Source of the DNA: Deinococcales bacterium
GTDB taxonomy: Bacteria > Deinococcota > Deinococci > Deinococcales > JAAFIG01
Assembly (NCBI GenBank): GCA_025352125.1
Contig: JANXTZ010000037.1
Location: 1 to 64,000, forward strand
DNA length: 64,000 nucleotides
Reading direction: 5' to 3'
The translations under genes and the position numbers were made by a program. Each line of letters begins with the position of its first letter. The first letter of the stretch is position 1. The notes under the pieces are model-generated. The model was given only the letters and a program-made list of their open reading frames with translations. It did no database searches and was not told the DNA's origin. Shown piece by piece: positions 1-64,000 of this stretch.

Positions 1-188
1 TATGAACTGTTAATCGCGTGACACTATGACTGCCAGTTCGGTTTGGGTTCACAACTGAATTTACCAGCTTTGTAGAATTGAGTAGCAACTAAAGTCTTGC
101 ACTAAAGTGCATGGCTTTGACCAGCGTCCTGATACAGTAAAATAGGATTCTCGAGCTTTTCAATCTTAAGATTGCATCAGGAGAATTA

Positions 189-1271
189 ATGGACCTTGCC
201 ACGCTTAAAAAAGAAGCAAAAAGCAAAAAAACCCTTGCATCTCGGTTGCTCGAGTTAGCCAGAAACGCCGACCCAACAGTGCAATACGCGGTGGCTGCAA
301 ACCCCAACGCCCCTCTTACTGCGCTCGAATACCTGAGTGGACACGGCAAATGGACGATTCTGAAAGCCGTGGCACTCAATCCCAATGTCAGTCTGGCGAT
401 TCTCGAGAAACTGGCTGCACACAAGCAAAATACGGTTTGTGTTGCCGTGGCGCAGAGCATTCAAACTCCAGCTCAACTGCTGGCAAAACTCGCACTGCAT
501 TCTGATACGATTGTGCGCCGCGCCGTCGTTGAGAACAAAAATTGCACCGATACCATTTACACAAAACTGAGCGAAGACCCCGACGCGTTGGTACGTTTCG
601 ATGTCGCGCTGCGCAACACGTGTCCAATCGCGGTTCTGGAAGAACTTGTCAAAGACCCCGATGAACAGGTTCGCGGCGCTGTCGCCTGGAACAGATTTAC
701 TCCGCGCAATCTGCTGCATGTTTTGGCAACCGACCCAGTTGCAAGTGTACGCGCCTCGACTGTCGAGAACCTTCATCGGCGCGGCGAAATCAATCTGTTG
801 CAATTCCTCGCTCGAGATGCACAACCCGAAGTTCGACTCGAGTTTGCCAAGCTTTACACTTGGATTCCGCAATTTCACCAGCATTTGGTGATCGACTCCG
901 ACGAGAAAGTACGTGACTGCCTGGCAGAGCACCAGACATTGCCACAAGCCGCCATACTTGTTCTGGCAAAAGACCCGAGCGACCAGGTGCGCGAAAAAAT
1001 CGCCAACCGCGACGACCTGAGCAAGGCTGCATTTGAAATCTTGCTCAAAGACCCAAACCCAGATGTCAGGCGAACTTTGGCTCACGCCAAAACCACAAAG
1101 CCTCCAGCTTGGATGCTCGAGCAACTGGCAATTGACCCAGATGAAAACGTGCGCTGGCAGGTGGCGTATGTCGGCGCGGCATCAAATCAAATCTTGAAAA
1201 AACTGACTCAAGACTCGAGCCAAAGTGTGCGCGATGCCGCCAATGAAACCCTCAGCCGAACTTGGCGATAA
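189..1271 (+). CDS. Leucine-rich-repeat-variant (LRV) / HEAT-like solenoid protein
   Basis: 360 residues, built almost entirely of repeats of about 22-24 residues that follow the pattern VR-x-AVA-x-NP-x-TP-x-x-LLEKLA-x-DPD. I count roughly 13 units. This is the LRV type of alpha-helical solenoid; its role is likely protein binding, and no catalytic residues are seen. No signal peptide, so cytoplasmic. ATG 189 is supported by AGGAG at 179-183. It is convergent with minDE, with a shared hairpin between. The partner is unknown; the family call is firm and the function is not. Confidence 0.8.
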   Translation: MDLATLKKEAKSKKTLASRLLELARNADPTVQYAVAANPNAPLTALEYLSGHGKWTILKAVALNPNVSLAILEKLAAHKQNTVCVAVAQSIQTPAQLLAKLALHSDTIVRRAVVENKNCTDTIYTKLSEDPDALVRFDVALRNTCPIAVLEELVKDPDEQVRGAVAWNRFTPRNLLHVLATDPVASVRASTVENLHRRGEINLLQFLARDAQPEVRLEFAKLYTWIPQFHQHLVIDSDEKVRDCLAEHQTLPQAAILVLAKDPSDQVREKIANRDDLSKAAFEILLKDPNPDVRRTLAHAKTTKPPAWMLEQLAIDPDENVRWQVAYVGAASNQILKKLTQDSSQSVRDAANETLSRTWR

Positions 1272-1304
1272 AAAAATTTAGATGGTTGGGACGAATCTCA
1301 ACCA
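1271..1304 (-). terminator. Intrinsic terminator of minDE
   Basis: A 9-bp stem (1283-1291 with 1296-1304, one G-U pair) with loop CGAA is followed on the minus strand by a T-rich run (1280-1271). It sits 28 bp beyond the minE stop. It overlaps the end of the LRV gene and may act weakly on the plus strand too. Confidence 0.75.
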
Positions 1305-1332
1305 CCTGTGTTCAATTTTGGAAACTCGAGCG

Positions 1333-1557
1333 TTAATCGAGCGGAATATCGGCAGTCAGAATCACGTTCTCGCCGCGCCTCTCCACATTTAAATTCGGTT
1401 GGCTTTTCGCGCCTGGAAAGTATTTTTGAATTACCGCCATCAGTTCGCTGCGCAGCATTTCCTCGCGTCCGGGCGGCAAACCCGCACGGTCGTATTGCAG
1501 CACGACTTGCAGACGGTTTTTCAGGGTGTCTTTTGTTTTGCGGCGTCCCCAGAACAT
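1333..1557 (-). CDS. minE: Cell division topological specificity factor MinE
   Basis: 74 residues, slightly shorter than the usual 80-90. The anti-MinCD segment is clear (RLQVVLQYDRAGLPP near residues 15-29), followed by the dimerisation region LMAVIQKYF and a C-terminal beta strand NVILTADIPL. MinE stimulates MinD ATPase and drives MinCD away from mid-cell. The ATG shares one base with the minD stop (TAATG), so the two are translationally coupled. No minC lies beside them. Confidence 0.93.
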   Translation of the reverse strand: MFWGRRKTKDTLKNRLQVVLQYDRAGLPPGREEMLRSELMAVIQKYFPGAKSQPNLNVERRGENVILTADIPLD

Positions 1558-2360
1558 TAACCCCTCCTGAACAACTTGCCAAGGCTGGCAAAGAAACCAT
1601 CTTTGTCCTCGAGCTTCGGAAATGGCACGTCCTCGCCGTGAATGCGTCTGGCGGTATCAAAAAAGGCGATGCCCGCCTTGGTCGCGCCCGACAAACTGGC
1701 AGGTTCGCCGATGTTGGTCGAGATCAGAATGCCCTCGTCCTCGGGAATGATGCCAATCGGTTTGACCGCCAGAATCTCGATCACGTCGTCCACCGAAAGC
1801 ATGTCGCCTCGAGCCACCATTTTTGGGCGCATCCGGTTGATGACCAGGCGCGACTCGCGGACCTCGTTGGCTTCTAAAAGCCCAATGATGCGGTCTGCAT
1901 CGCGCACGCTCGAGACTTCTGGGTTGACCACCACGAGCGCCGCCGTGGCTGGGGCAGCCGCGACCTTGAAGCCCGTTTCGATACCGGCGGGCGAGTCGAT
2001 GATCACGCGGTCCATGCCCTCTTCCTCGAGAAGTTGGCGCACCAGTTCTTTCATGCCGTCAATCGACAAAGAATCCTTGTCACGGGTTTGCGAGGCGGGC
2101 AGCAAGAACAGACTGTCCACGCGCTTATCGCGGATCAGTGCTTGCTTGATGCGGCATTTGCCCTCAAGCACGTCCACCAGGTCAAACACGACCCGTCCCT
2201 CGAGTCCCATGACCACGTCCAGGTTGCGAAGACCAACGTCCACGTCGATCACCGTTACTTTTTCACCGAGTTTTGCCAAGCCCGCCGAGATGTTTGCGCT
2301 GGTGGTGGTTTTGCCCACACCACCCTTTCCCGACGTGACCACAATCACTTTTCCGTTCAC
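1557..2360 (-). CDS. minD: Septum site-determining ATPase MinD
   Basis: 267 residues from GTG 2360. It has the deviant Walker A KGGVGKTT (residues 12-19), the switch motif DVDVGLRNLD and IDSPAGIE, all typical of MinD. The C-terminus (FFASLGKLFRRG) is a basic amphipathic membrane-targeting helix. The open frame extends to 2423, but the conserved protein begins at GTG 2360, preceded by GGGAGG with a 6-base spacer. First gene of minD-minE; acts at the membrane to place the division septum. Confidence 0.95.
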   Translation of the reverse strand: MNGKVIVVTSGKGGVGKTTTSANISAGLAKLGEKVTVIDVDVGLRNLDVVMGLEGRVVFDLVDVLEGKCRIKQALIRDKRVDSLFLLPASQTRDKDSLSIDGMKELVRQLLEEEGMDRVIIDSPAGIETGFKVAAAPATAALVVVNPEVSSVRDADRIIGLLEANEVRESRLVINRMRPKMVARGDMLSVDDVIEILAVKPIGIIPEDEGILISTNIGEPASLSGATKAGIAFFDTARRIHGEDVPFPKLEDKDGFFASLGKLFRRG

Positions 2361-2501
2361 GAATTGCCTCCCGCTGCTTTTATACTGCTGAAAGTCACCC
2401 GAAACTTTTGAATGCTCGAGCAAGAATCATTTAGTTTAACCTGTTTGAGGCTCTGTGCGTTCTGATCGCGTGAGGGTTGTAAAGAAAAGTGTCAAAGTCA
2501 G

Positions 2502-2615
2502 CTAACTCAACTCGAGCGCCCGTTGTGCCATGCGTTCGCCCGCCTCGGAGAAAGGTCGAAACAGCAGGTTTGCGCCCGCACGAAGCAGTTCGGCTTTCTC
2601 CTCGAGATGATGCTA
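2502..2615 (-). other. In-frame continuation of the antiporter gene beyond an amber codon
   Basis: The antiporter frame stops at TAG (2615-2613) but continues for 36 sense codons in the same frame to a second TAG at 2504-2502. The continuation reads HHLEEKAELLRAGANLLF, then an RPFSEAGERMA-like helix, exactly the expected end of a TrkA-N (RCK) domain, and carries two CTCGAG motifs. The first TAG therefore interrupts an ancestral longer gene. Confidence 0.85.
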
Positions 2616-4028
2616 AAGCACGGCTTTGCGTCCAGTAAAACCTCGTTTTTGGAGTCCCTCGAGTGAACGCAATCGGGCTTCCAGATCGGGTGCGGTCACA
2701 ATCACACCACTCAAACCCGTCAACTCGAGGCGTTCCCACAATTCTGGGTCTTCAGCATCGCCATACAAGACATTTCTGCCCTTGGTACGGTGATGCTCGA
2801 GTTTATCGGGGTCGCTGTCCAAGCCCACAACGTGCTGTCCCGAAGTCTCGAGTTGGTTGTACGCCGCGCCGCCAATGCGTCCCATCCCGATGACCAACCA
2901 GTTGGGATTGCCAAGTTGGCTGGGTTCCTGGTCGGGATGAATGGTTTTGGCTTCAAAGCGCAACAAGCTGGTTTCAAAACGCTCGTACAACACATGCACT
3001 ACACGGTTAAATGGTGCGGCAACCAACAGGGACAAGGCGATCATGACACCCAGCAAACTCGCCCAGCCCGCCTCGAGTTGCCCAGATTCGATCAGGGGCT
3101 TGACCACAATCAAGGCAAACTCGCCGTAACTGGTCAGCGCGGCGCTGGCGACAAAAGCGGTGCGGGCACGCAGACCAAAGCGCAAAAACGACCAGAAAAA
3201 CAGTGCGCCCTGCAAGGGCAAGGCGACCAACACCAGCGGCGACCAGATTAACAAACCCAGGGGCGGCAGACCACCCAGACCAATCGTCAAAAAGAACGCC
3301 ACCAGAAAAGATTCTTTTAAGCCCCACAGCACGTCTGAAAGTTCATTGGTGCGCTCATGACCCGCCAGAACAGCCCCAAAAATCAGTGCGCCCAATTCTG
3401 GTGAAATCCCAACGCGTCCCGCCAAGGTGCCGCCAGCCAGCGCGAGTGCCAGACCAAACAGCAACAACAGTTCATCGTGACCGCTGCGCACCAGCAATTG
3501 CACCAAGACTGGGCGCAACAACGGCAACAATAAAAAACCAGACGCCCAGAGTGTGGGTTGTTTTGCACCCGCAAACGCCAGCAAGACTATCGCCACCAAA
3601 TCTTGCAAGACCAAAATTCCGACCACCACGCGCCCGTGATAAGAATTCAGCTCGCTCTTGTCCTCGAGCAACTTGATTGCCAAGACCGTGCTCGAGAATG
3701 CCAAACCGATTGCCAGATACAGGGCATTGCCAAAACCGAGCGCCAAGAACATCACACCGAACACCACGGCGCTCGAGATCATCAAATGCAACCCGCCGAC
3801 GCCCAGCACCTCGGGGCGAATCAAGTTTTTCAACCTGAACTTTAAACCCACCGCAAACAGCAACAACCACACGCCAATGTCCGCCAGGGTGTGCAGGGCT
3901 TCGCTCGAGCGGTAGCCCAAAGCGTACAAGACAAAACCAGCCAGCAAATACCCGACCAGCGGCGGGAAGCCGACCCGCGATCCCAATAAGCCCCCAAGAT
4001 AAGCCGCGCCAACCCAGACGACATCCAT
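2613..4028 (-). CDS. KefB-type cation/proton antiporter with C-terminal TrkA-N domain, truncated by a nonsense codon
   Basis: 471 residues in the open part. About 12 membrane segments of the CPA2 family (residues 1-370; motif GYLLAGFVLYALG early, ALIFGAVLAGHE mid-protein) are followed by a Rossmann TrkA-N domain (LVIGMGRIGG near 390, GLDSDPDKLE near 410). The family exchanges K+ or Na+ for H+ and senses nucleotide through the Rossmann domain. The start at ATG 4028 is set by TATTGT five bases upstream. The last 36 residues of the domain lie beyond an in-frame TAG, so the gating domain lacks its final helices unless read through. It could be functional, a recent pseudogene or a sequencing error. 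Confidence 0.85.
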   Translation of the reverse strand: MDVVWVGAAYLGGLLGSRVGFPPLVGYLLAGFVLYALGYRSSEALHTLADIGVWLLLFAVGLKFRLKNLIRPEVLGVGGLHLMISSAVVFGVMFLALGFGNALYLAIGLAFSSTVLAIKLLEDKSELNSYHGRVVVGILVLQDLVAIVLLAFAGAKQPTLWASGFLLLPLLRPVLVQLLVRSGHDELLLLFGLALALAGGTLAGRVGISPELGALIFGAVLAGHERTNELSDVLWGLKESFLVAFFLTIGLGGLPPLGLLIWSPLVLVALPLQGALFFWSFLRFGLRARTAFVASAALTSYGEFALIVVKPLIESGQLEAGWASLLGVMIALSLLVAAPFNRVVHVLYERFETSLLRFEAKTIHPDQEPSQLGNPNWLVIGMGRIGGAAYNQLETSGQHVVGLDSDPDKLEHHRTKGRNVLYGDAEDPELWERLELTGLSGVIVTAPDLEARLRSLEGLQKRGFTGRKAVL

Positions 4029-4033
4029 AGATA

Positions 4034-4039
4034 ACAATA
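4034..4039 (-). promoter_or_regulatory. -10 box of the antiporter gene (leaderless)
   Basis: TATTGT lies 5 bases before ATG 4028 with no SD sequence. Confidence 0.45.
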
Positions 4040-4110
4040 CCCGAGCTTTTGTTTTGATCTGGTGTCTGCGTAACAGTTGTTTATCCCCTGGGTGATACCC
4101 TGTAAATCTG

Positions 4111-5994
4111 ATGCGAAACTGGATTCGGCAATCTGTGGTCACACTTTTGGTGCTGGGTGGGATGGTACTGGGTCACGCGGCGCTGGCTCAGGGCGTGTCT
4201 GAAAGCCAGTTTCTCGAGGATTTGAGGTTGGGCGGCGTCCAAAGTGTGACGATTATGCCCAGCGGTAACGCCAGCATCTCGAGTTCAGGCGTGGTGCAAG
4301 TCAGCACGGCAAGAATTGTTTCAAAGGACGATCACAATTACGAGACACAGTTGTTGCTCGATAAACGCCTGTTCAATGAACTGAACCTGGCGCGGCAAAA
4401 GTACAACACCGAGTACCGCATCGTCGGCGCGAACCGAACCAACCGCTTTTTGCTGCTGGGTTTGCAAGCCTTGTTGCCGATTTTGTTGATCGGCGGCTTT
4501 TTGTGGTTTCGGTCAAGGGCATCCAAAGACGTGGGCGGCGCACCGAGTTTTGGCAAATCTCGAGCGCGACAGGTTGAAAAACCCAAAGTGACCTTCAGGG
4601 AAGTGGCGGGTTGCGACGAAGCCAAAGAGGAACTTGCCGAAATTGTGGACTTCTTAAAAAACCCGACGCGGTTTCATGACATCGGCGCAAGAATCCCCAA
4701 AGGCTGCCTGCTGATCGGACCCCCTGGCAGCGGCAAGACCCTGCTGGCAAAAGCCGTGGCGGGTGAGGCTCGAGTGCCTTTTTTTACAATTTCTGGCAGT
4801 GATTTTGTCGAGATGTTCGTTGGGGTCGGTGCCTCCAGGGTTCGGGATTTGTTCGAGCAAGCCCGCAAAGCCGCGCCGTGCATTATTTTTATTGACGAGA
4901 TCGACGCGGTTGGACGCAAACGCAGCTCGGGCATGAACGGCGGCAACGATGAACGCGAGCAAACACTAAATCAACTTCTGGTCGAAATGGACGGCTTTGA
5001 AACCAAGCACGACATCATCATTCTGGCGGCAACCAACCGCCCAGACGTGCTCGACAGCGCCCTGTTGCGCCCAGGTCGCTTTGACCGTCAGGTGGTGGTC
5101 GATGCGCCCGATGTCAAAGGACGCGAGGAAATCTTGCGGGTGCATTCCCGCAAAAAGCCGCTCGAGGAAAATGTTGACCTGAAACTGATCGCGCGGCGCA
5201 CCCCTGGCATGGTCGGAGCCGATCTCGAGAATCTGCTGAACGAAGCCGCACTGCTCGCGGCTCGAGCGGGTCGCAGGCGTATCGGCATCAAAGACCTGGA
5301 CGAGGCGGCTGACCGCGTGACCATGGGCGCTGCCAGAAAATCCAGGGTCATCGGGGAAGCCGACAAACGCATCACCGCCTTTCACGAGGTCGGTCACGCG
5401 CTGGCAGCCAACTTACTGCCCCTGGCAGACCGGGTGCACAAGTTGACCATTGTTCCAAGGGGCAGTGCGGCAGGCTTCATGCAGACCATGCCCAGCGAAC
5501 AAGACCACCTGACCCGCAATCAAATCCTGGAGCACATCACCGTTTTCATGGCGGGTCGCGCCGCCGAGGAACTCGAGTTTGGCGATGTCACCACGGGGGC
5601 GCAAAACGATTTTGCCCGAGCCACGCAACTGGCACGCAAGATGGTTGGCGAGTGGGGCATGAGCCAAACCCTTGGACATGTGGCACTCATCGAAGAGAAC
5701 CAAGATTATCTGGGCTTGGGCATTGAAAACCGTCAGTACAGCAACGCCACCGCCAAAGCGATAGACTTTGAGGTCAAAACCATCCTCGAGACGTGTTACG
5801 CAGCCGCCAAAACCCTGCTCGAGCAACACCGTCATTTGATGATGCGGGTGGTCGATGAACTCTTGATTCGTGAAACCCTGAATGCCGAGGAGTTTCAGAT
5901 GTTGCTCGAGGGTCAAGAATTGCCTGATGATGACTCGAGCACAACCCCCGATGAACCTTCAAGCCTCGGCAAAGGACACGGTTTTCCAGCTTAG
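4111..5994 (+). CDS. ftsH: ATP-dependent zinc metalloprotease FtsH
   Basis: 627 residues. N-terminal membrane or signal-type helix (5-25), short periplasmic domain, second membrane helix (about 112-131), then the AAA domain with Walker A GPPGSGKT (about 203-210), Walker B FIDEID (about 259) and second region of homology ([19 protein letters not shown]). The M41 peptidase site is HEVGH (about 425-429; HEAGH is more usual). Degrades membrane and regulatory proteins as a hexamer. No SD sequence is seen; TACCCT 9 bases before ATG 4111 is a weak leaderless candidate. The C-terminal tail is Ser/Thr/Pro/acidic. Divergent from the antiporter. Confidence 0.95.
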
Positions 5995-6038
5995 GGTTTT
6001 TAACCCATCCTCGAGCCTAAAGTCATCTCGAGTAATCT

Positions 6039-6065
6039 AAAATAAAAAACACGGCTCTTCGCCGT
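6039..6065 (-). terminator. Intrinsic terminator of meaB
   Basis: The stem ACGGC/GCCGT with a 5-base loop (6051-6065) is followed on the minus strand by a T-rich tract (6049-6039). It lies 67 bp beyond the meaB stop. Confidence 0.7.
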
Positions 6066-6132
6066 TGATTCCTATAGAGTAGCACGGTATTCAATTCTTG
6101 ACCCTTACAGCAGCACCTTCGGGCTTGGGTCG

Positions 6133-7101
6133 CTATTCGTCAAGATTATGCACTCGAATCGTGCTGTACGAAGTTTCTTTTTCAAGCGCCGCCGCAATCA
6201 ATTCTCGAGCGACCATGTTGGCAGTACTTTCACCACTTTGAACACGCATCAAAAGCTCGAGTTCGGATTGTTTCATGATGCCGCGCACCTCGTCGTTGAT
6301 CGCATTGATAATTTCAAACCGCGCACGCTCGAGCCTGCGGGTTTGCAAGCCAGCCTCGCCCAAATGCAGGCGATGCGCGTCGATTGCCTCGAGCAATTCT
6401 GGTATCCCCTGCCCCGTGCTGGCAATGGTTTGCACAATTTTTGCCCACCACGAGAATTCATCGTGCGGGTTGAACTCGAGCGCCGCCTGAATTTCGCGCA
6501 CCAACCTGTCCGCGCCTGGAATGTCGGCTTTGTTGACCGCGAACACATCCGCGATTTCCATGATGCCCGCCTTGAACGCCTGCACCGAATCGCCACCCGC
6601 AGGCGTCAACACCAGCACCGTGTGGTCGGCAACCCGCGCAATATCAATTTCAGATTGTCCCACGCCCACCGTCTCGAGAATCACACGGTCAAAACCAAAC
6701 GCCTCGAGGATTGACAGCACACCCACGGTTGCCTTTGCCAAACCACCAAGCGCACCGCGTGTCGCCATGGACCGCACGAACACGCCACGGTCTTGGTAAT
6801 GACGCCCCATGCGAATCCGGTCACCCAGAATTGCGCCGCCAGAAAACGGGCTGGACGGGTCAATTGCCAGCACCGCGACGCGTTCATTTCTGGCGCGACA
6901 AACCGCGATCAACTGGTCGGTCAGGGTGCTTTTACCCGCTCCAGGAGCGCCCGTCATGCCAATCACCACGGCAGAACGGCTTAACCCTCGCAGTGCCGCC
7001 AGCAGTTCGTCGCTTCGAGGATTCCCCGATTCAACAAGCGTGATGGCTCGAGCCAGGGCGCGTTCATCACCAGCTTGGAATTTTTTCAGGAGGTCTTGCA
7101 C
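6133..7101 (-). CDS. meaB: Methylmalonyl-CoA mutase-associated GTPase MeaB (ArgK family)
   Basis: 322 residues, the normal family length. P-loop GAPGAGKST (about 52-60), switch motif ETVGVGQSE (about 143), and guanine-specificity NKAD (about 194) identify the SIMIBI G3E GTPase MeaB. It protects and reloads adenosylcobalamin on methylmalonyl-CoA mutase. No mutase subunit is adjacent. GTG 7101 is set by TAAGAT six bases upstream; the ATG at 7109 is out of frame. Monocistronic by its own terminator. Confidence 0.93.
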   Translation of the reverse strand: MQDLLKKFQAGDERALARAITLVESGNPRSDELLAALRGLSRSAVVIGMTGAPGAGKSTLTDQLIAVCRARNERVAVLAIDPSSPFSGGAILGDRIRMGRHYQDRGVFVRSMATRGALGGLAKATVGVLSILEAFGFDRVILETVGVGQSEIDIARVADHTVLVLTPAGGDSVQAFKAGIMEIADVFAVNKADIPGADRLVREIQAALEFNPHDEFSWWAKIVQTIASTGQGIPELLEAIDAHRLHLGEAGLQTRRLERARFEIINAINDEVRGIMKQSELELLMRVQSGESTANMVARELIAAALEKETSYSTIRVHNLDE

Positions 7102-7107
7102 TCGAGC

Positions 7108-7113
7108 ATCTTA
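7108..7113 (-). promoter_or_regulatory. -10 box of meaB (leaderless)
   Basis: TAAGAT, six bases before GTG 7101, no SD sequence. Confidence 0.55.
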
Positions 7114-7160
7114 AAACGGATTGGTGCTCGAGGTTTGACCTCCAACAAGAATCTCGAGGG

Positions 7161-10100
7161 TTACCCCACCAATTGCCGCAGCAAAATCGGGTCTTGAATT
7201 TCAGAATCTTTGGCGAGCATTATCACTTTGGCAATCACCTCGGCGGTGCGCGGGTCGGAATCGGCAAACGGCAAGAAAATTCTGCCCCTGGCTTGGTTTG
7301 GCACGGCAACCAAACAAATTGCGCCGCCAGGTTGTTGATGCACCACCGCGCTGCCCAAGTGAACGCTGTAACGCCCAACCTGACCAGCAATCAACGCCAC
7401 GTTTTTCTCGAGCTTCACATTTTTTATCTTTAACAACCGCAAGGTTTCCTCGAGCAACGCCGCCCGCATTTCGGTGGTGCTTTGCGAGGCTTCGGGATCA
7501 ACCCCGCCCACGTGCGCCACGGACACGACCAAATCCAGGTCGCGCATGATTTCGGAGTACAAACGCTGTGGAATGCTTTCAAGCTCGAGCGCTTTGTAAT
7601 CGCCGCGTTTGGAAAACGATACCGTCTCGAGCGCGGGGGCTTCGACTTCGGCTGGGGTTGAATAGCCTTGTTTGCTAGCGATGTGCGCCGTGATGCCTTC
7701 CTTAAAAAACGTGCGGCTGGCATCGCCGTCGTAACTGACCACCCAAGCCCTCGAGCCAAGCAGCGAAGCGCTTTGACGCGGGTTGACCTGATGCCCCGCG
7801 TAACGGCTGGATTTGGTTTTCTCGAGTTTTTCGGCTTCAGTCAGCAAATACAATTCGCGGAAGATTTGCTTGAATGGTTGCTGGCGTTGCGCGGTAAAGT
7901 ATGCGCTTTGCCATTCAGACCAGGTTTTGGACTCGAACAAATCCACAGGGTGCGCCAACCTCAAACTCGAGGCTTTGATCTCGAGCAATTCACCGTTCGC
8001 ACTGACCAGGTTTTTACCGTCTGGCGAGAGAAAACCCATTTGAGCGTCATCGATAAAAACCAGTTGCTCGAGCATCGGACGGGCAATCGGGTGTTTGGTC
8101 AGGTCGCGCAATTCTTTGGCATTGAACGCATCGCCATGCACCATCGCACGTTCCAGGGACACGCGCATTCGGCTGCGGGAATTCTCGAGTTCCTTTTTTC
8201 GGGCACGAATTTCGATCACGGCTTCGTCTTTTTTCAGGTTGGCAGGAACGTCTTTTAAGGTTTTACCCGCTTTCAAAACTTCGAGCGTCGGTTCGCCGTC
8301 TTTTGTGACCGACAAAACCAATTCCACATTGTCTTTTTTCAGCTTCACCGCGCCTTTCGCCAGATCAGCCACGGCTCTTAACTCCATCGCCCACTCGAGC
8401 CGCATCGGGTCTGGAAACCCTGCGGTGCGTGCCAGATTCTCGAGCGCGATGCGTGACGCCAGACGCTCGGATTCTTTGCGCTGCGATCCGAATTGTTTGC
8501 TCTGCTTTAAAAAGGTTTGCACGAGTTCGTACCGCGCCAGCAGCACCGCGTCTTTGGCTTTGGGCAGCGGAATCAAACCCAGCGCCCGAACGCTGTCCTG
8601 ATGACGTTTGCTGGTGATTCGTTTGACCACATCGGCTTCGAGCAATTTGCCCAGCATCGCATCGGCAAATTGCTTCGCCCTGGCGTGACCCGTGCCTGAA
8701 GAAATGTACTTCGCGGCATCATAAAGTTGCGTCCAGCGTTTGTCGCCAAGGTCCTTGTACGCCTGATTAAACCAACCCACATCCACCGCGCCATCCACCA
8801 AATCCTGGGTCAAGAGCGGCGTGAGTTGCGCCATCTCGAGCCTCCAACCCTCGAGTTCGATGTCGTTGCTGAAACCACCGTCTTTGGTGTGTGCACGAAG
8901 CCAGTACATTGCATCACTAAGACCTTTCCAAGCGATATTTTTGGCGACAAATTGCGTCCATTGCGGCGCAAACAGCCCAAGCTCGAGAAGGCGTTGTTCG
9001 GGGATTTTGGCTGTTTTGATGGCTTTGTCAAAATCGGTTTGGGTGTCGCTGGCACTGGGGTAAACCGCTTTCAAAAGGTCGGAAAAAACCACCAGTCGCG
9101 GCGTTTGATCGTTGTAATAGTAACCGCCACCACGCGAAATATTGTCCTGCCCAATCATGACAAGAATCGGCATCAAGCGCCCCAACCCAGACAAAAACCG
9201 AATTCGAGTTGCGGCAATCGTGGCTGGCGTCGGCAAATCACCGCGTTGCAACTCGATCTCGAGCACACGCTCGCTGCATCGCTCGAGCATGGGTTCAAGT
9301 TCTGGATAGGCTCGCACGAATTGATCTGGTTTTTGCGTTAAGTGTTCGGTGAAACCATTGTTGCAAGGCGGGTTTTTGGTGGGACGCAGATGGCTCGCGC
9401 CGATCAAGGCTTCCATCACATCGGTTTGGTTGGCAATACCCGCTTTGAACGCCGCCATGAGATGCCAGTGGTTGATGGTGCGGCTAGAATTCCACCACAA
9501 GCGCAGGCTCATGCTGTGCTCGAGTTGCCAGGCTCGAGCTTGTTGGGCACTGGTCAGGGAGGCAACGCTGGGTTGGATTTTGACGACAATCGGCGTGAGC
9601 CTTTTAAACAACAGGTACGCCTTATTTTCTTTCAACGCGGCTTCATCGGGCAGTAACGCACCGTTTTCAACAAATTTTTGAAAACCTTGCTCGAGAAGCG
9701 GAACGCTTTGTGCCAATTGATCCTCGAGCAAATCGAGCGCAAAATCGTGTTCGCTTGCGGCTGGATACAACTCTTTGAGCCACTCCAAAATTTGCAGCAT
9801 GTTGTTCTCGAGGTGTTGATCTTCATCCTTATTTTTTTTGGTTTTTAGACTGCCAAAATAGTTTTTTTGCAAACCCAAATTGGTTGTGCCAGCGTTGTCA
9901 TTGTCAGGCTCGAGGTCATAATTAAAATCTTGATCGTAATAATCACCGTCATCGTCCGCGTCTGATTTAAACATAAACGGACGAATGGTGATGGCGCGTA
10001 AAATCTCGAGTCCGTCGGCATCGCGCTCTTTACCCGTGCGATTTTCAAACCACGCCGTCCAAACCTCTGAGAGTGGGAATTTCTTCCACTGCTCGAGAAG

Positions 10101-12041
10101 TGGCGTTTCCTGGTCGTGTGGGCTTGGTGATCTTAGCCACGCGTTTTCAAACGGTTTTTGTGAAACGTCGTTGTTCCAATTGGTTTCGTCCACCACGGTT
10201 AAACGGTGCTGCCAGACCAGTTTCTCGAGCGAAGCCAACAATGCCAAGGTTGCGGGTGTTACAAGTTCGATTTTCTTGCACTCGAGCAGGAAGGCGGTTG
10301 TGCGTTTCGCAGGGTCGAATAAGCCAAAACCATCGGCTGCGCTCGGCACGTTCTGCTCGAGTTTGACACGCTCGAGGGCTTTGGAGATTTCTTCACCCGC
10401 TTTTTTCTGCTCGGGGGTTTTCGCGGCTTTCAAACGCGTAGCGCTGGCACTGGCAAGCTCGGCTGGTTGAGCCAAAATCAGTTCAATCGTGTCTTTGCGA
10501 ACCGACGCGGTTTTGCGACTCAGCAACTTCTCGAGTGGCACAAACTCGTATTCTTCAAGGGCAACGTTTTTACTTTTAATGGCTTTGAAAGCTGCATCTC
10601 GAGCATGGTCTTCTTTACTTTTGAGTGCTTCCATCACCAAACCACGAACTTCGGCATCCCACGGGGTTTGTTTGGTGAGGGCTTCTACTAATAACGATTG
10701 TGTCCATGAATTCATGATGGGGCGGTATTTCAAGAGCGCTCGAGGGTTCTTTTCGCCAATGAGGTTGTATATCTTGGCAACAATGAGGCTTGGTTCGATG
10801 CTCACTTGGTACAACCAAAAAGTTAAAGCTGAGAACTTGGTTTCTTGCGAAAAACGTTGCAAGAAACGATCAAGAAGCGCTAATGATTCTTGACTTTCGG
10901 TTTGGTCGTCGTTTGGTAAATTCAGAAATTGGAAAGCATAAACTGCAACCTGTTCGTTTTCGTCAAACAGCATTTCGCGCAATTTGGGTTGCACTTTGGG
11001 CAACATTCCAAAAGTATTACAACAATGCAATGCCACAAAACGCAGATCGGCATTTTTATGTTCAAGCCACAGCAAGGTCAAATCCTGTGCCTGTTCGAGA
11101 TTAAGGCAGGCAATGCTATACAAGCATAAGTACAATTCAAGCAAATCGGGAGTCGTTTTTAAATTTTGCGCGACAGCCCGACACTCTTCTTGATGCTCAA
11201 AACGATGAATAAAATCTCGAACTGTATTCTCGAGGATTTTAGGTGTGGGATTCAATTCCAATACGGGCAAAAAACTGCGTGCCCATTGCACGCTCGAGGA
11301 AAACCGCAGCAGATCGTTATCAAGAATCAAATGCAGCATTCGCTTTAAAGCCGTCGGATGGGCGATCATGATTTTGTTGAAAATACTCTGACGCAAACCC
11401 TCCTGGCGTTGCGCGGCAAGCAGCAGTTTCTCGAGCAACTCCCAACCTTCAGGGCGGTTGGAACGCATGAGCGTGTCGATCACGTAATCACCCATGACCG
11501 CCACAGGATGCTCGTTTTTGGCGGCGGACATCATGATTTCAAACACGACATCGTTGCCAGAATTCACGGCAGCCAAGAACAAGGGCGTGCAGTAATACTG
11601 AAAAGCCCACTCATAACCCGCGTATTCGGTCATCCACTCGAGCGGCTGATCGTAGGCGCGGGTGTACGCCAGCCAACCCTTGGCAGTCTCAAATTGCGAG
11701 GTCAAACTTGGCATGACGCTGCTGCGAAAACGGTACGTCACAGGCGTTTGCAATGCTGACAGCGCCACTTTGGGAAAACGCGGAAACCAGACCTCGAGAA
11801 TCAAATCAAAATCGCCGCTCGAGATTTGAAAAAACACGTTTTTGGCGGCGTCGTCAAATACATTTCGAGCCTGATAATCCGAAAACTTTGGTTCTTCACC
11901 ATTCGCGTCCAAACACAAGTAATCCAGCGTGACTTGCACCAAATGTTTGGGTAATTTTTGCACCCGTGCCACCAAATCCTGATTTGGGTTTTTAACTCGA
12001 GCATCGGCAAGTATTTTCTGGGCTTCTTCACGGCTAATCAT
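7161..12041 (-). CDS. Giant DUF4132 domain protein
   Basis: 1626 residues. The first 1000 or so residues are alpha-helical and HEAT-like (for example VRGLVMEALKSKEDHARDAA near 480). The C-terminal part matches the DUF4132 core, with LERAMVHG, KHPIARPMLEQLVF and QQPFKQIFRELYL in order around residues 1285-1430, and ends with the DUF7737-type segment SEIMRDLDLVVSVAHVGG (about 1495). Related proteins include E. coli YehI/MolR; their biochemistry is not settled. ATG 12041 has GGAGG 7 bases upstream, inside the preceding ORF, so the pair is coupled. An acidic insert (DDDGDYYDQDFNYD) lies near residue 700. CTCGAG is absent from 10746 to 11229, where the DNA is more AT-rich. Confidence 0.8.
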   Translation of the reverse strand: MISREEAQKILADARVKNPNQDLVARVQKLPKHLVQVTLDYLCLDANGEEPKFSDYQARNVFDDAAKNVFFQISSGDFDLILEVWFPRFPKVALSALQTPVTYRFRSSVMPSLTSQFETAKGWLAYTRAYDQPLEWMTEYAGYEWAFQYYCTPLFLAAVNSGNDVVFEIMMSAAKNEHPVAVMGDYVIDTLMRSNRPEGWELLEKLLLAAQRQEGLRQSIFNKIMIAHPTALKRMLHLILDNDLLRFSSSVQWARSFLPVLELNPTPKILENTVRDFIHRFEHQEECRAVAQNLKTTPDLLELYLCLYSIACLNLEQAQDLTLLWLEHKNADLRFVALHCCNTFGMLPKVQPKLREMLFDENEQVAVYAFQFLNLPNDDQTESQESLALLDRFLQRFSQETKFSALTFWLYQVSIEPSLIVAKIYNLIGEKNPRALLKYRPIMNSWTQSLLVEALTKQTPWDAEVRGLVMEALKSKEDHARDAAFKAIKSKNVALEEYEFVPLEKLLSRKTASVRKDTIELILAQPAELASASATRLKAAKTPEQKKAGEEISKALERVKLEQNVPSAADGFGLFDPAKRTTAFLLECKKIELVTPATLALLASLEKLVWQHRLTVVDETNWNNDVSQKPFENAWLRSPSPHDQETPLLEQWKKFPLSEVWTAWFENRTGKERDADGLEILRAITIRPFMFKSDADDDGDYYDQDFNYDLEPDNDNAGTTNLGLQKNYFGSLKTKKNKDEDQHLENNMLQILEWLKELYPAASEHDFALDLLEDQLAQSVPLLEQGFQKFVENGALLPDEAALKENKAYLLFKRLTPIVVKIQPSVASLTSAQQARAWQLEHSMSLRLWWNSSRTINHWHLMAAFKAGIANQTDVMEALIGASHLRPTKNPPCNNGFTEHLTQKPDQFVRAYPELEPMLERCSERVLEIELQRGDLPTPATIAATRIRFLSGLGRLMPILVMIGQDNISRGGGYYYNDQTPRLVVFSDLLKAVYPSASDTQTDFDKAIKTAKIPEQRLLELGLFAPQWTQFVAKNIAWKGLSDAMYWLRAHTKDGGFSNDIELEGWRLEMAQLTPLLTQDLVDGAVDVGWFNQAYKDLGDKRWTQLYDAAKYISSGTGHARAKQFADAMLGKLLEADVVKRITSKRHQDSVRALGLIPLPKAKDAVLLARYELVQTFLKQSKQFGSQRKESERLASRIALENLARTAGFPDPMRLEWAMELRAVADLAKGAVKLKKDNVELVLSVTKDGEPTLEVLKAGKTLKDVPANLKKDEAVIEIRARKKELENSRSRMRVSLERAMVHGDAFNAKELRDLTKHPIARPMLEQLVFIDDAQMGFLSPDGKNLVSANGELLEIKASSLRLAHPVDLFESKTWSEWQSAYFTAQRQQPFKQIFRELYLLTEAEKLEKTKSSRYAGHQVNPRQSASLLGSRAWVVSYDGDASRTFFKEGITAHIASKQGYSTPAEVEAPALETVSFSKRGDYKALELESIPQRLYSEIMRDLDLVVSVAHVGGVDPEASQSTTEMRAALLEETLRLLKIKNVKLEKNVALIAGQVGRYSVHLGSAVVHQQPGGAICLVAVPNQARGRIFLPFADSDPRTAEVIAKVIMLAKDSEIQDPILLRQLVG

Positions 12042-12044
12042 GAT

Positions 12045-12461
12045 TTATCCTCCGACCAAAGCAACAAGGCGTAAAAACATGATGTCCTGGCGAAGCTCGA
12101 GGCTCACCACGTCGGTCAAGTATTCGATTTGGGTTTCACCATTAAAAACGTAATACAGACCGTCTTGAAAGGCTTGAATTGCCGTTTGAATTGCCTCATC
12201 GGTGTTGACGTCTTGCGTAAATTCTTGTCCGCCCAAACTGATTTTGCCAGTGTCGGCTGCCTCGAGAAGTTGCGTTTCGGTCAGGACCCGCAAGAATTGA
12301 TTGTCGGCTTGACGTTCACGAAAGGCATTTACCTCGAGCGTCACAATTCTGGTTAAGAGTTCGGTCAGGGTGGGTTGGCTCGAGAAATTCTCGAGGCTGT
12401 AATCGCGTGTCGTCAACGCCTTTTTGCGCCCAAGTTGTTTGATGGTCATGGTTAAATTCAT
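12045..12461 (-). CDS. Hypothetical protein, probable partner of the DUF4132 protein
   Basis: 138 residues from ATG 12461. I do not recognise it. The C-terminal 80 residues look like a compact alpha/beta domain (LLEAADTGKISLGG, AIQAFQDGLYYVFNG) and end in hydrophobic LRLVALVGG. The frame is open to 12557, so ATG 12446 or an upstream ATG are alternatives; a weak CGGAA precedes 12461. It ends three bases before the DUF4132 start and holds that gene's SD sequence, so the two form an operon. Confidence 0.6.
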   Translation of the reverse strand: MNLTMTIKQLGRKKALTTRDYSLENFSSQPTLTELLTRIVTLEVNAFRERQADNQFLRVLTETQLLEAADTGKISLGGQEFTQDVNTDEAIQTAIQAFQDGLYYVFNGETQIEYLTDVVSLELRQDIMFLRLVALVGG

Positions 12462-12725
12462 GGTCGTTCCGTTCGACAAGTCCATGGCACAGTTTGGCAT
12501 GGTTGAAGTTGTGAGTTCATGAGTGCTATGTGGCAGTGTTGGTCCAATAAAAAACACCGCTCGAGAAAAAGCGATGTGCTTGGGTTAAATGCTGTTTCAC
12601 CTTGAGCTTTCTGGTTGATGGCTGTGATGTGCGAAATTTAAGGATGAGAACGTGTTGAGTCTCGAGATTTCTGTTATTGACGTAATTATAGCATTCGGTT
12701 TATGATTTTGCAAATTTCAACCCTA

Positions 12726-12942
12726 CCCTCATCCCCAACCCTTCTCCTGATGTTGGGAGAAGGGAGTTTCGTCCCATTCTTAGAAGCTAGATTAATGCGT
12801 TCCAGAAAGTTATTTCCTGCTTTAGTAGGGGTTTAGAAGACAGTATTTACGTTTCTCGAGGTTCGCATAAAGCTCCCTCTCCTTGGAGAGAAGCGCTGCA
12901 AGCCCGAAGGTGCTGCTTTAAGCAAGACGGGGCGGGGATGAG
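12726..12942. repeat. MITE-like element with inverted ends
   Basis: The left end CCCTCATCCCC is answered by the right end GGGGATGAG, with internal hairpins CCCTTCTCC/GGAGAAGGG (12739-12764) and CTCTCC/GGAGAG (12877-12890). Similar CCCTTCTCTCC-type hairpins recur at 19311-19334, suggesting a dispersed family. No transposase is inside. Confidence 0.5.
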
Positions 12943-12948
12943 TGACCA

Positions 12949-12991
12949 TGCCCGTCAGCGATCCTGCCCGTTAGCGAATCTGCCCGCACGG
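12949..12991 (+). repeat. Short 16-bp tandem repeat
   Basis: Two 16-bp units, TGCCCGTCAGCGATCC and TGCCCGTTAGCGAATC, and a partial third (TGCCCGCACGG). Confidence 0.6.
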
Positions 12992-13187
12992 TGCAAGCCT
13001 AGGTTCAGGAAGCTGCATGTTTAGGATCAAGACAGGTGCACGTCTATGGTCAAGAGAGAGGGTAAAGGCAATTGCTGGTTTTACCCGTTAAAAGGCAAAA
13101 TTAATTTGCCACCAAAACCAAATCAAAAATCCCAACTCGAGTACACCAAACATCACACAGCCAACGGTTGACCCCAGCGCAAAATGG

Positions 13188-13193
13188 CATAAT
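13188..13193 (+). promoter_or_regulatory. -10 box of the kinase gene (leaderless)
   Basis: CATAAT nine bases before ATG 13203. A TTGACC at 13168-13173 is 14 bases upstream, a short spacing. No SD sequence. Confidence 0.45.
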
Positions 13194-13202
13194 GCAATTC
13201 GC

Positions 13203-16200
13203 ATGTCCATCACCTCGAGCCAACGCTACCAATTCGTCCGAGAGCTAGGCTCTGGCGCGATGGGTCGTGTCAGCTTAGCGCTGGACAAGGACACTGGGCA
13301 GTTCGTGGCGGTCAAACGCCTGCACGAAGCCGTGGCGCTCCAGGGTGGCGTGAGGTTGCGCCGCGAGTTCAAGTCGCTCGAGCGCATTGACCACGAAAAC
13401 GTGGTGAAAGTGCTGGGCTTGGGCGAGGAGAATGCCATTCCGTACCTGGTCATGGAGTTCGTGCGCGGCACAGATTTGAACGACTGGCTGGGAGATACCC
13501 CGCCGCTCGAGAAGCTGATTCATGTTTTTGCGGGCATCGCCAGCGCGTTGACGGCGGTTCATGCGCAAGGCATCGTTCACCGCGATTTAAAACCCGAAAA
13601 TATTCGGGTAACCGAAACCGGAAGTGCCAAACTGATGGATTTTGGACTGGCGAAAACGCTCGAGGGCAGCGTGGCATTAACCAGGGAAGGCGCAGTTGTG
13701 GGCACAGTGTTGTACATGGCTCCCGAACAATGCCGAGGGCAGCAACTCGATTACCGCGCCGACCTGTATGCTTTGGGCGCAGTCTTGTTCAGCGCCCTGA
13801 CCGGACGCCCACCTTTTATGGGCGAAGGCATTGTGCAAGTCATCATGCAGCATATTCAAGGCACGCCCCCAGCCCCAAAAGACATCAACCCAAATGTTCC
13901 CGAAAACTTGAACGCACTGGTGCTTCAGATGCTGGCAAAGAACCCGCTCGAGCGTCCACAGAGCGCGTTTGCCGTCAGAGAAGCGCTGCTTGCCTCGCTG
14001 GAATCAAATCTGCAAGACACCATCGAAATCTCGAGCGAAATTGCTCGAGCTGACGCGGTACTGATTGCGCCGCTAATTGGACGCGACCCCGAGATGGGTG
14101 TTTTAAATGCGTTCCTCGAGTCTGGAACAGGTTTGATCGCCGTGACGGGCGATGTTGGCGTGGGCAAAACCAGGTTGTTGCGGACATTGAGTGAAAGACT
14201 TCAAGGACAGGGCAAACGCCTGGTGATTGCCGAAGCCATTGTGGATGACCCCACACCATTTGGTACGATCTCGAGGTTGATTGCCAACCTTGGAAAACAC
14301 CACAGTGATGTGCTCGAAAAACTGTCAGACAGCGCCAAAGGCGAACTCGGGCGCATCTCGAGCAAATTGGGGTTTGTACCCACCAGCGACAGCAACTTGC
14401 CGCCCGAGGTGGCGCGTTTAAAACTGTTTGAAGCCTTCACCGAACTGCTCGAGCAGATTTCCAAAACATCCATTCTGGCGTTTGAAAACCTGCACTGGGC
14501 TGACTCGAGCACCCTGGAATTGCTGGCGCACAGCAGTCGCGCCCTCGAGAATGCCAAAATGGTCATGACGTACAGGCTTGAAGACCTGCCCGAAAACGCC
14601 ACGCACCCAAAAGGCTTGACTCCCAAACGTACCGTTCACCTCGAGCCACTGACCGAACTCTTGACGCTCGAGTTGCTGCGGGCATTGATGGACGACGAAC
14701 TTGAACCCGCGCTCGAGGTTGAACTGGTGTCACGTGCTGGCGGCAACCCCTGGGTGCTCGAGGAACGACTCAAAGCCATGCTCGAATCGGGCGCGGTCTA
14801 CCGGCGGGCGGGCGTCTACGAGTGGAATCGAAACCTGACTGGCTTGCCCGAAAGCCTGAACGACCTGCTCAGTCACCGCATCACCGCGCTGTCGCAACCC
14901 GCCCTCGAGTTTGCCCGAGCCGCCAGCGTGCTGGGTCGCGCATTTTTATTTGAAGACGTTCGAGCGCTGCTCGACTGGTCAGACGATGCCGCATTGGATA
15001 CGCTCGAGACGCTGGTTCGCGCCAAACTGGTGATCGAAACCCCAGGCACGAACGGCGAGGGATTCAGGTTCACGCACCCCAGTTACGCCGAACTGCTGGC
15101 GGTTGGTTTGATGAGCCTCAAACGCCGTCGCCTGCACGCCAAAGCCGCCACCCTGCTCGAGACTCGTGCCGCGCCGCTCGAACTGACCGAACATTACCTT
15201 GAAGCTGGCATGTTTGAGCAAACCCTGCAAAAAGGCTTGGAGGCGGGTTTGCTTGCCCAGAATACCTTCGCCTACCCGCAAGCCGAACGCGCCTACCGCA
15301 TGGCACTGACCGCCAGCAGCAAACTCGAGCATGAGCGCCTGGAGACGATGCGGGTGCGGCATCAACTGGCGGAAGTGCTGTCGTTCATGGGACGCAATGA
15401 CGAAGCCATAAGTTTATGGAAAACTGTGATGGACAGCGCCGAATTGCTCGAGGGTGGACTTGAAGCATCCTTGAACGCTCGAGTCAGCGTCGCCAAAGCC
15501 TTGCGGTTGCGCGGTTCGTTGGATGAGGCACTGCGTTTGGTGGGCGAACCCAAACGCGAAGAACCCGCGTATGCGGCATTGTGCCTCGAGCAGAGCGCGG
15601 TTTTACGAGAATTGCAAAGTCCAAAGCTGGCAAAACACTTTGGACTCGAGGCGTTGAGTGCGTATAAACAGATTGGCGATCTTGTTGGGCAAACGTTAGC
15701 CATGTCTGGTTTAGCTCAGATTGAACGAGCAACGGGACGCATGAGTCGATCTGAATACTTGTTGAAATTGGCAATTCAGTTGGCAGAAAAATCGCAAAAC
15801 CAGCATTTGCTTACCAATGTTTGGAATGAATTGGGTCTCACATTTTACACACAATATTCTCTGAACGAAGCTGCATTGGCTTGGGAAAAAGCTGTAAATT
15901 TTGCAGGAAAAATTGGTGATGTACGGGTAGAAATCGTTTTGGGAATCAATATTGCTTTAATTGAAATGGACAGAAATGATTTTACTCAAGCCAAGTCCCG
16001 CCTTCAGCGTTCACAAGCATTGGTAAAACGTAGTGGCTTAACGAACTATGAACCGCACACGGTATTAAATATTTCTATTTGCGAATACGCCCTTGGAAAT
16101 CTAGAAATTGCAAGAGAACAACTAGAACAGTTAAGGTTTCATCAATTTGAGTCTTTGGCGCAAGGTTGGATGACACGAATCACACTTGAACTTGGCGATG

Positions 16201-16613
16201 GCTTTGTTGCTAACTTACCCGTTATGGATATTTCTATTGGCGAGGATATGGTGGCACTTCTTCAAGCAGAACACGCACTTTCATTTGGCGATTATGCCAA
16301 GGCTTTTGAGGTGACACAAATACCAAGAAGCGATTGGTTTTGGTTGTTGGCTCATCTTCATGCAGCTTGGCGTTTAGGCAAAAACACACCTGAAATGCTT
16401 GAGAATGTTTTACATCCCTTGAGCGACTGCGAACCGATGCTCACAACGGAAATAGCGAAGCAGTACAAGCAATTTGCACGATTGGTATTTCAAAATCATT
16501 GGGATAAAAATACTCAAACCCAACTTCGTGTTTTGGTAAAACAATATCAATCCTCTGCCATTGGCTTGCTGGCTCGAGACGTTGCTCTGTCTTTGACTGA
16601 AAACGATTTTTAA
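13203..16613 (+). CDS. Serine/threonine protein kinase fused to AAA/STAND ATPase and TPR domains
   Basis: 1136 residues. Kinase domain 8-270: glycine loop GSGAMG (16-21), VAVK Lys38, HRDLKPEN (126-133), DFG (146-148), GTVLYMAPE activation segment. A STAND-type ATPase follows with Walker A GDVGVGKT (about 315-322) and a winged-helix-like region near 560-620. From about 690 to the end are TPR-type helices. The layout resembles PknK-like signal-transduction regulators in which the kinase and a NTPase-TPR sensor are one chain; the ligand is unknown. CTCGAG occurs about every 95 bp up to 15650, then is absent until 16571, with more AT-rich codons: the TPR end looks like a recombined segment. Confidence 0.9.
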   Translation: MSITSSQRYQFVRELGSGAMGRVSLALDKDTGQFVAVKRLHEAVALQGGVRLRREFKSLERIDHENVVKVLGLGEENAIPYLVMEFVRGTDLNDWLGDTPPLEKLIHVFAGIASALTAVHAQGIVHRDLKPENIRVTETGSAKLMDFGLAKTLEGSVALTREGAVVGTVLYMAPEQCRGQQLDYRADLYALGAVLFSALTGRPPFMGEGIVQVIMQHIQGTPPAPKDINPNVPENLNALVLQMLAKNPLERPQSAFAVREALLASLESNLQDTIEISSEIARADAVLIAPLIGRDPEMGVLNAFLESGTGLIAVTGDVGVGKTRLLRTLSERLQGQGKRLVIAEAIVDDPTPFGTISRLIANLGKHHSDVLEKLSDSAKGELGRISSKLGFVPTSDSNLPPEVARLKLFEAFTELLEQISKTSILAFENLHWADSSTLELLAHSSRALENAKMVMTYRLEDLPENATHPKGLTPKRTVHLEPLTELLTLELLRALMDDELEPALEVELVSRAGGNPWVLEERLKAMLESGAVYRRAGVYEWNRNLTGLPESLNDLLSHRITALSQPALEFARAASVLGRAFLFEDVRALLDWSDDAALDTLETLVRAKLVIETPGTNGEGFRFTHPSYAELLAVGLMSLKRRRLHAKAATLLETRAAPLELTEHYLEAGMFEQTLQKGLEAGLLAQNTFAYPQAERAYRMALTASSKLEHERLETMRVRHQLAEVLSFMGRNDEAISLWKTVMDSAELLEGGLEASLNARVSVAKALRLRGSLDEALRLVGEPKREEPAYAALCLEQSAVLRELQSPKLAKHFGLEALSAYKQIGDLVGQTLAMSGLAQIERATGRMSRSEYLLKLAIQLAEKSQNQHLLTNVWNELGLTFYTQYSLNEAALAWEKAVNFAGKIGDVRVEIVLGINIALIEMDRNDFTQAKSRLQRSQALVKRSGLTNYEPHTVLNISICEYALGNLEIAREQLEQLRFHQFESLAQGWMTRITLELGDGFVANLPVMDISIGEDMVALLQAEHALSFGDYAKAFEVTQIPRSDWFWLLAHLHAAWRLGKNTPEMLENVLHPLSDCEPMLTTEIAKQYKQFARLVFQNHWDKNTQTQLRVLVKQYQSSAIGLLARDVALSLTENDF

Positions 16614-16665
16614 TCGTTCTAAACATCGTTTTGATACATAAAACATTGTTTTTTGTATCACCTTG

Positions 16666-16671
16666 TAAACT
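16666..16671 (+). promoter_or_regulatory. Candidate -10 box upstream of the lipoprotein gene
   Basis: TAAACT, 34 bases before the SD-preceded ATG 16706; here a leader with SD GGAGG (16692-16696) exists, unlike the leaderless genes. Confidence 0.4.
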
Positions 16672-16705
16672 GTAAACAAGAGTGATGGCTCGGAGGTTCA
16701 AACTC

Positions 16706-17704
16706 ATGAAATTAAGTGGAATTGTTTTAAGTGTTTCGGTCTTGGCATTGATGGTTTCTTGTGGGCAAAAATTAACAACCGAAGATGCAAACGCGTTAAC
16801 CAGTGTTGCCCCAAGTGTAGTTGATGCGAGCATTCAAAAAATAGGTGGAGTTGGTGCAAGTTTGAATTCTTCCCCAATCGACCTCGAGCCTCTGACAAAA
16901 CTCCCCACCATTTTCGCTCGAGCTTTCGCCCCAGAAGTTGCCAGCGTTCTTGCCAAAACCAGTGCCTCAAATTTACTGACCTCGAGCTTGAAAGCAAGCT
17001 TGCAAAACTTGGGGTCTGGGCGGGTGCAGACCATGCAGACAAAGGCTGGCTCGAGTTGCGGACAAGATGCAAACCAAGCCGATGCCGATCAGGACGGTAT
17101 TCCTGATTCGATTGTCAATTATGCTTACGACTGTTTATCAAATGGTGTTCAAACCACGGGAACGATCACGGTCAAAGACAATTACTTAACTGGTACTGGC
17201 GATGGTCCTTACGAGGTGCATGTGAAAAAATTAAAGGCTTTGGATGTCAACCCTCAAAGCTCGACTTTCAAAGTCTCAATTGGTTTGGACCTTGACCTTG
17301 ACTTGAAATCAACAACACCTCCTTATGCCGTTTCTGAAGCGATTTCGATCACGATTAAACCAGACGACTCCAAATCTGAATTCGCAACGGTTGGTTTCAG
17401 CTCGGGTCTGAAGTACACGCCAGACAGCACGTCCAACCCATTCAACGGTCAGGGCACGGTAAATTCCATCTCGAGTGTTAATTTCAGTTACAAACTCACA
17501 GATGACACTGGTAAAACGGCTCAGGCTGCGAAAATCTTCAAGTTGACAGCCAATGTGCATCGCAACAAACCAGGTTGTAGTTCGGGCAATGTGGAGATAG
17601 ATTCGGGTAGCGTTCAGTTCTCCGATGATGCCGGTAATTATGTCAAAACCACATCGGTTTCTTGCAATTCCTCGGGTTGGACTTGGGAAACCAACGTCAA
17701 ATAA
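16706..17704 (+). CDS. Putative lipoprotein with a DxDxDG calcium-type loop
   Basis: 332 residues from ATG 16706, chosen because GGAGG lies nine bases upstream and because the signal peptide then starts correctly (MKLSGIVLSVSVLALMVSC, lipobox VSC). The mature part has an acidic loop DANQADADQDGIPD near 118-131, resembling thrombospondin-3/EF-type calcium loops, then beta-rich sequence. Likely anchored to the outer face of a membrane. No family recognised. Confidence 0.75.
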   Translation: MKLSGIVLSVSVLALMVSCGQKLTTEDANALTSVAPSVVDASIQKIGGVGASLNSSPIDLEPLTKLPTIFARAFAPEVASVLAKTSASNLLTSSLKASLQNLGSGRVQTMQTKAGSSCGQDANQADADQDGIPDSIVNYAYDCLSNGVQTTGTITVKDNYLTGTGDGPYEVHVKKLKALDVNPQSSTFKVSIGLDLDLDLKSTTPPYAVSEAISITIKPDDSKSEFATVGFSSGLKYTPDSTSNPFNGQGTVNSISSVNFSYKLTDDTGKTAQAAKIFKLTANVHRNKPGCSSGNVEIDSGSVQFSDDAGNYVKTTSVSCNSSGWTWETNVK

Positions 17705-17723
17705 AGCACAAGTTGCATTCTGG

Positions 17724-17753
17724 CAGCCTCTCGAGTTTGGGAGGCTGTTTTCT
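17724..17753 (+). terminator. Terminator with CTCGAG in the hairpin
   Basis: CAGCCTC (17724-17730) pairs with GAGGCTG (17741-17747), followed by TTTTCT. CTCGAG starts in the stem and runs into the loop. Confidence 0.8.
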
Positions 17754-17821
17754 CATACTTGTCTGCCTCATGCCTCGAGCGCTATTCTAAAGACACCAAG
17801 AATCTGAAAGGTGGCAATTCA

Positions 17822-19141
17822 ATGACCATGACCGCTCCAGAAAAACCAGTCACAACCAAGACGCAAACGCTGCTTGACGCTCGAGCGCAGCACATTCCGC
17901 GTGGCGTCAGTGCTTTAACCCCACTTTTTGCCGCCCGAGCCGAGGGTGCGAAACTCTGGGATGTCGAGGGGCGCGAGTTTATTGATTTTGCGGGTGGCAT
18001 TGGCGTGCTTAACATTGGTCACGCACACCCAAAAGTTCAGGCGGCGGTCAGGGCACAACTCGAGAATTTCACGCACACCTGCTTTCAGGTGGTGGCGTAT
18101 GGGTCCTACATCAAACTGGCAGAAAAATTGAATGCCCTCGTGCCGCAAAAGGCGGGGCAGACCAGCAAAACTTTTTTTGTCAGCACGGGTGCGGAAGCCA
18201 CCGAGAACGCCATCAAGATTGCCAGGGCGTTCACGAACCGCCCTGGGATCATCAGTTTTGACTCGAGCTTCCACGGGCGGACGCTCATGGGCATGAGTTT
18301 GACGGGCAAGCAAAAACCGTACAAGCAAAACTTTGGACCATTCGCGCCAGAAGTCTACAAAACCCCGTTCCCAATGCCGTATCAGGGTATGACCACCAAA
18401 GACGCGCTGGCTGGACTCGAGCATCTTTTTGACACCCAGGTCGCGCCCGAACAGGTGGCGGCAATCATCATCGAACCGGTGCAGGGCGAGGGGGGTTTTA
18501 ATCCCGCCCCTGCGGCATTCATGCGCAGCTTGCGCAACATTTGCGACAAGCACGGCATTGTCTTCATTGCCGACGAGATTCAGTGCGGTTTTGGTCGCAC
18601 GGGCAAAATGTGGGCTTACGAGCATAGCGGCATCATTCCCGACCTCGTGACCATCGCCAAAAGCCTGGCAGGGGGCTTGCCGTTGGCGGCTGTCACTGGA
18701 CGTGCCGACATCATGGACGCGCCACATCCTGGGGGCTTGGGCGGCACATACGCGGGCAACCCATTGGCGTGCGCCGCAGGTCTCGCGGTGCTCGAGATTT
18801 TTGAGGAAGAGAACATCCTCGAGCAAGCCGTGACCCAGGGCGATTACCTCGAGCGTGAACTGAAAGCCTTGCAAAGTGATTTCCCCATGATCGGTGACGT
18901 GCGCGGGCTTGGCGCGATGATGGCGATAGAACTGGTCAAAGACTTGGAGAAGAAAACCCCAGATGCGGATACCGCGACCAAAGTGGTCAATGCGGCGCTC
19001 GAGGGTGGATTGATTGTCATCAAAGCTGGAATGCACGGCAATGCGATTCGGATTCTTGTGCCATTAAATGCCAGCCATGCGGAACTCGAGGCTGGGTTTA
19101 AGATTTTGCGCAAAGCGTTTGAAACAGTTTACAAGAAGTAA
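17822..19141 (+). CDS. gabT: 4-aminobutyrate aminotransferase family (PLP class III)
   Basis: 439 residues from ATG 17822 with AAAGGTGG seven bases upstream. Class III aminotransferase hallmarks: FAGGIGVLNIGHAHP, STGAEATENAIK, EPVQGEGGF, and DEIQCGFGRTGKMWA followed by the PLP lysine in TIAKSLAGGLPLAA. Transfers the amino group of GABA (or another omega-amino acid) to 2-oxoglutarate. The next gene is an aldehyde dehydrogenase of the gamma-aminobutyraldehyde type, so putrescine to GABA to succinate semialdehyde is the likely route. Related ornithine-type aminotransferases cannot be excluded. Confidence 0.85.
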   Translation: MTMTAPEKPVTTKTQTLLDARAQHIPRGVSALTPLFAARAEGAKLWDVEGREFIDFAGGIGVLNIGHAHPKVQAAVRAQLENFTHTCFQVVAYGSYIKLAEKLNALVPQKAGQTSKTFFVSTGAEATENAIKIARAFTNRPGIISFDSSFHGRTLMGMSLTGKQKPYKQNFGPFAPEVYKTPFPMPYQGMTTKDALAGLEHLFDTQVAPEQVAAIIIEPVQGEGGFNPAPAAFMRSLRNICDKHGIVFIADEIQCGFGRTGKMWAYEHSGIIPDLVTIAKSLAGGLPLAAVTGRADIMDAPHPGGLGGTYAGNPLACAAGLAVLEIFEEENILEQAVTQGDYLERELKALQSDFPMIGDVRGLGAMMAIELVKDLEKKTPDADTATKVVNAALEGGLIVIKAGMHGNAIRILVPLNASHAELEAGFKILRKAFETVYKK

Positions 19142-19216
19142 AACTCGAGACTGAATTATGTTTTACAAGAAACCAAATTCTCGCTTAAACTCTCACCCGA
19201 CTCGCCTAGGCTCGTC

Positions 19217-19242
19217 ACCCTCTCTCGAATTCGAGAGAGGGT
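19217..19242. repeat. Perfect 26-bp palindrome
   Basis: ACCCTCTCTCGA is followed by ATTCGAGAGAGGGT, an uninterrupted palindrome centred on GAATTC. It could be an operator or part of a degenerate repeat; no T-run follows. Confidence 0.6.
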
Positions 19243-19310
19243 TCTCTCAGGCACAAACAATTTAGGCTTTTGAGACTCTGATTCAACTTAAAAAATTTAG
19301 GAATTAAGCT

Positions 19311-19334
19311 CCCTTCTCTCCCAGGAGAGAAGGG
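19311..19334. repeat. Hairpin of the CCCTTCTCTCC repeat family
   Basis: An 11-bp perfect stem (19311-19321 with 19324-19334) with a two-base loop. It is shared in type with the element near 12.7 kb. It sits 46 bp before the aldehyde dehydrogenase SD sequence. Confidence 0.55.
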
Positions 19335-19393
19335 TCGGAGATGAGAGGAGCGTAAGCAGCTAACTCGAGTTTCCACAATGAAGGAGCTTCTTT

Positions 19394-20893
19394 ATGACCA
19401 GTAAAAAAATCATGAGAAACACGAGCCTCAGGCATTTTCCGTTAATCATCAACGGAAAAGAAATCACGCATGGCAGCCAGGATTTGGTCGCTCCAGCCAC
19501 GGGTGAAGTCTTCGCCACGGTGGCGGTTGCGACCGTCAAAGACGTGCAAGATGCGGTCAAGGCGGCAGTGATTGCTCAAAAATCTTGGGTGGCACTCTCA
19601 CCTGCGGAGCGCAGCAACGCCCTCCTCAAATTTGCGGATGCACTCGAGCAGCACAGTGAGCAACTGGCGAACCTCGAGAGTGAAAACGCGGGCAAACCGA
19701 TCAAACTCGCCAAGTACAGCGATATTCCCGTGGCAATTGACAACATTCGCTACTTCGCGGGTGTGCTGCGGCGCATCGAGGGTGTGGGTGCGGGTTCGTA
19801 CATGGGCGGTTACTCGAGCATGATCGAACGCGTTCCCGTGGGTGTGGTGGCGGCGATCACGCCCTGGAATTATCCGTTCATGATGGCGGCTTGGAAGTTG
19901 GGTCCAGCGCTGGCGGCGGGCAATGCGGTGGTGATCAAACCCGCGCCGAATACGCCAACCACCACCATCGAAATGGCGCGAATCGCAATCAGTGCTGGAT
20001 TGCCAGCAGGGTTAATCAATGTCTTGACGGGCGGCGCTGAAGTCGGCGAGGCGATGGTCACGCACAAAAACGTGCGCATGGTGACGTTCACGGGCAGCAC
20101 CCGCACGGGCAGGCGGATTGGCGAACTGGCGGGGCTTGGCACGAAACGCGTGACGCTCGAGCTTGGGGGCAAAGCCCCGTTTATTGTCTTTGACGATGCC
20201 GACCTTGAGGCGGCGGTGCAGGGTGCGGTGGCGGGCGCGTTCATCAACGCGGGTCAGGATTGTACCCAGGCGGCACGGATTTACGTGCAACAAAAAAGTT
20301 TTGATACGTTTTTAAAACGTTTCAAAGCCGTGACCAGCACAATCCGCATGGGCAAGCTCGGGTCTGAAAGCACGGACATGGGACCGCTCACCAGCCAGGT
20401 TCACCGTGAAAAAGTTCACGGGATGGTGCTGGCAGCCAAAAAACAAAAGATCAAGATCGAACTGGGCGGCGAACTGCCCAAAGGGGCAGGGTTTTACTAC
20501 CCGCCAACCATTCTGGTGAACGCCCCACAAAACTCGAGCGTGGTGCAGGAAGAAATTTTTGGACCGGTGGTCGTGGTCAACAGTTTCAAAGACGAAGCCG
20601 AGGCGATAGAACTGGCGAACGACACGATTTACGGACTTGCCGCCAGCGTTTGGACGTTAAACATTCAACGCGCCTTCAGGGTGTCATCCGCGCTCGAGTT
20701 TGGCACGGTCTGGGTCAACGATCACCTGCCGCTGACCTCAGAAATGCCCACGGGCGGCATGAAGGATTCGGGTGTGGGCAAGGATTTAAGCCATTACGCT
20801 CTCGAGGAGTACACGATTCCCAAGCACGTCATGTTTGACACGTCGGGTGATGCACGAAAGGGTTGGCATTTCACGATTTTTGGCGATCAGTAA
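19394..20893 (+). CDS. Gamma-aminobutyraldehyde dehydrogenase-like NAD(P)+ aldehyde dehydrogenase
   Basis: 499 residues from ATG 19394, SD AAGGAG seven bases upstream. ALDH features: TPWNYPFMMAAWKLGPALAAGN, VTFTGSTRTGRRI, catalytic Glu in LELGGKAPF and catalytic Cys in NAGQDCTQAARIYVQ, the latter a pattern of PatD/YdcW-type enzymes. Oxidises aminobutyraldehyde (or a related aldehyde) to the acid, feeding the preceding aminotransferase. Substrate is inferred from context. Confidence 0.85.
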   Translation: MTSKKIMRNTSLRHFPLIINGKEITHGSQDLVAPATGEVFATVAVATVKDVQDAVKAAVIAQKSWVALSPAERSNALLKFADALEQHSEQLANLESENAGKPIKLAKYSDIPVAIDNIRYFAGVLRRIEGVGAGSYMGGYSSMIERVPVGVVAAITPWNYPFMMAAWKLGPALAAGNAVVIKPAPNTPTTTIEMARIAISAGLPAGLINVLTGGAEVGEAMVTHKNVRMVTFTGSTRTGRRIGELAGLGTKRVTLELGGKAPFIVFDDADLEAAVQGAVAGAFINAGQDCTQAARIYVQQKSFDTFLKRFKAVTSTIRMGKLGSESTDMGPLTSQVHREKVHGMVLAAKKQKIKIELGGELPKGAGFYYPPTILVNAPQNSSVVQEEIFGPVVVVNSFKDEAEAIELANDTIYGLAASVWTLNIQRAFRVSSALEFGTVWVNDHLPLTSEMPTGGMKDSGVGKDLSHYALEEYTIPKHVMFDTSGDARKGWHFTIFGDQ

Positions 20894-21149
20894 AACCTGC
20901 AATACCATCCAAGCTCGAGCCATCAAAAACAGTTGGCTCGGGTTTATATTCAGACCAAAGTCGGTGTTCAAGTTTGAAAACCCGTTATCAATACGCGTTT
21001 CGATAAATTCTGATGGGAATTTATCCGCCCAGGGGACGTAGGAACGACTACGGATTTCGTGAATGAACGCAAGCGTTTGAAGTGATTGAACACAACCCGT
21101 ATGGCAACACTCGAGCAGCCCCATAACGTGACTTTGTGGTCGCAGCCTT

Positions 21150-21180
21150 CGGGTGTAAAAAATGTACTTTTTTACACCCG
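21150..21180. terminator. Bidirectional terminator overlapping a stop codon
   Basis: CGGGTGTAAAAAA (21150-21162) pairs perfectly with TTTTTTACACCCG (21168-21180). The minus-strand stop TAA (21174-21172) is inside the stem. Confidence 0.8.
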
Positions 21181-21681
21181 AGATTCTTGAACTCGTTGCA
21201 AAAATCCTTGTGGGTCGGCTGGGGTAATGATCGTGTTCTTTCCAGCAAGGCGAATCACAACCGCGTCACCGTTCAAAAGAGAACCGTAAACTCGCATCTG
21301 CTGTCCGTTCACGCTGAACAAACCTGCATTGTAAAAACCTGTGCTGATACCAAACAAACGCCATCTGGTTTTGATTTGAATAACCTCTAGCGTGGCATTT
21401 TGCAAATTGATTTCAAAGCGTCCAAACCAGTACTGAATTTCGAGTTTTTGAGGCTCGAGGCGGTATCTGAGTGCCCGTTGTGGCAGAGTAAACACCAAGA
21501 CAATAAACACCATCAAAAACACGTAAAACGGAACCACGAATTTTAGGGCATTTTGGTCCGAAGCCACCCGCAAAATGGCAAAGATCAAAAGCCCAACGAC
21601 AAACAAACCCAACGACAAACGAAAGGGTGAGCACACCCGCCCAAGAGAACCCTGTTCTGACTGGAATGTCGATGTGCTCAC
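21172..21681 (-). CDS. Membrane protein with bacterial PH-like domain
   Basis: 169 residues. Two membrane helices (about 24-40 and 48-66) are followed by a bPH_5-type domain, recognised by GFYNAGLFSVNG, VVIRLAGKNTIITPADPQGFL. Function unknown; the domain is often membrane-linked. It lies 19 bp after glyS and probably shares its transcript. GTG 21681 has no SD sequence and no well-placed -10 box, so the start is uncertain. Confidence 0.7.
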   Translation of the reverse strand: MSTSTFQSEQGSLGRVCSPFRLSLGLFVVGLLIFAILRVASDQNALKFVVPFYVFLMVFIVLVFTLPQRALRYRLEPQKLEIQYWFGRFEINLQNATLEVIQIKTRWRLFGISTGFYNAGLFSVNGQQMRVYGSLLNGDAVVIRLAGKNTIITPADPQGFLQRVQESRV

Positions 21682-21700
21682 CCCTTTTTACCCGAGAATT

Positions 21701-23233
21701 TTAGCGCAGTCGCTCGAGCAAGTACGCTGGTAAATCCTTCATGGCAATGCGTTCTTGCGCCATCGTGTCGCGGTTGCGAACGGTGACCGTGCCGAGCAAA
21801 TTCGGGTCACTCGGTTCACTGCCGTCTTTGTTGCCCTGCCCAATCGTGTCAAAATCGACGGTGATGCACAACGGCGTGCCGACCTCGTCGTGGCGGCGGT
21901 AGGCTTTACCGATATTGCCCGTGTCCTCGTAAAGCACGCGCCCGAACCCGATGGCTTGCAAATCTTTTTTCAGTTTTCGTGCCACATCGGTAATCTCGAG
22001 CTTGTTCTTGGCGAGCGGAATCACGGCAACCTTGATCGGCGCGAGGTGCGGGCGCAATTTTAAAACAATGCGTTCCGAACCATTCTCGAGGGTTTCTTTG
22101 GTGTACGCCTCGGTCAAGACTGCCAGCACGCCACGGTCCACGCCAGCCGAGGGTTCGATCACAAATGGCACAATCGGTTTTTGGGTTTCTGGGTGGGGAA
22201 TCGTTAGTTTTTCGGTGCTGTCCGTGTTCGGTTCGACGTTGGCTTGAATGCCGAGCGAATCGTTGCCCCGGGTGTGCGAACCAAGATCAAAGTCGGTGCG
22301 GTTGGCAATGCCTTCAAGTTCCTCGAGTCCGTGTGGAAAACGGTAGAGAATGTCCACGGTGGCTTTGGAGTAATGCGAGAGGTCTTCTTTGGTCTGATGG
22401 TAAGGCTCGAGGTTGTTGCTCTCGAGTCCCTGATCGCGCCACCATTGCAAGCGGGTTTCGACCCAGGTAGAATGCCAAGCGTCGTCCGTGCCTGGGGTCA
22501 CAAAAAACTCGAGTTCCATCTGCTCGAATTCGCGGACGCGAAAAATAAAGTTGCGGGGTGTGATTTCGTTGCGGAATGACTTGCCGATTTGGGCGATGCC
22601 GAACGGCAGGCGGCGGCTGGTCGAATCCACGACATTCTTGAAGTTCGTGAAAATCCCCTGTGCGGTTTCGGGACGCAAGTAGGCGTAACTTTCCTCGTCT
22701 GCCACAGGACCAACAGTGGTTTTGAACATCATGTTGAATGGTCGCGGCGCAGTCCAATTGCCTGGTTTGCCATCGTCAGGATCGAGAGCTTTGCCCGCGT
22801 TCAAGGCAACTTCGGCTTTTTCAGGATTTTTGGTCATGGCGCTCGAGAGGGCGTCTACGCCCTCGCCTTCAAAACCGAACGCTGCGCTGATGCTCGAGAG
22901 AATTTCAGGTTTCTGGTCTTTGAGCAGGTGATCGAGGCGGTAACGCTTTTTGTTCGTGCGGTTGTCCACCATTGGGTCGGTGAAGGTTGCCTCGTGACCC
23001 GAATGGCGCAAGACCATCTTGTGAGTCAAAATGCTGGCATCTAGTCCCTCGATGTCGTCGCGCTCGTAAATCATCGAACGCCACCAGGCGGCTTTGAGGT
23101 TGTTTTTGAGTTCCACTCCCAAAGGACCGTAATCGTAAGTCCCCTGCAAGCCACCGTAAATGTCACTGCCTGGGAAGATGAACCCACGGCGTTTACAAAG
23201 AGAAACGAGTTCGTCCATTGACTGCGCTGGCAT
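21701..23233 (-). CDS. glyS: Glycine--tRNA ligase (alpha2 type)
   Basis: 510 residues, single-chain class II glycyl-tRNA synthetase. Motifs: [19 protein letters not shown] near the N-terminus, [10 protein letters not shown] and [25 protein letters not shown] motif 3, and an anticodon-binding domain at the C-terminus ([20 protein letters not shown]). ATG 23233 has AGGAGGG upstream. The leader is a T-box, so uncharged tRNA-Gly induces the gene. Confidence 0.95.
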
Positions 23234-23309
23234 GAAACCCTCCTACTTGCTCACGAGATAGCACCTGTCGGGCTGTTCGCGCTTCGCGCATTAGAAGTTG
23301 GAATTCGCC

Positions 23310-23520
23310 AAAACAAAAAGTCCAGGCGGCTTCTAACGCCACCTGGGGACGCAGCAAACACTGCGCGGTTCCACCCCAGTTCCTCGAGAGGAAAACCCTC
23401 AAGGCTCTTTTCTACATCTGCTCCCCGCTGCCTTTCGCAAAGTTCTTACCACCAGGCTCACACCGTCCCTGGCTCGCTCGAGATTTAAAGCTTTGGTACT
23501 CCTGCGGATCGACGCACTTA
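23310..23520 (-). ncRNA. T-box riboswitch controlling glyS
   Basis: On the minus strand the universally conserved T-box core GGGTGGAACCGCG is at about 23376-23364, followed by its antiterminator partner (GCGTCCCC, 23352-23345). A competing terminator stem CCAGGTGGC/GCCGCCTGG (23346-23338 with 23330-23322) ends in ACTTTTTG. Upstream is a Stem I-like region with GGAGTACC (about 23504-23497). GGC at 23432-23430 is a possible glycine specifier, not proven. The terminator 5' strand overlaps the antiterminator 3' strand, as required for switching. Confidence 0.9.
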
Positions 23521-23521
23521 C

Positions 23522-23550
23522 ATCATGGCGCAAAATTGGCTCGAGATCAA
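23522..23550 (-). promoter_or_regulatory. Promoter of the glyS T-box leader
   Basis: TTGATC (23550-23545) and CATGAT (23527-23522) with a 17-bp spacer, ending just before the T-box. Confidence 0.6.
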
Positions 23551-23582
23551 GGGTAAAAGTTTTTTTCGCGTTCAAAACACGC

Positions 23583-23588
23583 TAAACT
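23583..23588 (+). promoter_or_regulatory. -10 box of the first mutarotase gene (leaderless)
   Basis: TAAACT six bases before ATG 23595, no SD sequence. Confidence 0.6.
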
Positions 23589-23594
23589 CGGGTC

Positions 23595-24506
23595 ATGATC
23601 GAACGTTTGGAGAACGATTTTTGGAAACTCGAGGTTGCGCCGAACGTGGGCGCGAGCATCAAGTCTTTGGGTGCCAAACAAGGCTCGAGCCTTGACGCTT
23701 TAATGCGTGTGACACCTGATGGGGCGTTGGGTCAGAACTCTGCCAGTCCATTCTCGAGTTTCACGCTTGCGCCGTTTTCCAATCGGATTCGGGATGCGAA
23801 GTTTGTGTTTGAAAATCAGGAATACCAGTTAAAAGCCACCGCAAAAGATGGCAGCACCCAGCACGGCGACGTGCGAAACCGTCCCTGGCGGGTGACTCGA
23901 GGGGAGAACACGCTCGAGTGTGCCATTGATTCCAGGGATTTTGCGGATTTCAATTTCCCGTTTCCAATGCGCATGAAGGTGATCTACGCCCTGAAGGACA
24001 ATATTTTTGAGACGCAACTTGAACTCGAGAATGTTGGCAGTACGCGAATGCCGGCAGGTTTTGGTTTGCACCCGTATTTTGTGCGCCAGTTGGCTGGCAG
24101 CAACGACGTGCAACTTCAGTTTGGCGCGACTGGAATGTACGAAACGGACTCGAGCTTCATTCCGACTTCGGGCATGAAACCAATTTCAGACAATTTTGAT
24201 TTCTCAAAAGCGCGTTTTGTGGGTGACACGCCAATCAACCATGTGTTTGGTGGTTGGGACGGCAGGGCATTGCTCGAGTACGACATGCCTGACTCAGGCA
24301 GCAAAATATTGAAACTCGAGGCGAGTGAAGTGTTCTCGCATTTGTGCGTGTTTGCGTCTCCAGATGAGGCGTTGGCGGTCGAGCCGATTTCGCATTGCAC
24401 GGACGGTTTTAACTTGTTGGCGCGGGGCGTTGAGAACACGGGCGTCAAGGTGCTCGAGCCTGGTGAAATTTTGGCTGGTTGGGTGCGTTTGGGTTTGCAG
24501 GGTTAA
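23595..24506 (+). CDS. Aldose 1-epimerase (mutarotase) family protein, copy 1
   Basis: 303 residues. Galactose-mutarotase fold: early LAPFSNRIRDAKF, THGDVRN-type QHGDVRNRPW, GFGLHPYF (His in the sugar site) and VEPISHCTDGFN with the catalytic-glutamate region near the C-terminus. Interconverts alpha and beta sugar anomers, or is a related hexose-6-phosphate epimerase; substrate unknown. First of a tandem pair; its TAA stop is part of the -10 box of copy 2. Confidence 0.85.
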   Translation: MIERLENDFWKLEVAPNVGASIKSLGAKQGSSLDALMRVTPDGALGQNSASPFSSFTLAPFSNRIRDAKFVFENQEYQLKATAKDGSTQHGDVRNRPWRVTRGENTLECAIDSRDFADFNFPFPMRMKVIYALKDNIFETQLELENVGSTRMPAGFGLHPYFVRQLAGSNDVQLQFGATGMYETDSSFIPTSGMKPISDNFDFSKARFVGDTPINHVFGGWDGRALLEYDMPDSGSKILKLEASEVFSHLCVFASPDEALAVEPISHCTDGFNLLARGVENTGVKVLEPGEILAGWVRLGLQG

Positions 24507-24509
24507 ACT
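24504..24509 (+). promoter_or_regulatory. -10 box of mutarotase copy 2, overlapping a stop codon
   Basis: TAAACT begins with the TAA stop of copy 1 and lies seven bases before ATG 24517. Confidence 0.6.
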
Positions 24510-24516
24510 AAACCCA

Positions 24517-25437
24517 ATGAGCATCGAAACCCTGGAAAACAACTTTTGGAAACTTGCCGTTCACCCGCGTTTGGGCGCGAGTCCCGTCGCGCTCGAGGCG
24601 ATGGCGGATGGGGCGTGGCAGGCGGTCATGCGTCCAACAAGTCCAGCGTTGCTCGAGGGGAACGACAGCGCGGGTTTCTCGAGTTACAACCTTGCGCCGT
24701 ATTCAAACCGCATCAAAAACAACACGTTCATGTTTGAGGGTCGTGAATACAAGCTTCAACCCAATTGGTCGGACGGCATCCTGACGATTCACGGCGACAT
24801 TCGCAACCGTGAATTGGCGATGATCCGAAGCGAACGTGCCCTCGAGTTTTTTTACGATTCCAGAGACGTTAGCGATTCCAATTATCCGTTTTCTTTCAGC
24901 TTCAAAACCAGGTATTCGCTCGAGGGTGACGTTTTCGTGTCGCATCTCGAGTTGCAAAACGTTGGGGATGTGCCAATGCCTGCCGGACTGGGCTATCACC
25001 CGTACTTCATGCCCACGTTCTCAGGCTCGAGCGCCGCGCCAAAATTGCATTTTCAAGCCAAAAGTGTGTACCTGACCGACACCACCCGCATTCCTGACGG
25101 AGGCAGCCAAGCGATTCCAGCCGAACTGGATTTCTCGAGTCCCAAAGCCGCGACCGGATTTTTTATTGACCATGTTTACAACGGTTGGAACGGTGTGGCG
25201 ACTTTGGAATGGACTGGCAGCAATTATGGTTTACGAATCGAGGGCGACCCGATCTACACACATTTTGTGGTCTTCAACGGCGACCCTGATGGTACGGTAG
25301 CGCTCGAGCCTGTCTCGCATTGCACGGATGGCTTTAACCTTTTGGCGCGGGGCGTTGAGAACACGGGCGTCAAAATTTTAGCGCCTGGCGAAATCCTGGC
25401 GGGTGCGATGAGATTAAAACTCGAGAAGCTGGGCTAA
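24517..25437 (+). CDS. Aldose 1-epimerase (mutarotase) family protein, copy 2
   Basis: 306 residues from ATG 24517, not the longer open frame. Clear paralogue of copy 1: LAPYSNRIKNN, IHGDIRN, GLGYHPYF and a nearly identical end (SHCTDGFNLLARGVENTGVK). The middle has diverged, so the two may act on different sugars. Arose by tandem duplication. Confidence 0.85.
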   Translation: MSIETLENNFWKLAVHPRLGASPVALEAMADGAWQAVMRPTSPALLEGNDSAGFSSYNLAPYSNRIKNNTFMFEGREYKLQPNWSDGILTIHGDIRNRELAMIRSERALEFFYDSRDVSDSNYPFSFSFKTRYSLEGDVFVSHLELQNVGDVPMPAGLGYHPYFMPTFSGSSAAPKLHFQAKSVYLTDTTRIPDGGSQAIPAELDFSSPKAATGFFIDHVYNGWNGVATLEWTGSNYGLRIEGDPIYTHFVVFNGDPDGTVALEPVSHCTDGFNLLARGVENTGVKILAPGEILAGAMRLKLEKLG

Positions 25438-25555
25438 ATTTGTCTGAAAGCTCAAGCCCTGCACATTAAAATCACATTATTTGCGTCGCTCACGGTTCGA
25501 TCATGCTGTTCCCATATAGTTTCTAAAGACACTTTTATGTTTTAAAGGGGTAACT

Positions 25556-27769
25556 ATGAAACGATTCGGACTCCGCCCGCTAATGCCGATTCTTTTGATG
25601 CTATTGATGGCTTGCAATCCGTCAACAGAACCAATTAAATCCTTCAGTCTCAGCATTGACCCTGCCAATCTCAGTCTTGGTCAAGGTGCATCTGAGACGG
25701 TCAATGTGAGCTTGGAGCGAACGAATTTTACCGATCCGATTGATGTCAGTCTGCAAGGCACTGGCGGTACAGCCCTGCCAGCGGGCATCAGCGCAACATT
25801 TACCGCAAATGCCACCGGTGGCAGTTTTAACATCTCGGTTGCCAACACCACCGTCATCAAAGAACATGCGCTCGAGGTGAAAGCCGTCGGTGGGAGCATC
25901 ACCAAAACCACAGCCTTACTTTTAAATGTCACCGCACCAGCCGCCAGTGATTTGACCCTCGAGTTAAACCCCAGCGATTTAACGGTCACTCAAGGTCAAG
26001 CGGGTACGGTTGCCGTGATTTTAACGCGCACCAACCTGACTGGCGATGCAGTCATCAGCTTGCAAGGGACGGGTGGCGCAGCTTTACCAACAGGAATTTC
26101 GTCGGCAGGAACAACCATTGCCGCAACCACGGGAAGCCTGGCGATCAATGTCGCCGCCAATGTTGGAGTGAACACGTACTCGCTCGAGATTAAAGCCGTG
26201 ACTGGCAGCATCACCAAAATGAAACCCTTGACTTTGAAGGTCGTCGCCCCCGCCGCCTCAGATTTTTCCGTCACGAGCCTTGTTCCCGACAAACTCAGCC
26301 TCGAGCAAGGGAAATCGGGCAGCACGGTAATTAACTTGACCCGCAATAATTTGACAGCCGACATCGTGCTGAGCTTACAAAGTCAGGGGGGCGCAGGTTT
26401 ACCCGCAGGCATCACCGCCGCGAACCTCACGGTGACGGGCAATTCAGGAACGTTAAGCATCTCAACAACCGCCGCCCTTGCTCCCAAAGACTACGCGCTC
26501 GAGGTCAAAGCCGTCAGTGGCAACTTGACCAAAACAACACCATTTACCCTGACCGTCACTGCCATAGCAGTCCCATCAGACTTCACGCTCTCGAGCAACC
26601 CGAGCAGTTTGGGTCTTGAACAGGGCAAATCTGGCACGACTGCCATCACCATCGTTCGCACCAATTTGTCGGCAACCATTGATGTCGTTTTGCAAGGTGT
26701 GGGTGGCGCTACCCTGCCAACCGGCATCAGCTCGAGTTTCGCAGCCTCGAGCACTGGCGGCACATTAACTGTGAACGCAACCGCCAGCGCCGCCTTACAG
26801 AACGACACCAGCCTCGAAATCAAAGCTGCCAGTGGCACGATTGTCAAGACAACACCATTCAAGTTGACAATCACGCCCAAACCCGATTTCACATTGACAA
26901 CCGGCACTCCGACCTTGACCATCGAGCCAACTTTTTCAAAACCACTTGGTGTCACCTTGACTGGCAACAATGTGAGTACTTCTGTCACCGTCAGCTTGCA
27001 GGGGACAAACGGTGCACCTTTGCCCACAGGCATTACAGCCGCACCAGTTAACATTACAGGCAACAATGCTGATGTCCTTAACATTGTCGTCACAACCAAC
27101 AATGCGAGCACTCAAGATTTTAGCCTCGAGATCAAGGCTGTGGGTGGTGGTGTGACCAAAACCACAGCTGTAACGTTGACGATCTTGGCAGCCCCATTTG
27201 CCGTGAACAAAGCCACCCAAACGATTATTGGATGGAAACCAGGCGAGCTTGGAGATTTGTTATCGGCAACTTCGGACAATCCAACGATTGCCAATTACAC
27301 GACGCCAATTGATGGTACCGGCTTGGTTAGTTACGAGCTGCCCATTCCCACAGTCTTAAGCGCTCCTTCAACATTGCTTGCGACGTACTGCCCCAATACG
27401 ACAAACCTGACCTTCAGCTCGAGTACGGTCAAAGGTTCGGAACGTCAATTTGGTGCTCCGAACAGTGCAAAAACAACCTACGGGTCTTTAATCATCAGCA
27501 ACGACACCATTACCAGTCCACCAAAACTAGGACTCGAGCAAGCCTTTGTGGTGTATCTGGACGGCGATGTCAACGTCACTGGAACATGTCAAAACTCGAG
27601 TGGAATCATTGTTAACGTCAATGTCAACGCACAGCTCAAACAAGGTTGGAACATTCTGGTTGGCAAAGTGATCACCGTCAGCAGTGCAGCCATTCCTGTA
27701 GTTGGTGTCGAAGTCACCAGCCGCACCACCGTTCCCGCCAGGTACGCTTGGCGTTACTACCCGCGCTAA
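25556..27769 (+). CDS. Repeat lipoprotein with five beta-sandwich-like units
   Basis: 737 residues. Signal peptide ending LLMLLMAC, Cys20 as lipid site. Five consecutive repeats of about 92 residues from residue 30 to 540; each carries L-x-L-x-QG, an (I/V)-x-LQG-x-GG-x-x-LP-x-GI core and a LE(V/I)KAV-x-G-x-x-TKTT end. The last 190 residues are a separate module ending in QGWNILVGKV. ATG 25556 has AAGGGG upstream; TATAGT at 25515-25520 is a possible -10 box. Likely surface-exposed; function unknown. Confidence 0.8.
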   Translation: MKRFGLRPLMPILLMLLMACNPSTEPIKSFSLSIDPANLSLGQGASETVNVSLERTNFTDPIDVSLQGTGGTALPAGISATFTANATGGSFNISVANTTVIKEHALEVKAVGGSITKTTALLLNVTAPAASDLTLELNPSDLTVTQGQAGTVAVILTRTNLTGDAVISLQGTGGAALPTGISSAGTTIAATTGSLAINVAANVGVNTYSLEIKAVTGSITKMKPLTLKVVAPAASDFSVTSLVPDKLSLEQGKSGSTVINLTRNNLTADIVLSLQSQGGAGLPAGITAANLTVTGNSGTLSISTTAALAPKDYALEVKAVSGNLTKTTPFTLTVTAIAVPSDFTLSSNPSSLGLEQGKSGTTAITIVRTNLSATIDVVLQGVGGATLPTGISSSFAASSTGGTLTVNATASAALQNDTSLEIKAASGTIVKTTPFKLTITPKPDFTLTTGTPTLTIEPTFSKPLGVTLTGNNVSTSVTVSLQGTNGAPLPTGITAAPVNITGNNADVLNIVVTTNNASTQDFSLEIKAVGGGVTKTTAVTLTILAAPFAVNKATQTIIGWKPGELGDLLSATSDNPTIANYTTPIDGTGLVSYELPIPTVLSAPSTLLATYCPNTTNLTFSSSTVKGSERQFGAPNSAKTTYGSLIISNDTITSPPKLGLEQAFVVYLDGDVNVTGTCQNSSGIIVNVNVNAQLKQGWNILVGKVITVSSAAIPVVGVEVTSRTTVPARYAWRYYPR

Positions 27770-27785
27770 AGTTTATAGCGACTTC

Positions 27786-27820
27786 AAAGCTCGAGAAACC
27801 AGATGGTTTCTCGAGCTTTT
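27786..27820 (+). terminator. Strong terminator with CTCGAG in both stem arms
   Basis: A 16-bp perfect stem (27786-27801 with 27804-27819), loop GA, followed by T. Each arm contains CTCGAG. Confidence 0.85.
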
Positions 27821-27875
27821 GACTTAAATCAGGGCATCCGCATCGCAAACTGCACATTAAATACCAAGGCACGGG

Positions 27876-27881
27876 TATGCT
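27876..27881 (+). promoter_or_regulatory. -10 box of the Nudix gene (leaderless)
   Basis: TATGCT six bases before ATG 27888, no SD sequence. Confidence 0.5.
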
Positions 27882-27887
27882 CGAGTC

Positions 27888-28373
27888 ATGTCAAACCGTA
27901 AAACCATTTATGAGGGTCGTGTGGTCAGGCTCGAGATTGAAAATGGGAAATGGGAAATTGTAAGACACAAAGCCGCCGTGGCGATCCTAGCCATTCAGGA
28001 TGGTAAAATGCTGATGGTCAAACAATACCGACCCGCCATTGAGGCGTTCACGCTCGAGATTCCGGCGGGTTTAATCGAGGACGGGGAGGACGTGTTGACG
28101 GCTGCGGCTCGAGAGTTTGCGGAAGAATGCAGTTTGGGCGGAGACTTAAAAGTCTTGTCCCGTTTTTACAGCTCGCCTGGGTTTACCGATGAACTGCTTC
28201 ATTTGGTACACGCGACAAACCTGAATGAGGCTTTTGGCACGCCCGATGAGGACGAGGACATCACACTCGAGTGGATTGCGCCAAAAGATTTGATTGCAGG
28301 GGCGCTCGAGGGGAGCGTTCGGACTTCATCGCCAGGGATTGCCGCCGCGTATTATGCGCTGAGCATGGTGTAA
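27888..28373 (+). CDS. Nudix hydrolase, ADP-ribose pyrophosphatase type
   Basis: 161 residues. Nudix box reads [21 protein letters not shown] (about residues 61-82), with [18 protein letters not shown] upstream as in ADP-ribose/GDP-mannose hydrolases. Cleaves nucleoside diphosphate derivatives, probably ADP-ribose to AMP and ribose 5-phosphate. Cys replaces the usual Gly after EE. Cytoplasmic. Confidence 0.88.
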
Positions 28374-28378
28374 AAATC

Positions 28379-28398
28379 TTATCCACAGCTTATCCACA
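28379..28398 (+). promoter_or_regulatory. Two perfect DnaA boxes in tandem
   Basis: TTATCCACA at 28379-28387 and again at 28390-28398, direct repeats two bases apart, in the 42-bp gap between the Nudix gene and the leader ORF. No AT-rich unwinding region or dnaA/dnaN nearby, so a regulatory or titration site is likelier than an origin. Confidence 0.7.
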
Positions 28399-28415
28399 GG
28401 CTCACAGGAGAACCC

Positions 28416-28451
28416 ATGAACAGCCCTTTAAAACCTCGAGCCAAAACATGA
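28416..28451 (+). CDS. Possible 11-residue leader peptide upstream of the racemase gene
   Basis: ATG 28416 follows AGGAG (28406-28410) by five bases and encodes [11 protein letters not shown]. Its TGA overlaps the next start codon in ATGA (28448-28451), so ribosomes could pass directly to the racemase gene. No run of a single amino acid, so not a classical attenuator. The racemase ATG has no SD of its own. Confidence 0.45.
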
Positions 28452-29554
28452 AACTCGAGCGTGCCGAATTGCGCGTGGTCACGCTGCCCTTAAAATTCAG
28501 GTTTGAAACCTCGATGGGCGTCGAAACCGAAAAAGTGTTTCCCTTGTTGCGTTTGCGCTCAAACGGACTTGAGGGGGTCGCAGAGGGTGTGATGGACGAC
28601 AGGTTGCCCGTATTCAGGGAAGAGACGGTACAAAGCGCCATGACCTTTCTCGAGGAATTTTTGCCCAGAATGATCGGGCTTGAATTTCCCAACCCTGAAG
28701 CCGTGGCGCGTTACCTCGAGCCGTACCGTGGCAACCACATGGCGAAGGCAGTTATCGAAATGGCATTCTGGGATTTGTGGGCGCGACATTTGGGACAACC
28801 CTTGCATCGTTTGCTGGGTGGGGTGCGCGACGCGATTCCAGTCGGGGTCAGCATCGGCATTCAAAAAGACATTGCTGCCACGCTCGAGCTGGTGGCAGAT
28901 CATGTCGCGCAGGGTTACAAGCGCGTGAAACTCAAGATCAAACCAGGCTGGGATATCCAGCATGTGACGGCGGTAAGATCAGCCTTTGTGAACATCAACC
29001 TGACCGTGGATGCCAACAGCGCCTATTCGCTCGCCGATGCTCGAGTCTTTCAGGCGCTGGATACATTGCAACTTGATTACATCGAGCAACCACTGGCTTG
29101 GAACGACCTTCACGACCACGCCAAACTCCAAGCCATGATGAATACGCCGCTGTGTCTGGATGAAAGCATCTCGAGCGCCCAAGATGCCCGTAAGGCGCTT
29201 GAAAGCAAGGCGTGCCGCGTGATCAACATTAAAGTCGGACGGGTTGGTGGACACCTCGAGGCGAGACGCGTCCATGATGTTGCTGCGGCTTTTGGAGCGC
29301 CGGTCTGGTGTGGTGGGATGCTCGAGTCTGGCATTGGAAGGGCGCACAACATTCACCTGAGCAGCCTGGCAAATTTTAGCAAACCAGGCGACACCAGTTC
29401 CGCCAGTCGGTATTTTGACACCGACATCATCAACGAGCCGCTCGAGGTGACAGACGGTCTGATGCCGATTCCGGCTGGGGCTGGCATTGGCGTGAGCTTG
29501 AACGAGGTGGTTCTCGAGACGGTGACACTGCAAAAACAGGAATTTGGCGCGTGA
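28448..29554 (+). CDS. N-succinylamino acid racemase / o-succinylbenzoate synthase (enolase superfamily)
   Basis: 368 residues from ATG 28448. Enolase-superfamily features: Lys pair in [12 protein letters not shown], metal ligands in [16 protein letters not shown] and [20 protein letters not shown], then the second catalytic Lys in [10 protein letters not shown]. Homologues either make o-succinylbenzoate for menaquinone or racemise N-succinyl amino acids. The adjacent GNAT gene, overlapped by four bases, favours racemase in a D- to L-amino-acid route. No other men gene is here. Confidence 0.85.
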
Positions 29555-30330
29555 ATTACGAACTGCGTGAAATCACTGGCAACCTGGAAATGCAAGAACT
29601 CGCGGCGCTCGAGCGTCAAATCTGGAATTCGGACCATGTGCCAGCCGAACTGTACCGCGCCATGCAAGATGAGGGCGCACTGCTGGCGGGGGCATTCACC
29701 AATGACAACATTTTGGTTGCGTTCGTGTTTGGATTTCCAACCCGTATTCCAGGCGTCCAACACTCGCACAGTCTAGGCGTGAAACTCGAGCATCGGGCGG
29801 CGGGATTGGGCGCGAAACTGAAATGGTTTCAACGCGATTGGTGCTTGGCAAAAAAAATTCACACCGTGCGTTGGACGTATGATCCACTGCGGCTTGCGAA
29901 CGCAAAGCTCAACATCGCCAAACTTGGGGCAACCGCCAGCCAGTATCTCGAGAATTACTACGGCACATTAACAGGCATCAACGCTGGCGCACCGTCGGAC
30001 CGTGTGATGGCTGAGTGGGTGTTAAACGACCCTCGAGTGATGGCGCGGCACTTTGGAGAGCCAAGAACCATTCCCGATGCGCCAGAGATCAACACAGTCA
30101 ATGACGAGCACCCGCTTGAGATCAACCTCGAGCTTCAAACCCCGTACCTGAAAATGCGCTTGCCTCAAGATTACTCGAGCATCCTGAGCGAGAACCCAGA
30201 TTTGGCGCTAGGGTGGCGCTTGCACGGACGCGAAATCTTGCAACACTATTTTGCCCAGGGGTACCGGATTGCAGAATTTACGCTTCTTGGTGGTGCTGGG
30301 TACTTGCTCGAGAAAATGCCTCAAAGCTGA
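29551..30330 (+). CDS. GNAT-family acyltransferase (COG3375 type), probable N-succinyltransferase
   Basis: 259 residues, GTG 29551 overlapping the racemase stop in GTGA. The N-terminal GNAT fold has [22 protein letters not shown] and an acyl-CoA loop-like [11 protein letters not shown] (about 85-95). Genes of this type accompany N-succinylamino acid racemases; there the transferase succinylates D-amino acids so that the racemase and a desuccinylase yield L-forms. Assignment of succinyl-CoA as donor is by context only. Confidence 0.7.
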
Positions 30331-30340
30331 ATCCCGAGCA

Positions 30341-30526
30341 TTACCAGGCTTCGGGTTTGCGGTACGCGATCAAGGCACTGTAAACGACAGTGCCATTGGC
30401 TAAAACCGTGGTCGAAAAATTGATGTGACCCAACACCACATCCGGTCCGAGGTCGTGAACAAAACGGTTCAGGCGTTCTTCAAAAATGTCGCTGTCGGGT
30501 GAGGTGATCAGTTTGAACTCGGTCAT
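30341..30526 (-). CDS. Small Cse60-like protein
   Basis: 61 residues. The pattern (short beta, acidic helix FEERLNRFVHDL, then HINFSTTV and YSALIAYR) resembles the Cse60 family first named in Bacillus sporulation. This organism is not expected to sporulate, so the name is not a function. ATG 30526 has CATAAT seven bases upstream, and that box contains the TAA stop of the preceding GDPD gene. Confidence 0.55.
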   Translation of the reverse strand: MTEFKLITSPDSDIFEERLNRFVHDLGPDVVLGHINFSTTVLANGTVVYSALIAYRKPEAW

Positions 30527-30534
30527 GAGATTAA

Positions 30535-31284
30535 TTATGACGGATTTTGCAGACTCGAGTTGTGCGTTTTAAGCGTGCGTCCTGCGGCGATCAGCAACAC
30601 TTCTGGGAAATTCCCGATCAGCGCATTCACGCCCAGCGCAATCATGTCCTGGGCAATCTCGAGGTCGTTGACCGTCCAGGTGTTGACCTTCCAACCGCGC
30701 TTTTTGGCGCGTCGCATCAATTCTGGCGTCACGTCGGCATGGTACGGATGCAAGGCTTTGACGCCCAGCAGCACGGCGCTCCAACCATTCTCGAGCAACC
30801 ATTTTGGTTCGGTGCGGTTCTCATACAATAAACCTGTCTCGAGTCCAGAATCGGCAAACCGCACCCGCGCCAGACTGGCGGGGTTAAAACTCGAGACAAT
30901 CACATTGCTGCGCATTCCAGTCGCCGCGATACACTTCACCGTCTCGAGTTCGCGGTTGTCGCTTGATAAGCCGCTGGATTTGATTTCGACATTGACGAAC
31001 GCGTTAACACTTTTCGCCCACTCGAGCACATCCGTTAACCTTGGGGTGCGTCCGTTCATGGGCAGGATGGCGGCTTCAACCTCCTTGGCATTTAACGCAG
31101 CAATAAGGCGACCATCGGGCAGGTGAAAGTCGTGATGAACAACAAGCACACCGTCAAAGGTGCGTTGAACATCCAACTCCACGCCGTCAAGCCCCGCGTC
31201 CATCGCTGCCTGAAAAGACGGAAGCGTGTTCTCCCTGGCGATATTCGGGCTGCCACGGTGTCCGAGCAACATCACAGATTTCAT
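30535..31284 (-). CDS. Glycerophosphodiester phosphodiesterase
   Basis: 249 residues. GDPD signature: LGHRGSPNIARENTLPSF (7-24) with catalytic His, GLDGVELDVQRTFDGVLVVHHD (metal Glu/Asp and second His) and a TIM-barrel length. Hydrolyses deacylated phospholipids to glycerol 3-phosphate and an alcohol. No signal peptide, so cytoplasmic. Start ATG 31284 set by TAAACT. Confidence 0.92.
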   Translation of the reverse strand: MKSVMLLGHRGSPNIARENTLPSFQAAMDAGLDGVELDVQRTFDGVLVVHHDFHLPDGRLIAALNAKEVEAAILPMNGRTPRLTDVLEWAKSVNAFVNVEIKSSGLSSDNRELETVKCIAATGMRSNVIVSSFNPASLARVRFADSGLETGLLYENRTEPKWLLENGWSAVLLGVKALHPYHADVTPELMRRAKKRGWKVNTWTVNDLEIAQDMIALGVNALIGNFPEVLLIAAGRTLKTHNSSLQNPS

Positions 31285-31290
31285 GGCTCG

Positions 31291-31296
31291 AGTTTA
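31291..31296 (-). promoter_or_regulatory. -10 box of the GDPD gene (leaderless)
   Basis: TAAACT six bases before ATG 31284, no SD sequence. Confidence 0.6.
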
Positions 31297-31327
31297 CAGC
31301 CAGCGCACAATGGAACGGTCAGATGCA

Positions 31328-31362
31328 AATTAAAGAGCACCCTCAAGAATCTCGAGGGTGCT
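31328..31362 (-). terminator. Terminator of the FN3 lipoprotein gene
   Basis: AGCACCCTC/GAGGGTGCT (31362-31354 with 31344-31336) followed on the minus strand by TCTTTAATTT. CTCGAG straddles the stem and loop. Confidence 0.75.
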
Positions 31363-31379
31363 TGCTGGTGTGCTTTCGT

Positions 31380-32675
31380 TTAAGGAACAGTTACTGAAAT
31401 ACTGGTTGACACTCCTGTTGGGCAACCATCGGCGTTCAAATCAACACTGTATGTGCCAGTGGCGACACTCGAGCCAACGGTCAGCGCCAAGCTGCTGGTG
31501 GTGCCCGTGGTGCTGTTCGGGGTGAACACCCCCGAGATCGTGGTGCTCGAGGCAGCGCCCACCGAAGTTCCTGCGACACTCAACACCAGTGCTTGTGTGC
31601 AATTTGCGCCACGTTCAAACTCGAGGTCGACGGATTTGCTCGAACCTTTGGCAATGTTTTCGTCGTGCGGAATGCCCTGGGTTGGGAAGAGAATGTTCAA
31701 CCCATTTGGGTTGAGGTCGCTGGTGCTGAAAATAAAACCACTTTCCGCGCCGCTGCTGCTGATCGCACCAAACTTTGTTTTGACGCGTACCGTATAACTG
31801 GTTTTCGGATTGGAGGGAATCACTGTCGATGTGCCTGTGACCGAGATCGGATTGCCGTAATTGCCCACCCCATTGCCCAAATCAGCCGTATTCGATTTCA
31901 ACTCGAGCGTGTAACCCGTAGCGTCTGGCACGGCATCCCAGGTCAGAAACAATTTCTTGGCATAATCGCTGCGGCTTTGCGTGATGTTGGTCGTTTCAGG
32001 CAGCACTTGAAAGAACTTCTGGTCACTGGCGACAGCCCCAGAGGTGATCGTCTCGAGGATCGGGTCTGTGGAATTGATGTCGTGCGGCGCGACACTAACG
32101 TTTAAAATGTTCCAACCCTGCGCCAGGCTGACATTGTTGTAGGTATACGTGTACTTTGGTGTGCCTGTCGTGGTGGTGCAAGTGCCGCTGATGGTCGTGT
32201 CTTTGCTGGCGTAAAGACGCAGCGTGCTGTTGCTGCCAGGATCAAAAAACAAAGCCGATGCTTGAGACTTGTTCGCCTGATAGACAGCACCACCGTTCAA
32301 GGACAGATTGAGGTTGCTGGTCAACAGAACGGTCACGGCTTTGCTGTCGCTGGGGGTTATGGTGATCGTGCCACCGCTGCAACTGCCCAAGCCGGTCGAG
32401 CCATCACTGAGTTCTGCCGCCGTGGGCGTGGGCAACACCAGGTTGCCGAACGAACCGTCGGCGGCAATCGGCACCGAACTGGTGGTTTGGTTGTTCGAGA
32501 AGTTGAAGACCCGAGCGTAGAGCGTGCCTGTCTTGCCCGCAATCCAGTTGGAAATTGTGCCTGAAACGGGCGAACCGTTGGCGACCAGTGGCGGTGGGGT
32601 CGTGCCACCCCCTCCGCAAGCGCCAAGAAACGAGGTGAACGCCAAACCGAGTGCCAACATTCCAAACTTTTTCAT
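31380..32675 (-). CDS. Lipoprotein with fibronectin-type-III-like domain
   Basis: 431 residues. Signal peptide with lipobox FLGAC (Cys20), then a GGGG linker. Residues about 140-200 contain GTC and QGWNIL, a module shared with the C-terminus of the lipoprotein at 25.6 kb. An FN3-like stretch follows (LFLTWDAVPDATGYTLEL, TSYTVRVKTKFG, about 245-310), then a Ser/Thr-rich beta domain. SD GGGAGG precedes ATG 32675. Probably surface-anchored; function unknown. Confidence 0.75.
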   Translation of the reverse strand: MKKFGMLALGLAFTSFLGACGGGGTTPPPLVANGSPVSGTISNWIAGKTGTLYARVFNFSNNQTTSSVPIAADGSFGNLVLPTPTAAELSDGSTGLGSCSGGTITITPSDSKAVTVLLTSNLNLSLNGGAVYQANKSQASALFFDPGSNSTLRLYASKDTTISGTCTTTTGTPKYTYTYNNVSLAQGWNILNVSVAPHDINSTDPILETITSGAVASDQKFFQVLPETTNITQSRSDYAKKLFLTWDAVPDATGYTLELKSNTADLGNGVGNYGNPISVTGTSTVIPSNPKTSYTVRVKTKFGAISSSGAESGFIFSTSDLNPNGLNILFPTQGIPHDENIAKGSSKSVDLEFERGANCTQALVLSVAGTSVGAASSTTISGVFTPNSTTGTTSSLALTVGSSVATGTYSVDLNADGCPTGVSTSISVTVP

Positions 32676-32742
32676 ACAAAACCTCCCAGTCCAGCCCGAG
32701 TGTCTCTCGGGTGGCTTACGATGAACGAATTTTCTAGGGCTT

Positions 32743-33720
32743 TTACTTGTGGGGCGTCAGTTGCAGCGTGGTCAAACCGCGAATCACGGCTTTGCCGGCG
32801 TCACCGTTCGGGTAGGCTTGGTAGACGCTTTGATCGGGCAGGTTGAGCGCCAGTGACAGCAAGATTGGGCGAGGCTGATCGTTTGGCGCGAGCACCACGC
32901 CCAAATACTCCTGGGCGGCTTTGTTGAACGCCGAATGCCAGACTTTTAAAGAAACTGGTTTCGCGCCTGGGCAGGTCACAATTTCTTGCGGGGCAACGCC
33001 GCGTCCGCCAGAATCGGCAAATCCCGTGTCCAGCCCGAGCACCGTCAGTGGCTTGCCGCTTGCCGACTTGCCCAGCAAGACCATGACGTACGCCGAGCCG
33101 TCAACACCTTTGATCGAACATTTGTCTGATGTCATGTTGATGCTCGAGTATTTCAGTGCGATTGATCCCTCCGCCAGAATCGTGAAGGTCGAATCGTGCG
33201 GGATGCCGTCGCCGCCTTTAATCAATAACGTCTCCCCCACTCGAGCCGAGGTCAGCGTGCCTTTCCCGTCAATCACCGAGGTGTAACCGCCCGTGTCGTC
33301 TTTGATCTCGAGCGTGGAGCTAAAATTCACGTCGTAACCGATGCTCGGTGCGGGTTGGGCGGGGGTACTGGCAGCCTCGCAGGGCTTGCCGGTAATCTCG
33401 AGTTTCGTGCCGTTGAATGCAGCTTGAAATCCAAGCGCTCGAGCCGAAACAACGCCGTCCAGAAACGGTTGACGCTCACGCAACACAAAGTCCAGGGTGG
33501 TGATTTTCTCGCAGAATTTGACACTGACCTTGTTTGGGGCAAGCCCCGCCATTGATGCCCCGAGGCTGGCGAGAAATGGTCGGGCGCTGACCAAGACCGT
33601 GTTGTTTTCAACGATGGCAGGAATCGAGCTGCTTTTGCCGTTGACGACCACCGTGATGTTGGCAATTGCCAGTGCCAAACCGATGAGGAGCGCCGTAAAA
33701 ATGATTGCCAGTGTTCGCAT
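32743..33720 (-). CDS. Secreted protein with copper-amine-oxidase-N-like domain
   Basis: 325 residues from ATG 33720 (MRTLAIIFTALLIGLALAIA signal peptide; AAAGGG upstream). Residues 20-110 resemble the stalk domain seen in Cu-amine-oxidase N-terminal families (VVVNGKSSSIPAIVENNTVLVSARPF in outline), here as a stand-alone binding or structural unit. The rest is unrecognised beta-rich sequence with several Cys. Same strand and spacing as the next gene, a distant relative. Confidence 0.65.
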   Translation of the reverse strand: MRTLAIIFTALLIGLALAIANITVVVNGKSSSIPAIVENNTVLVSARPFLASLGASMAGLAPNKVSVKFCEKITTLDFVLRERQPFLDGVVSARALGFQAAFNGTKLEITGKPCEAASTPAQPAPSIGYDVNFSSTLEIKDDTGGYTSVIDGKGTLTSARVGETLLIKGGDGIPHDSTFTILAEGSIALKYSSINMTSDKCSIKGVDGSAYVMVLLGKSASGKPLTVLGLDTGFADSGGRGVAPQEIVTCPGAKPVSLKVWHSAFNKAAQEYLGVVLAPNDQPRPILLSLALNLPDQSVYQAYPNGDAGKAVIRGLTTLQLTPHK

Positions 33721-33773
33721 GTTTACCCTTTCCAAATCCAGGAATTGTGCTGTGATGTTGTTCGACAAACCCG

Positions 33774-35060
33774 TTATTTGAGGCTCGAGGCGTCAATTTC
33801 GGCGGTTCTGGTGTAATCCCAGGTCAAGCGAATCTTTTTGATGTCCACGCCTGCTTGGACTTCCGCCAAAGCCCGAAGTTGAATTTCGCCATTGGCGGGC
33901 AGTTGAATATCGCCAATGCCAGTATCCCGAGAGGCGCGGTAGACCCAGCCTGACATGGAGCTTTCGATACCGTCCTGATCCAGAAATGATAGGGCACTCT
34001 GACCGAGGTTTTGAACTTGTTTGGTCGGGTTTTGCACCGTGAAGTACACGATCAACCATTTTCCACCCTCGGGTGGGTTGCTGCCGTCAAACCACGGCGC
34101 GGTGCTGTACTCGAGCCTGTCGAGTTTAAAATTCGTGCGCCCAGGGTAGTACGTGCCAAATTGGGCGGGAAAGATTTTCAGGGCGCTCGAGCCGTCGGGC
34201 ATACTGGGGTCGGCAAACGGCGCGGGAACGGGCGCGACCTTATCGCGCAGATCGTAACGCCAAACCGCGTTGTTGCAATCGTCCACAATCATTTTCGGCA
34301 GGCTGACATCGTTGTCGAGCACAATTCGTGTAAAGGCACTGATTTTTTGGGCTGGACGCAGAATGCTCGAGACCTCGCGCAGTGTGCCCTGTTCGTACCA
34401 GTAACCGTCACCTGAGACATTCTGATTTTTGGAATCCACGCCCGAGAAACGAATCCTGCCGCCATTGACATCAATCTCGGTTTTTTGCGGGTTTTGCACG
34501 GTGAAGTAAATGATCAGCGCTTTTTTCTCTGGCGCGAGGATATCGTTTTTGTTGCCGCCATCGTACAGATAATCACCGACGCTGTACTCGAGTTTGGTGA
34601 TCTGATAATTGATTGCGCTGCCACCTTTGCACAGCGTGTAGGTTTGCCCAATCACGCCGTCGCCACCGTTTTGTTGGCTAGTGCCTTGCACGCTCGGCGC
34701 ATTCCCTACCACGGCAGGCGTTGGGTTTACAATGGTAATGGTGTTGCCCGAGACACTGGCATTCAAACCCAGACCTTTGGCGACATCGACCGCAGGCGCA
34801 TACGCAATGTCTTTTTGAATGCTGACGGTCACTTTGGCGGTTTTGCCGTTGCGGGTAAAGCTGGCGCTTTTGGCTTTAAAGTCGATGCTGACACTCGAGC
34901 CGAGCGCTCCAGCATAGGGTTTGCTCGAGAGTGCCAATTTGCCTGCGGCGACCACACCCGCGATGCTGGTGGTTTTGCCACCGAACACAACTTTGTATTG
35001 CGCCTGCGCCAATGCGACTGCCGCCACGGTCAACCCCAAGAGGATCACAACTTTTTTCAT
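33774..35060 (-). CDS. Secreted protein with stalk-like N-domain and duplicated DUF4352-like domain
   Basis: 428 residues. Signal peptide MKKVVILLGLTVAAVALAQA. N-terminal stalk-like domain (20-110) with GKLALSSKPYAGALG. Two similar beta domains follow: both contain a Tyr-Ser stretch then LIIYFTVQNP (about 180-190) or LIVYFTVQNP (about 330-340), typical of DUF4352-like immunoglobulin folds. SD GGGAG precedes ATG 35060, and TAAACT at 35086-35081 is its -10 box. Confidence 0.7.
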   Translation of the reverse strand: MKKVVILLGLTVAAVALAQAQYKVVFGGKTTSIAGVVAAGKLALSSKPYAGALGSSVSIDFKAKSASFTRNGKTAKVTVSIQKDIAYAPAVDVAKGLGLNASVSGNTITIVNPTPAVVGNAPSVQGTSQQNGGDGVIGQTYTLCKGGSAINYQITKLEYSVGDYLYDGGNKNDILAPEKKALIIYFTVQNPQKTEIDVNGGRIRFSGVDSKNQNVSGDGYWYEQGTLREVSSILRPAQKISAFTRIVLDNDVSLPKMIVDDCNNAVWRYDLRDKVAPVPAPFADPSMPDGSSALKIFPAQFGTYYPGRTNFKLDRLEYSTAPWFDGSNPPEGGKWLIVYFTVQNPTKQVQNLGQSALSFLDQDGIESSMSGWVYRASRDTGIGDIQLPANGEIQLRALAEVQAGVDIKKIRLTWDYTRTAEIDASSLK

Positions 35061-35080
35061 GGTTTCTCCCTGTACTTTTT

Positions 35081-35086
35081 AGTTTA
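35081..35086 (-). promoter_or_regulatory. -10 box overlapping a stop codon
   Basis: TAAACT starts with the TAA stop of the 65-residue ORF and drives the secreted protein gene, which here has a leader with an SD sequence. Confidence 0.5.
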
Positions 35087-35281
35087 ACCTTCATTGACTC
35101 GAGATGTTACGTCAGACGCGGTATTTTCATCATCTTCCGGCAGGGTTTGACGCAACCAAGCCTCGAGCGCCGCCACGCTTTTAAAACGGTGCTCGGCATG
35201 GGTTTGCAGATGATGGGCTTCGAGCAACCACCTCGAGCCGAGTTTGGTGGCTCTCAGCAGCACCGTTTGGCGTTCGCTCAT
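35084..35281 (-). CDS. Small hypothetical protein
   Basis: 65 residues; basic N-terminal half (MSERQTVLLRATKLGSRWLL), acidic C-terminus. Not recognised. Supported as real by TAAACT (35294-35289) seven bases before ATG 35281. It lies between the BTAD regulator and a secreted protein gene on the same strand. Confidence 0.55.
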   Translation of the reverse strand: MSERQTVLLRATKLGSRWLLEAHHLQTHAEHRFKSVAALEAWLRQTLPEDDENTASDVTSRVNEG

Positions 35282-35305
35282 GAATAAGAGTTTATGGACT
35301 GGGCG

Positions 35306-37315
35306 TTATTGCAGCGTTAGTGGGCGCAAACGCTGTTGCCAGGGCAGTTTTTGAAACGATTCCCAAAACTCGAGCGGTACATTCGATAACGATTGCTGGT
35401 AGCCGAGGTCAACGCCAAGATCAAAGCAGGTCGCAGCAATCTCAATGCGGGTGATGTCGATGGGTGTGATGCGCTCGAGCAATTTCCAGGCGTGGGTGGC
35501 AGCATTGACATCTCGAGAGGCTTGGGCAATTCGCAAGTGCGCCACAGGCTCGAGGGCGTGCAACTCGAGGGTTTGAATGTCCGCCAAGGTTTTTTGTGCC
35601 AGACTCAAATCGGGTTCGGTTGCCAGGCGCTCGAGGGTCAGGCGCAAATTGTGGCTGTAGGCGTTTTGTGCCGCCAGCAGTTGCTCGGCGCGTTGCAGGT
35701 CGGCGCTGGCATCCAGCCCAAGCTGACGTTTGACTCGGGCGCGAATGATGGCTGCCATCGCCTGCCCACGGTTTAAGACTCCAGGGCTGGCTTCGGCGTA
35801 CCCAATAGCCTCGAGCGCCAGTTCAGATGCGCCAAGGCGTTGGTAGACGTGCGCCAGCCGAAACCAGACAAAACTCATCGGCAAGTCTTGTTGCTCGCTG
35901 AGGGTTTTGGCGTGCAGCAAATCGCTGAGCGCGGTCTTGTACTCTTCGCGCCAGCACAAAATTTCGCCGCGATTGGCGAGCAGATAGCGTGCCTCGTCGA
36001 GCACCCCACTCGCCCCGCTGACAATCGTCTGGGCGAGCATCAAGGTTTCGAGCGCAGCTTCACTCATCCCCTGCATTCTCTGGCTCATGGCGAGGTTGCC
36101 CAGAATCGCAATCCGTTCTCGCGGACGCTCGAGCACGGTGTACAAGCGGTCAGCCTCGAGAAAATCGTGTTGCGCCGCCTTGTGCTGGTCGGCGTTGGCT
36201 CTGGCGAGCGCGAGTTCGGCGAGGGTGCTGGCTTTCAATTCCAGATCGCTCGAGTTTTCCAACAACGCCAGCGCCCGAGCGTGGGCGTCCAGTGATTCAA
36301 AGATTTGATCGAGCCGCAACAAGGCACTGGCAAGTTCGTTCTCGAGCCTGGCTCGCAGGTCGCTGTCCAAAGTTTGTTTCAAACCCATCCGTGCCGCTCG
36401 AGCCGCCAGCACAAAATCATTCACGGCAAACGCCGTTTGCGCCCGAGCCAGCGCCGCCCTTGCCAGATCGTTTGGGGCTTGCGCCAGACGTTCAATTTGG
36501 GCGGTCACAAACTCGAGGTTGTCGTCTGGAAACTCGAGCCTTAAACGGTGTGCCTTTTGCCAAACATTGAACGCCCCGGCGCGGTCGATGCCCTCGAGTT
36601 TTTCGGCGGCGGCTTGCCAGTGCGTCGCGGCAGCCTCAAATTGCAATTGGTCTTCGGCTTTCTGCGCAAGCTCGAGCCAGACTTTGGCGGCGTTATTCAA
36701 AGCCCGCTGCTCGAGTTCCAGGGACAGTTGCTGGGTTTGGGGGCTGGGCGCAAAGCCCCATTCTTGCATCAGGCGTTTGCTAAAAACCTGAAACGTCACG
36801 CGTGCCGCCGCCAGTTCATGTTGCGCCACCTGCAAGCGCATGACGTGGCGCAACGCCTCTTCAGAAAATGGCTCGAGTTGCAACCATTTTTGAGCAAATT
36901 TCAGGGCACTTTGAACGTCGCCAGATTCCTGGGATTTTTGAATTTCAAGCTCGAGCTGCCCGAGTTGTTTGCTTTCCAAAACGGCGCGTTGCAGCAGCAA
37001 CCATTCCTCAAATTCTGGACAGTCGGGATACTCCAAACCCGTCAGCAAACTTTCAAACTTGATCTCGAGGTTTGAGTGCAGCGTCAAGGGTTCTGACTGG
37101 GCAAACAGATCAAAATTCTTGAGTTTGAACAACGCCTGACGCAAATTGTTGCGCCCAGCAAAAGCGTCGCCCCAAAACCACTGCGCCAGTTTGGCTCGAG
37201 ATTGCGCACCCTCTACCGCACACAATGCCAGCACAGCCGCCGTTTTGCGCTCGAGTGATAAAAATTGTCCGTTCTGCTCAAGCTGCGCTGTACCGAGCAA
37301 AAGGCGTAACGACAT
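35306..37315 (-). CDS. BTAD/SARP-type transcriptional regulator with TPR domain
   Basis: 669 residues. N-terminal winged-helix-like region (1-95: LAQWFWGDAFAGRNNLRQALFKLK), then the bacterial transcriptional activation domain (about 95-200: LKFAQKWLQLEPFSEEALRHVM), then TPR helices to the end. Such proteins activate target promoters after sensing through the TPR part; the target is unknown. Start ATG 37315 follows TAAAAT by six bases. Confidence 0.8.
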   Translation of the reverse strand: MSLRLLLGTAQLEQNGQFLSLERKTAAVLALCAVEGAQSRAKLAQWFWGDAFAGRNNLRQALFKLKNFDLFAQSEPLTLHSNLEIKFESLLTGLEYPDCPEFEEWLLLQRAVLESKQLGQLELEIQKSQESGDVQSALKFAQKWLQLEPFSEEALRHVMRLQVAQHELAAARVTFQVFSKRLMQEWGFAPSPQTQQLSLELEQRALNNAAKVWLELAQKAEDQLQFEAAATHWQAAAEKLEGIDRAGAFNVWQKAHRLRLEFPDDNLEFVTAQIERLAQAPNDLARAALARAQTAFAVNDFVLAARAARMGLKQTLDSDLRARLENELASALLRLDQIFESLDAHARALALLENSSDLELKASTLAELALARANADQHKAAQHDFLEADRLYTVLERPRERIAILGNLAMSQRMQGMSEAALETLMLAQTIVSGASGVLDEARYLLANRGEILCWREEYKTALSDLLHAKTLSEQQDLPMSFVWFRLAHVYQRLGASELALEAIGYAEASPGVLNRGQAMAAIIRARVKRQLGLDASADLQRAEQLLAAQNAYSHNLRLTLERLATEPDLSLAQKTLADIQTLELHALEPVAHLRIAQASRDVNAATHAWKLLERITPIDITRIEIAATCFDLGVDLGYQQSLSNVPLEFWESFQKLPWQQRLRPLTLQ

Positions 37316-37321
37316 GCCTGT

Positions 37322-37327
37322 ATTTTA
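37322..37327 (-). promoter_or_regulatory. -10 box of the BTAD regulator gene (leaderless)
   Basis: TAAAAT six bases before ATG 37315, no SD sequence. Confidence 0.55.
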
Positions 37328-37356
37328 CAGGCTGACAAGGGATTCTCGAGGTTAAA

Positions 37357-38178
37357 TCAGGTTTTGAGCTGTGTAAGAGCTGCTTGTCGCATTACTTTCA
37401 CGGGCGCATCTCGCCCAGTCCAGGCTTTGAGCGCCAACGCGCCCTGATGAACCAGCATTCCCAATCCGTCAATGCCCGTCAAACCTCTCGCTCGAGCATC
37501 TTTTAAGAGTTTGGTCTCGAGTGGACGATACACAATGTCGCAAACCCAACCCGAGTTGGGCAGAATGCCGTCAGACAGTGGTGACTCGAGTGGGTTACCG
37601 AGTCCAACGCTGGTGGTGTTGACCAGCAAACTCGAGGCTCGGACGTGCGTTTCAAGGTCGAAATCTGAAACAAAATTCAGTCCAAACCCGTCGCACAGTT
37701 GTCTGGCTCGAGCGGGACTGCGATTCCAAAGATGAACTTCTGCCCCCGCTTGTTGTAACGCCCAGCAAACCCCTCGAGCCGCCCCGCCAGCCCCCAAAAC
37801 CATGACGACAAGACCAGAGGGGTTACAGCCTGCCTCGAGCAACGCCGCCATAAACCCTGGCGCGTCGGTGTTCAAACCGTGCAACGAACCGTTTTGGTTG
37901 AGCACCGTGTTGATTGCCCCCATCGCTCGAGCCTCAACACCCATGCCATCCACCAACTCGAGCGCGGCTTCCTTGTGCGGAATGCTCAGGTTCACACCCC
38001 ACAAGCTCGAGTTTCGCAACGCCTTAAATTCTGCCGCCAGCGATTCAGGCGGCACATCTCGAGCCTCGTAACGCGCCGCAATTCCCAAAAACCCGAGCGC
38101 CGCATTGTGCATTGCCGGTGACAGGCTGTGCTTGGCAGGATGCGCGAACAGGCAGGCTCGAGTTTCCAGTTGTTCCAT
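37357..38178 (-). CDS. aroE: Shikimate dehydrogenase
   Basis: 273 residues from ATG 38178 (AAGGA upstream), not the longer frame to 38268. Shikimate-site SLSPAMHNAAL (18-28), catalytic Lys in NLSIPHKEAALELVD (about 70), NTVL and NTDAPGF, Rossmann loop VLGAGGAARGV, and NTTSVGL. NADPH-dependent reduction of 3-dehydroshikimate in aromatic amino acid synthesis. Confidence 0.93.
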   Translation of the reverse strand: MEQLETRACLFAHPAKHSLSPAMHNAALGFLGIAARYEARDVPPESLAAEFKALRNSSLWGVNLSIPHKEAALELVDGMGVEARAMGAINTVLNQNGSLHGLNTDAPGFMAALLEAGCNPSGLVVMVLGAGGAARGVCWALQQAGAEVHLWNRSPARARQLCDGFGLNFVSDFDLETHVRASSLLVNTTSVGLGNPLESPLSDGILPNSGWVCDIVYRPLETKLLKDARARGLTGIDGLGMLVHQGALALKAWTGRDAPVKVMRQAALTQLKT

Positions 38179-38202
38179 GTCGATATTCCTTAAATTTGGA
38201 TG

Positions 38203-38261
38203 GTAGGGTGCGCCTCGCGCACTGTTAACCATGTTCTCTCGGTGCGCACGGCGCACACTAC
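38203..38261. repeat. REP-like palindromic pair
   Basis: Two hairpins, GTGCGC-CTC-GCGCAC (38208-38222) and GTGCGC-ACG-GCGCAC (38242-38256). The outer ends GTAGGGTGCGC and GCGCACACTAC are inverted with one mismatch. Looks like a mobile palindromic repeat. Confidence 0.55.
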
Positions 38262-38274
38262 TTGACATTCATAA

Positions 38275-40206
38275 TTAATCTTGCGCCAGCACAATAATCT
38301 TGTCATTGCTCAAAAAGCTGATCATGTCTGACTTTTTCGGGTTGACCCGCACGCCGTAGGCTTTATCAGAATTGTGGGCTTGCGATTCGATGCGGTAGCC
38401 AATTGCGGTTTCACCGCGTAAACGTGCCGCCTCGAGCACGGTATAAAAATTCATGTCCGCACCTGTTTTGACGTACCCACTGGCGGGACGCAAGTAAATT
38501 TCGCTGCCGTCGCTCGAGAATAGGTACCTGAAGACTTCTGCCAGGTGTTTGTTTTCAGAGATTTGCGAGAGCATCAGACTGATGAGTTTGTCGCTGACAA
38601 TGTAATCGTCGGCTTTGGTGACTTCCGCCAGTTCGCGGTTGCGGTTGTCGAGCATCTCGGAGACAATGCTCATGTCCTTGCCAGCTTTATCGGCAATTTC
38701 GCGCAAGTGCAAAAGCGTAATCAAGGTTTTGGCATCGGCTTGTTGCACCTCTAAATGCTCGCGGTACGCCAGCACGATCACATGGTCAACATTGGTCGCG
38801 TCCAAACCCTCAAGCGTGCGGCGGTCTGTGGTGTCACCCATTTGAAACTCGAGTTTTTGCTTGGTCACGCCAGCGCATTCGCGTTTCAATGTATCTAAAA
38901 TGCCCTCATCGTTCGCCACAATCACTACGCTCGAGCCTGGGGACACGTACTGCTCGAGTTCATTGATGATGGTCACACCCTGAGGGTTCCAACCCAGAAT
39001 GATGGTTTTTTCACTGCTGGCTTCAAACTTTTCTCTTTGGGCGACAATCACTGACGTGTCAATACTCGGTGTTGTTTTTGAGGGTTTGATCGTGTCATCG
39101 TCGCGGCTGATGCAAATGAGCTGATCGCCAGATTCAATCTTGGTGTCGCTGGCAGGGTTAATCAACACTTCAGTCCCGTTTTTGTACAATCCCATCAGGC
39201 TCGAGTCCTCAAACACTGACAGCGCCTGCCCGTAGGTTTTGCCCGTTAAACTCGGTTCGGCTTGAAAATAAATCTCGTCGCCGTCAAAATCGAGCAATTC
39301 GGTGTACACCACACTCAGACCGCTTTGACGACAGGTTTGGGCGGTGATCCTCGAGATCAAATCCTCGCCCAGCACAAAATGTGCCTCGTCGCGCCCGACA
39401 AGGTGCGCGGCTTCCAGATTGCTGGGGTTTTGAATGACCGCCACAATGTGGTACGCCCCGCGAGGATCGTTGCTGGCACGACGCTTGGGGTTGTTGGTCA
39501 GTGCCAAAACTGTTTTGATCACGTTCGAGTCGGGGTCGTCACCTTCTGGGGAGAGCACAATGATCGAGCGCGAGGTTTGCGGACTGACCACCTCGAGATC
39601 GCTCAGGTCAATCGGGCTGCCAGATCGGCACACCACCCGCGTGCGACCCAGTTTTGGCACTCGAGTGCGAATCTCGTCTTCCATCTCGACCTTGTCGTGA
39701 TCGGCAAGCACCACAATTACAGGATTCTTGCGGTTGTCGTTGGCAATCACCAACTCGGAAACGATTGCAAAAACCTGATCCGACCAACCCAAAATTAAGG
39801 TGTGATCCTGCTCAAGCACCTTGGAGCGCCCTTTGCGCAGCTCATCCATTTTGGTTTCCAAGCCGCTCGAGATGATGCCGATCAAGCTCGAGACGACAAA
39901 AATACCCGCCAGCGTGACTGCCAGCATTGCCGCCCTGAAACCCCAGACGCCAGTGTCGCCACCCATCGTGCCGGAGTCAAGGGTTCGCATCAAACCCATC
40001 CAGACGAGTTCACCAAAACTGTAGGCGTTGCGTTTGTCGTCGCCAATTGGAACGGCTGAAACCCCAGAAACTGAAACCAAAAGTGCGATCACCACAATGA
40101 TCACCAAAGAAATCAAGAACAGCCACGCCATCATGGCGATGGGTCCCTTTGCCATCGTGTTGTCAAACCAGTACCTGAACCGTTCACGAAAAGTCACATT
40201 GCCCAT
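38275..40206 (-). CDS. CASTOR/POLLUX-type ion channel with two RCK-like domains
   Basis: 643 residues. Two N-terminal membrane helices (about 24-48 and 88-110) flank a pore-loop-like segment (FGELVWMGLMRTLDSGTMGG, about 64-83). Two Rossmann nucleotide-sensing domains follow: TLILGWSDQVFAIVSEL (about 136-152) and TIILGWNPQGVTIINEL (about 398-414). This matches bacterial relatives of CASTOR/POLLUX cation channels, probably passing K+ or Ca2+ under ligand control. GGGGG precedes ATG 40206. Confidence 0.85.
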   Translation of the reverse strand: MGNVTFRERFRYWFDNTMAKGPIAMMAWLFLISLVIIVVIALLVSVSGVSAVPIGDDKRNAYSFGELVWMGLMRTLDSGTMGGDTGVWGFRAAMLAVTLAGIFVVSSLIGIISSGLETKMDELRKGRSKVLEQDHTLILGWSDQVFAIVSELVIANDNRKNPVIVVLADHDKVEMEDEIRTRVPKLGRTRVVCRSGSPIDLSDLEVVSPQTSRSIIVLSPEGDDPDSNVIKTVLALTNNPKRRASNDPRGAYHIVAVIQNPSNLEAAHLVGRDEAHFVLGEDLISRITAQTCRQSGLSVVYTELLDFDGDEIYFQAEPSLTGKTYGQALSVFEDSSLMGLYKNGTEVLINPASDTKIESGDQLICISRDDDTIKPSKTTPSIDTSVIVAQREKFEASSEKTIILGWNPQGVTIINELEQYVSPGSSVVIVANDEGILDTLKRECAGVTKQKLEFQMGDTTDRRTLEGLDATNVDHVIVLAYREHLEVQQADAKTLITLLHLREIADKAGKDMSIVSEMLDNRNRELAEVTKADDYIVSDKLISLMLSQISENKHLAEVFRYLFSSDGSEIYLRPASGYVKTGADMNFYTVLEAARLRGETAIGYRIESQAHNSDKAYGVRVNPKKSDMISFLSNDKIIVLAQD

Positions 40207-40330
40207 AAAACCCCCTGAATTTCCTCAGAACATAACCACATCAACCTCGAGCTTTTAAAGCAACGGGTTTCGGAATATTCATTCTTTTCTCAGCTACCAA
40301 ACGGCATCCTAACACCCTCTCGAGTGAACG

Positions 40331-40364
40331 CGCGGGTCAATCTCAGCAGACAAATTGACTCGCG
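40331..40364. repeat. Imperfect inverted repeat downstream of scpB
   Basis: CGCGGGTCAAT (40331-40341) and ATTGACTCGCG (40354-40364), one mismatch, 12-base loop. No T-run, so operator or weak terminator. Confidence 0.4.
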
Positions 40365-40373
40365 TCAGGGCTA

Positions 40374-40988
40374 TTAACCCCGCAAGAATCCACCCAGAGC
40401 CTCATCGTCCTCGAGCGGCGGTAAATCCAAAATGGAAGAGAGTCCAAACTCGAGCAAAAATTTTTCAGTGGTGCCAAACAACATCGGACGTCCAATCACC
40501 TCTTTGCGCCCCACGACCTTGACCAACTCGCGCTCCTGAAGCGTATCCAAAGTGCTGGACGCGCTCGAGCCTCGCATCAACTCGACCTCGCCGCGCGTGA
40601 TCGGTTGTTTGTACGCCACAATCGCCAGCGTCTCGAGCGCCGCCGCCGATAATGCAGGCAATGGTGGTGGCGCAAGCAGTGGCTCGAGCAGCGCCACCAC
40701 GGCGGGCGCGACAATCAGGCGGTAACCGCCCGCCACGGCTTCGATCTCAAAACCCAGACACGCCTCCTGAAAACGCCTCCGCAACATTTCGATCAATCGG
40801 TGTGAGGATTCGACAGGCAAACCCAACAGATTGGCAATCTCTTTGGGTTTCACCGGACGTCCCGCCGCCAAGAGCGCCGCCGAAAGCGTCTCGAGCAAAT
40901 TTGCCTCGGCAGGCACAGTCACTCCAGGCGTCTGTGCAAGCTCGAGTGCCTCGCCTTGGACAAGCTCCAAATCTGGAGTTTGGCTCAC
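40374..40988 (-). CDS. scpB: Segregation and condensation protein B
   Basis: 204 residues. Two winged-helix domains: LLETLSAALLAAGRPVKPKEIANLL (about 31-55) and ALETLAIVAYKQPITRGEVELMRG (about 117-140), with the conserved GRKEVIGRPMLFGTT. Kleisin-interacting subunit of SMC-ScpAB. scpA is not adjacent. GTG 40988 has AGGGA upstream. Divergent from pilC; the 48-bp gap holds both promoters. Confidence 0.93.
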   Translation of the reverse strand: MSQTPDLELVQGEALELAQTPGVTVPAEANLLETLSAALLAAGRPVKPKEIANLLGLPVESSHRLIEMLRRRFQEACLGFEIEAVAGGYRLIVAPAVVALLEPLLAPPPLPALSAAALETLAIVAYKQPITRGEVELMRGSSASSTLDTLQERELVKVVGRKEVIGRPMLFGTTEKFLLEFGLSSILDLPPLEDDEALGGFLRG

Positions 40989-41000
40989 GTGAAAAATTCC

Positions 41001-41029
41001 CTGTCAAAACCCATATCAGGGTTTATACT
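41001..41029 (+). promoter_or_regulatory. Promoter of pilC (leaderless)
   Basis: CTGTCA (41001-41006), 17-bp spacer, TATACT (41024-41029), then seven bases to ATG 41037. No SD sequence. Confidence 0.65.
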
Positions 41030-41036
41030 ACCCAAT

Positions 41037-42263
41037 ATGGCGACATTCACCTATAAAGTTCGGGATGCGGCAGGAAAAGTCATTTCGTCTTCAATGGAAG
41101 CAGACGATGCAAAACAAGTGCGCGATGTGCTGCGCGAAAAAAATCTGTTCATCGTTGCCATCAATGCCCCAAAAGTTGGCTTGAACGCCGACATCAAAAT
41201 TCCTGGACTGGGTGACGGAACACCCAACTTAAAAGCCGTTTCATTGTTCTCGAGACAACTTGCCACCATGATTGACGCCGGTTTGCCACTGGTGCAATCG
41301 CTGGCGATTCTGGGCAAGCAAGTTGAAGACAAGGGAATGCAAAAAATCTTGAAAAATGTTCGTAACGACGTTGAAGGCGGTGTGCCTTTCTCGGATGCCA
41401 TTTCCAAATACCCGAAGGTTTTCAGCCGTTTGTTCCTCAACTTGGTCCGCGCCGGTGAAATCTCGGGTACCCTCGACACGGTTCTTGACCGTGTTGCCAT
41501 TTTCCAAGAAAAAGAATTGGCACTGCGCGGTAAAATTCGCAGCGCTTTGACTTACCCTGTTATCGTTTTGGTTTTTGCGCTCGGCATTACCTATTTCTTG
41601 CTGACCACCATCGTGCCGCAATTCGGTAATATCCTCATTCAACTTGGCGGCGAACTGCCTTTTATTACCAAAATGCTCTTGGCTATTTCTGCTTTCTTAC
41701 AAAGCTGGTGGGGCGGTGGCATCATGCTTTTTAGCATTGTCGGTTCGGTGCTTGCCTACAATGCCTACAACCGCACCAAACAGGGACGTTACAACCTCGA
41801 TGCTTTCAAACTCAAAATCCCAGTTTTTGGCAACCTCTTATCAAAAGCCGGCATGGCATCGTTTGCCAGAACCTTCTCACTCTTGCTCGCTAGCGGCGTG
41901 AACATCATTGAAACCCTCGAGATCACCAAAGGCACGGCTGGCAATGCCGTGATCGAAGAAGCCATTGAAAACGCTAAAAATGCTGTACAACAGGGCGAAC
42001 AAATCTCGCAACCGCTCGGGGCATCACCAGTCTTTCCACCGATGGTCGTATCCATGATTGCCATTGGCGAGGAGACAGGCGGTTTGGACGCCATGCTCGA
42101 CAAAGTTGCCGATTATTACGAACGCGAAGTCGATGAAGCCGTCGATCAACTGACCGCCGCGCTCGAGCCGCTAATGATCATGTTCTTGGGTGTGATCGTC
42201 GGTACGATTGTGGCTGGTATGTTCTTACCGATGTTCTCGATCATCGGGCAACTTTCTAAATAA
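41037..42263 (+). CDS. pilC: Type IV pilus/type II secretion inner-membrane platform protein PilC
   Basis: 408 residues from ATG 41037. Two GspF/T2SF domains: LFSRQLATMIDAGLPLVQSL (about 70-89) and SFARTFSLLLASGVNIIETL (about 273-292), with three membrane helices. Anchors the pilus assembly ATPase at the inner membrane; in this phylum type IV pili serve motility and DNA uptake. No other pil gene is beside it. CTCGAG is nearly absent (none between 41256 and 41918). Confidence 0.93.
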   Translation: MATFTYKVRDAAGKVISSSMEADDAKQVRDVLREKNLFIVAINAPKVGLNADIKIPGLGDGTPNLKAVSLFSRQLATMIDAGLPLVQSLAILGKQVEDKGMQKILKNVRNDVEGGVPFSDAISKYPKVFSRLFLNLVRAGEISGTLDTVLDRVAIFQEKELALRGKIRSALTYPVIVLVFALGITYFLLTTIVPQFGNILIQLGGELPFITKMLLAISAFLQSWWGGGIMLFSIVGSVLAYNAYNRTKQGRYNLDAFKLKIPVFGNLLSKAGMASFARTFSLLLASGVNIIETLEITKGTAGNAVIEEAIENAKNAVQQGEQISQPLGASPVFPPMVVSMIAIGEETGGLDAMLDKVADYYEREVDEAVDQLTAALEPLMIMFLGVIVGTIVAGMFLPMFSIIGQLSK

Positions 42264-42279
42264 AAAATTCAATCTCGAG

Positions 42280-42304
42280 GACGGGTTCACGCCCGTCGTT
42301 TTTT
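42280..42304 (+). terminator. Terminator of pilC
   Basis: GACGGG/CCCGTC stem (42280-42297, 6-base loop) followed by GTTTTTT. Confidence 0.85.
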
Positions 42305-42317
42305 CATGGGTTCACGC

Positions 42318-42323
42318 TAAAAT
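42318..42323 (+). promoter_or_regulatory. -10 box of the DUF7009-barstar gene (leaderless)
   Basis: TAAAAT six bases before GTG 42330, no SD sequence. Confidence 0.55.
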
Positions 42324-42329
42324 AAACTT

Positions 42330-42932
42330 GTGAAAATTCGTTTTACCACTTCTAGCCTTCGGGTTCGGATCACCCCCAATGAACTCGAGCAAATCAAAAA
42401 CCGAACGTCACTCGAGCTTGGGTTTGGAATTGCCAACGGTTGGAAATTTAGGCTGGAAGCCAGTGAACAGACCACACTGGAATCTCGAGCTGGTGTTGTG
42501 GTTCTTGGACTTTCCAGTGCAGATGCCAAGTTGTTGTCCGAAACCACCCGAGACGGCGTTTATTTTGAGTTTGATGGGATACGGTTTTTTATTGAAAAAG
42601 ATTTCCCCTGCGAACACTCCAGAAGCAATCTCGAGGAACCCACACCAACTTTTGAACGCACCCATGCTGGCATTGAAATTGATGTTGGCAGTGTCGAAAC
42701 CACACGGGCATTACATATTTTGCTGCGCGAACGACTGGATTTTCCAGAATTTTACGGTCACAACTGGAGCGCTTTTTGGGACGCCATCAACGGTCTGGTC
42801 GAAATTCCGACCCATATCAAATTTCTGAACTGGGACAAACTCGAGCAACGCCTGAACTTTGATGCCCGAATGCTGCGGCAATGCTTGACCGACTTGAGCG
42901 CCAAAAGCAATTGCGAAGTCGAATATGCTTGA
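42330..42932 (+). CDS. Fusion of a DUF7009-like domain and a barstar-like domain
   Basis: 200 residues. Residues 1-105 resemble DUF7009 ([20 protein letters not shown]). Residues 110-200 look like barstar ([20 protein letters not shown], then [21 protein letters not shown]), the inhibitor fold of barnase-type ribonucleases. No barnase-like gene is next to it. The 3' end overlaps the macro-domain ORF by eight bases. Possibly an orphan immunity or RNA-binding protein. Confidence 0.7.
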
Positions 42933-43441
42933 AGTCTGGCATGGTGACATCACCAAACTCGAGGTGGACGCAATTGTGAATGCCGCGAACTCGAGCCTGT
43001 TGGGTGGTGGCGGTGTGGACGGTGCGATTCACCGAGCCGCAGGTAAGGAACTCGAGTTTGAATGTCGAATGCTTGGGGGTTGCAAGACGGGTCAAGCCAA
43101 AATCACCAAGGGTTACAATGCCCACAAAGTTCATCATTCATACCGTTGGTCCTGTTTGGCAGGACGGTCACGCTTCAGAAAAATTATTGCTCGAGAAGTG
43201 CTACCTTAATTCGCTCGAGTTGGCGGCTTCCAAGGGCTTGCGTTCGATAGCTTTCCCAGCCATCAGCACTGGCATTTATGGCTTTCCAGCCGAACTTGCC
43301 GCCGTGATTGCCATTGCCAGCATTCGGGCTTTTCTCGAGCAACACCCAGACAGTTTTGACCGTGTGATTCTGGTGGCGTTCGATGCGAAGACTGAAGCGA
43401 TTTACCATGAAAAACTCGAGTCGAATCTCGAGATTGGGTAA
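42925..43441 (+). pseudogene. Macro-domain (ADP-ribose-binding) protein gene, frameshifted
   Basis: Frame 1 (42925-43119) gives [20 protein letters not shown] and [14 protein letters not shown], the ADP-ribose pocket, ending at GYN. The sequence then continues one frame over from CCC at 43121: [13 protein letters not shown], and ISTGIYGFP to a TAA at 43439. The join needs two extra bases or one fewer near 43120. Intact, it would be about 170 residues and remove ADP-ribose marks. Could be real decay or a sequence error. Between barstar and HIT genes on the same strand. Confidence 0.85.
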
Positions 43442-43444
43442 ACT
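43439..43444 (+). promoter_or_regulatory. -10 box of the HIT gene, overlapping a stop codon
   Basis: TAAACT contains the TAA stop of the macro-domain frame; six bases before ATG 43451. Confidence 0.6.
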
Positions 43445-43450
43445 AAACCC

Positions 43451-43801
43451 ATGACTATTTTTGAAAAAATCATCGCTCGAGAAATTCCCAGCAGCATCGT
43501 GTTTGAAAATGATGCGTACATTGCGTTTAAGGACATCAACCCCAAAGCCCCAGTGCATGTGCTGGTCGTCCCGAAAAAAGTCTCGAGTCGATTGGATGAA
43601 ATAACCCAACTCGAGATGGGAGAATTGTTTTTCACCGCAAGTTTGGTGGCTCGAGAGCGTTTGAATTTAAGCGATTACCGTTTGGCAATCAATGTTGGCG
43701 AAGGCGCTGGGCAGATTGTTTTTCACACCCACGTTCATATTTTGGGCGGTTGGGTGGCTCGCAGCGCCGACGCGCACCATGACGATATGGGCGAGGCTTA
43801 A
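43451..43801 (+). CDS. HIT family nucleotide hydrolase (HinT type)
   Basis: 116 residues. [23 protein letters not shown] start and the histidine triad HTHVHILGG (about 92-100) identify the HinT branch, which hydrolyses adenosine phosphoramidates. Its stop overlaps the convergent metallo-hydrolase stop by four bases (TTAA). Confidence 0.93.
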
Positions 43802-44625
43802 ACCGCGTTTTGCCAGATGACAGCGCCGTTTGCGTCTCGGGTGATAAATCCCAGACCTGGAAATGGCACGTGCGGCACTGCCAATAAAATGTGTTCGCGC
43901 TCGGCTCGCTCGAGCATAACGGCTCGGGTTTTGGCGGCAATTTCTTGATTCCAGTCGAATTTGATGCTCCAATCTGGGTGCATCACTTGCACTGGAGCGT
44001 GCATGACATCTGCCAGTAAAAAGGCTTTTTTACCTTCAGACTCGAGGAGCACACTGGTGGTGCCCGAACGGTGCCCAGGCATCAGCACCAAACTGATTCC
44101 TGGAGCTATGATCGCATCGTTGGCAACAACCTCGAGAAGATTTTTGCGAACGAGCGGCGCGAAGAACTTCTGAAATTGTTCGGCTCGAGCCTCGTCTTTG
44201 GCGTAATCCTGGTATTCGGTTCGTGCCATGATGTGCCTTGCGTTGGCATACACTGGCTGCCCTTGGGGCGTGAATGTTCCGCCGACATGATCGCCATCGC
44301 GGTGCGTGAAAAACACGATGTTGACGTGTTCAGGCGTGATGCCCACCGCCTTCAAACCCTCAAGCAAGGGTGAGGTTTCTGACTCGAGCGGTAAACCTGT
44401 ATCGATCAGAATGATTTGATCACTCGAGCGAACCAGGCAGATATTCTGGGTGAACAGCAAATCGTTTCCTGTTTCACCAAAAGATTCTGGTTGCGCGGCT
44501 CGAGCAACCTCTAACAGCTCGAGTGTGGCGTTTGGGAACATCTCGAGGGCGGGCACGGGTTCTTGATCTTGGGTTTGAATCACGATCAACTCGAGCTTGC
44601 CGATTTTTTGGATGTGTGTGTTCAT
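43798..44625 (-). CDS. Metallo-beta-lactamase-fold hydrolase
   Basis: 275 residues. Metal motif [12 protein letters not shown] (about 106-117), LMPGHRSG and LLADVMHAP supply further zinc ligands. Resembles quorum-quenching lactonase-like or generic MBL hydrolases; substrate unknown. No signal peptide. Start ATG 44625 set by TAAGCT; divergent from the serine hydrolase. Confidence 0.85.
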
Positions 44626-44631
44626 AGTTTT

Positions 44632-44637
44632 AGCTTA
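44632..44637 (-). promoter_or_regulatory. -10 box of the metallo-hydrolase gene (leaderless)
   Basis: TAAGCT six bases before ATG 44625, no SD sequence. Confidence 0.5.
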
Positions 44638-44683
44638 CTGCATTTGGATTTTCGCCATTTAATCCTCAAATTTGGAGTTGGGC

Positions 44684-44689
44684 TATACT
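44684..44689 (+). promoter_or_regulatory. -10 box of the serine hydrolase gene (leaderless)
   Basis: TATACT six bases before ATG 44696. It fixes the start at ATG 44696 rather than the GTG at 44672. Confidence 0.6.
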
Positions 44690-44695
44690 TTCGCC

Positions 44696-45772
44696 ATGCG
44701 AATCATTCCCATGTTCCTGATGGCTGGCATCCTCACTTCGACCCTGGCAACAGCCCAAGCACCACAGATTGATTTCACCCAGCAACTCGAGGCGATCCGC
44801 GCAAAGTACGGACTGCCCTCACTTTCAGTGGCAGCCATTTTAAATGATCAAACCGTGGGTGTCGCGGCGGTTGGCGTGCGTCAAATTGGTAAGTCGGCAA
44901 CCGTCACGCTATTGGATGCCTACCAACTCGGTTCGGATTCGAAAGGCATGACCGCCCTGATGATTGCCAGGTTGGTCGAACAAAAAATCTTGCGTTGGGA
45001 CATCACACTGGGCGAAGCCATGCCACAAATTGCCATGCTGCCCGAGTACAAAACCGTGACGCTTGAGATGCTTCTTTCGCACCGTTCTGGCTTGGTCAGA
45101 GACGTGGAGCAAACAAAAGGTAAACTGGCACAAGCCCGAAAAACCTATCTCGAGAATGCCCTGAAAATACCGCGAGGCAAACAAGAATACTTGTACTCAA
45201 ACGCTGGTTTTGTGGCTGCCGCCATGATTGCCGAAACCGCGACGGGCAAAACCTGGGAGCAACTGATTCAACAAGAAGTCTTTACGCCGCTCGAAATGCA
45301 AGGTTGCGCTTTTGGGTTTGGTACGAAATCTGATCCTGCACCGCACTATTGGAGGCAAGATAAGGCGATGTCGTTACCGTACTCCACTGGAAATTCCAAA
45401 GTTCTAGAGGGCGCAGATCAAATCCGTTGCCCATTGACTGAAGTTGCCAAATATGTTTCGGCGCACTTGACAAACTCGAGCTACCTGTCAAAAGAGACTT
45501 GGGATTACTTGCATCACGACCCGTTTGGCAACGAATACGCCTTTGGTTGGGAGTTGGACACACGTCCTTGGGCTAGAGGCACAGTCCTCGTTCACGATGG
45601 GTCAAACGGATTCAATTACGTTATTATTTGGATGGCTCCAGAACGCGGTATTGCTGCTGTAGCCGCAACCAACATTGGCGTAGACGAAACCGATTCTTTC
45701 GAGCGGACAGGAACAGCAATAGATGAAGCAGCCACGCTAGCATTGTTACAATTGTTCAAACTTACACCCTAA
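44696..45772 (+). CDS. Exported serine hydrolase of the beta-lactamase/PBP4* family
   Basis: 358 residues. Signal peptide (MRIIPMFLMAGILTSTLATAQA). Active-site S-x-x-K as GSDSK (about 80), Y-x-N as YSN (about 170) and an HDG in place of KTG (about 302). Class C-like peptidase or esterase of the cell envelope; no evidence for antibiotic resistance. CTCGAG is scarce here, one per 350 bp. Confidence 0.85.
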   Translation: MRIIPMFLMAGILTSTLATAQAPQIDFTQQLEAIRAKYGLPSLSVAAILNDQTVGVAAVGVRQIGKSATVTLLDAYQLGSDSKGMTALMIARLVEQKILRWDITLGEAMPQIAMLPEYKTVTLEMLLSHRSGLVRDVEQTKGKLAQARKTYLENALKIPRGKQEYLYSNAGFVAAAMIAETATGKTWEQLIQQEVFTPLEMQGCAFGFGTKSDPAPHYWRQDKAMSLPYSTGNSKVLEGADQIRCPLTEVAKYVSAHLTNSSYLSKETWDYLHHDPFGNEYAFGWELDTRPWARGTVLVHDGSNGFNYVIIWMAPERGIAAVAATNIGVDETDSFERTGTAIDEAATLALLQLFKLTP

Positions 45773-45776
45773 AAAA

Positions 45777-45813
45777 ATAAGAAGCTCGAGGCTTAAAGCC
45801 TCGAGCTTCTTAT
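45777..45813. terminator. Bidirectional terminator built around CTCGAG
   Basis: A long stem, AATAAGAAGCTCGAGGCTT against its complement, lies between two convergent genes with A-run and T-run on either side. Each arm holds CTCGAG. Confidence 0.85.
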
Positions 45814-45821
45814 TTAAACCC

Positions 45822-47219
45822 TTAAATTGCTTCGAGCAGCAGCAAGTCTGGACTCTCGAGCAGGTTGGAAATGTGGCGCAAGAACCTGGCAGCTTCAGCG
45901 CCGTCCACAAGACGATGGTCAAAGCTTAAAGACAAGTACATCATGGAACGAATCACGATTTGTCCGTCGCGCACCACGGCGCGTTCTTGAATGGTTTGCA
46001 CCCCAAGAATCGCGGCATCTGGCACGTTGATGATTGGGAAACTGAGCAAACTGCCCGCCGAACCCATGTTGGTCACGCTGAAGCTCGAGCCTGACAGACT
46101 TTCGGGGCTGGCTTTGCCCTCACGGGTTTTGCTGGCAAGGTCACTGATCTCACGGGCAATTTCGGTGATGCTTTTGCGGTCCACGTCCTTGACCACAGGC
46201 ACGATCAAACCCGCCTCGGTGTCCACGGCGCAACCGAGGTTGTAATACTGCTTGTGAACAATTTCCTGGCTGGCTTCATCAAAGCTCGAGTTGAGGTTTG
46301 GGAAGGCTTTCAAGGCGGTGGTGGCGGCTTTGAAGATGAATGGCAGGTAGGTTAATTTGATGCCCGCTTTTTCGGCGGCTGGTTTCAGACGGGTGCGCAA
46401 TGCCACGAGCGCGGTCATGTCCACCTCATCAATGGTCAGGGTCCGCACGGTGTACAAATGCGAGGCTTGCATGGCGTTCGAGATGGCGCGGCGCAACCCA
46501 CGCAATGGTGTGCGCGTCTCGAGGTGCTCGTAACCTTTGGGGGTTTTGTAAACGGGTGCGGCGACATTCAGACCAGCGATGCTCGAGGGGGCGGCTTTGG
46601 CAGAGGCGCTGACGGCTGGTGCGGCGCTGCCTCCTGCGGCGAGAAATCCACGCATGTCATCCATGCCGACGCGTCCGTTTGGACCCGAACCTGGCACGGT
46701 TGCAATGTCAATATCGTTCTCTCGAGCTAAGGCTCGAGCGGCGGGAACCGCCAGTGGTCGCCCAAATTTGTTGGTGCCTGCGGCAACGGCGGTGCTCGAG
46801 TTGCCACCTTTTTTGACGCCGCCAAAGTCGAGTTTGGCTTCGACGGTGTTGACCCCGAACATGCTGTTGGTCGCACTGGCGGTGGCGCTCTGGTCGTCTG
46901 CACCGAGTTTGACGGCTGGGGTTGCTGGTACACTCGCGGCAACGGGGGTAGGAACTGTTGCGGCGACTGCGGGAGCGTCACCCTCGCCTGCAAACAAGGC
47001 AATCGGCGCACGAACGCCAACAACTGAACCCTCTTTTGCCAGGATTTTCTCGAGCTTTGCACTGAACGGCGCTGGGATTTCGGTGGTGACTTTATCGGTC
47101 ATGACTTCCGCCACCATCTGACCTTCTTTGACCTCGTCGCCCTCTTTGACGAGCCATTTTAAAATTTCCACCTCGACGATGGATTCTGCCATTGTTGGCA
47201 TCAGCATTTCTTTGGGCAT
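45822..47219 (-). CDS. bkdB: Dihydrolipoyl acyltransferase, E2 of branched-chain 2-oxoacid dehydrogenase
   Basis: 465 residues from ATG 47219 (GGAGG upstream). Lipoyl domain 1-75, with the lipoyl lysine in EVMTDKVTTEI; Ala/Pro-rich linker; peripheral-subunit-binding domain (VPAARALARENDIDIATVPGSGPNGRV, about 160-190); catalytic acyltransferase with SFDHRLVDGAEAARFL near the C-terminus. Forms the core of the complex with E1 alpha and E1 beta upstream. The E3 gene is not in view. Confidence 0.9.
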   Translation of the reverse strand: MPKEMLMPTMAESIVEVEILKWLVKEGDEVKEGQMVAEVMTDKVTTEIPAPFSAKLEKILAKEGSVVGVRAPIALFAGEGDAPAVAATVPTPVAASVPATPAVKLGADDQSATASATNSMFGVNTVEAKLDFGGVKKGGNSSTAVAAGTNKFGRPLAVPAARALARENDIDIATVPGSGPNGRVGMDDMRGFLAAGGSAAPAVSASAKAAPSSIAGLNVAAPVYKTPKGYEHLETRTPLRGLRRAISNAMQASHLYTVRTLTIDEVDMTALVALRTRLKPAAEKAGIKLTYLPFIFKAATTALKAFPNLNSSFDEASQEIVHKQYYNLGCAVDTEAGLIVPVVKDVDRKSITEIAREISDLASKTREGKASPESLSGSSFSVTNMGSAGSLLSFPIINVPDAAILGVQTIQERAVVRDGQIVIRSMMYLSLSFDHRLVDGAEAARFLRHISNLLESPDLLLLEAI

Positions 47220-47286
47220 TGGGTTTCCTCCGAGAATCGATGTTCCGCAAAAGCGCATAAATATACGCCCCCACGCAAGAATTTGT

Positions 47287-48309
47287 TTAGGCGCTCAAAA
47301 CTTTGCGAATCGCATCGGCAATGTGAATCGCTTCGGGTCTGGAGAAGTGGTTGAGGCTGTTGAACGGGCTTGGCATGGTGTCAAAACCCGCCACGCGTTC
47401 AATCGGAGCCTCGAGGCTGTACAGCGCGTGTTGGGCGATCAGCGCAGAGATTTCTGCACCCATCCCGCCGGTCAGGTTGGCTTCGTGAACAATGACCACG
47501 CGCCCCGTTTTTTCGACGCTCTCGAGAATCGTCTCGAGGTCAATCGGGCTGATGGTGCGCAGGTCAATAATTTCGCATTGAATGCCAGATTCGGCGGCGG
47601 CGGCGGCGGCGGTTTCGCATTGTTGCACCATGCCGCCCCAGGTAATCAAACTCACGTCTGAGCCTTCACGCGCCACTCGAGCCTTGCCGAGCGGAATTTT
47701 GTAATAACCCGTCGGCACTTCCATGCGAAGTTTTGGATCGCGGTAATTTTTGATGGTTTCAAAGAAAAACACTGGATCATCGTCCTCGATGGCAGAAAGC
47801 AGCAATCCCTTGGCATCGTAAGGGTTGCTTGGATACGCGACCTTGATGCCTGGGGTGTGCGCCAAATAGGTTTCTGGGCTGTCGGCGTGTTGCTCGAGCA
47901 GCCCCAAGCCGCCACCGACTGGGAATCGCACGACGAGCGGGGTTTTCCAACGTCCACGGCTGCGGTAACGGAAACGGCTGACGTGGCTGTAAATTTGATC
48001 CATTGCCGGCATCATGAAGCCGCCAAATTGCAATTCGACGACTGGGCGCATTCCGACGGCTGCCATGCCGACGGCGGTGCCGACAATGCCAGATTCGGTC
48101 AGTGGGCAATCGAAGACGCGTGCAATACCGTGCTTTTTTTGCAAGCCAGTGGTAATGCGGTAGACGCCGCCGAGGTTGCCAACGTCCTCGCCGTACATCA
48201 CCACGCTCGGGTCATGCGCCAGTGCCAAATCCAGCGCGTCGGTGATGGCGGCTGCCATCGTCATGGGTCGGGTTTCGCCCTCGACGGGGCGGTCAACAGT
48301 TTGGGTCAT
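47287..48309 (-). CDS. bkdA2: 2-oxoisovalerate dehydrogenase E1 beta subunit
   Basis: 340 residues. Transketolase pyrimidine domain (ITDALDLALAHDPSVVMYGEDVGNLGGVYRIT in outline) and C-terminal domain (SLITWGGMVQQCETAAAAAAE, IDLRTISPID). Its ATG overlaps the E1 alpha stop in ATGA with GGAGG just upstream, so the subunits are coupled. Pairs with E1 alpha to decarboxylate branched-chain 2-oxoacids using thiamine diphosphate. Confidence 0.92.
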   Translation of the reverse strand: MTQTVDRPVEGETRPMTMAAAITDALDLALAHDPSVVMYGEDVGNLGGVYRITTGLQKKHGIARVFDCPLTESGIVGTAVGMAAVGMRPVVELQFGGFMMPAMDQIYSHVSRFRYRSRGRWKTPLVVRFPVGGGLGLLEQHADSPETYLAHTPGIKVAYPSNPYDAKGLLLSAIEDDDPVFFFETIKNYRDPKLRMEVPTGYYKIPLGKARVAREGSDVSLITWGGMVQQCETAAAAAAESGIQCEIIDLRTISPIDLETILESVEKTGRVVIVHEANLTGGMGAEISALIAQHALYSLEAPIERVAGFDTMPSPFNSLNHFSRPEAIHIADAIRKVLSA

Positions 48310-49436
48310 GCTGCGCCTCCAAATGCGGCAATGCGACGTTCGAGTTCGGCTTGTTGGGCAATCAGATTCTGACCAGGGTTGACCATCGCGTACTCGAGAA
48401 TCGCTCGAGGGTCTGGGGCTGGGGCGGCATCGGCGGCGGCGAGCGCTTCGGCGAATTCGGATTCGATCTCGGCAATCATGGCGACCTCGCGGTCATCGTT
48501 CCAGCGTTTCTCGAGTTCGAGGAATTTTTTGACGCGGCTGATTGGGTCGCGGTTGGCAATCCAATCGTTGGCTTCGTCTTCGGTGCGGTAGGCTTTGGTT
48601 TCGTCGCCCGTGGTGTGCGGACGAATGCGGTAGGTCATCTGTTCAATCAGGCTTGGTCCTTTTCCGGCTCGAGCGTCATCGACGGCTTGTTTGGCAGTAT
48701 GGTGCACTGCCAGCACATCGTTGCCGTCCACCAGATAACCTGGAATGCCGTACCCTTCGGCGCGGCGCATCAGGTAATCGACCTTGGATTGCACCGCCCT
48801 CGGCACGCTGATCGCCCAACCGTTGTTTTCGATGATGAAGACGCACGGCGCATTGGTGGCGCTGGCAAAATTAACGGCAATGTGAAAGTCACCCTGCGAC
48901 GTGCCGCCCTCACCGATGTATGTCATGGCGATCTGGTTTGTGCCCTTGAGTTTTGCGCCCAAAGCTGCGCCCGCACCGTGAACGTACTGCCCAGGAATCG
49001 AGATGATGATCGGCAGAATGTTGAGGTTGTCGGGCAAGCGCCAACCCTCAGGATGTCCGCGCCAGTACATGATGGCGTTTTTGGTGGACCAGCCGTGGGT
49101 TATCATGGCGGCGGTGCTGCGGTACATCGGGGCGAGGTAATCGGAGCGCTCGAGCGCGAATGCCGACCCAACCTGACTGGCTTCCTGTCCTCCAAATTGT
49201 GCATACGTCCCGAGTCTGGCTTGTTTCGCCAGGGCAAAGAACTTGTCGTCCAGATAACGCATTTGCGCCATCTTTCGGTACAAGGTCTCGACCAGCTCGA
49301 GGTCAGGGATCAAATCTTCACGGACGGGTTTGCCGTCGGACGCGAGGATTTGAAAGGGCTTGAGGTCCGACGTTTCAGTGACGCTGCCCTTGAAGGTTGC
49401 GTCCTGTTTAGAGGTGGTACGGCTGCTTTTTGCCAT
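48306..49436 (-). CDS. bkdA1: 2-oxoisovalerate dehydrogenase E1 alpha subunit
   Basis: 376 residues from ATG 49436. Thiamine-diphosphate motif GEGGTSQGDFH to ENNGWAIS (about 190-225), YRIRPHTTGDE phosphorylation-loop region, FALAKQARLGTYAQFGGQEA. First gene of E1 alpha-E1 beta-E2, one transcript. -10 box TAGAAT lies eight bases upstream. Product acyl-CoAs could feed branched-chain fatty acids, common in this phylum. Confidence 0.92.
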   Translation of the reverse strand: MAKSSRTTSKQDATFKGSVTETSDLKPFQILASDGKPVREDLIPDLELVETLYRKMAQMRYLDDKFFALAKQARLGTYAQFGGQEASQVGSAFALERSDYLAPMYRSTAAMITHGWSTKNAIMYWRGHPEGWRLPDNLNILPIIISIPGQYVHGAGAALGAKLKGTNQIAMTYIGEGGTSQGDFHIAVNFASATNAPCVFIIENNGWAISVPRAVQSKVDYLMRRAEGYGIPGYLVDGNDVLAVHHTAKQAVDDARAGKGPSLIEQMTYRIRPHTTGDETKAYRTEDEANDWIANRDPISRVKKFLELEKRWNDDREVAMIAEIESEFAEALAAADAAPAPDPRAILEYAMVNPGQNLIAQQAELERRIAAFGGAA

Positions 49437-49444
49437 AGACTTCA

Positions 49445-49450
49445 ATTCTA
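49445..49450 (-). promoter_or_regulatory. -10 box of the bkd operon (leaderless)
   Basis: TAGAAT eight bases before ATG 49436, no SD sequence. Confidence 0.45.
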
Positions 49451-49651
49451 AATCCAAAAGCGCCAAAATCACAGCTTTTTAAAGAACTTTTGGTCGCATA
49501 CTGAACCAGGTACAAGATTCTCGAGAAATCATGTTGGGGATTGCGTAATCATAATTTTGAACTCTAGCATCGATTCGAGTACCGCATAAAAATACGGTAA
49601 AATCGTATAGGCATCTCGAGAAAGCACACAAAAAATCAGACCGTTCGCGTT

Positions 49652-49657
49652 TAAACT
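49652..49657 (+). promoter_or_regulatory. -10 box of the lipoprotein gene at 49664 (leaderless)
   Basis: TAAACT six bases before GTG 49664, no SD sequence. Confidence 0.6.
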
Positions 49658-49663
49658 CGAGGC

Positions 49664-50278
49664 GTGAAGCGCCAGCAACATCTCCTCTATCTTGGAATCC
49701 TGACCGCTTGCGCCCAGCCAACAGCCCAAACCATGTATGCCCCGTACCTCGAGCCGCACACCTGGTCATATCACGCGCACCGCGAAGGGCTGGGTTCGGT
49801 GTATGACGGACGCATCACCATGCAATCCAAACCGATTGACGCCAGGCATTCCAAACTCGAGGTGCATTTACTGAAAGACCCGAACGATCCGAAAAGTGGC
49901 GGTGTACAAATGTATTGGCTGGATTTCACCAGTTTTCCGCCTCGCATCACCAACTCGAGTTCGACGGGTGGAAACGCGACGCTAAAGCCTGGTTTTGCAT
50001 TGCCAAACGAAAATGTAAACGCTGGCAATGGGCTGGCAAGCTACGCCAAAACCCGAGGCGTTCTGAGTTTGAAAAACCTGGCGTTTTCCTGGAAGTACGT
50101 CAGCCTAGCACCAGACCGTTTGAACAACCGCGTGCGGTTTGACCTCGAGTTTCGCAGCGATTACAAGCTCACGAATTCCAACATTCGACTTGAACTGAGC
50201 GCCCGTGGAATCGAACGCGCCGAGTGGAAAACCAGTTACGGCACGACCACCAGTTTTGAACTCGAGGACTTTCAGTAA
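49664..50278 (+). CDS. Putative lipoprotein of unknown function
   Basis: 204 residues from GTG 49664. Short signal with lipobox GILTAC (Cys16). The rest is beta-rich with repeated aromatic residues (HTWSYHAHREG, VQMYWLDFTSFPPRI) and no recognised family. The leaderless start is supported by TAAACT. Confidence 0.65.
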   Translation: MKRQQHLLYLGILTACAQPTAQTMYAPYLEPHTWSYHAHREGLGSVYDGRITMQSKPIDARHSKLEVHLLKDPNDPKSGGVQMYWLDFTSFPPRITNSSSTGGNATLKPGFALPNENVNAGNGLASYAKTRGVLSLKNLAFSWKYVSLAPDRLNNRVRFDLEFRSDYKLTNSNIRLELSARGIERAEWKTSYGTTTSFELEDFQ

Positions 50279-50300
50279 AATTTTTTTGAAACCCAACAAG

Positions 50301-50306
50301 TATGCT
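50301..50306 (+). promoter_or_regulatory. -10 box of the acyl-CoA dehydrogenase gene (leaderless)
   Basis: TATGCT six bases before ATG 50313. Confidence 0.55.
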
Positions 50307-50312
50307 GTGCCT

Positions 50313-51476
50313 ATGGGTTTGCTCGAGTTTCAAAACTTAACCGAACGTCAAGAGAGCTTCGTGAATTTGGCAGACAGCCTTGCGAGGAGCATGAAACCTC
50401 AAGCCGATGCGTTTGACCGAACTGGAGCACTGCCGCTCGAAAGTTTTGCTGAACTCAAAAAAAGTGTGTATCCTGCCTTGACCGTTCCAGAATCGCTTGG
50501 TGGTTCTGGCGCGAACTTGCTCGAGTTTGTGATGGCGCAAATCAGGCTGGCAAAAGGTGACGCCTCGGTGGCGCTGACGGCTGCCATGAACGCGCATGTG
50601 ATCGGCGCGGCGATGGCTACAAAAGCCTGGAATCTCGAGTTGAGTCAACGTATTTTTGGCGCGGTGGTTTCCAAAGGAGCACTGATGAACGCGGTGGCTT
50701 CAGAACCCGAACTCGGCAGCCCATCTCGAGGTGGGGCATTTCGCACGACTGCGCACAAGGTCGAGGGTGGCTGGGCGCTCACGGGGCGCAAAACTTGGGT
50801 GACAGGCGGCGAATGCCTGGACTTTCTGGTGGTTCATGCCAGTCTGGAAGGCAAGAATTTACTCGAGAAAACAGGCAAGATGATCGTACCCATGAACGCA
50901 ATGGGTTTGAAACTCGAGCGAACCTGGGTTGATGCTTTGAGTTTGCGCTCGAGTGGTGCGGATGACGCGGTGTTTGAAGAGGTGTTCGTGCCAGATCAAG
51001 ACTTTATTGCGCCCACACCAGCACATCCAGCCTCGAGCACCTGGTTTTGGTCTTCTATGGCGGCAACCTACTTGGGCGTGGGTTGTGCCGCACTGGATGA
51101 AATCGTGCGTTACGCCAAAACTCGAGTTCCAACCGCGCTGGGCAGACCCATCTCGAGCCTAGCAAGTGTGCAACAAAAAATTGGGCAGATCGAACTCGAG
51201 TTAAAAGCTGCTCAGAGCGTCTTGCTCGAGGCTTGTGCTCGGTTCGATCATGAACCCAAAGACGCCTTGCTACCGCTTTTGGCTGGCGCAAAGCAGCTTT
51301 GTACCAATGCCGCCGTGACCGCCACCGATTTGTCATTACGGGTGGCTGGCGGCAATGCTTTAACGCGGTCTTTGAGTCTCGAGCGGCACTTCCGCGATGC
51401 TCGGGCGGGACTGGTTCACCCGCCCAGCGACGAGGTGGCACTCGAGATGATCGGACGCGCAAAACTCGAGGATTGA
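50313..51476 (+). CDS. Acyl-CoA dehydrogenase family flavoenzyme
   Basis: 387 residues from ATG 50313. N-terminal helical domain (LTERQESFVNLADSLARSM), middle domain with NAVASEPELGSPSRGGAFRTTAHK and WALTGRKTWVTGG, C-terminal helical domain with ATYLGVGCAALDEIVRYAKTR. Oxidises an acyl-CoA thioester with FAD; the substrate is not clear and the usual catalytic Glu cannot be placed with certainty. Confidence 0.85.
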   Translation: MGLLEFQNLTERQESFVNLADSLARSMKPQADAFDRTGALPLESFAELKKSVYPALTVPESLGGSGANLLEFVMAQIRLAKGDASVALTAAMNAHVIGAAMATKAWNLELSQRIFGAVVSKGALMNAVASEPELGSPSRGGAFRTTAHKVEGGWALTGRKTWVTGGECLDFLVVHASLEGKNLLEKTGKMIVPMNAMGLKLERTWVDALSLRSSGADDAVFEEVFVPDQDFIAPTPAHPASSTWFWSSMAATYLGVGCAALDEIVRYAKTRVPTALGRPISSLASVQQKIGQIELELKAAQSVLLEACARFDHEPKDALLPLLAGAKQLCTNAAVTATDLSLRVAGGNALTRSLSLERHFRDARAGLVHPPSDEVALEMIGRAKLED

Positions 51477-51484
51477 TTTCACGG

Positions 51485-51490
51485 TATTCT
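51485..51490 (+). promoter_or_regulatory. -10 box of the FAD enzyme gene (leaderless)
   Basis: TATTCT six bases before ATG 51497. Confidence 0.5.
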
Positions 51491-51496
51491 TTTTTC

Positions 51497-52864
51497 ATGA
51501 CACTCGAGATTCAAAATATTTCTCAAACCTGGGATGTGATCGTGGTTGGCGGCGGCACGGCTGGGGCGATAGCGGGCATTGCCTCGGCTCGAGCGGGCGC
51601 GAAAACCTTGGTGGTTGAAGCGCTCGGTAGCTTGGGCGGAAGCGGCACAAACGCGCAAGTCACGCCCTTAATGCGCAATGTCTCGAGTGGGCAAAACTTA
51701 AACCGTGGCATCACTGACGAATTAAAACAACGCCTGATCGCCCGTTGTGACGGCGCGATTGACCGAAACAACAACGATAACTGGTTTAACCCCGAAGGCA
51801 TGAAATTCGTGCTCGAGCGAATGCTGATTGAATCTGGCGGTGAGATTTTGTATCACACGCATTTTGTGGCGTCAGAACTCGAGAACAAAAAAATCTCGAG
51901 CATCGTGGTTCACAACAAGGACGGACTCTCGAGGTTGAGGGCGCACACGTTTATTGACGCGACTGGCGATGCGGATGTCAGTGTCAGCGCTGGCGTTCCG
52001 TTTGACGCTGGAGATGCTGAGGGCGTGCATCAATCCATGAGTTTAAGATTTATTCTCGGCGGTGTTGACCTCGAGAAACTCTGCGGCTTTCTGACGCAGC
52101 ACGGGCAGGCGCAGGAGAGCCAGAAATTCATGCACTTTTGGATGGTCTGGGAGAAGAACTCCACGCTCGAACCACTGTTTCGTCAAGCTGTATCTGACGG
52201 CGTGCTGCTCGAACGGGACGGTGATTATTTTCAGGGTTTCAGCATCCCTGGAATGCCTGGTTGCATCAGTTTCAACTGCCCGCGTCTGGATGCCGATTTG
52301 AACGACGGCGCGAGCGCCTGGACGCTTTCCAGGGCGCAGGTGGACGGCAAACTGGCAATTGATCGGCTCTTAAATTTTTGCCGCAAGTACCTGACGGGTT
52401 GCGAGCACAGTTTTATCACCAGTTACGCCCCAATGGTCGGCGTGCGCGAAACCAGACGCATTCGCGGGCAGTACATGCTGACGCTCGAGGATATTCTTGA
52501 ATGCAAAAAGTTTGAGGATGCGATTTGCAGAAACCATTACCCTGTGGACATTCACACGCCACGCGGCAAGAAATTGGTCCACGAACGCACGGGCGCGTAC
52601 CCGTACTTTCAACCCGATGCGTTTCATGAAATCCCGTACCGCAGTTTAATCCCGCTCGAGATTGAGAATTTGCTCGTACCTGGACGTTGCGCCAGCGCGA
52701 CCTTCGAGGCGCAAAGCGCGATTCGGGTTCAACAAAATTGTCACAGCATGGGTGAAGCCGCAGGGCTTGCCGCCGCGTGGTGCAGCAAGGACAAGATTGG
52801 TGTGCGTGAAGTGTCTGTATTGGAGTTACGAAAGGCTTTGATCGCCCAGGGCGCGAACTTGTAA
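51497..52864 (+). CDS. FAD-dependent oxidoreductase (FAD_oxidored type)
   Basis: 455 residues from ATG 51497. Dinucleotide fold VIVVGGGTAGAIAGIASARAG (about 14-34) and VVEALGSLGGSGTNAQV, then an internal FAD motif FIDATGDADVSVSAG (about 152), and a final LLVPGRCASATFEAQSAIRVQ flavin-binding region. Resembles glucose-inhibited-division-like FAD proteins found near transporters; substrate unknown. TAA stop is part of the next gene's -10 box. Confidence 0.8.
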   Translation: MTLEIQNISQTWDVIVVGGGTAGAIAGIASARAGAKTLVVEALGSLGGSGTNAQVTPLMRNVSSGQNLNRGITDELKQRLIARCDGAIDRNNNDNWFNPEGMKFVLERMLIESGGEILYHTHFVASELENKKISSIVVHNKDGLSRLRAHTFIDATGDADVSVSAGVPFDAGDAEGVHQSMSLRFILGGVDLEKLCGFLTQHGQAQESQKFMHFWMVWEKNSTLEPLFRQAVSDGVLLERDGDYFQGFSIPGMPGCISFNCPRLDADLNDGASAWTLSRAQVDGKLAIDRLLNFCRKYLTGCEHSFITSYAPMVGVRETRRIRGQYMLTLEDILECKKFEDAICRNHYPVDIHTPRGKKLVHERTGAYPYFQPDAFHEIPYRSLIPLEIENLLVPGRCASATFEAQSAIRVQQNCHSMGEAAGLAAAWCSKDKIGVREVSVLELRKALIAQGANL

Positions 52865-52867
52865 ACT
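52862..52867 (+). promoter_or_regulatory. -10 box of the aminotransferase gene, overlapping a stop codon
   Basis: TAAACT contains the TAA stop of the FAD enzyme gene; six bases before ATG 52874. Confidence 0.6.
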
Positions 52868-52873
52868 GAGCAC

Positions 52874-53947
52874 ATGAACACGATTCACTTCACCCGTGGC
52901 ATCCCAGCCGACGAATCCTACCCACTCGAGCAACTGGCAAGCTGTGCCGAAGCGGTGATGCGCGGACCTAACGCGCTCGAGACCATGAAATACGGCACGG
53001 GTTTTGGTTTCACGCCCCTGCGCGAGATTCTGGCGGCGCAAAACAACGTCAAGCTCGAGAATGTGATTGTCGGCAACGGCAGTCTTGGCTTTATTGATTT
53101 GATGGGCGTCAGTGTTTTACAGGCTGGGGACACGGTTTTTGTCGAATCGCCAACTTATGACCGCGTGCTGACCTTGTTCAGACGGCACGGCATCAAGGTT
53201 GTGAGCATTCCGCTCGAGCCTGACGGCATCAACCTTGAGGCGTTAACCAAAGCGCTCGAGAGTCACAAACCAAAAATTGTGTATTTGATTGCCGATTTTC
53301 AGAATCCTTCGGGCGCGACCATGAGCCTGACGAAACGTCAAGCGGTGGTCGAACTTGCCGCCAAGCACGATTTCTTGATTCTCGAGGATGCACCGTACCG
53401 CCCACTGCGTTACCGTGGCACGCAAATTGCCAGCCTGTTTGATCTCGATCCCGAGCGCGTGATGCAGATGTCGAGTTACACCAAGCAAATCAGCCCTGGC
53501 GTTCGCGTGGGTTCGTTGGTTGGTCCCGCCAGACCACTGGCGCAACTGGCAAAAGCCGCCAACGACACCTACATTTCCGCCGCTTTTTTGGGACAAGCCA
53601 CCGTCGCAGAATTCTTACAGCGCGGCTTGCTCGAGCCTCAGCTGGAAAGCTTACGGAACTTGTACCGTCCTCGTCTCGAGGCGGTTATTGCGGCACTCGA
53701 GACTCATTTACCAAACGCCAGGTTTATCAAACCCGACGGCGGTTTTTTCTTGTCGGTCACACTGCCCGAAGGCTCGAGCGTGAGTTCTTTGATGGAACGC
53801 GGCAAGGATGTGAACTTGACCTTCACCGATGGTCGCGGGTTTTTTCCTGTTGCCAGCGACGGCGAACGCTTTTTGCGCCTGCCATTTTGCGCGCTCACGC
53901 CCGAAGAACTCAGCGAGGGCATCAAACGGCTCTCGAGCATTGTTTAA
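52874..53947 (+). CDS. PLP-dependent aminotransferase, class I/II (2-aminoadipate type)
   Basis: 357 residues. VIVGNGSLGFIDLMGVSVL, substrate loop ESPTYDRVL, ADFQNPSGATMS, LILEDAPYRPLRY and the Schiff-base Lys in SSYTKQISPGVRVG (about 204). This is the MocR/LysN-like fold without a GntR domain, so an enzyme such as a 2-aminoadipate or branched/aromatic aminotransferase. Confidence 0.88.
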   Translation: MNTIHFTRGIPADESYPLEQLASCAEAVMRGPNALETMKYGTGFGFTPLREILAAQNNVKLENVIVGNGSLGFIDLMGVSVLQAGDTVFVESPTYDRVLTLFRRHGIKVVSIPLEPDGINLEALTKALESHKPKIVYLIADFQNPSGATMSLTKRQAVVELAAKHDFLILEDAPYRPLRYRGTQIASLFDLDPERVMQMSSYTKQISPGVRVGSLVGPARPLAQLAKAANDTYISAAFLGQATVAEFLQRGLLEPQLESLRNLYRPRLEAVIAALETHLPNARFIKPDGGFFLSVTLPEGSSVSSLMERGKDVNLTFTDGRGFFPVASDGERFLRLPFCALTPEELSEGIKRLSSIV

Positions 53948-53953
53948 AATCCT

Positions 53954-53982
53954 TTGAGATTTGACGCCAAATCGGTCAGAAT
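53954..53982 (+). promoter_or_regulatory. Promoter of the pseudouridine synthase gene (leaderless)
   Basis: TTGAGA (53954-53959), 17-bp spacer, CAGAAT (53977-53982), six bases, GTG 53989. Confidence 0.55.
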
Positions 53983-53988
53983 GCGCGG

Positions 53989-54936
53989 GTGAGTTTAGAA
54001 TTGATCCGCGCAACCGCCGAAATCGGTCGTCTCGATGTGGTGGCTGCCAAAATTGCTGGTGTTTCCCGAGCCTTGATGCAAACCTGGGTGCAAGCTGGGG
54101 CGGTGCTGGTCAACGGCAAGCCTGTCATCAAGGGCAGTTTTTACCTCAAGGGCGGCGAGTCGCTCGAGATTCAACCTGTGCCCGAAGCGCCCAGCGATGT
54201 GCTGCCCGAGAACATTCCGTTAACGGTCTTGTTTGAGGACGAGCATATTATTGCGATTGACAAACCTGCCGGCATGTTGGTACATCCCGCCTCGGGGGTC
54301 TACTCGGGGACGCTGGTGAACGCGCTGTTGGGGCGCGTGCCCTTGGCGCTCGAGGGTGAAGATTTTGGGGCGGAAGGCTACCGACCAGGCATCGTACACC
54401 GTTTGGATCAGGACACCAGCGGCGTGATGGTCGTGGCGAAAACCCGAGCTGCGCACGCAAGTTTGAGCGCCGCGTTTGCCAACCGCACAACCAAAAAGTA
54501 TTACCTTGCGATTACTGTTGGCGTGCCTTCCGAACAGGTTCGGGTCGATGCGCCCGTGGGTCGTCACCCTGTCGCGCGGGTCAAAATGAGTGTGGGTGGC
54601 ACAAACGCTCGAGATGCCCGCACGGATTTCTTGGTGCTGCGAACCGCGCCACTCGAGAAACCAAGCCATGCACTGGTGCAAAGCCAGATTTACACGGGGC
54701 GCACCCATCAAATTCGGGTGCATTTGCAGCACATCAAAACCCCAGTCTTGGGCGACACCGTGTACGGCAAAACCTCGAGTTTGATAGACCGTCAGGCGCT
54801 TCACGCCTGGCGACTCGAGATTCATCATCCGATCACGGACGGGTTAATCAAACTCGAGTGCAGCCCACCCGAGGATTTTATCAACGCCTGGCTTGGGGTT
54901 GGTGGCGTGTGGAACAGCCCGAGCGCCCAGAGTTGA
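53989..54936 (+). CDS. RluA-family pseudouridine synthase (RluD-like)
   Basis: 315 residues. N-terminal S4 domain (GRLDVVAAKIAGVSRALMQTWVQAGAVLVNGK in outline), catalytic core with YRPGIVHRLDQDTSGVMVVAK (about 132-152; catalytic Asp in HRLDQDTSG) and IYTGRTHQIRVHL. Modifies U to pseudouridine in 23S rRNA. A degenerate copy of the C-terminal part lies 1.1 kb downstream at 56095. Confidence 0.93.
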   Translation: MSLELIRATAEIGRLDVVAAKIAGVSRALMQTWVQAGAVLVNGKPVIKGSFYLKGGESLEIQPVPEAPSDVLPENIPLTVLFEDEHIIAIDKPAGMLVHPASGVYSGTLVNALLGRVPLALEGEDFGAEGYRPGIVHRLDQDTSGVMVVAKTRAAHASLSAAFANRTTKKYYLAITVGVPSEQVRVDAPVGRHPVARVKMSVGGTNARDARTDFLVLRTAPLEKPSHALVQSQIYTGRTHQIRVHLQHIKTPVLGDTVYGKTSSLIDRQALHAWRLEIHHPITDGLIKLECSPPEDFINAWLGVGGVWNSPSAQS

Positions 54937-54977
54937 TGTTGTGGGGCTTGTCTTAGCCTGACCTCACCCTCTTGCGC

Positions 54978-54983
54978 TAAAGT
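54978..54983 (+). promoter_or_regulatory. -10 box deciding the start at 54990
   Basis: TAAAGT. Six bases downstream is the second of two adjacent ATGs, 54990, which fits the local rule better than 54987. Confidence 0.5.
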
Positions 54984-54989
54984 TTCATG

Positions 54990-56036
54990 ATGTTCAAAGT
55001 GTTGCCGCTTTTACTGATACTGTTGTGCTGCACACCTCTGGCTGAGATTCAATCCCGAACTTACCGAATGGGGTTTCAAAATCTCCCACCTCGACCCGAC
55101 GTGAATCAGGCGTTGCAAACCCTCGAGCTTTGGACAAAACGGGCTGACGCCGCCATTTTTCACATTGATGTTCCCTGGAAGGGCTTGATTGAGGGCAAAA
55201 CACCACAAGAACTCTTGGCGGCGAATCAATTGCCGGTGGCGAATTATTTTCGGCAAAAAAACCTGATGCTGGTCGTGATGTTGGACATCACCAATGGTCT
55301 AAACCGTGCCGAGGAAGCGCCAGAGTTGGTGGCGGCAGGACGAAGTTTGAAAGAAACCAGTATTCAAAACCTGTACCGTGCTTACGCCCTGGCTGTCACC
55401 CAGTTGATTCAACCCGATTATCTGGGTTTGGCGGCAGAAACAAATTTGATTCATTTGGCAAATCCAGGTCTTTATTCGGTGCTGGTTTCGGCAGTGAATG
55501 CCGCCGCAAACGATGTGGGAAAACTCAAACCGGGCATCAAACGTTTTGTCAGCCTTCAAGTGGATACCGCCTGGGGGCGTTTTCAGGGAAACAATGTTTT
55601 TATTGGCGCAGAACAAGACTTTCTTGATTTTCCATTTTTACAAGCTGTCGGACTTTCCTCTTACCCGTATCTGGCGCACTACAACACGCCCGAAGAAATC
55701 CCACTCGATTACCTTTCAAGGGTGGTCAAAGGACACAACCTGCCAACGTTGCTGGTCGAGGGCGGCTGGTCCTCGAGTTCCGGAACGGGTTTTAATTCAA
55801 ACCCGAACCTGCAAGCCAGGTACATTCGGCAAATGGCACAGCAAGCCGATCAAGCCAAATTGTTGGGGGTTTTTCAATTGCAATTTGCCGACCTGGACGG
55901 CAAAGCTTTTTATCCAGATGGCAACCTGCCCGGCAACCTCGAGCCATTCTTGCATTTGGGTTTGGTCACCAGCGACCTTGATCCCAAACCTGCTCTGGCG
56001 GCTTGGGATCAATTGTTTGCCCGCGCCTTGCGTTAA
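54990..56036 (+). CDS. Putative lipoprotein with glycoside-hydrolase-like TIM barrel
   Basis: 348 residues. Signal MFKVLPLLLILLCC, with Cys13/14 as lipid site. The mature part has barrel features: FHIDVPWKGLIEGK, LMLVVMLDITNG, YLGLAAETNLIHLANP (candidate acid Glu, as in A/T-E-x-N) and LLVEGGWSSS (candidate nucleophile Glu), like GH53 or related clan-A enzymes. Activity is inferred. It sits between a complete and a fragmentary RluA gene. Confidence 0.6.
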   Translation: MFKVLPLLLILLCCTPLAEIQSRTYRMGFQNLPPRPDVNQALQTLELWTKRADAAIFHIDVPWKGLIEGKTPQELLAANQLPVANYFRQKNLMLVVMLDITNGLNRAEEAPELVAAGRSLKETSIQNLYRAYALAVTQLIQPDYLGLAAETNLIHLANPGLYSVLVSAVNAAANDVGKLKPGIKRFVSLQVDTAWGRFQGNNVFIGAEQDFLDFPFLQAVGLSSYPYLAHYNTPEEIPLDYLSRVVKGHNLPTLLVEGGWSSSSGTGFNSNPNLQARYIRQMAQQADQAKLLGVFQLQFADLDGKAFYPDGNLPGNLEPFLHLGLVTSDLDPKPALAAWDQLFARALR

Positions 56037-56094
56037 AGCAGGCAATTCAGTGATTTTATAATTATCAACCTAAAAATTGTGTTGAAACCTCGAG

Positions 56095-56205
56095 CTTCGT
56101 ACTTGGCGACTCGAGATTCACCCTTCGGTCAGACACGCACCCATCAAGCTCGGGTGCAGTCCACTTGAGGATGCGATCAACGCTTGGGTTGTTCGTCTCA
56201 GTTGA
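56095..56205 (+). pseudogene. C-terminal remnant of an RluA-family gene
   Basis: A 36-codon open stretch ending in TGA reads TWRLEIH then IKLGCSPLEDAINAW, aligning with the last part of the synthase ending at 54936 (AWRLEIH, IKLECSPPEDFINAW). DNA identity is visible over about 100 bp. No start and no upstream part remain. Overlaps the convergent gene's end by eight bases. Confidence 0.75.
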
Positions 56206-56980
56206 GTGCCCGTGTCCCCTTTGGCAACTCTCCGCCAGCATTCAGCGCGGCTGCCGCATCTTGCAGCGCCGTCAACGCGACCCGTTGCGTGAACGGTCCA
56301 GTCGAAACACGAGCAACACCCAGAGCCTCGAGTTCCAGAGCTGGCAGACTGACCCCTGGCACGCTGATGACAGTCAATTTCTGTTGTCCGAACGCCTCGA
56401 CCAGCAATTTGATCTCGTCCCTCGCCACCAATCCCGGTACGAACACGACTGGAGCGCCAGCCTCGAGAAAGGCGCGTCCACGGCGAATTGCCTCGTCCAA
56501 CGTTTGGCTGCGCGGGGTGTTGGTATCCGCACGTAAAAGCGCGTCGGTGCGGGCATTGAGCACAAAATCGATGCCAGCCTCACGCCCAGCCGCCAGCACG
56601 TCCTTGACCGCCGCGACCGCCTGATCGAGCGGTTTCATCTGATCTTCGAGGTTGCCGCCAACCACACCGGCGGCAATGGCTTTTCGTGCCGTTTCGCCAG
56701 GGTTGCCGTAACCGGCTTCAAAGTCCATGCTGACGGGCAGATTGACCGCCGCGACGATGCGCCGAACCATGTCCAGATGAAGCTCGAGCGGGATGTTCTC
56801 GCCGTCCTTGTATCCGAACGTGGCGGCAATCGAATGGCTGGCGGTGGCGAGCGCCGTCGTGCCTGGCGTGGCGGCAACAACTTGCGCCGACACGACATCC
56901 CAAACGTTGGTCAGGGTCAGAATCTGCGGTGCGCGGTGAAGCTCGAGCAGCGTGCGGGCACGGGTGGCAAGATCGGTCAT
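56198..56980 (-). CDS. Isocitrate lyase/PEP mutase superfamily enzyme
   Basis: 260 residues from ATG 56980. TNVWDVVSAQVVAAT, metal-binding SMDFEAGYGN, GVVGGNLEDQ, FVLNARTDALLR and VPGLVARDEIK follow the 2-methylisocitrate lyase/phosphonomutase/oxaloacetate hydrolase pattern. The KKCGH-type lyase catalytic motif is absent, so likely a C-C lyase or hydrolase of another member of the superfamily. GC-rich with fewer CTCGAG than its neighbours (four in 780 bp). Confidence 0.85.
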   Translation of the reverse strand: MTDLATRARTLLELHRAPQILTLTNVWDVVSAQVVAATPGTTALATASHSIAATFGYKDGENIPLELHLDMVRRIVAAVNLPVSMDFEAGYGNPGETARKAIAAGVVGGNLEDQMKPLDQAVAAVKDVLAAGREAGIDFVLNARTDALLRADTNTPRSQTLDEAIRRGRAFLEAGAPVVFVPGLVARDEIKLLVEAFGQQKLTVISVPGVSLPALELEALGVARVSTGPFTQRVALTALQDAAAALNAGGELPKGTRALN

Positions 56981-56986
56981 GGACTC

Positions 56987-56992
56987 AATATA
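56987..56992 (-). promoter_or_regulatory. -10 box of the PEP-mutase-family gene (leaderless)
   Basis: TATATT six bases before ATG 56980. Confidence 0.55.
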
Positions 56993-57069
56993 AGCCATCC
57001 CATTCGAAGGGCGTGTCGTGGCTGGTACATGAATCGTTTCCTCTCAATATACCCTTCGATTTGAGCCTA

Positions 57070-57702
57070 TCAACGCACGAAACGCGTCAACACCTCGAGC
57101 GGCAAACGGTGGTGCGCCAAGCCCTCTTCTGTGCCGCGACCAAGTGCGATCAACGCCGTGACCTGGGCGTGTTCGGGAATCTCGAGCAGGACTTTGACCT
57201 CGTTGGGTTTGAAGCCCAGCATCACACTGGTGTCATAACCCAAACCCCTGGCGGCAAGCGTCAAATACCCAATGGCAATGTAACTCATGCGGGCGGCAAA
57301 TTCGGTGTTCGCTTCCAATGGTTTAGAGCCGTAAGCGCGTTCAACCGAGACTTTGAACTTCTCAATTTTTTCGGGGTCAGCCAGCACTTCAGGACGTGCC
57401 AACAGTTCGGTCGGTTGATGAAATTCTGCGCCGTCCGCAACCACGGCAATCACCACAGGCGCACCGCCAACCTGTTTTTGACCGTTTGCGGCAAGCTCGA
57501 GCTTTGCTTTCACCTCCTGGTTGGTCACGACCACAAAACGCCAGGGCTGCATGTTGAAGGCACTCTGGGCGAGGCTGGTCAGGCGCAAAATCTCGAGTAA
57601 ATCGGCTTCGGGCATGGGGGCTTGCTCGAATTGGCGCACGCTGCGACGGCTTTCGATGGCTTCTTTGATGGTGCTGGCGGCTGGTCTGAGGGTCTGGGTC
57701 AT
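57070..57702 (-). CDS. Nitroreductase family FMN protein
   Basis: 210 residues. FMN-binding RRSVRQFEQAPMP (19-31), SAFNMQPWRFVVVTN, AIGYLTLAARGLGYDTSVMLGF and LIALGRGTEE. NAD(P)H-dependent reduction of nitro compounds or quinones; physiological substrate unknown. Confidence 0.9.
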   Translation of the reverse strand: MTQTLRPAASTIKEAIESRRSVRQFEQAPMPEADLLEILRLTSLAQSAFNMQPWRFVVVTNQEVKAKLELAANGQKQVGGAPVVIAVVADGAEFHQPTELLARPEVLADPEKIEKFKVSVERAYGSKPLEANTEFAARMSYIAIGYLTLAARGLGYDTSVMLGFKPNEVKVLLEIPEHAQVTALIALGRGTEEGLAHHRLPLEVLTRFVR

Positions 57703-57709
57703 GGGACGG

Positions 57710-57715
57710 ATTTTA
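57710..57715 (-). promoter_or_regulatory. -10 box of the nitroreductase gene (leaderless)
   Basis: TAAAAT seven bases before ATG 57702. Confidence 0.5.
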
Positions 57716-57778
57716 AGGCGAGATTCTGGTTGGAGGCGTGCTGCTGACTACGTTTTTGATGTCACTTGCAAAACACAA

Positions 57779-57811
57779 ACCTTGGACTTGCAGGACTTGA
57801 CAAGGTAAACT
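57779..57811 (+). promoter_or_regulatory. Promoter and possible autoregulatory operator of the MerR gene
   Basis: TTGGAC (57782-57787), 18-bp spacer, TAAACT (57806-57811), seven bases to ATG 57819. An inverted repeat ACCTTG (57779-57784) and CAAGGT (57801-57806) overlaps both boxes, as expected for an operator bound by a MerR dimer. Confidence 0.5.
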
Positions 57812-57818
57812 CTGGGGT

Positions 57819-58397
57819 ATGGATTCAAACTTGAAAACCGAATTGATCGCGGGCGTGACCCAAACGCGTCTGGCAGGACTGGCAGGAATCTCAAGTGCGA
57901 CGTTACGCAATTACGAAAAAGAGGGCTTGTTAAAAAGTTTGGAGCGTGAAGGCAAGAAGGTTTATGACCTGGATGCTTTTGATGCGCTCGAGATGGTCAA
58001 GATGTTACGCGCTGAGGGGTTGGGCTTGAAAGAAATTGGACTGAAAATTGCTGGCTCGAGTGCGGAAAAAACCGTGACCATCAACGGCAAAGACGCTGAT
58101 GCACTTCGCGTCGAAATTGAGGGCTTGCGTGCCAAATTGGCTGGCGAGCGTGACAAGTTAAAAGAGTTGTCTGAAAAAATTGGCAAGCGCGTTTTGAAGT
58201 ACAAAAACGAGATTGTGCTGACAGTCGAGGAGTTAAAAGCCATCGCCGAATTGCGCCAGCAAAACGTGCGCCGAGCGCTGCAAGTCGAACGCCGCGCCAA
58301 AACCGTGGTTGCCAATTTGCAGTACAAAAAGAATGCCCCAAACGTGATTCGTTTTGATTTGCCACAAAAAGTGAAACCAGGCAAGAAACGCAAGTAA
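57819..58397 (+). CDS. MerR-like transcriptional regulator with coiled coil
   Basis: 192 residues. MerR-type helix-turn-helix (TQTRLAGLAGISSATLRNYEKEGLL, about 14-38, and VYDLDAFDALEMVKMLRAEGLGLKEIG), then a long coiled coil (about 95-165), and a very basic C-terminus. No metal-binding Cys are visible. Divergent from the nitroreductase gene, which it might control. Confidence 0.8.
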   Translation: MDSNLKTELIAGVTQTRLAGLAGISSATLRNYEKEGLLKSLEREGKKVYDLDAFDALEMVKMLRAEGLGLKEIGLKIAGSSAEKTVTINGKDADALRVEIEGLRAKLAGERDKLKELSEKIGKRVLKYKNEIVLTVEELKAIAELRQQNVRRALQVERRAKTVVANLQYKKNAPNVIRFDLPQKVKPGKKRK

Positions 58398-58442
58398 TCA
58401 AACATTGTGTGCCTTATCGACGAATGTGCCTCGAGTAGCATT

Positions 58443-58448
58443 TAAGAT
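58443..58448 (+). promoter_or_regulatory. -10 box of iorA (leaderless)
   Basis: TAAGAT five bases before ATG 58454. Confidence 0.45.
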
Positions 58449-58453
58449 AAACC

Positions 58454-58933
58454 ATGCTCAAACTCGAGATTAACCAGCGCTCCTGGGATGTTCCAGATTT
58501 TCAAGCCGACGAGATGCTGGTCTGGGTGTTGCGAGATACCTTGGGGCTGACCGGAACGCGTTTTGGTTGCGGCGTTGGCGTCTGCGGCTCGTGCAATGTG
58601 CTGATTAATGGCGTGCCAACCCGCTCATGCCAAACCCCGACTGCCGACGCCGTGGGCAAGAAAATCATCACCCTGGAGGGGCTGGCAAAAGGCACGGGTG
58701 AAAACATCAAGCTTCACCCCGTGCAAGCCGCTTTTCTCGAGAATCCATTGCAGTGCTGCTGGTGCATGAGCGGTCACATCATGAACGCGGTGGCGCTGCT
58801 CGAGCAGAACCCGAACCCCAACGCGCCGCAGATTGATAGCGCCATGAACGAAAATTACTGCCGTTGCGGCGGTTACAACACCATTCGCAAAAACGTGACT
58901 CGAGCCGCCGAAATTGCGGGAGGTCGCTCATGA
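58454..58933 (+). CDS. iorA: (2Fe-2S) subunit of a molybdenum hydroxylase, IorA-like
   Basis: 159 residues. Plant-type cluster FGCGVGVCGSC (about 37-47) plus later Cys, and a second cluster CCWCMSGH and YCRCGGY. Passes electrons from the molybdopterin subunit. Its stop overlaps the next start in ATGA. Isoquinoline 1-oxidoreductase is the nearest named pattern; substrate not certain. Confidence 0.9.
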   Translation: MLKLEINQRSWDVPDFQADEMLVWVLRDTLGLTGTRFGCGVGVCGSCNVLINGVPTRSCQTPTADAVGKKIITLEGLAKGTGENIKLHPVQAAFLENPLQCCWCMSGHIMNAVALLEQNPNPNAPQIDSAMNENYCRCGGYNTIRKNVTRAAEIAGGRS

Positions 58934-61128
58934 AAACCAAGAAAGCGCCGCTCACGCCAGAGCAACGCTGGAAGATGACGCGCCGCCGATTTTTGATTGG
59001 CACGGGCAGCCTCGGCGTGCTGGCAGTCGGTGGTTATTTCGGCATCAACGAGGGTCGCCCAGCAATGGTGGACGCCATCGAAAAATCCGGTGCCTCCAGA
59101 GGTGGCAAAATGCCCGCCCCGAACCTCTGGTTTGAACTGAAACCCGACAACAGCATGGTTTTTTACGCGCCCAAATTCGAGATGGGACAAGGCATTCACA
59201 GTGCGCTGGCGCAAATTGCCGCCGAGGAACTCGAGGTGGACTGGAAGCAATTGACGGTGCGTCAAGCCGATTCGAGCAAAGGCTTTGACCCAAACATCAT
59301 GTTCACGGGCGGCAGCACCTCGGTGCAAGATTTGTTCACGCCGCTTCGTACTGCCGCCGCCACCATGCGCGAGATGTTGCGGCTCGAGGCTGCCAAACAA
59401 CTTTCGGTGGGTGCGAATGAGATAGTGGCGTTGCGCGGCGAGTGTTTTGCGCGGCAAGACATGAGCAAGAAACTAAGCTACGGGCAGATTGTCGCCGCGA
59501 AGCAAACCGAGTGGGAGATTCCAAAAACCGCGCCAAATCTCAAAGCCCGCAAAGCCTTCACCAGCATTGGTTTGAACGCCCCACGCGTGGACGTTCGTGC
59601 CAAACTTTTGGGACAAGCCGTCTACGGTTACGACGCTCGAGTTCCTGACATGCTGTACGGCGCTGTCGCCAGACCGCCACGCTACGGCGCAACCCTGAAA
59701 AATGCCAGCGCAGGTGACGCCAGCAATCAACCAGGCGTGAAACAAGTCGTGATCGACCTGAAAGCCAACTTCGCGGGTGTGGTCGCAGACACCCGCACCC
59801 GCGCCCGAGAGGCACTGAAATTTTTGAACCTCGAGTGGGACGGTGGCACAAGCATGGGGCAAGCCGAGATTGAGCAACTTGTGACCGCTCGAGATGGGAT
59901 CGGTGTGGTCATCAAAAAACGCGGCAACACCGACGCAAATATTTTGACAGGCACGCAAGTCAGCGGCGAATACCGCACGCCATTCGCCGCCCACGCGCAC
60001 CTCGAGCCTCTGAATGCGATGGCGCACGTGCAAGCCACAAAGATTGAACTTTGGGTTCCGACACAATCCACCAGTAGCGATATCAGAGGTGTGCAAGACA
60101 TGGTTGGCGGTGAAAAACGCGAGATTGTCGTGTACCCCATGCAGATGGGCGGCAGCTTCGGACGCAAGGGCGCTCAGAGTGCGGCGCTCGAGGCGGTGCG
60201 TTTGTCAAACGCTGTCGGCAAGCCCGTGCATGTTGGTTGGACGAGGGAAGAGGACATTCAACACGGTTTTTTTCGTCCGCCATCACACACCAAGCTTCGC
60301 GGCAGCCTGAGCAGCGACGGACGGATTAACGCGCTGGATCAAGTCACGGCAAGTGGCGATATTTTGTTTTCGGTGATTCCGATTCCCGAACCCATCAAAA
60401 ACCTGATCGGCTTTGATTTTGGCGTCTTGAGCGGCTTGTTCTCGCCTTACGACATTGCCAATTACCGCGTGCGCAGCCACCGTGTCAAACTGCCGATTCC
60501 AACCGGCACCTGGCGAGGACTGGGGATTTTCCCCAACACCTTCGCGCTCGAGAGTTTCATGGACGAAATGGCGTTTGCCGCCAAAACCGACCCGCTCGAT
60601 TTCAGGCTCAAACACGTTCCAAACACCGAAGACGGAACACGCTTAAAACGGGTGCTCGAGGATGTTAAAACCCGTTCCGACTGGGCAACACCACCCGAAT
60701 CGGGACGCGCCCGAGGGGTCGCATTCTCGAGCCTGGGGAAAACACTGGTCGCACAGGTTGCCGAAGTTTCAATCTTTGAGAATCGCATTGTCGTGCACCG
60801 CGTGACGGTTTCGATAGACGCGGGTTTGGTCGTGAACCCCGCCAATGCCGCGCTGCAAGCCAAAGGCAGCGTGGTCATGGGTTTAAGTTCGACGCTGCTC
60901 GAGAAACTGACCGTGAAAGACGGCATGGTGGAACAAGCGAATTTTAAAGCGTACCCGCTTTTGACCCTGAAACAAACGCCGCCGCGCATTGACGTGAACT
61001 TTCTCGAGGGTGGGGACACGCCCTACGGCATGGGTGAACCCGCGATAGGACCGATTGGGGCGGCGGTGGCGAACGCGGTGTTTGCATTGACGCAAAAACG
61101 GATTCGGGATTTGCCGCTCGAGTTGTGA
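58930..61128 (+). CDS. iorB: Molybdopterin-binding subunit of the hydroxylase, IorB-like
   Basis: 732 residues from ATG 58930. Twin-arginine-like signal TRRRFLIGTGSLGVLAVGG (17-35) suggests export of the folded complex. Core features: FEMGQGIHSALAQIAAEEL, GGSFGRKG, GTWRGLG and the C-terminal GMGEPAIGPIGAAVANAV. Hydroxylates an N-heterocycle or aldehyde with water oxygen. The N-terminal duplicated aldehyde-oxidase domain is typical of IorB-type single chains. Confidence 0.9.
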   Translation: MKTKKAPLTPEQRWKMTRRRFLIGTGSLGVLAVGGYFGINEGRPAMVDAIEKSGASRGGKMPAPNLWFELKPDNSMVFYAPKFEMGQGIHSALAQIAAEELEVDWKQLTVRQADSSKGFDPNIMFTGGSTSVQDLFTPLRTAAATMREMLRLEAAKQLSVGANEIVALRGECFARQDMSKKLSYGQIVAAKQTEWEIPKTAPNLKARKAFTSIGLNAPRVDVRAKLLGQAVYGYDARVPDMLYGAVARPPRYGATLKNASAGDASNQPGVKQVVIDLKANFAGVVADTRTRAREALKFLNLEWDGGTSMGQAEIEQLVTARDGIGVVIKKRGNTDANILTGTQVSGEYRTPFAAHAHLEPLNAMAHVQATKIELWVPTQSTSSDIRGVQDMVGGEKREIVVYPMQMGGSFGRKGAQSAALEAVRLSNAVGKPVHVGWTREEDIQHGFFRPPSHTKLRGSLSSDGRINALDQVTASGDILFSVIPIPEPIKNLIGFDFGVLSGLFSPYDIANYRVRSHRVKLPIPTGTWRGLGIFPNTFALESFMDEMAFAAKTDPLDFRLKHVPNTEDGTRLKRVLEDVKTRSDWATPPESGRARGVAFSSLGKTLVAQVAEVSIFENRIVVHRVTVSIDAGLVVNPANAALQAKGSVVMGLSSTLLEKLTVKDGMVEQANFKAYPLLTLKQTPPRIDVNFLEGGDTPYGMGEPAIGPIGAAVANAVFALTQKRIRDLPLEL

Positions 61129-61216
61129 AGTCATCCCATATCCGTTCACATGTTGCAAAAAAAATTACTATTTCACAAGCAGATTAACATTGTGTATCAC
61201 GGGTTTTATAGTGATA

Positions 61217-61246
61217 TTGACACAAAAGCTTGTGATAAGCTATTCT
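61217..61246 (+). promoter_or_regulatory. Near-consensus promoter antisense to the antitoxin gene
   Basis: TTGACA (61217-61222), 18-bp spacer, TATTCT (61241-61246), five bases to an ATG at 61252. It points through the antitoxin gene towards the toxin gene. The ORF it would start (61252-61548) has no recognisable content. Confidence 0.6.
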
Positions 61247-61283
61247 AGCTTATGGGGCAATCATCAAGTTCGCAGGCAGCAAT

Positions 61284-61502
61284 TTATAATAAGTCAGGAG
61301 TTAATGATTTCGTTCGTCCTGCATTTGACTCTAACAATGCTTCTTTTGTTAAACGCTCGAGAGCATCAATTGATCCAGAAAACTGTGCACCCCATTGCGC
61401 TTCGTCCGCTAATTCGGCAAGCAACCATTCAGCGATACGATTCTGCTCTTCTAAAGGCAGACGCTCAGTTTGGGTTACAGCTTTCTCGAGTAATTTGATC
61501 AT
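61284..61502 (-). CDS. Antitoxin of a type II toxin-antitoxin pair
   Basis: 72 residues from ATG 61502. LPLEEQNRIAEWLLAELADE, then a Trp and SIDALERLTKEALLE, the pattern of small antitoxins paired with ParE/RelE-like toxins. It lies head-to-head with the broken toxin gene. The longer open frame to 61634 is not supported. Region poor in CTCGAG and AT-rich. Confidence 0.7.
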   Translation of the reverse strand: MIKLLEKAVTQTERLPLEEQNRIAEWLLAELADEAQWGAQFSGSIDALERLTKEALLESNAGRTKSLTPDLL

Positions 61503-61537
61503 AACTCTAACAAGTATAGCACCAATTGGAGGCGCAT

Positions 61538-61809
61538 GTGACTTCTGAAACAACAGCGTTGTTTTGGAAAGCTTATTACGATCTCCCAAAAGACGTTCAA
61601 TGGCAGGCGCGTGAGGCGTACCGTTTTTTCGCATTAACCCTCAGCACCCTGGTTTGCAATTCAAACAGGTCGTGCCAGCCATTTCCCTGTGCTCGGTGAG
61701 GGTCACATGTGGGTACAGAGCGCTCGGAACAATCCAGGGCGATAAGATAACCTGGTTTTGGGTCGGTGGACACGTCGAATATGAACGTCTCATTCAATCT
61801 TTGCGCTGA
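61538..61809 (+). pseudogene. RelE/ParE-like toxin gene with one-base deletion
   Basis: GTG 61538 with GGAGG five bases upstream starts LFWKAYYDLPKDVQWQAREA. Near 61632 one base is missing: the frame shifts and continues with NPQHPGLQFKQV, VRVTCGYRALGTI and ITWFWVGGHVEYERL to a TGA at 61807. The total of 272 bp is one short of 91 codons. This is the small ParE/RelE fold; the toxin is likely dead here. Confidence 0.85.
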
Positions 61810-61877
61810 TAAACCTAACTCGAGCCTTTTCACCCTCATTTCAGGTTGAAACTGACCCTCATCTCAGGTCAAACCGC

Positions 61878-61883
61878 TAAAGT
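61878..61883 (+). promoter_or_regulatory. -10 box of the response regulator gene (leaderless)
   Basis: TAAAGT nine bases before GTG 61893, no SD sequence. Confidence 0.4.
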
Positions 61884-61892
61884 AGTCGTATT

Positions 61893-62558
61893 GTGACCAC
61901 GATTTTAATTGTCGAAGATGACCTTGGCGTGCGCGAATCCCTGGCGCTGGGTTTAAAACTCGAGGGTTACACCGTGCTCGAGGCGGGTGATGCCTCAAGC
62001 GGTTTGCGCTGCATGGCGCAGCAACCCGATCTGGTGATTTTGGACTTGCTGCTGCCAGGCTCGAGCGGTTTTAGCGTGCTGACCGAAATTCGGTTGCGCT
62101 CGAGTGTGCCAGTCATGATGCTGACCGCACTCGACGAACTCGAGTACAAACTGAAGGGTTTGCGCGGCGGTGCAGACGATTACGTGGTGAAGCCCTATTC
62201 ACTCTCCGAGGTGCTGGCGCGAATCGAGGTCTTGTTGCGGCGCAGCAAAACCGAGTCGGGCAGACGCCAGTTCGAGGATGTCACACTTGACCCCGAGACG
62301 ATGGAAGTCTGGCGGAACGGCAAGCACGTTGATCTGACCGTCAAGGGTTTTCGGTTGCTGTCCGTGTTGCTCGAGCACCCAAAACGCGTGATGCCCCGCG
62401 AAACACTGATGAATTTGATCTGGGGCGATGAGGTTGACCCGAACACGCTGGATGTCTTGATTGCCTCGGCACGTCGCGCCCTTGGCGAACCGAGTTTGAT
62501 TCAGACGGTGCGCGGTGTTGGTTACGCCTTGAAACGCAAGGACACGGTGCAATCGTGA
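61893..62558 (+). CDS. OmpR/PhoB-family response regulator
   Basis: 221 residues. Receiver domain 1-115 with acidic pocket VEDD, phospho-Asp in VILDLLLPG, Thr in MLTAL and VKPYSL. Winged-helix DNA-binding domain 125-215 (LTVKGFRLLSVLLEHPKRVM, then LIQTVRGVGYALK). Stop overlaps the kinase start in GTGA, one operon. Confidence 0.95.
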   Translation: MTTILIVEDDLGVRESLALGLKLEGYTVLEAGDASSGLRCMAQQPDLVILDLLLPGSSGFSVLTEIRLRSSVPVMMLTALDELEYKLKGLRGGADDYVVKPYSLSEVLARIEVLLRRSKTESGRRQFEDVTLDPETMEVWRNGKHVDLTVKGFRLLSVLLEHPKRVMPRETLMNLIWGDEVDPNTLDVLIASARRALGEPSLIQTVRGVGYALKRKDTVQS

Positions 62559-64000
62559 CCCTGCGAACTCGAGTGTTGCTGTGGTTGATGCCAGCTTTGG
62601 CAGTGTTGGCAGTCGGTCAGGTGTGGTTATTAAATTCGTTGGTCACTCGAGATTCGGGATTAACCAAAACCATTGCACAAAACTCGAACAATCCTGCGGG
62701 TCAAATTGGTGTGCCAACTCGAGAATTCAATACTGGTTTGCCCGTGCCAACGGCTGCGGATGCCATCAGCGCACCAAGTGCCGAAAAAGCCCAGAAGCAA
62801 GCCAGTCTCGCCAAACCAAACTCGAGCGGCGCGAGCTTATCTGCTGGCTCGAGCAACAACGTTTCCACGCCATCAGCAGCACCGATCAAACCCGTCGCAC
62901 CACCAAAACCAGCAGTAACAACGCCAACATCTCGAGCAGAAGAAAATGTGCCATCAATGAAACCAAGTCCAGCACAAATTCCAGCCGCTCCAGTGGTACA
63001 AGCAAAGCCCCCAGCAACGCCAGCGCCCTCGAGTACACCCGCCGCGCTTGAACCTGAAACCTCGGGCAACCAAACCAGTGCACAACCTGTGGATGACAAA
63101 GCGGATCAATTTGCGGAACTCAAGCAACTCTCAAAAAATGCGACTGTCTTGGTGCGTCAACGCAACGGCAACCTCGAGTTTGAAACCTTTGGCAACCCGA
63201 ACAATTGGATTTTACTCGCCAGCGTAGGATTGTTGATTCTGGCTTTGCTGCTGGGCGCGTTTGGGGTGCGCCGTTCGCTGTCACCGCTTTACAGTTTGGC
63301 AAGTGAAATCGAGCGCCGCAATGCCAGCAGCCTCGAGATGATCGCCGTGCCGCCACTGCCCGAATTGCGTCCCGCCGTGAATGCCCTCAACCGTTTGCTT
63401 GCCGACATGAATGACACCCTCGAGCGTCTGAAAACCCAGGAATCCAGCGCCAGAAGGTTCGCGTACAATGCCTCGCACGAGTTGCGCAACCCGTTGACCG
63501 CCGCCCGAAATTATCTCGAGGTGCTGACGCGTCACCCAACCAGAACCGAAGCCACGCAGGGCGCTTTGGGTGCGCTTGACCGTACCGAACGGATTCTCTC
63601 GAGTTTGCTGCAACTGGCAAGATTGGAAGGGCAAGGCATTCCAAAACGCGAACGGATTGACCTCTCGAGTTTTCTCGAAGCGCACTTTGACGTGCCAGTC
63701 CAAGGCACGGGCGAGGTCTGGGCAGAACGCGATTTGCTCGAACTCAGTCTCGAGAATCTGGTCAACAACGCCAGCAACCACGCGGGCGGCGCCAAAAACA
63801 TTCGGGTCGAGGCTCGAGTTGACGGCACTTGGCTTTGGGTCGAGGACACAGGACCAGGCTTTAACGCCGAATTGCTGCCAAAAGCCTTTGAGCCGTTCAC
63901 CAAGCACGGTACAGGCACGGGACTGGGCTTGGCGATAGTCGAAGCCGTCGCTCGAGTTCATGGAGGCACTGTACGCGCCGAGAACCGTACCGAGGGCGGC
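62555..64000 (+). CDS. Sensor histidine kinase (incomplete, runs off the window)
   Basis: 482 codons with no stop. First membrane helix 7-28, then about 165 residues outside rich in Pro, Ala, Ser and Thr (no globular sensor fold, about 40-200), second helix (about 222-240), HAMP-like linker, HisKA with phospho-His308 in SHELRNPLTAARNYLEVL, and HATPase with NLVNNASNHAGG, VEDTGPGF and TGTGLGLAIVEAVARVHGG. The low-complexity outer region suggests a stress or cell-wall tether. Nearly complete; only the last few residues are missing. Confidence 0.93.
   Translation, partial: MTLRTRVLLWLMPALAVLAVGQVWLLNSLVTRDSGLTKTIAQNSNNPAGQIGVPTREFNTGLPVPTAADAISAPSAEKAQKQASLAKPNSSGASLSAGSSNNVSTPSAAPIKPVAPPKPAVTTPTSRAEENVPSMKPSPAQIPAAPVVQAKPPATPAPSSTPAALEPETSGNQTSAQPVDDKADQFAELKQLSKNATVLVRQRNGNLEFETFGNPNNWILLASVGLLILALLLGAFGVRRSLSPLYSLASEIERRNASSLEMIAVPPLPELRPAVNALNRLLADMNDTLERLKTQESSARRFAYNASHELRNPLTAARNYLEVLTRHPTRTEATQGALGALDRTERILSSLLQLARLEGQGIPKRERIDLSSFLEAHFDVPVQGTGEVWAERDLLELSLENLVNNASNHAGGAKNIRVEARVDGTWLWVEDTGPGFNAELLPKAFEPFTKHGTGTGLGLAIVEAVARVHGGTVRAENRTEGG

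Follow-up and report, generated by a model that had tools for sequence, protein, structure and literature searches.

The hexamer CTCGAG is a highly iterated palindrome in part of the Deinococcota

The question raised by this 64,000 bp stretch of DNA (hereafter the window) is why a single six-base palindrome should recur throughout it. CTCGAG is found 471 times, against 17.7 copies expected from base composition, and the window-wide iteration described in the original prediction is therefore confirmed. Both strands are alike in this count, because the word is its own reverse complement. The relevant features are:

1..64000, no strand: CTCGAG, 471 copies, distributed through the entire window
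13203..15650, no strand: sample stretch with 25 copies of CTCGAG, within an ORF (13203-16613) for a protein kinase-AAA-TPR protein
32051..33142 (0-based positions), no strand: longest CTCGAG-free gap, 1,091 bp
40956..42263, + strand: pilC-like gene, by which the host was placed and for which relatives from the family were aligned

The frequency first proposed, about one copy per 100 bp, captured the density of the iteration but overstated it: the mean gap in the window is 136 bp (median 99 bp), and the 4.53 Mb genome has 28,178 copies, or one per 161 bp; the 26 or so copies claimed for the sample stretch became 25 on recounting. The reversed word, GAGCTC, is present just nine times in the whole genome. 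In a 464 kb sample, CTCGAG was enriched 22.8-fold over expectation. Markov models of the window predicted 12.4 copies at first order, 30.7 at second, 142 at third and 393 at maximal order; we read the high-order expectations as inflated, since CTCGAG itself yields much of the CTCG, TCGA and CGAG counts on which they draw. Where it is not part of the hexamer, TCGA is not enriched (226 occurrences in the window, 248 expected).

Codon or dipeptide usage alone had been singled out at the outset as the counter-explanation, and 61% of coding copies (1,508 of 2,460) do lie in the phase encoding Leu-Glu. However, in 374 genes, defined as long open reading frames rather than as the output of a trained gene finder, 50 synonymous shuffles gave only 359 ± 17 copies against the 2,460 observed. 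The excess over such shuffles was 5-9 times in the family genomes (9.3-fold in G002, 5.2-fold in G003), 3.4-fold in Meiothermus ruber and 0.5-fold in the relative G007. The other two phases are themselves enriched 11-12-fold, and in the 48 genes called in the window the copies divide 265/51/84 between phases 0, 1 and 2, with 69 more in intergenic DNA and two spanning a gene edge; the occurrence in all phases and on either strand's genes that had been anticipated is thus borne out. Intergenic densities are 7.21 per kb in G000, 5.28 in G002 and 11.47 in G003, where 0.22, 0.17 and 0.30 would be expected, which amounts to a 31-38-fold excess in the window's family. In G000 and G003 they surpass the coding density; in G002 and M. 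ruber the intergenic density does not. Hence codon or dipeptide usage was rejected as the cause, and is almost certainly not the source of the excess. The bias operates at the level of DNA: it is seen in all reading phases, in intergenic sequence and on two sampled Thermaceae plasmids. It is strong enough to alter protein composition, as Leu-Glu dipeptides are raised to 2.45, 2.24 and 2.46 times expectation in G000, G002 and G003, whilst Glu-Leu stands at 1.03, 1.04 and 1.00; the corresponding values in G007 are 1.13 and 1.11. The surplus is around 1,200 Leu-Glu dipeptides per 134,000 residues.

Comparison of 111 genomes places the phenomenon in part of the Deinococcota, where it peaks in the window's family and in some members of an adjacent one. 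All four sampled genomes of the family (G000-G003) have 5.9-6.5 CTCGAG per kb, with sampled G+C contents of 44-60%. Densities are lower in Meiothermus, Allomeiothermus and Oceanithermus, and there is little or no excess in G007 and in Thermus-like genomes; Deinococcus was sampled as four plasmids (140 kb), on which no excess was found. Plasmids of A. silvanus and O. profundus are enriched 6.5- and 8.3-fold respectively, and G008 11-fold (in 20 kb), the latter still having 2.9 copies per kb in a genome of 2.3 Mb. Separately, at least 80 IMG/VR loci, which had been chosen for CTCGAG, gave a median of 6.9-fold. Density correlates with genome size (Spearman 0.76 across the 86 of 111 genomes that were at least 90% complete, 25 rows being dropped; 0.51 across 55 genomes when the window's family, G004, G006 and group g13, inferred to be Thermus, are removed), a relationship that is confounded with G+C content and phylogeny.

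The arrangement of the copies is informative at short range. Pairs of complete copies separated by 7-14 bp are under-represented: 33 were observed in G000 where about 150 were expected, 31 against 120 in G002, and 74 against 162 in G003, although at 7-8 bp the last of these has no deficit (35 against 40). M. ruber, with 6 pairs against about 8, has too few to reveal exclusion. Near-miss hexamers beside a CTCGAG show no such scarcity, with ratios of 0.72-1.12 in G000 and G002, and 0.78-1.01 in G003. Avoidance of hairpins was rejected as the main cause, as other 6 bp inverted repeats in G000 stand at 0.87-0.99; it may account for a small share, given ratios of 0.82-0.94 for other inverted repeats of 4-GC hexamers at 7-14 bp. 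Slippage between direct repeats was likewise rejected, other direct repeats having ratios of 1.18-1.22 at 9-14 bp (0.68 at 7-8 bp). The exclusion between nearby copies points instead to a bound protein. On a larger scale, counts in bins of 2 kb or more are over-dispersed in three family genomes (variance/mean 1.4-3.9), which is at odds with tight control of density. A post hoc observation from 5 kb bins of M. ruber is that the evenness of CTCGAG was third lowest of 98 words, to which no weight is given here.

Individual sites turn over between relatives. In aligned genes where Leu-Glu is conserved, a CTCGAG in the first genome was matched by CTCGAG in the second in 117 of 160 cases, and where the first genome had another sequence the second had CTCGAG in 25 of 48. 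One-off words of HIPs differ chiefly in their outermost bases (PMC4390886). Here the commonest near miss is TTCGAG/CTCGAA, at 1.78 times expectation, with CCCGAG at 1.37, CTTGAG at 1.14, and ATCGAG and GTCGAG at around 1.0; as CTTGAG/CTCAAG is not depleted, very-short-patch repair of deaminated CTTGAG was rejected. The hexamer does not appear to be the core of a longer perfect palindrome, which was rejected because the proportion of sites lacking any extension is 79-83% in G000 and G003. The intergenic hairpins first proposed were assessed through pairing directly beyond the six bases, which is missing from 79% of both intergenic (n = 440) and coding (n = 2,456) sites. Flank preferences vary from genome to genome, a point against the reading favoured below.

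The reading that we lean towards is that CTCGAG is an analogue of HIP1, maintained through weak selection or a bias in repair, in either case by way of a putative CTCGAG-binding protein. Such a protein would cover about 15-20 bp, and the palindromic site suggests that it would be dimeric. Each added copy would be weakly favoured, either through selection or through a preference for the site in repair or conversion; the scaled strength might be about 2.3-3.9 per site, estimated as the log odds of the motif codon against a synonymous near miss on the assumption of equilibrium. The likeliest form of the agent would be an abundant chromosomal protein or a site-specific enzyme, for which the density of sites matters but their individual positions do not. 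Later work on selection for HIP1 reportedly exists. More tentatively, CTCGAG might serve as an address, repeated across the whole genome, for an abundant and as yet undescribed chromosomal protein in the Deinococcota, its approximately 28,000 sites, mutually exclusive over about 15 bp, making up a binding scaffold encoded in the sequence. If so, this scaffold has rewritten the proteome, and has nearly been lost in some lineages with small genomes.

A rather unlikely alternative is that the iteration has no function at the site itself: a CTCGAG methyltransferase would mark the word and mismatch repair would favour the marked strand, driving a ratchet of the kind put forward by Elhai for the HIPs of cyanobacteria. 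In cyanobacteria a putative cognate methyltransferase accompanies the over-represented palindrome in each genome that has one (PMC4390886), Nocardia has orphan CTCGAG methyltransferases (PMC4752239), and every genome of the window's family has several methyltransferases, of specificity not readable from sequence. However, when 57 loci from eight genomes were compared at a threshold of 40% identity, no group spanned all four family genomes, the broadest comprising G001, G002 and G006; it is possible that unrelated methyltransferases share CTCGAG specificity across the family. Weak PF01555 matches in G000 (C76) and G002 (C66) were rejected as a shared orphan enzyme, the proteins being about 22% identical. 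G008, despite its 11-fold enrichment, has no PF00145, PF01555 or PF02086 match among the matches listed. Furthermore, the published model saturates at about one site per 1,000 bp, against six here together with exclusion at 15 bp. Of the other roles first proposed, chromosome organisation and a by-product of repair are still candidates; a by-product of restriction is not supported. The XhoI/PaeR7I restriction-modification systems recognise exactly this sequence, but matches to PF04555, the XhoI endonuclease family, were found in only four of the 111 genomes and in none of G000-G003 (91-94% complete), so such a system was rejected for the window's family. In G012, G013 and G014 the match adjoins one to PF01555, whilst that in G108 has internal stops. 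Restriction by XhoI would be expected to deplete sites, and G012-G014 have 0.70-0.97 CTCGAG per kb against 1.65-1.97 in the congeneric G009-G011.

Three further explanations were considered. A Chi-like signal for recombination or processing, advantageous at any position, would fit the over-representation on both chromosome and plasmids. Chi, however, is read in a single orientation by an enzyme of the RecBCD/AddAB type, which a palindrome does not provide, and it is far sparser in E. coli than CTCGAG is here; we regard this explanation as improbable. So too is a context-dependent mutation bias involving no recognising protein: coding and intergenic DNA are both affected, and the presence of one-transition neighbours among the commoner near misses fits decay of the word, but with TCGA outside the hexamer at expectation all six bases must be read together, and exclusion within 15 bp is hard to produce by point mutation. 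Least probable of the three is an uptake sequence for transformation. The strand-symmetric over-representation and the pilC-like gene in the window could be taken to favour this role, which had been among those first proposed; however, the uptake sequences known to us are longer, non-palindromic and present about once per kb, so a palindrome at around six per kb seems very unlikely to be one, and the excess is absent from Thermus-like genomes, which we take to be competent.

CTCGAG represents a second, denser case of a highly iterated palindrome (HIP), in another phylum. Among the open-access papers listed by our search, no report of CTCGAG iteration in the Deinococcota was found. The relationship between HIPs and methyltransferases has been described as a mystery (Elhai 2015, PMC4390886). 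That no methyltransferase was common to the family among the loci compared, together with the site density and the short-range exclusion, adds new constraints, which tell against the published repair ratchet. The milder carriers in culture, M. ruber and Allomeiothermus silvanus, together with a close relative without excess (G007), open up tests not available in cyanobacteria. That proteins are bent by a DNA word is also relevant to protein phylogenies and to work on codon bias in the Deinococcota.

Among known systems, the orphan CTCGAG methyltransferase system of Nocardia involves the identical hexamer, but its copies there are concentrated in the interval from dnaA to a DNA polymerase III gene (PMC4752239), whereas here it is genome-wide; at the start of the M. 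ruber contig the 5 kb bins are no denser than elsewhere, although these may not lie at dnaA. HIP1 (GCGATCGC) and the alternate HIPs provide the closest parallel, although they differ in several respects. HIPs are by criterion cyanobacterial, and the present host, which has not been cultured, belongs to the Deinococcota and is related to Thermus and Meiothermus. CTCGAG is 67% G+C, below the 75-100% of the alternate HIPs that replace HIP1 (PMC4390886). It occurs at about 6,000 per Mb; the 8-mers of HIP1 range from 300 to 2,700 per Mb, although the difference in word length precludes a strict comparison, and HIPs in general number 1,000-2,000 per Mb (PMC4390886). It is found throughout a family, whereas alternate HIPs are sporadic (PMC4390886). 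No methyltransferase common to the four family genomes emerged from the 57 loci, and short-range exclusion is seen for CTCGAG, a property not known to have been examined for HIP1. The shared properties are a palindrome far beyond chance, not explained by codons and present in both coding and intergenic DNA, typical of a lineage and low in some relatives (PMC4390886). HIP1 is itself low: its core, CGATCG, is absent from the window and at most 0.1 of expectation in the 464 kb sample, just as other HIPs are found in genomes with little HIP1 (PMC4390886). Hence the likeness to HIP1 first proposed for this locus holds in kind, both being palindromes iterated across the genomes of one lineage and nearly absent from some of its relatives.

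The hexamer CTCGAG is iterated across the whole window, as the original prediction held: 471 copies are present, against 17.7 expected from base composition, and the sample 13203-15650, for which about 26 had been reported, contains 25. It is the commonest hexamer of the window, and the next nine, down to TCGAGG, are mostly overlaps of CTCGAG itself; TCGA beyond CTCGAG occurs at expectation (226 against 248). The whole-genome count proposed as a check found 28,178 copies in the 4,534,309 bp of the source genome (G000), whereas the reverse, GAGCTC, occurs nine times. A 464 kb sample of the genome (the window and 20 stretches of 20 kb) shows a 22.8-fold excess of CTCGAG, and 29 of the 64 palindromic hexamers are at or below 0.1 of expectation.

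GGCC is absent from window 1-64000 (327 expected); in samples it stands at about 0.01 of expectation in G000, G001 and G002, at 0.29 in G003, the fourth genome of the same family (f1), and at 1.0 in G006, from the neighbouring family f2. Many further palindromes are likewise almost missing. Also in window 1-64000, GGAG/CTCC reaches 0.3 of its expected count, and numerous words containing CTA/TAG reach 0.1-0.25. One gene was described from its domain matches:

7161-12041, minus strand: protein of 1,626 aa with DUF5724, DUF4132 and DUF7737 domains

The CTCGAG bias operates at the level of the DNA, not of the protein. Codon usage, which had been raised as a possible explanation, does not account for it: 374 G000 genes contain 2,460 copies, against 359 ± 17 after synonymous shuffling (50 shuffles), with observed and shuffled counts of 1,508 and 277 in phase 0, 395 and 33 in phase 1, and 557 and 49 in phase 2. 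With 20 shuffles, the equivalent ratio was 9.3 in G002, 5.2 in G003, 3.4 in the milder enriched relative Meiothermus ruber and 0.5 in G007, of f2. Intergenic densities per kb in G000, G002, G003, M. ruber and G007 are 7.21, 5.28, 11.47, 1.60 and 0.44, or respectively 32, 31, 38, 5 and 1.3 times the value expected from composition; in G002 and M. ruber they lie below the coding densities. In the G000 count, CTCGAG encodes 1,508 of 2,032 Leu-Glu pairs, and Leu-Glu and Glu-Leu stand at 2.45 and 1.03 of expectation in G000, 2.24 and 1.04 in G002, 2.46 and 1.00 in G003, 1.51 and 0.89 in M. ruber, and 1.13 and 1.11 in G007; in smaller samples, G096 and G083 have the motif but Leu-Glu at 0.85 and 1.18 of expectation, a slight excess at most. 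For GAG rather than GAA after CTC, and CTC rather than CTT before GAG, the log odds compared with other contexts are 2.3-3.9 for f1, 2.1-2.5 for M. ruber and 0.05-0.42 for G007, values that represent a scaled per-site strength under an assumption of equilibrium.

Copies rarely lie close together. Relative to a baseline of pairs at 60-200 bp, CTCGAG pairs 7-14 bp apart number 33 against about 150 in G000, 31 against 120 in G002 and 74 against 162 in G003, where the deficit at 7-8 bp is small (35 against 40); in M. ruber the numbers (six against about eight) are too small to assess exclusion. Near-miss hexamers 7-14 bp from a CTCGAG site have ratios of 0.72-1.12, and those for other 6 bp inverted repeats in G000 genes are 0.89 (7-8 bp), 0.87 (9-11 bp) and 0.99 (12-14 bp). 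Leu-Glu pairs separated by two, three and four residues in G000 number 17, 19 and 36 (longer-range mean 32), but those with both members spelled CTCGAG only 0, 3 and 6 (mean 17.7). Hence the raw material is present beside existing sites, yet is seldom completed there, from which we infer that a protein footprint underlies the exclusion. Past 20-30 bp spacing is near random, except that gaps of 400-1,000 bp in G000 and G002 are rarer than under an exponential distribution, and counts are over-dispersed in bins of at least 2 kb.

Orthologue comparisons show that sites turn over, with descent leaving some trace and sites often created anew. Among 49 reciprocal best pairs of genes from three f1 genome pairs, Leu-Glu was retained in 160 of 256 cases where the first genome has CTCGAG and in 48 of 79 where it is spelled otherwise; the second genome used CTCGAG in 117 of these 160 and 25 of these 48, respectively. 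All six bases were identical in 1,840 of 8,623 other conserved dipeptides, and Glu-Leu was retained in 56 of 120 cases between f1 genomes. Between f1 and G007, CTCGAG-spelled Leu-Glu was retained in 29 of 122 cases and Glu-Leu in 25 of 75. A separate comparison of window genes agrees, although the gene sets overlap and the counts are not summed.

Across the 111 genomes of the order, a set that a phylum-level search reproduced, densities (based on rounded genome sizes, G000 excepted) are 5.90-6.46 per kb in all four f1 genomes. Those in f2 are 6.25 in G006, 3.57 in G004 and 0.30 in G007; G005, at 58% completeness and excluded from the comparison of density with genome size, has 7.7. The genera g10-11 have 2.45-3.42 per kb, the Meiothermus-like g12 1.39-3.07 (16 entries used), g13 0.63-1.09 (25 entries) and the family f5 0.28-2.27 (27 entries); GAGCTC is about as frequent as CTCGAG in g13 and part of f3. 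Coding densities in f1 samples of 44%, 53% and 60% G+C are 5.72, 6.11 and 5.94 per kb. Plasmid stretches contain 66 copies in Allomeiothermus silvanus (10.2 expected), 85 in Oceanithermus profundus (10.3 expected) and 0, 0, 2 and 9 in four from Deinococcus (13.4, 12.9, 10.2 and 9.9 expected), whilst 58 loci from outside the phylum have 56 (165 expected). The two Deinococcus stretches without a copy, L342 and L343, are each 40 kb long and are the opposite of the window. The host of the window is not cyanobacterial; its pilC-like protein best matches a Thermus-type NCBIfam family (665.6 bits, slightly below the cut-off of 700). Islands almost devoid of CTCGAG, perhaps recently acquired DNA, occur in M. 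ruber (L419, ~4500-15800; mostly unassigned genes and an SLT transglycosylase) and G000 (L138, ~12800-16400; sugar-transporter genes).

Profile searches of the 111 genomes (METHYLTRANSFERASES) matched PF00145 in 29, PF01555 in 78, PF07669 in 81 and PF02086 in 49, and the XhoI endonuclease (PF04555) in four (G012, G013, G014 and G108). The XhoI-family gene of G108 (C1:1093892-1096226; L205/L206) has internal stops; the methyltransferase next to it has relatives in Meiothermus-like genomes and shares 49% identity with a G024 enzyme. The G024 enzyme, used as a query (E 1e-20), matches nine of the 111 genomes, only G003 in f1, and these matches do not track CTCGAG density. G008, with CTCGAG 11-fold enriched in 20 kb, has no match to PF00145, PF01555 or PF02086. 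When 57 loci of eight genomes, among the matches listed, were grouped with an identity threshold of 40%, the methyltransferase group with the widest span was a C5 enzyme shared by G001, G002 and G006; no group was common to the four f1 genomes. Since specificity is unreadable from sequence, the genomes are MAGs (91-94% complete) and the methyltransferase profiles searched were PF00145, PF01555, PF07669 and PF02086, the f1 genomes may have unrelated methyltransferases of the same specificity. In G000, a C5 methyltransferase frame (L036:2940-4856, contig C40) contains an insert that is probably an intein, as it has Hint and LAGLIDADG domains; a type ISP-like restriction-modification protein (L037:323-3406, contig C57), 72% identical to a G003 protein, has its best hit in the PDB to an adenine-specific DNA methyltransferase (7lo5).

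These facts are consistent with complete CTCGAG sites being weakly preferred throughout the genome, the preference acting through a sequence-specific protein, in the favoured form a CTCGAG-specific protein whose work would depend on how dense the sites are. The published repair ratchet, as set out in the available part of its source, expects about one site per kb, in contrast to six here, and that part is silent on exclusion at 15 bp (PMC4390886). In Nocardia, CTCGAG is known as the motif of an orphan methyltransferase (PMC4752239). The proposed likeness to HIP1 is upheld in kind, CTCGAG being a highly iterated palindrome. However, relative to those described in the available part of Elhai 2015 (PMC4390886), it has no common methyltransferase in the loci compared, differs in phylum, base composition and density, exhibits short-range exclusion, and persists through a family.
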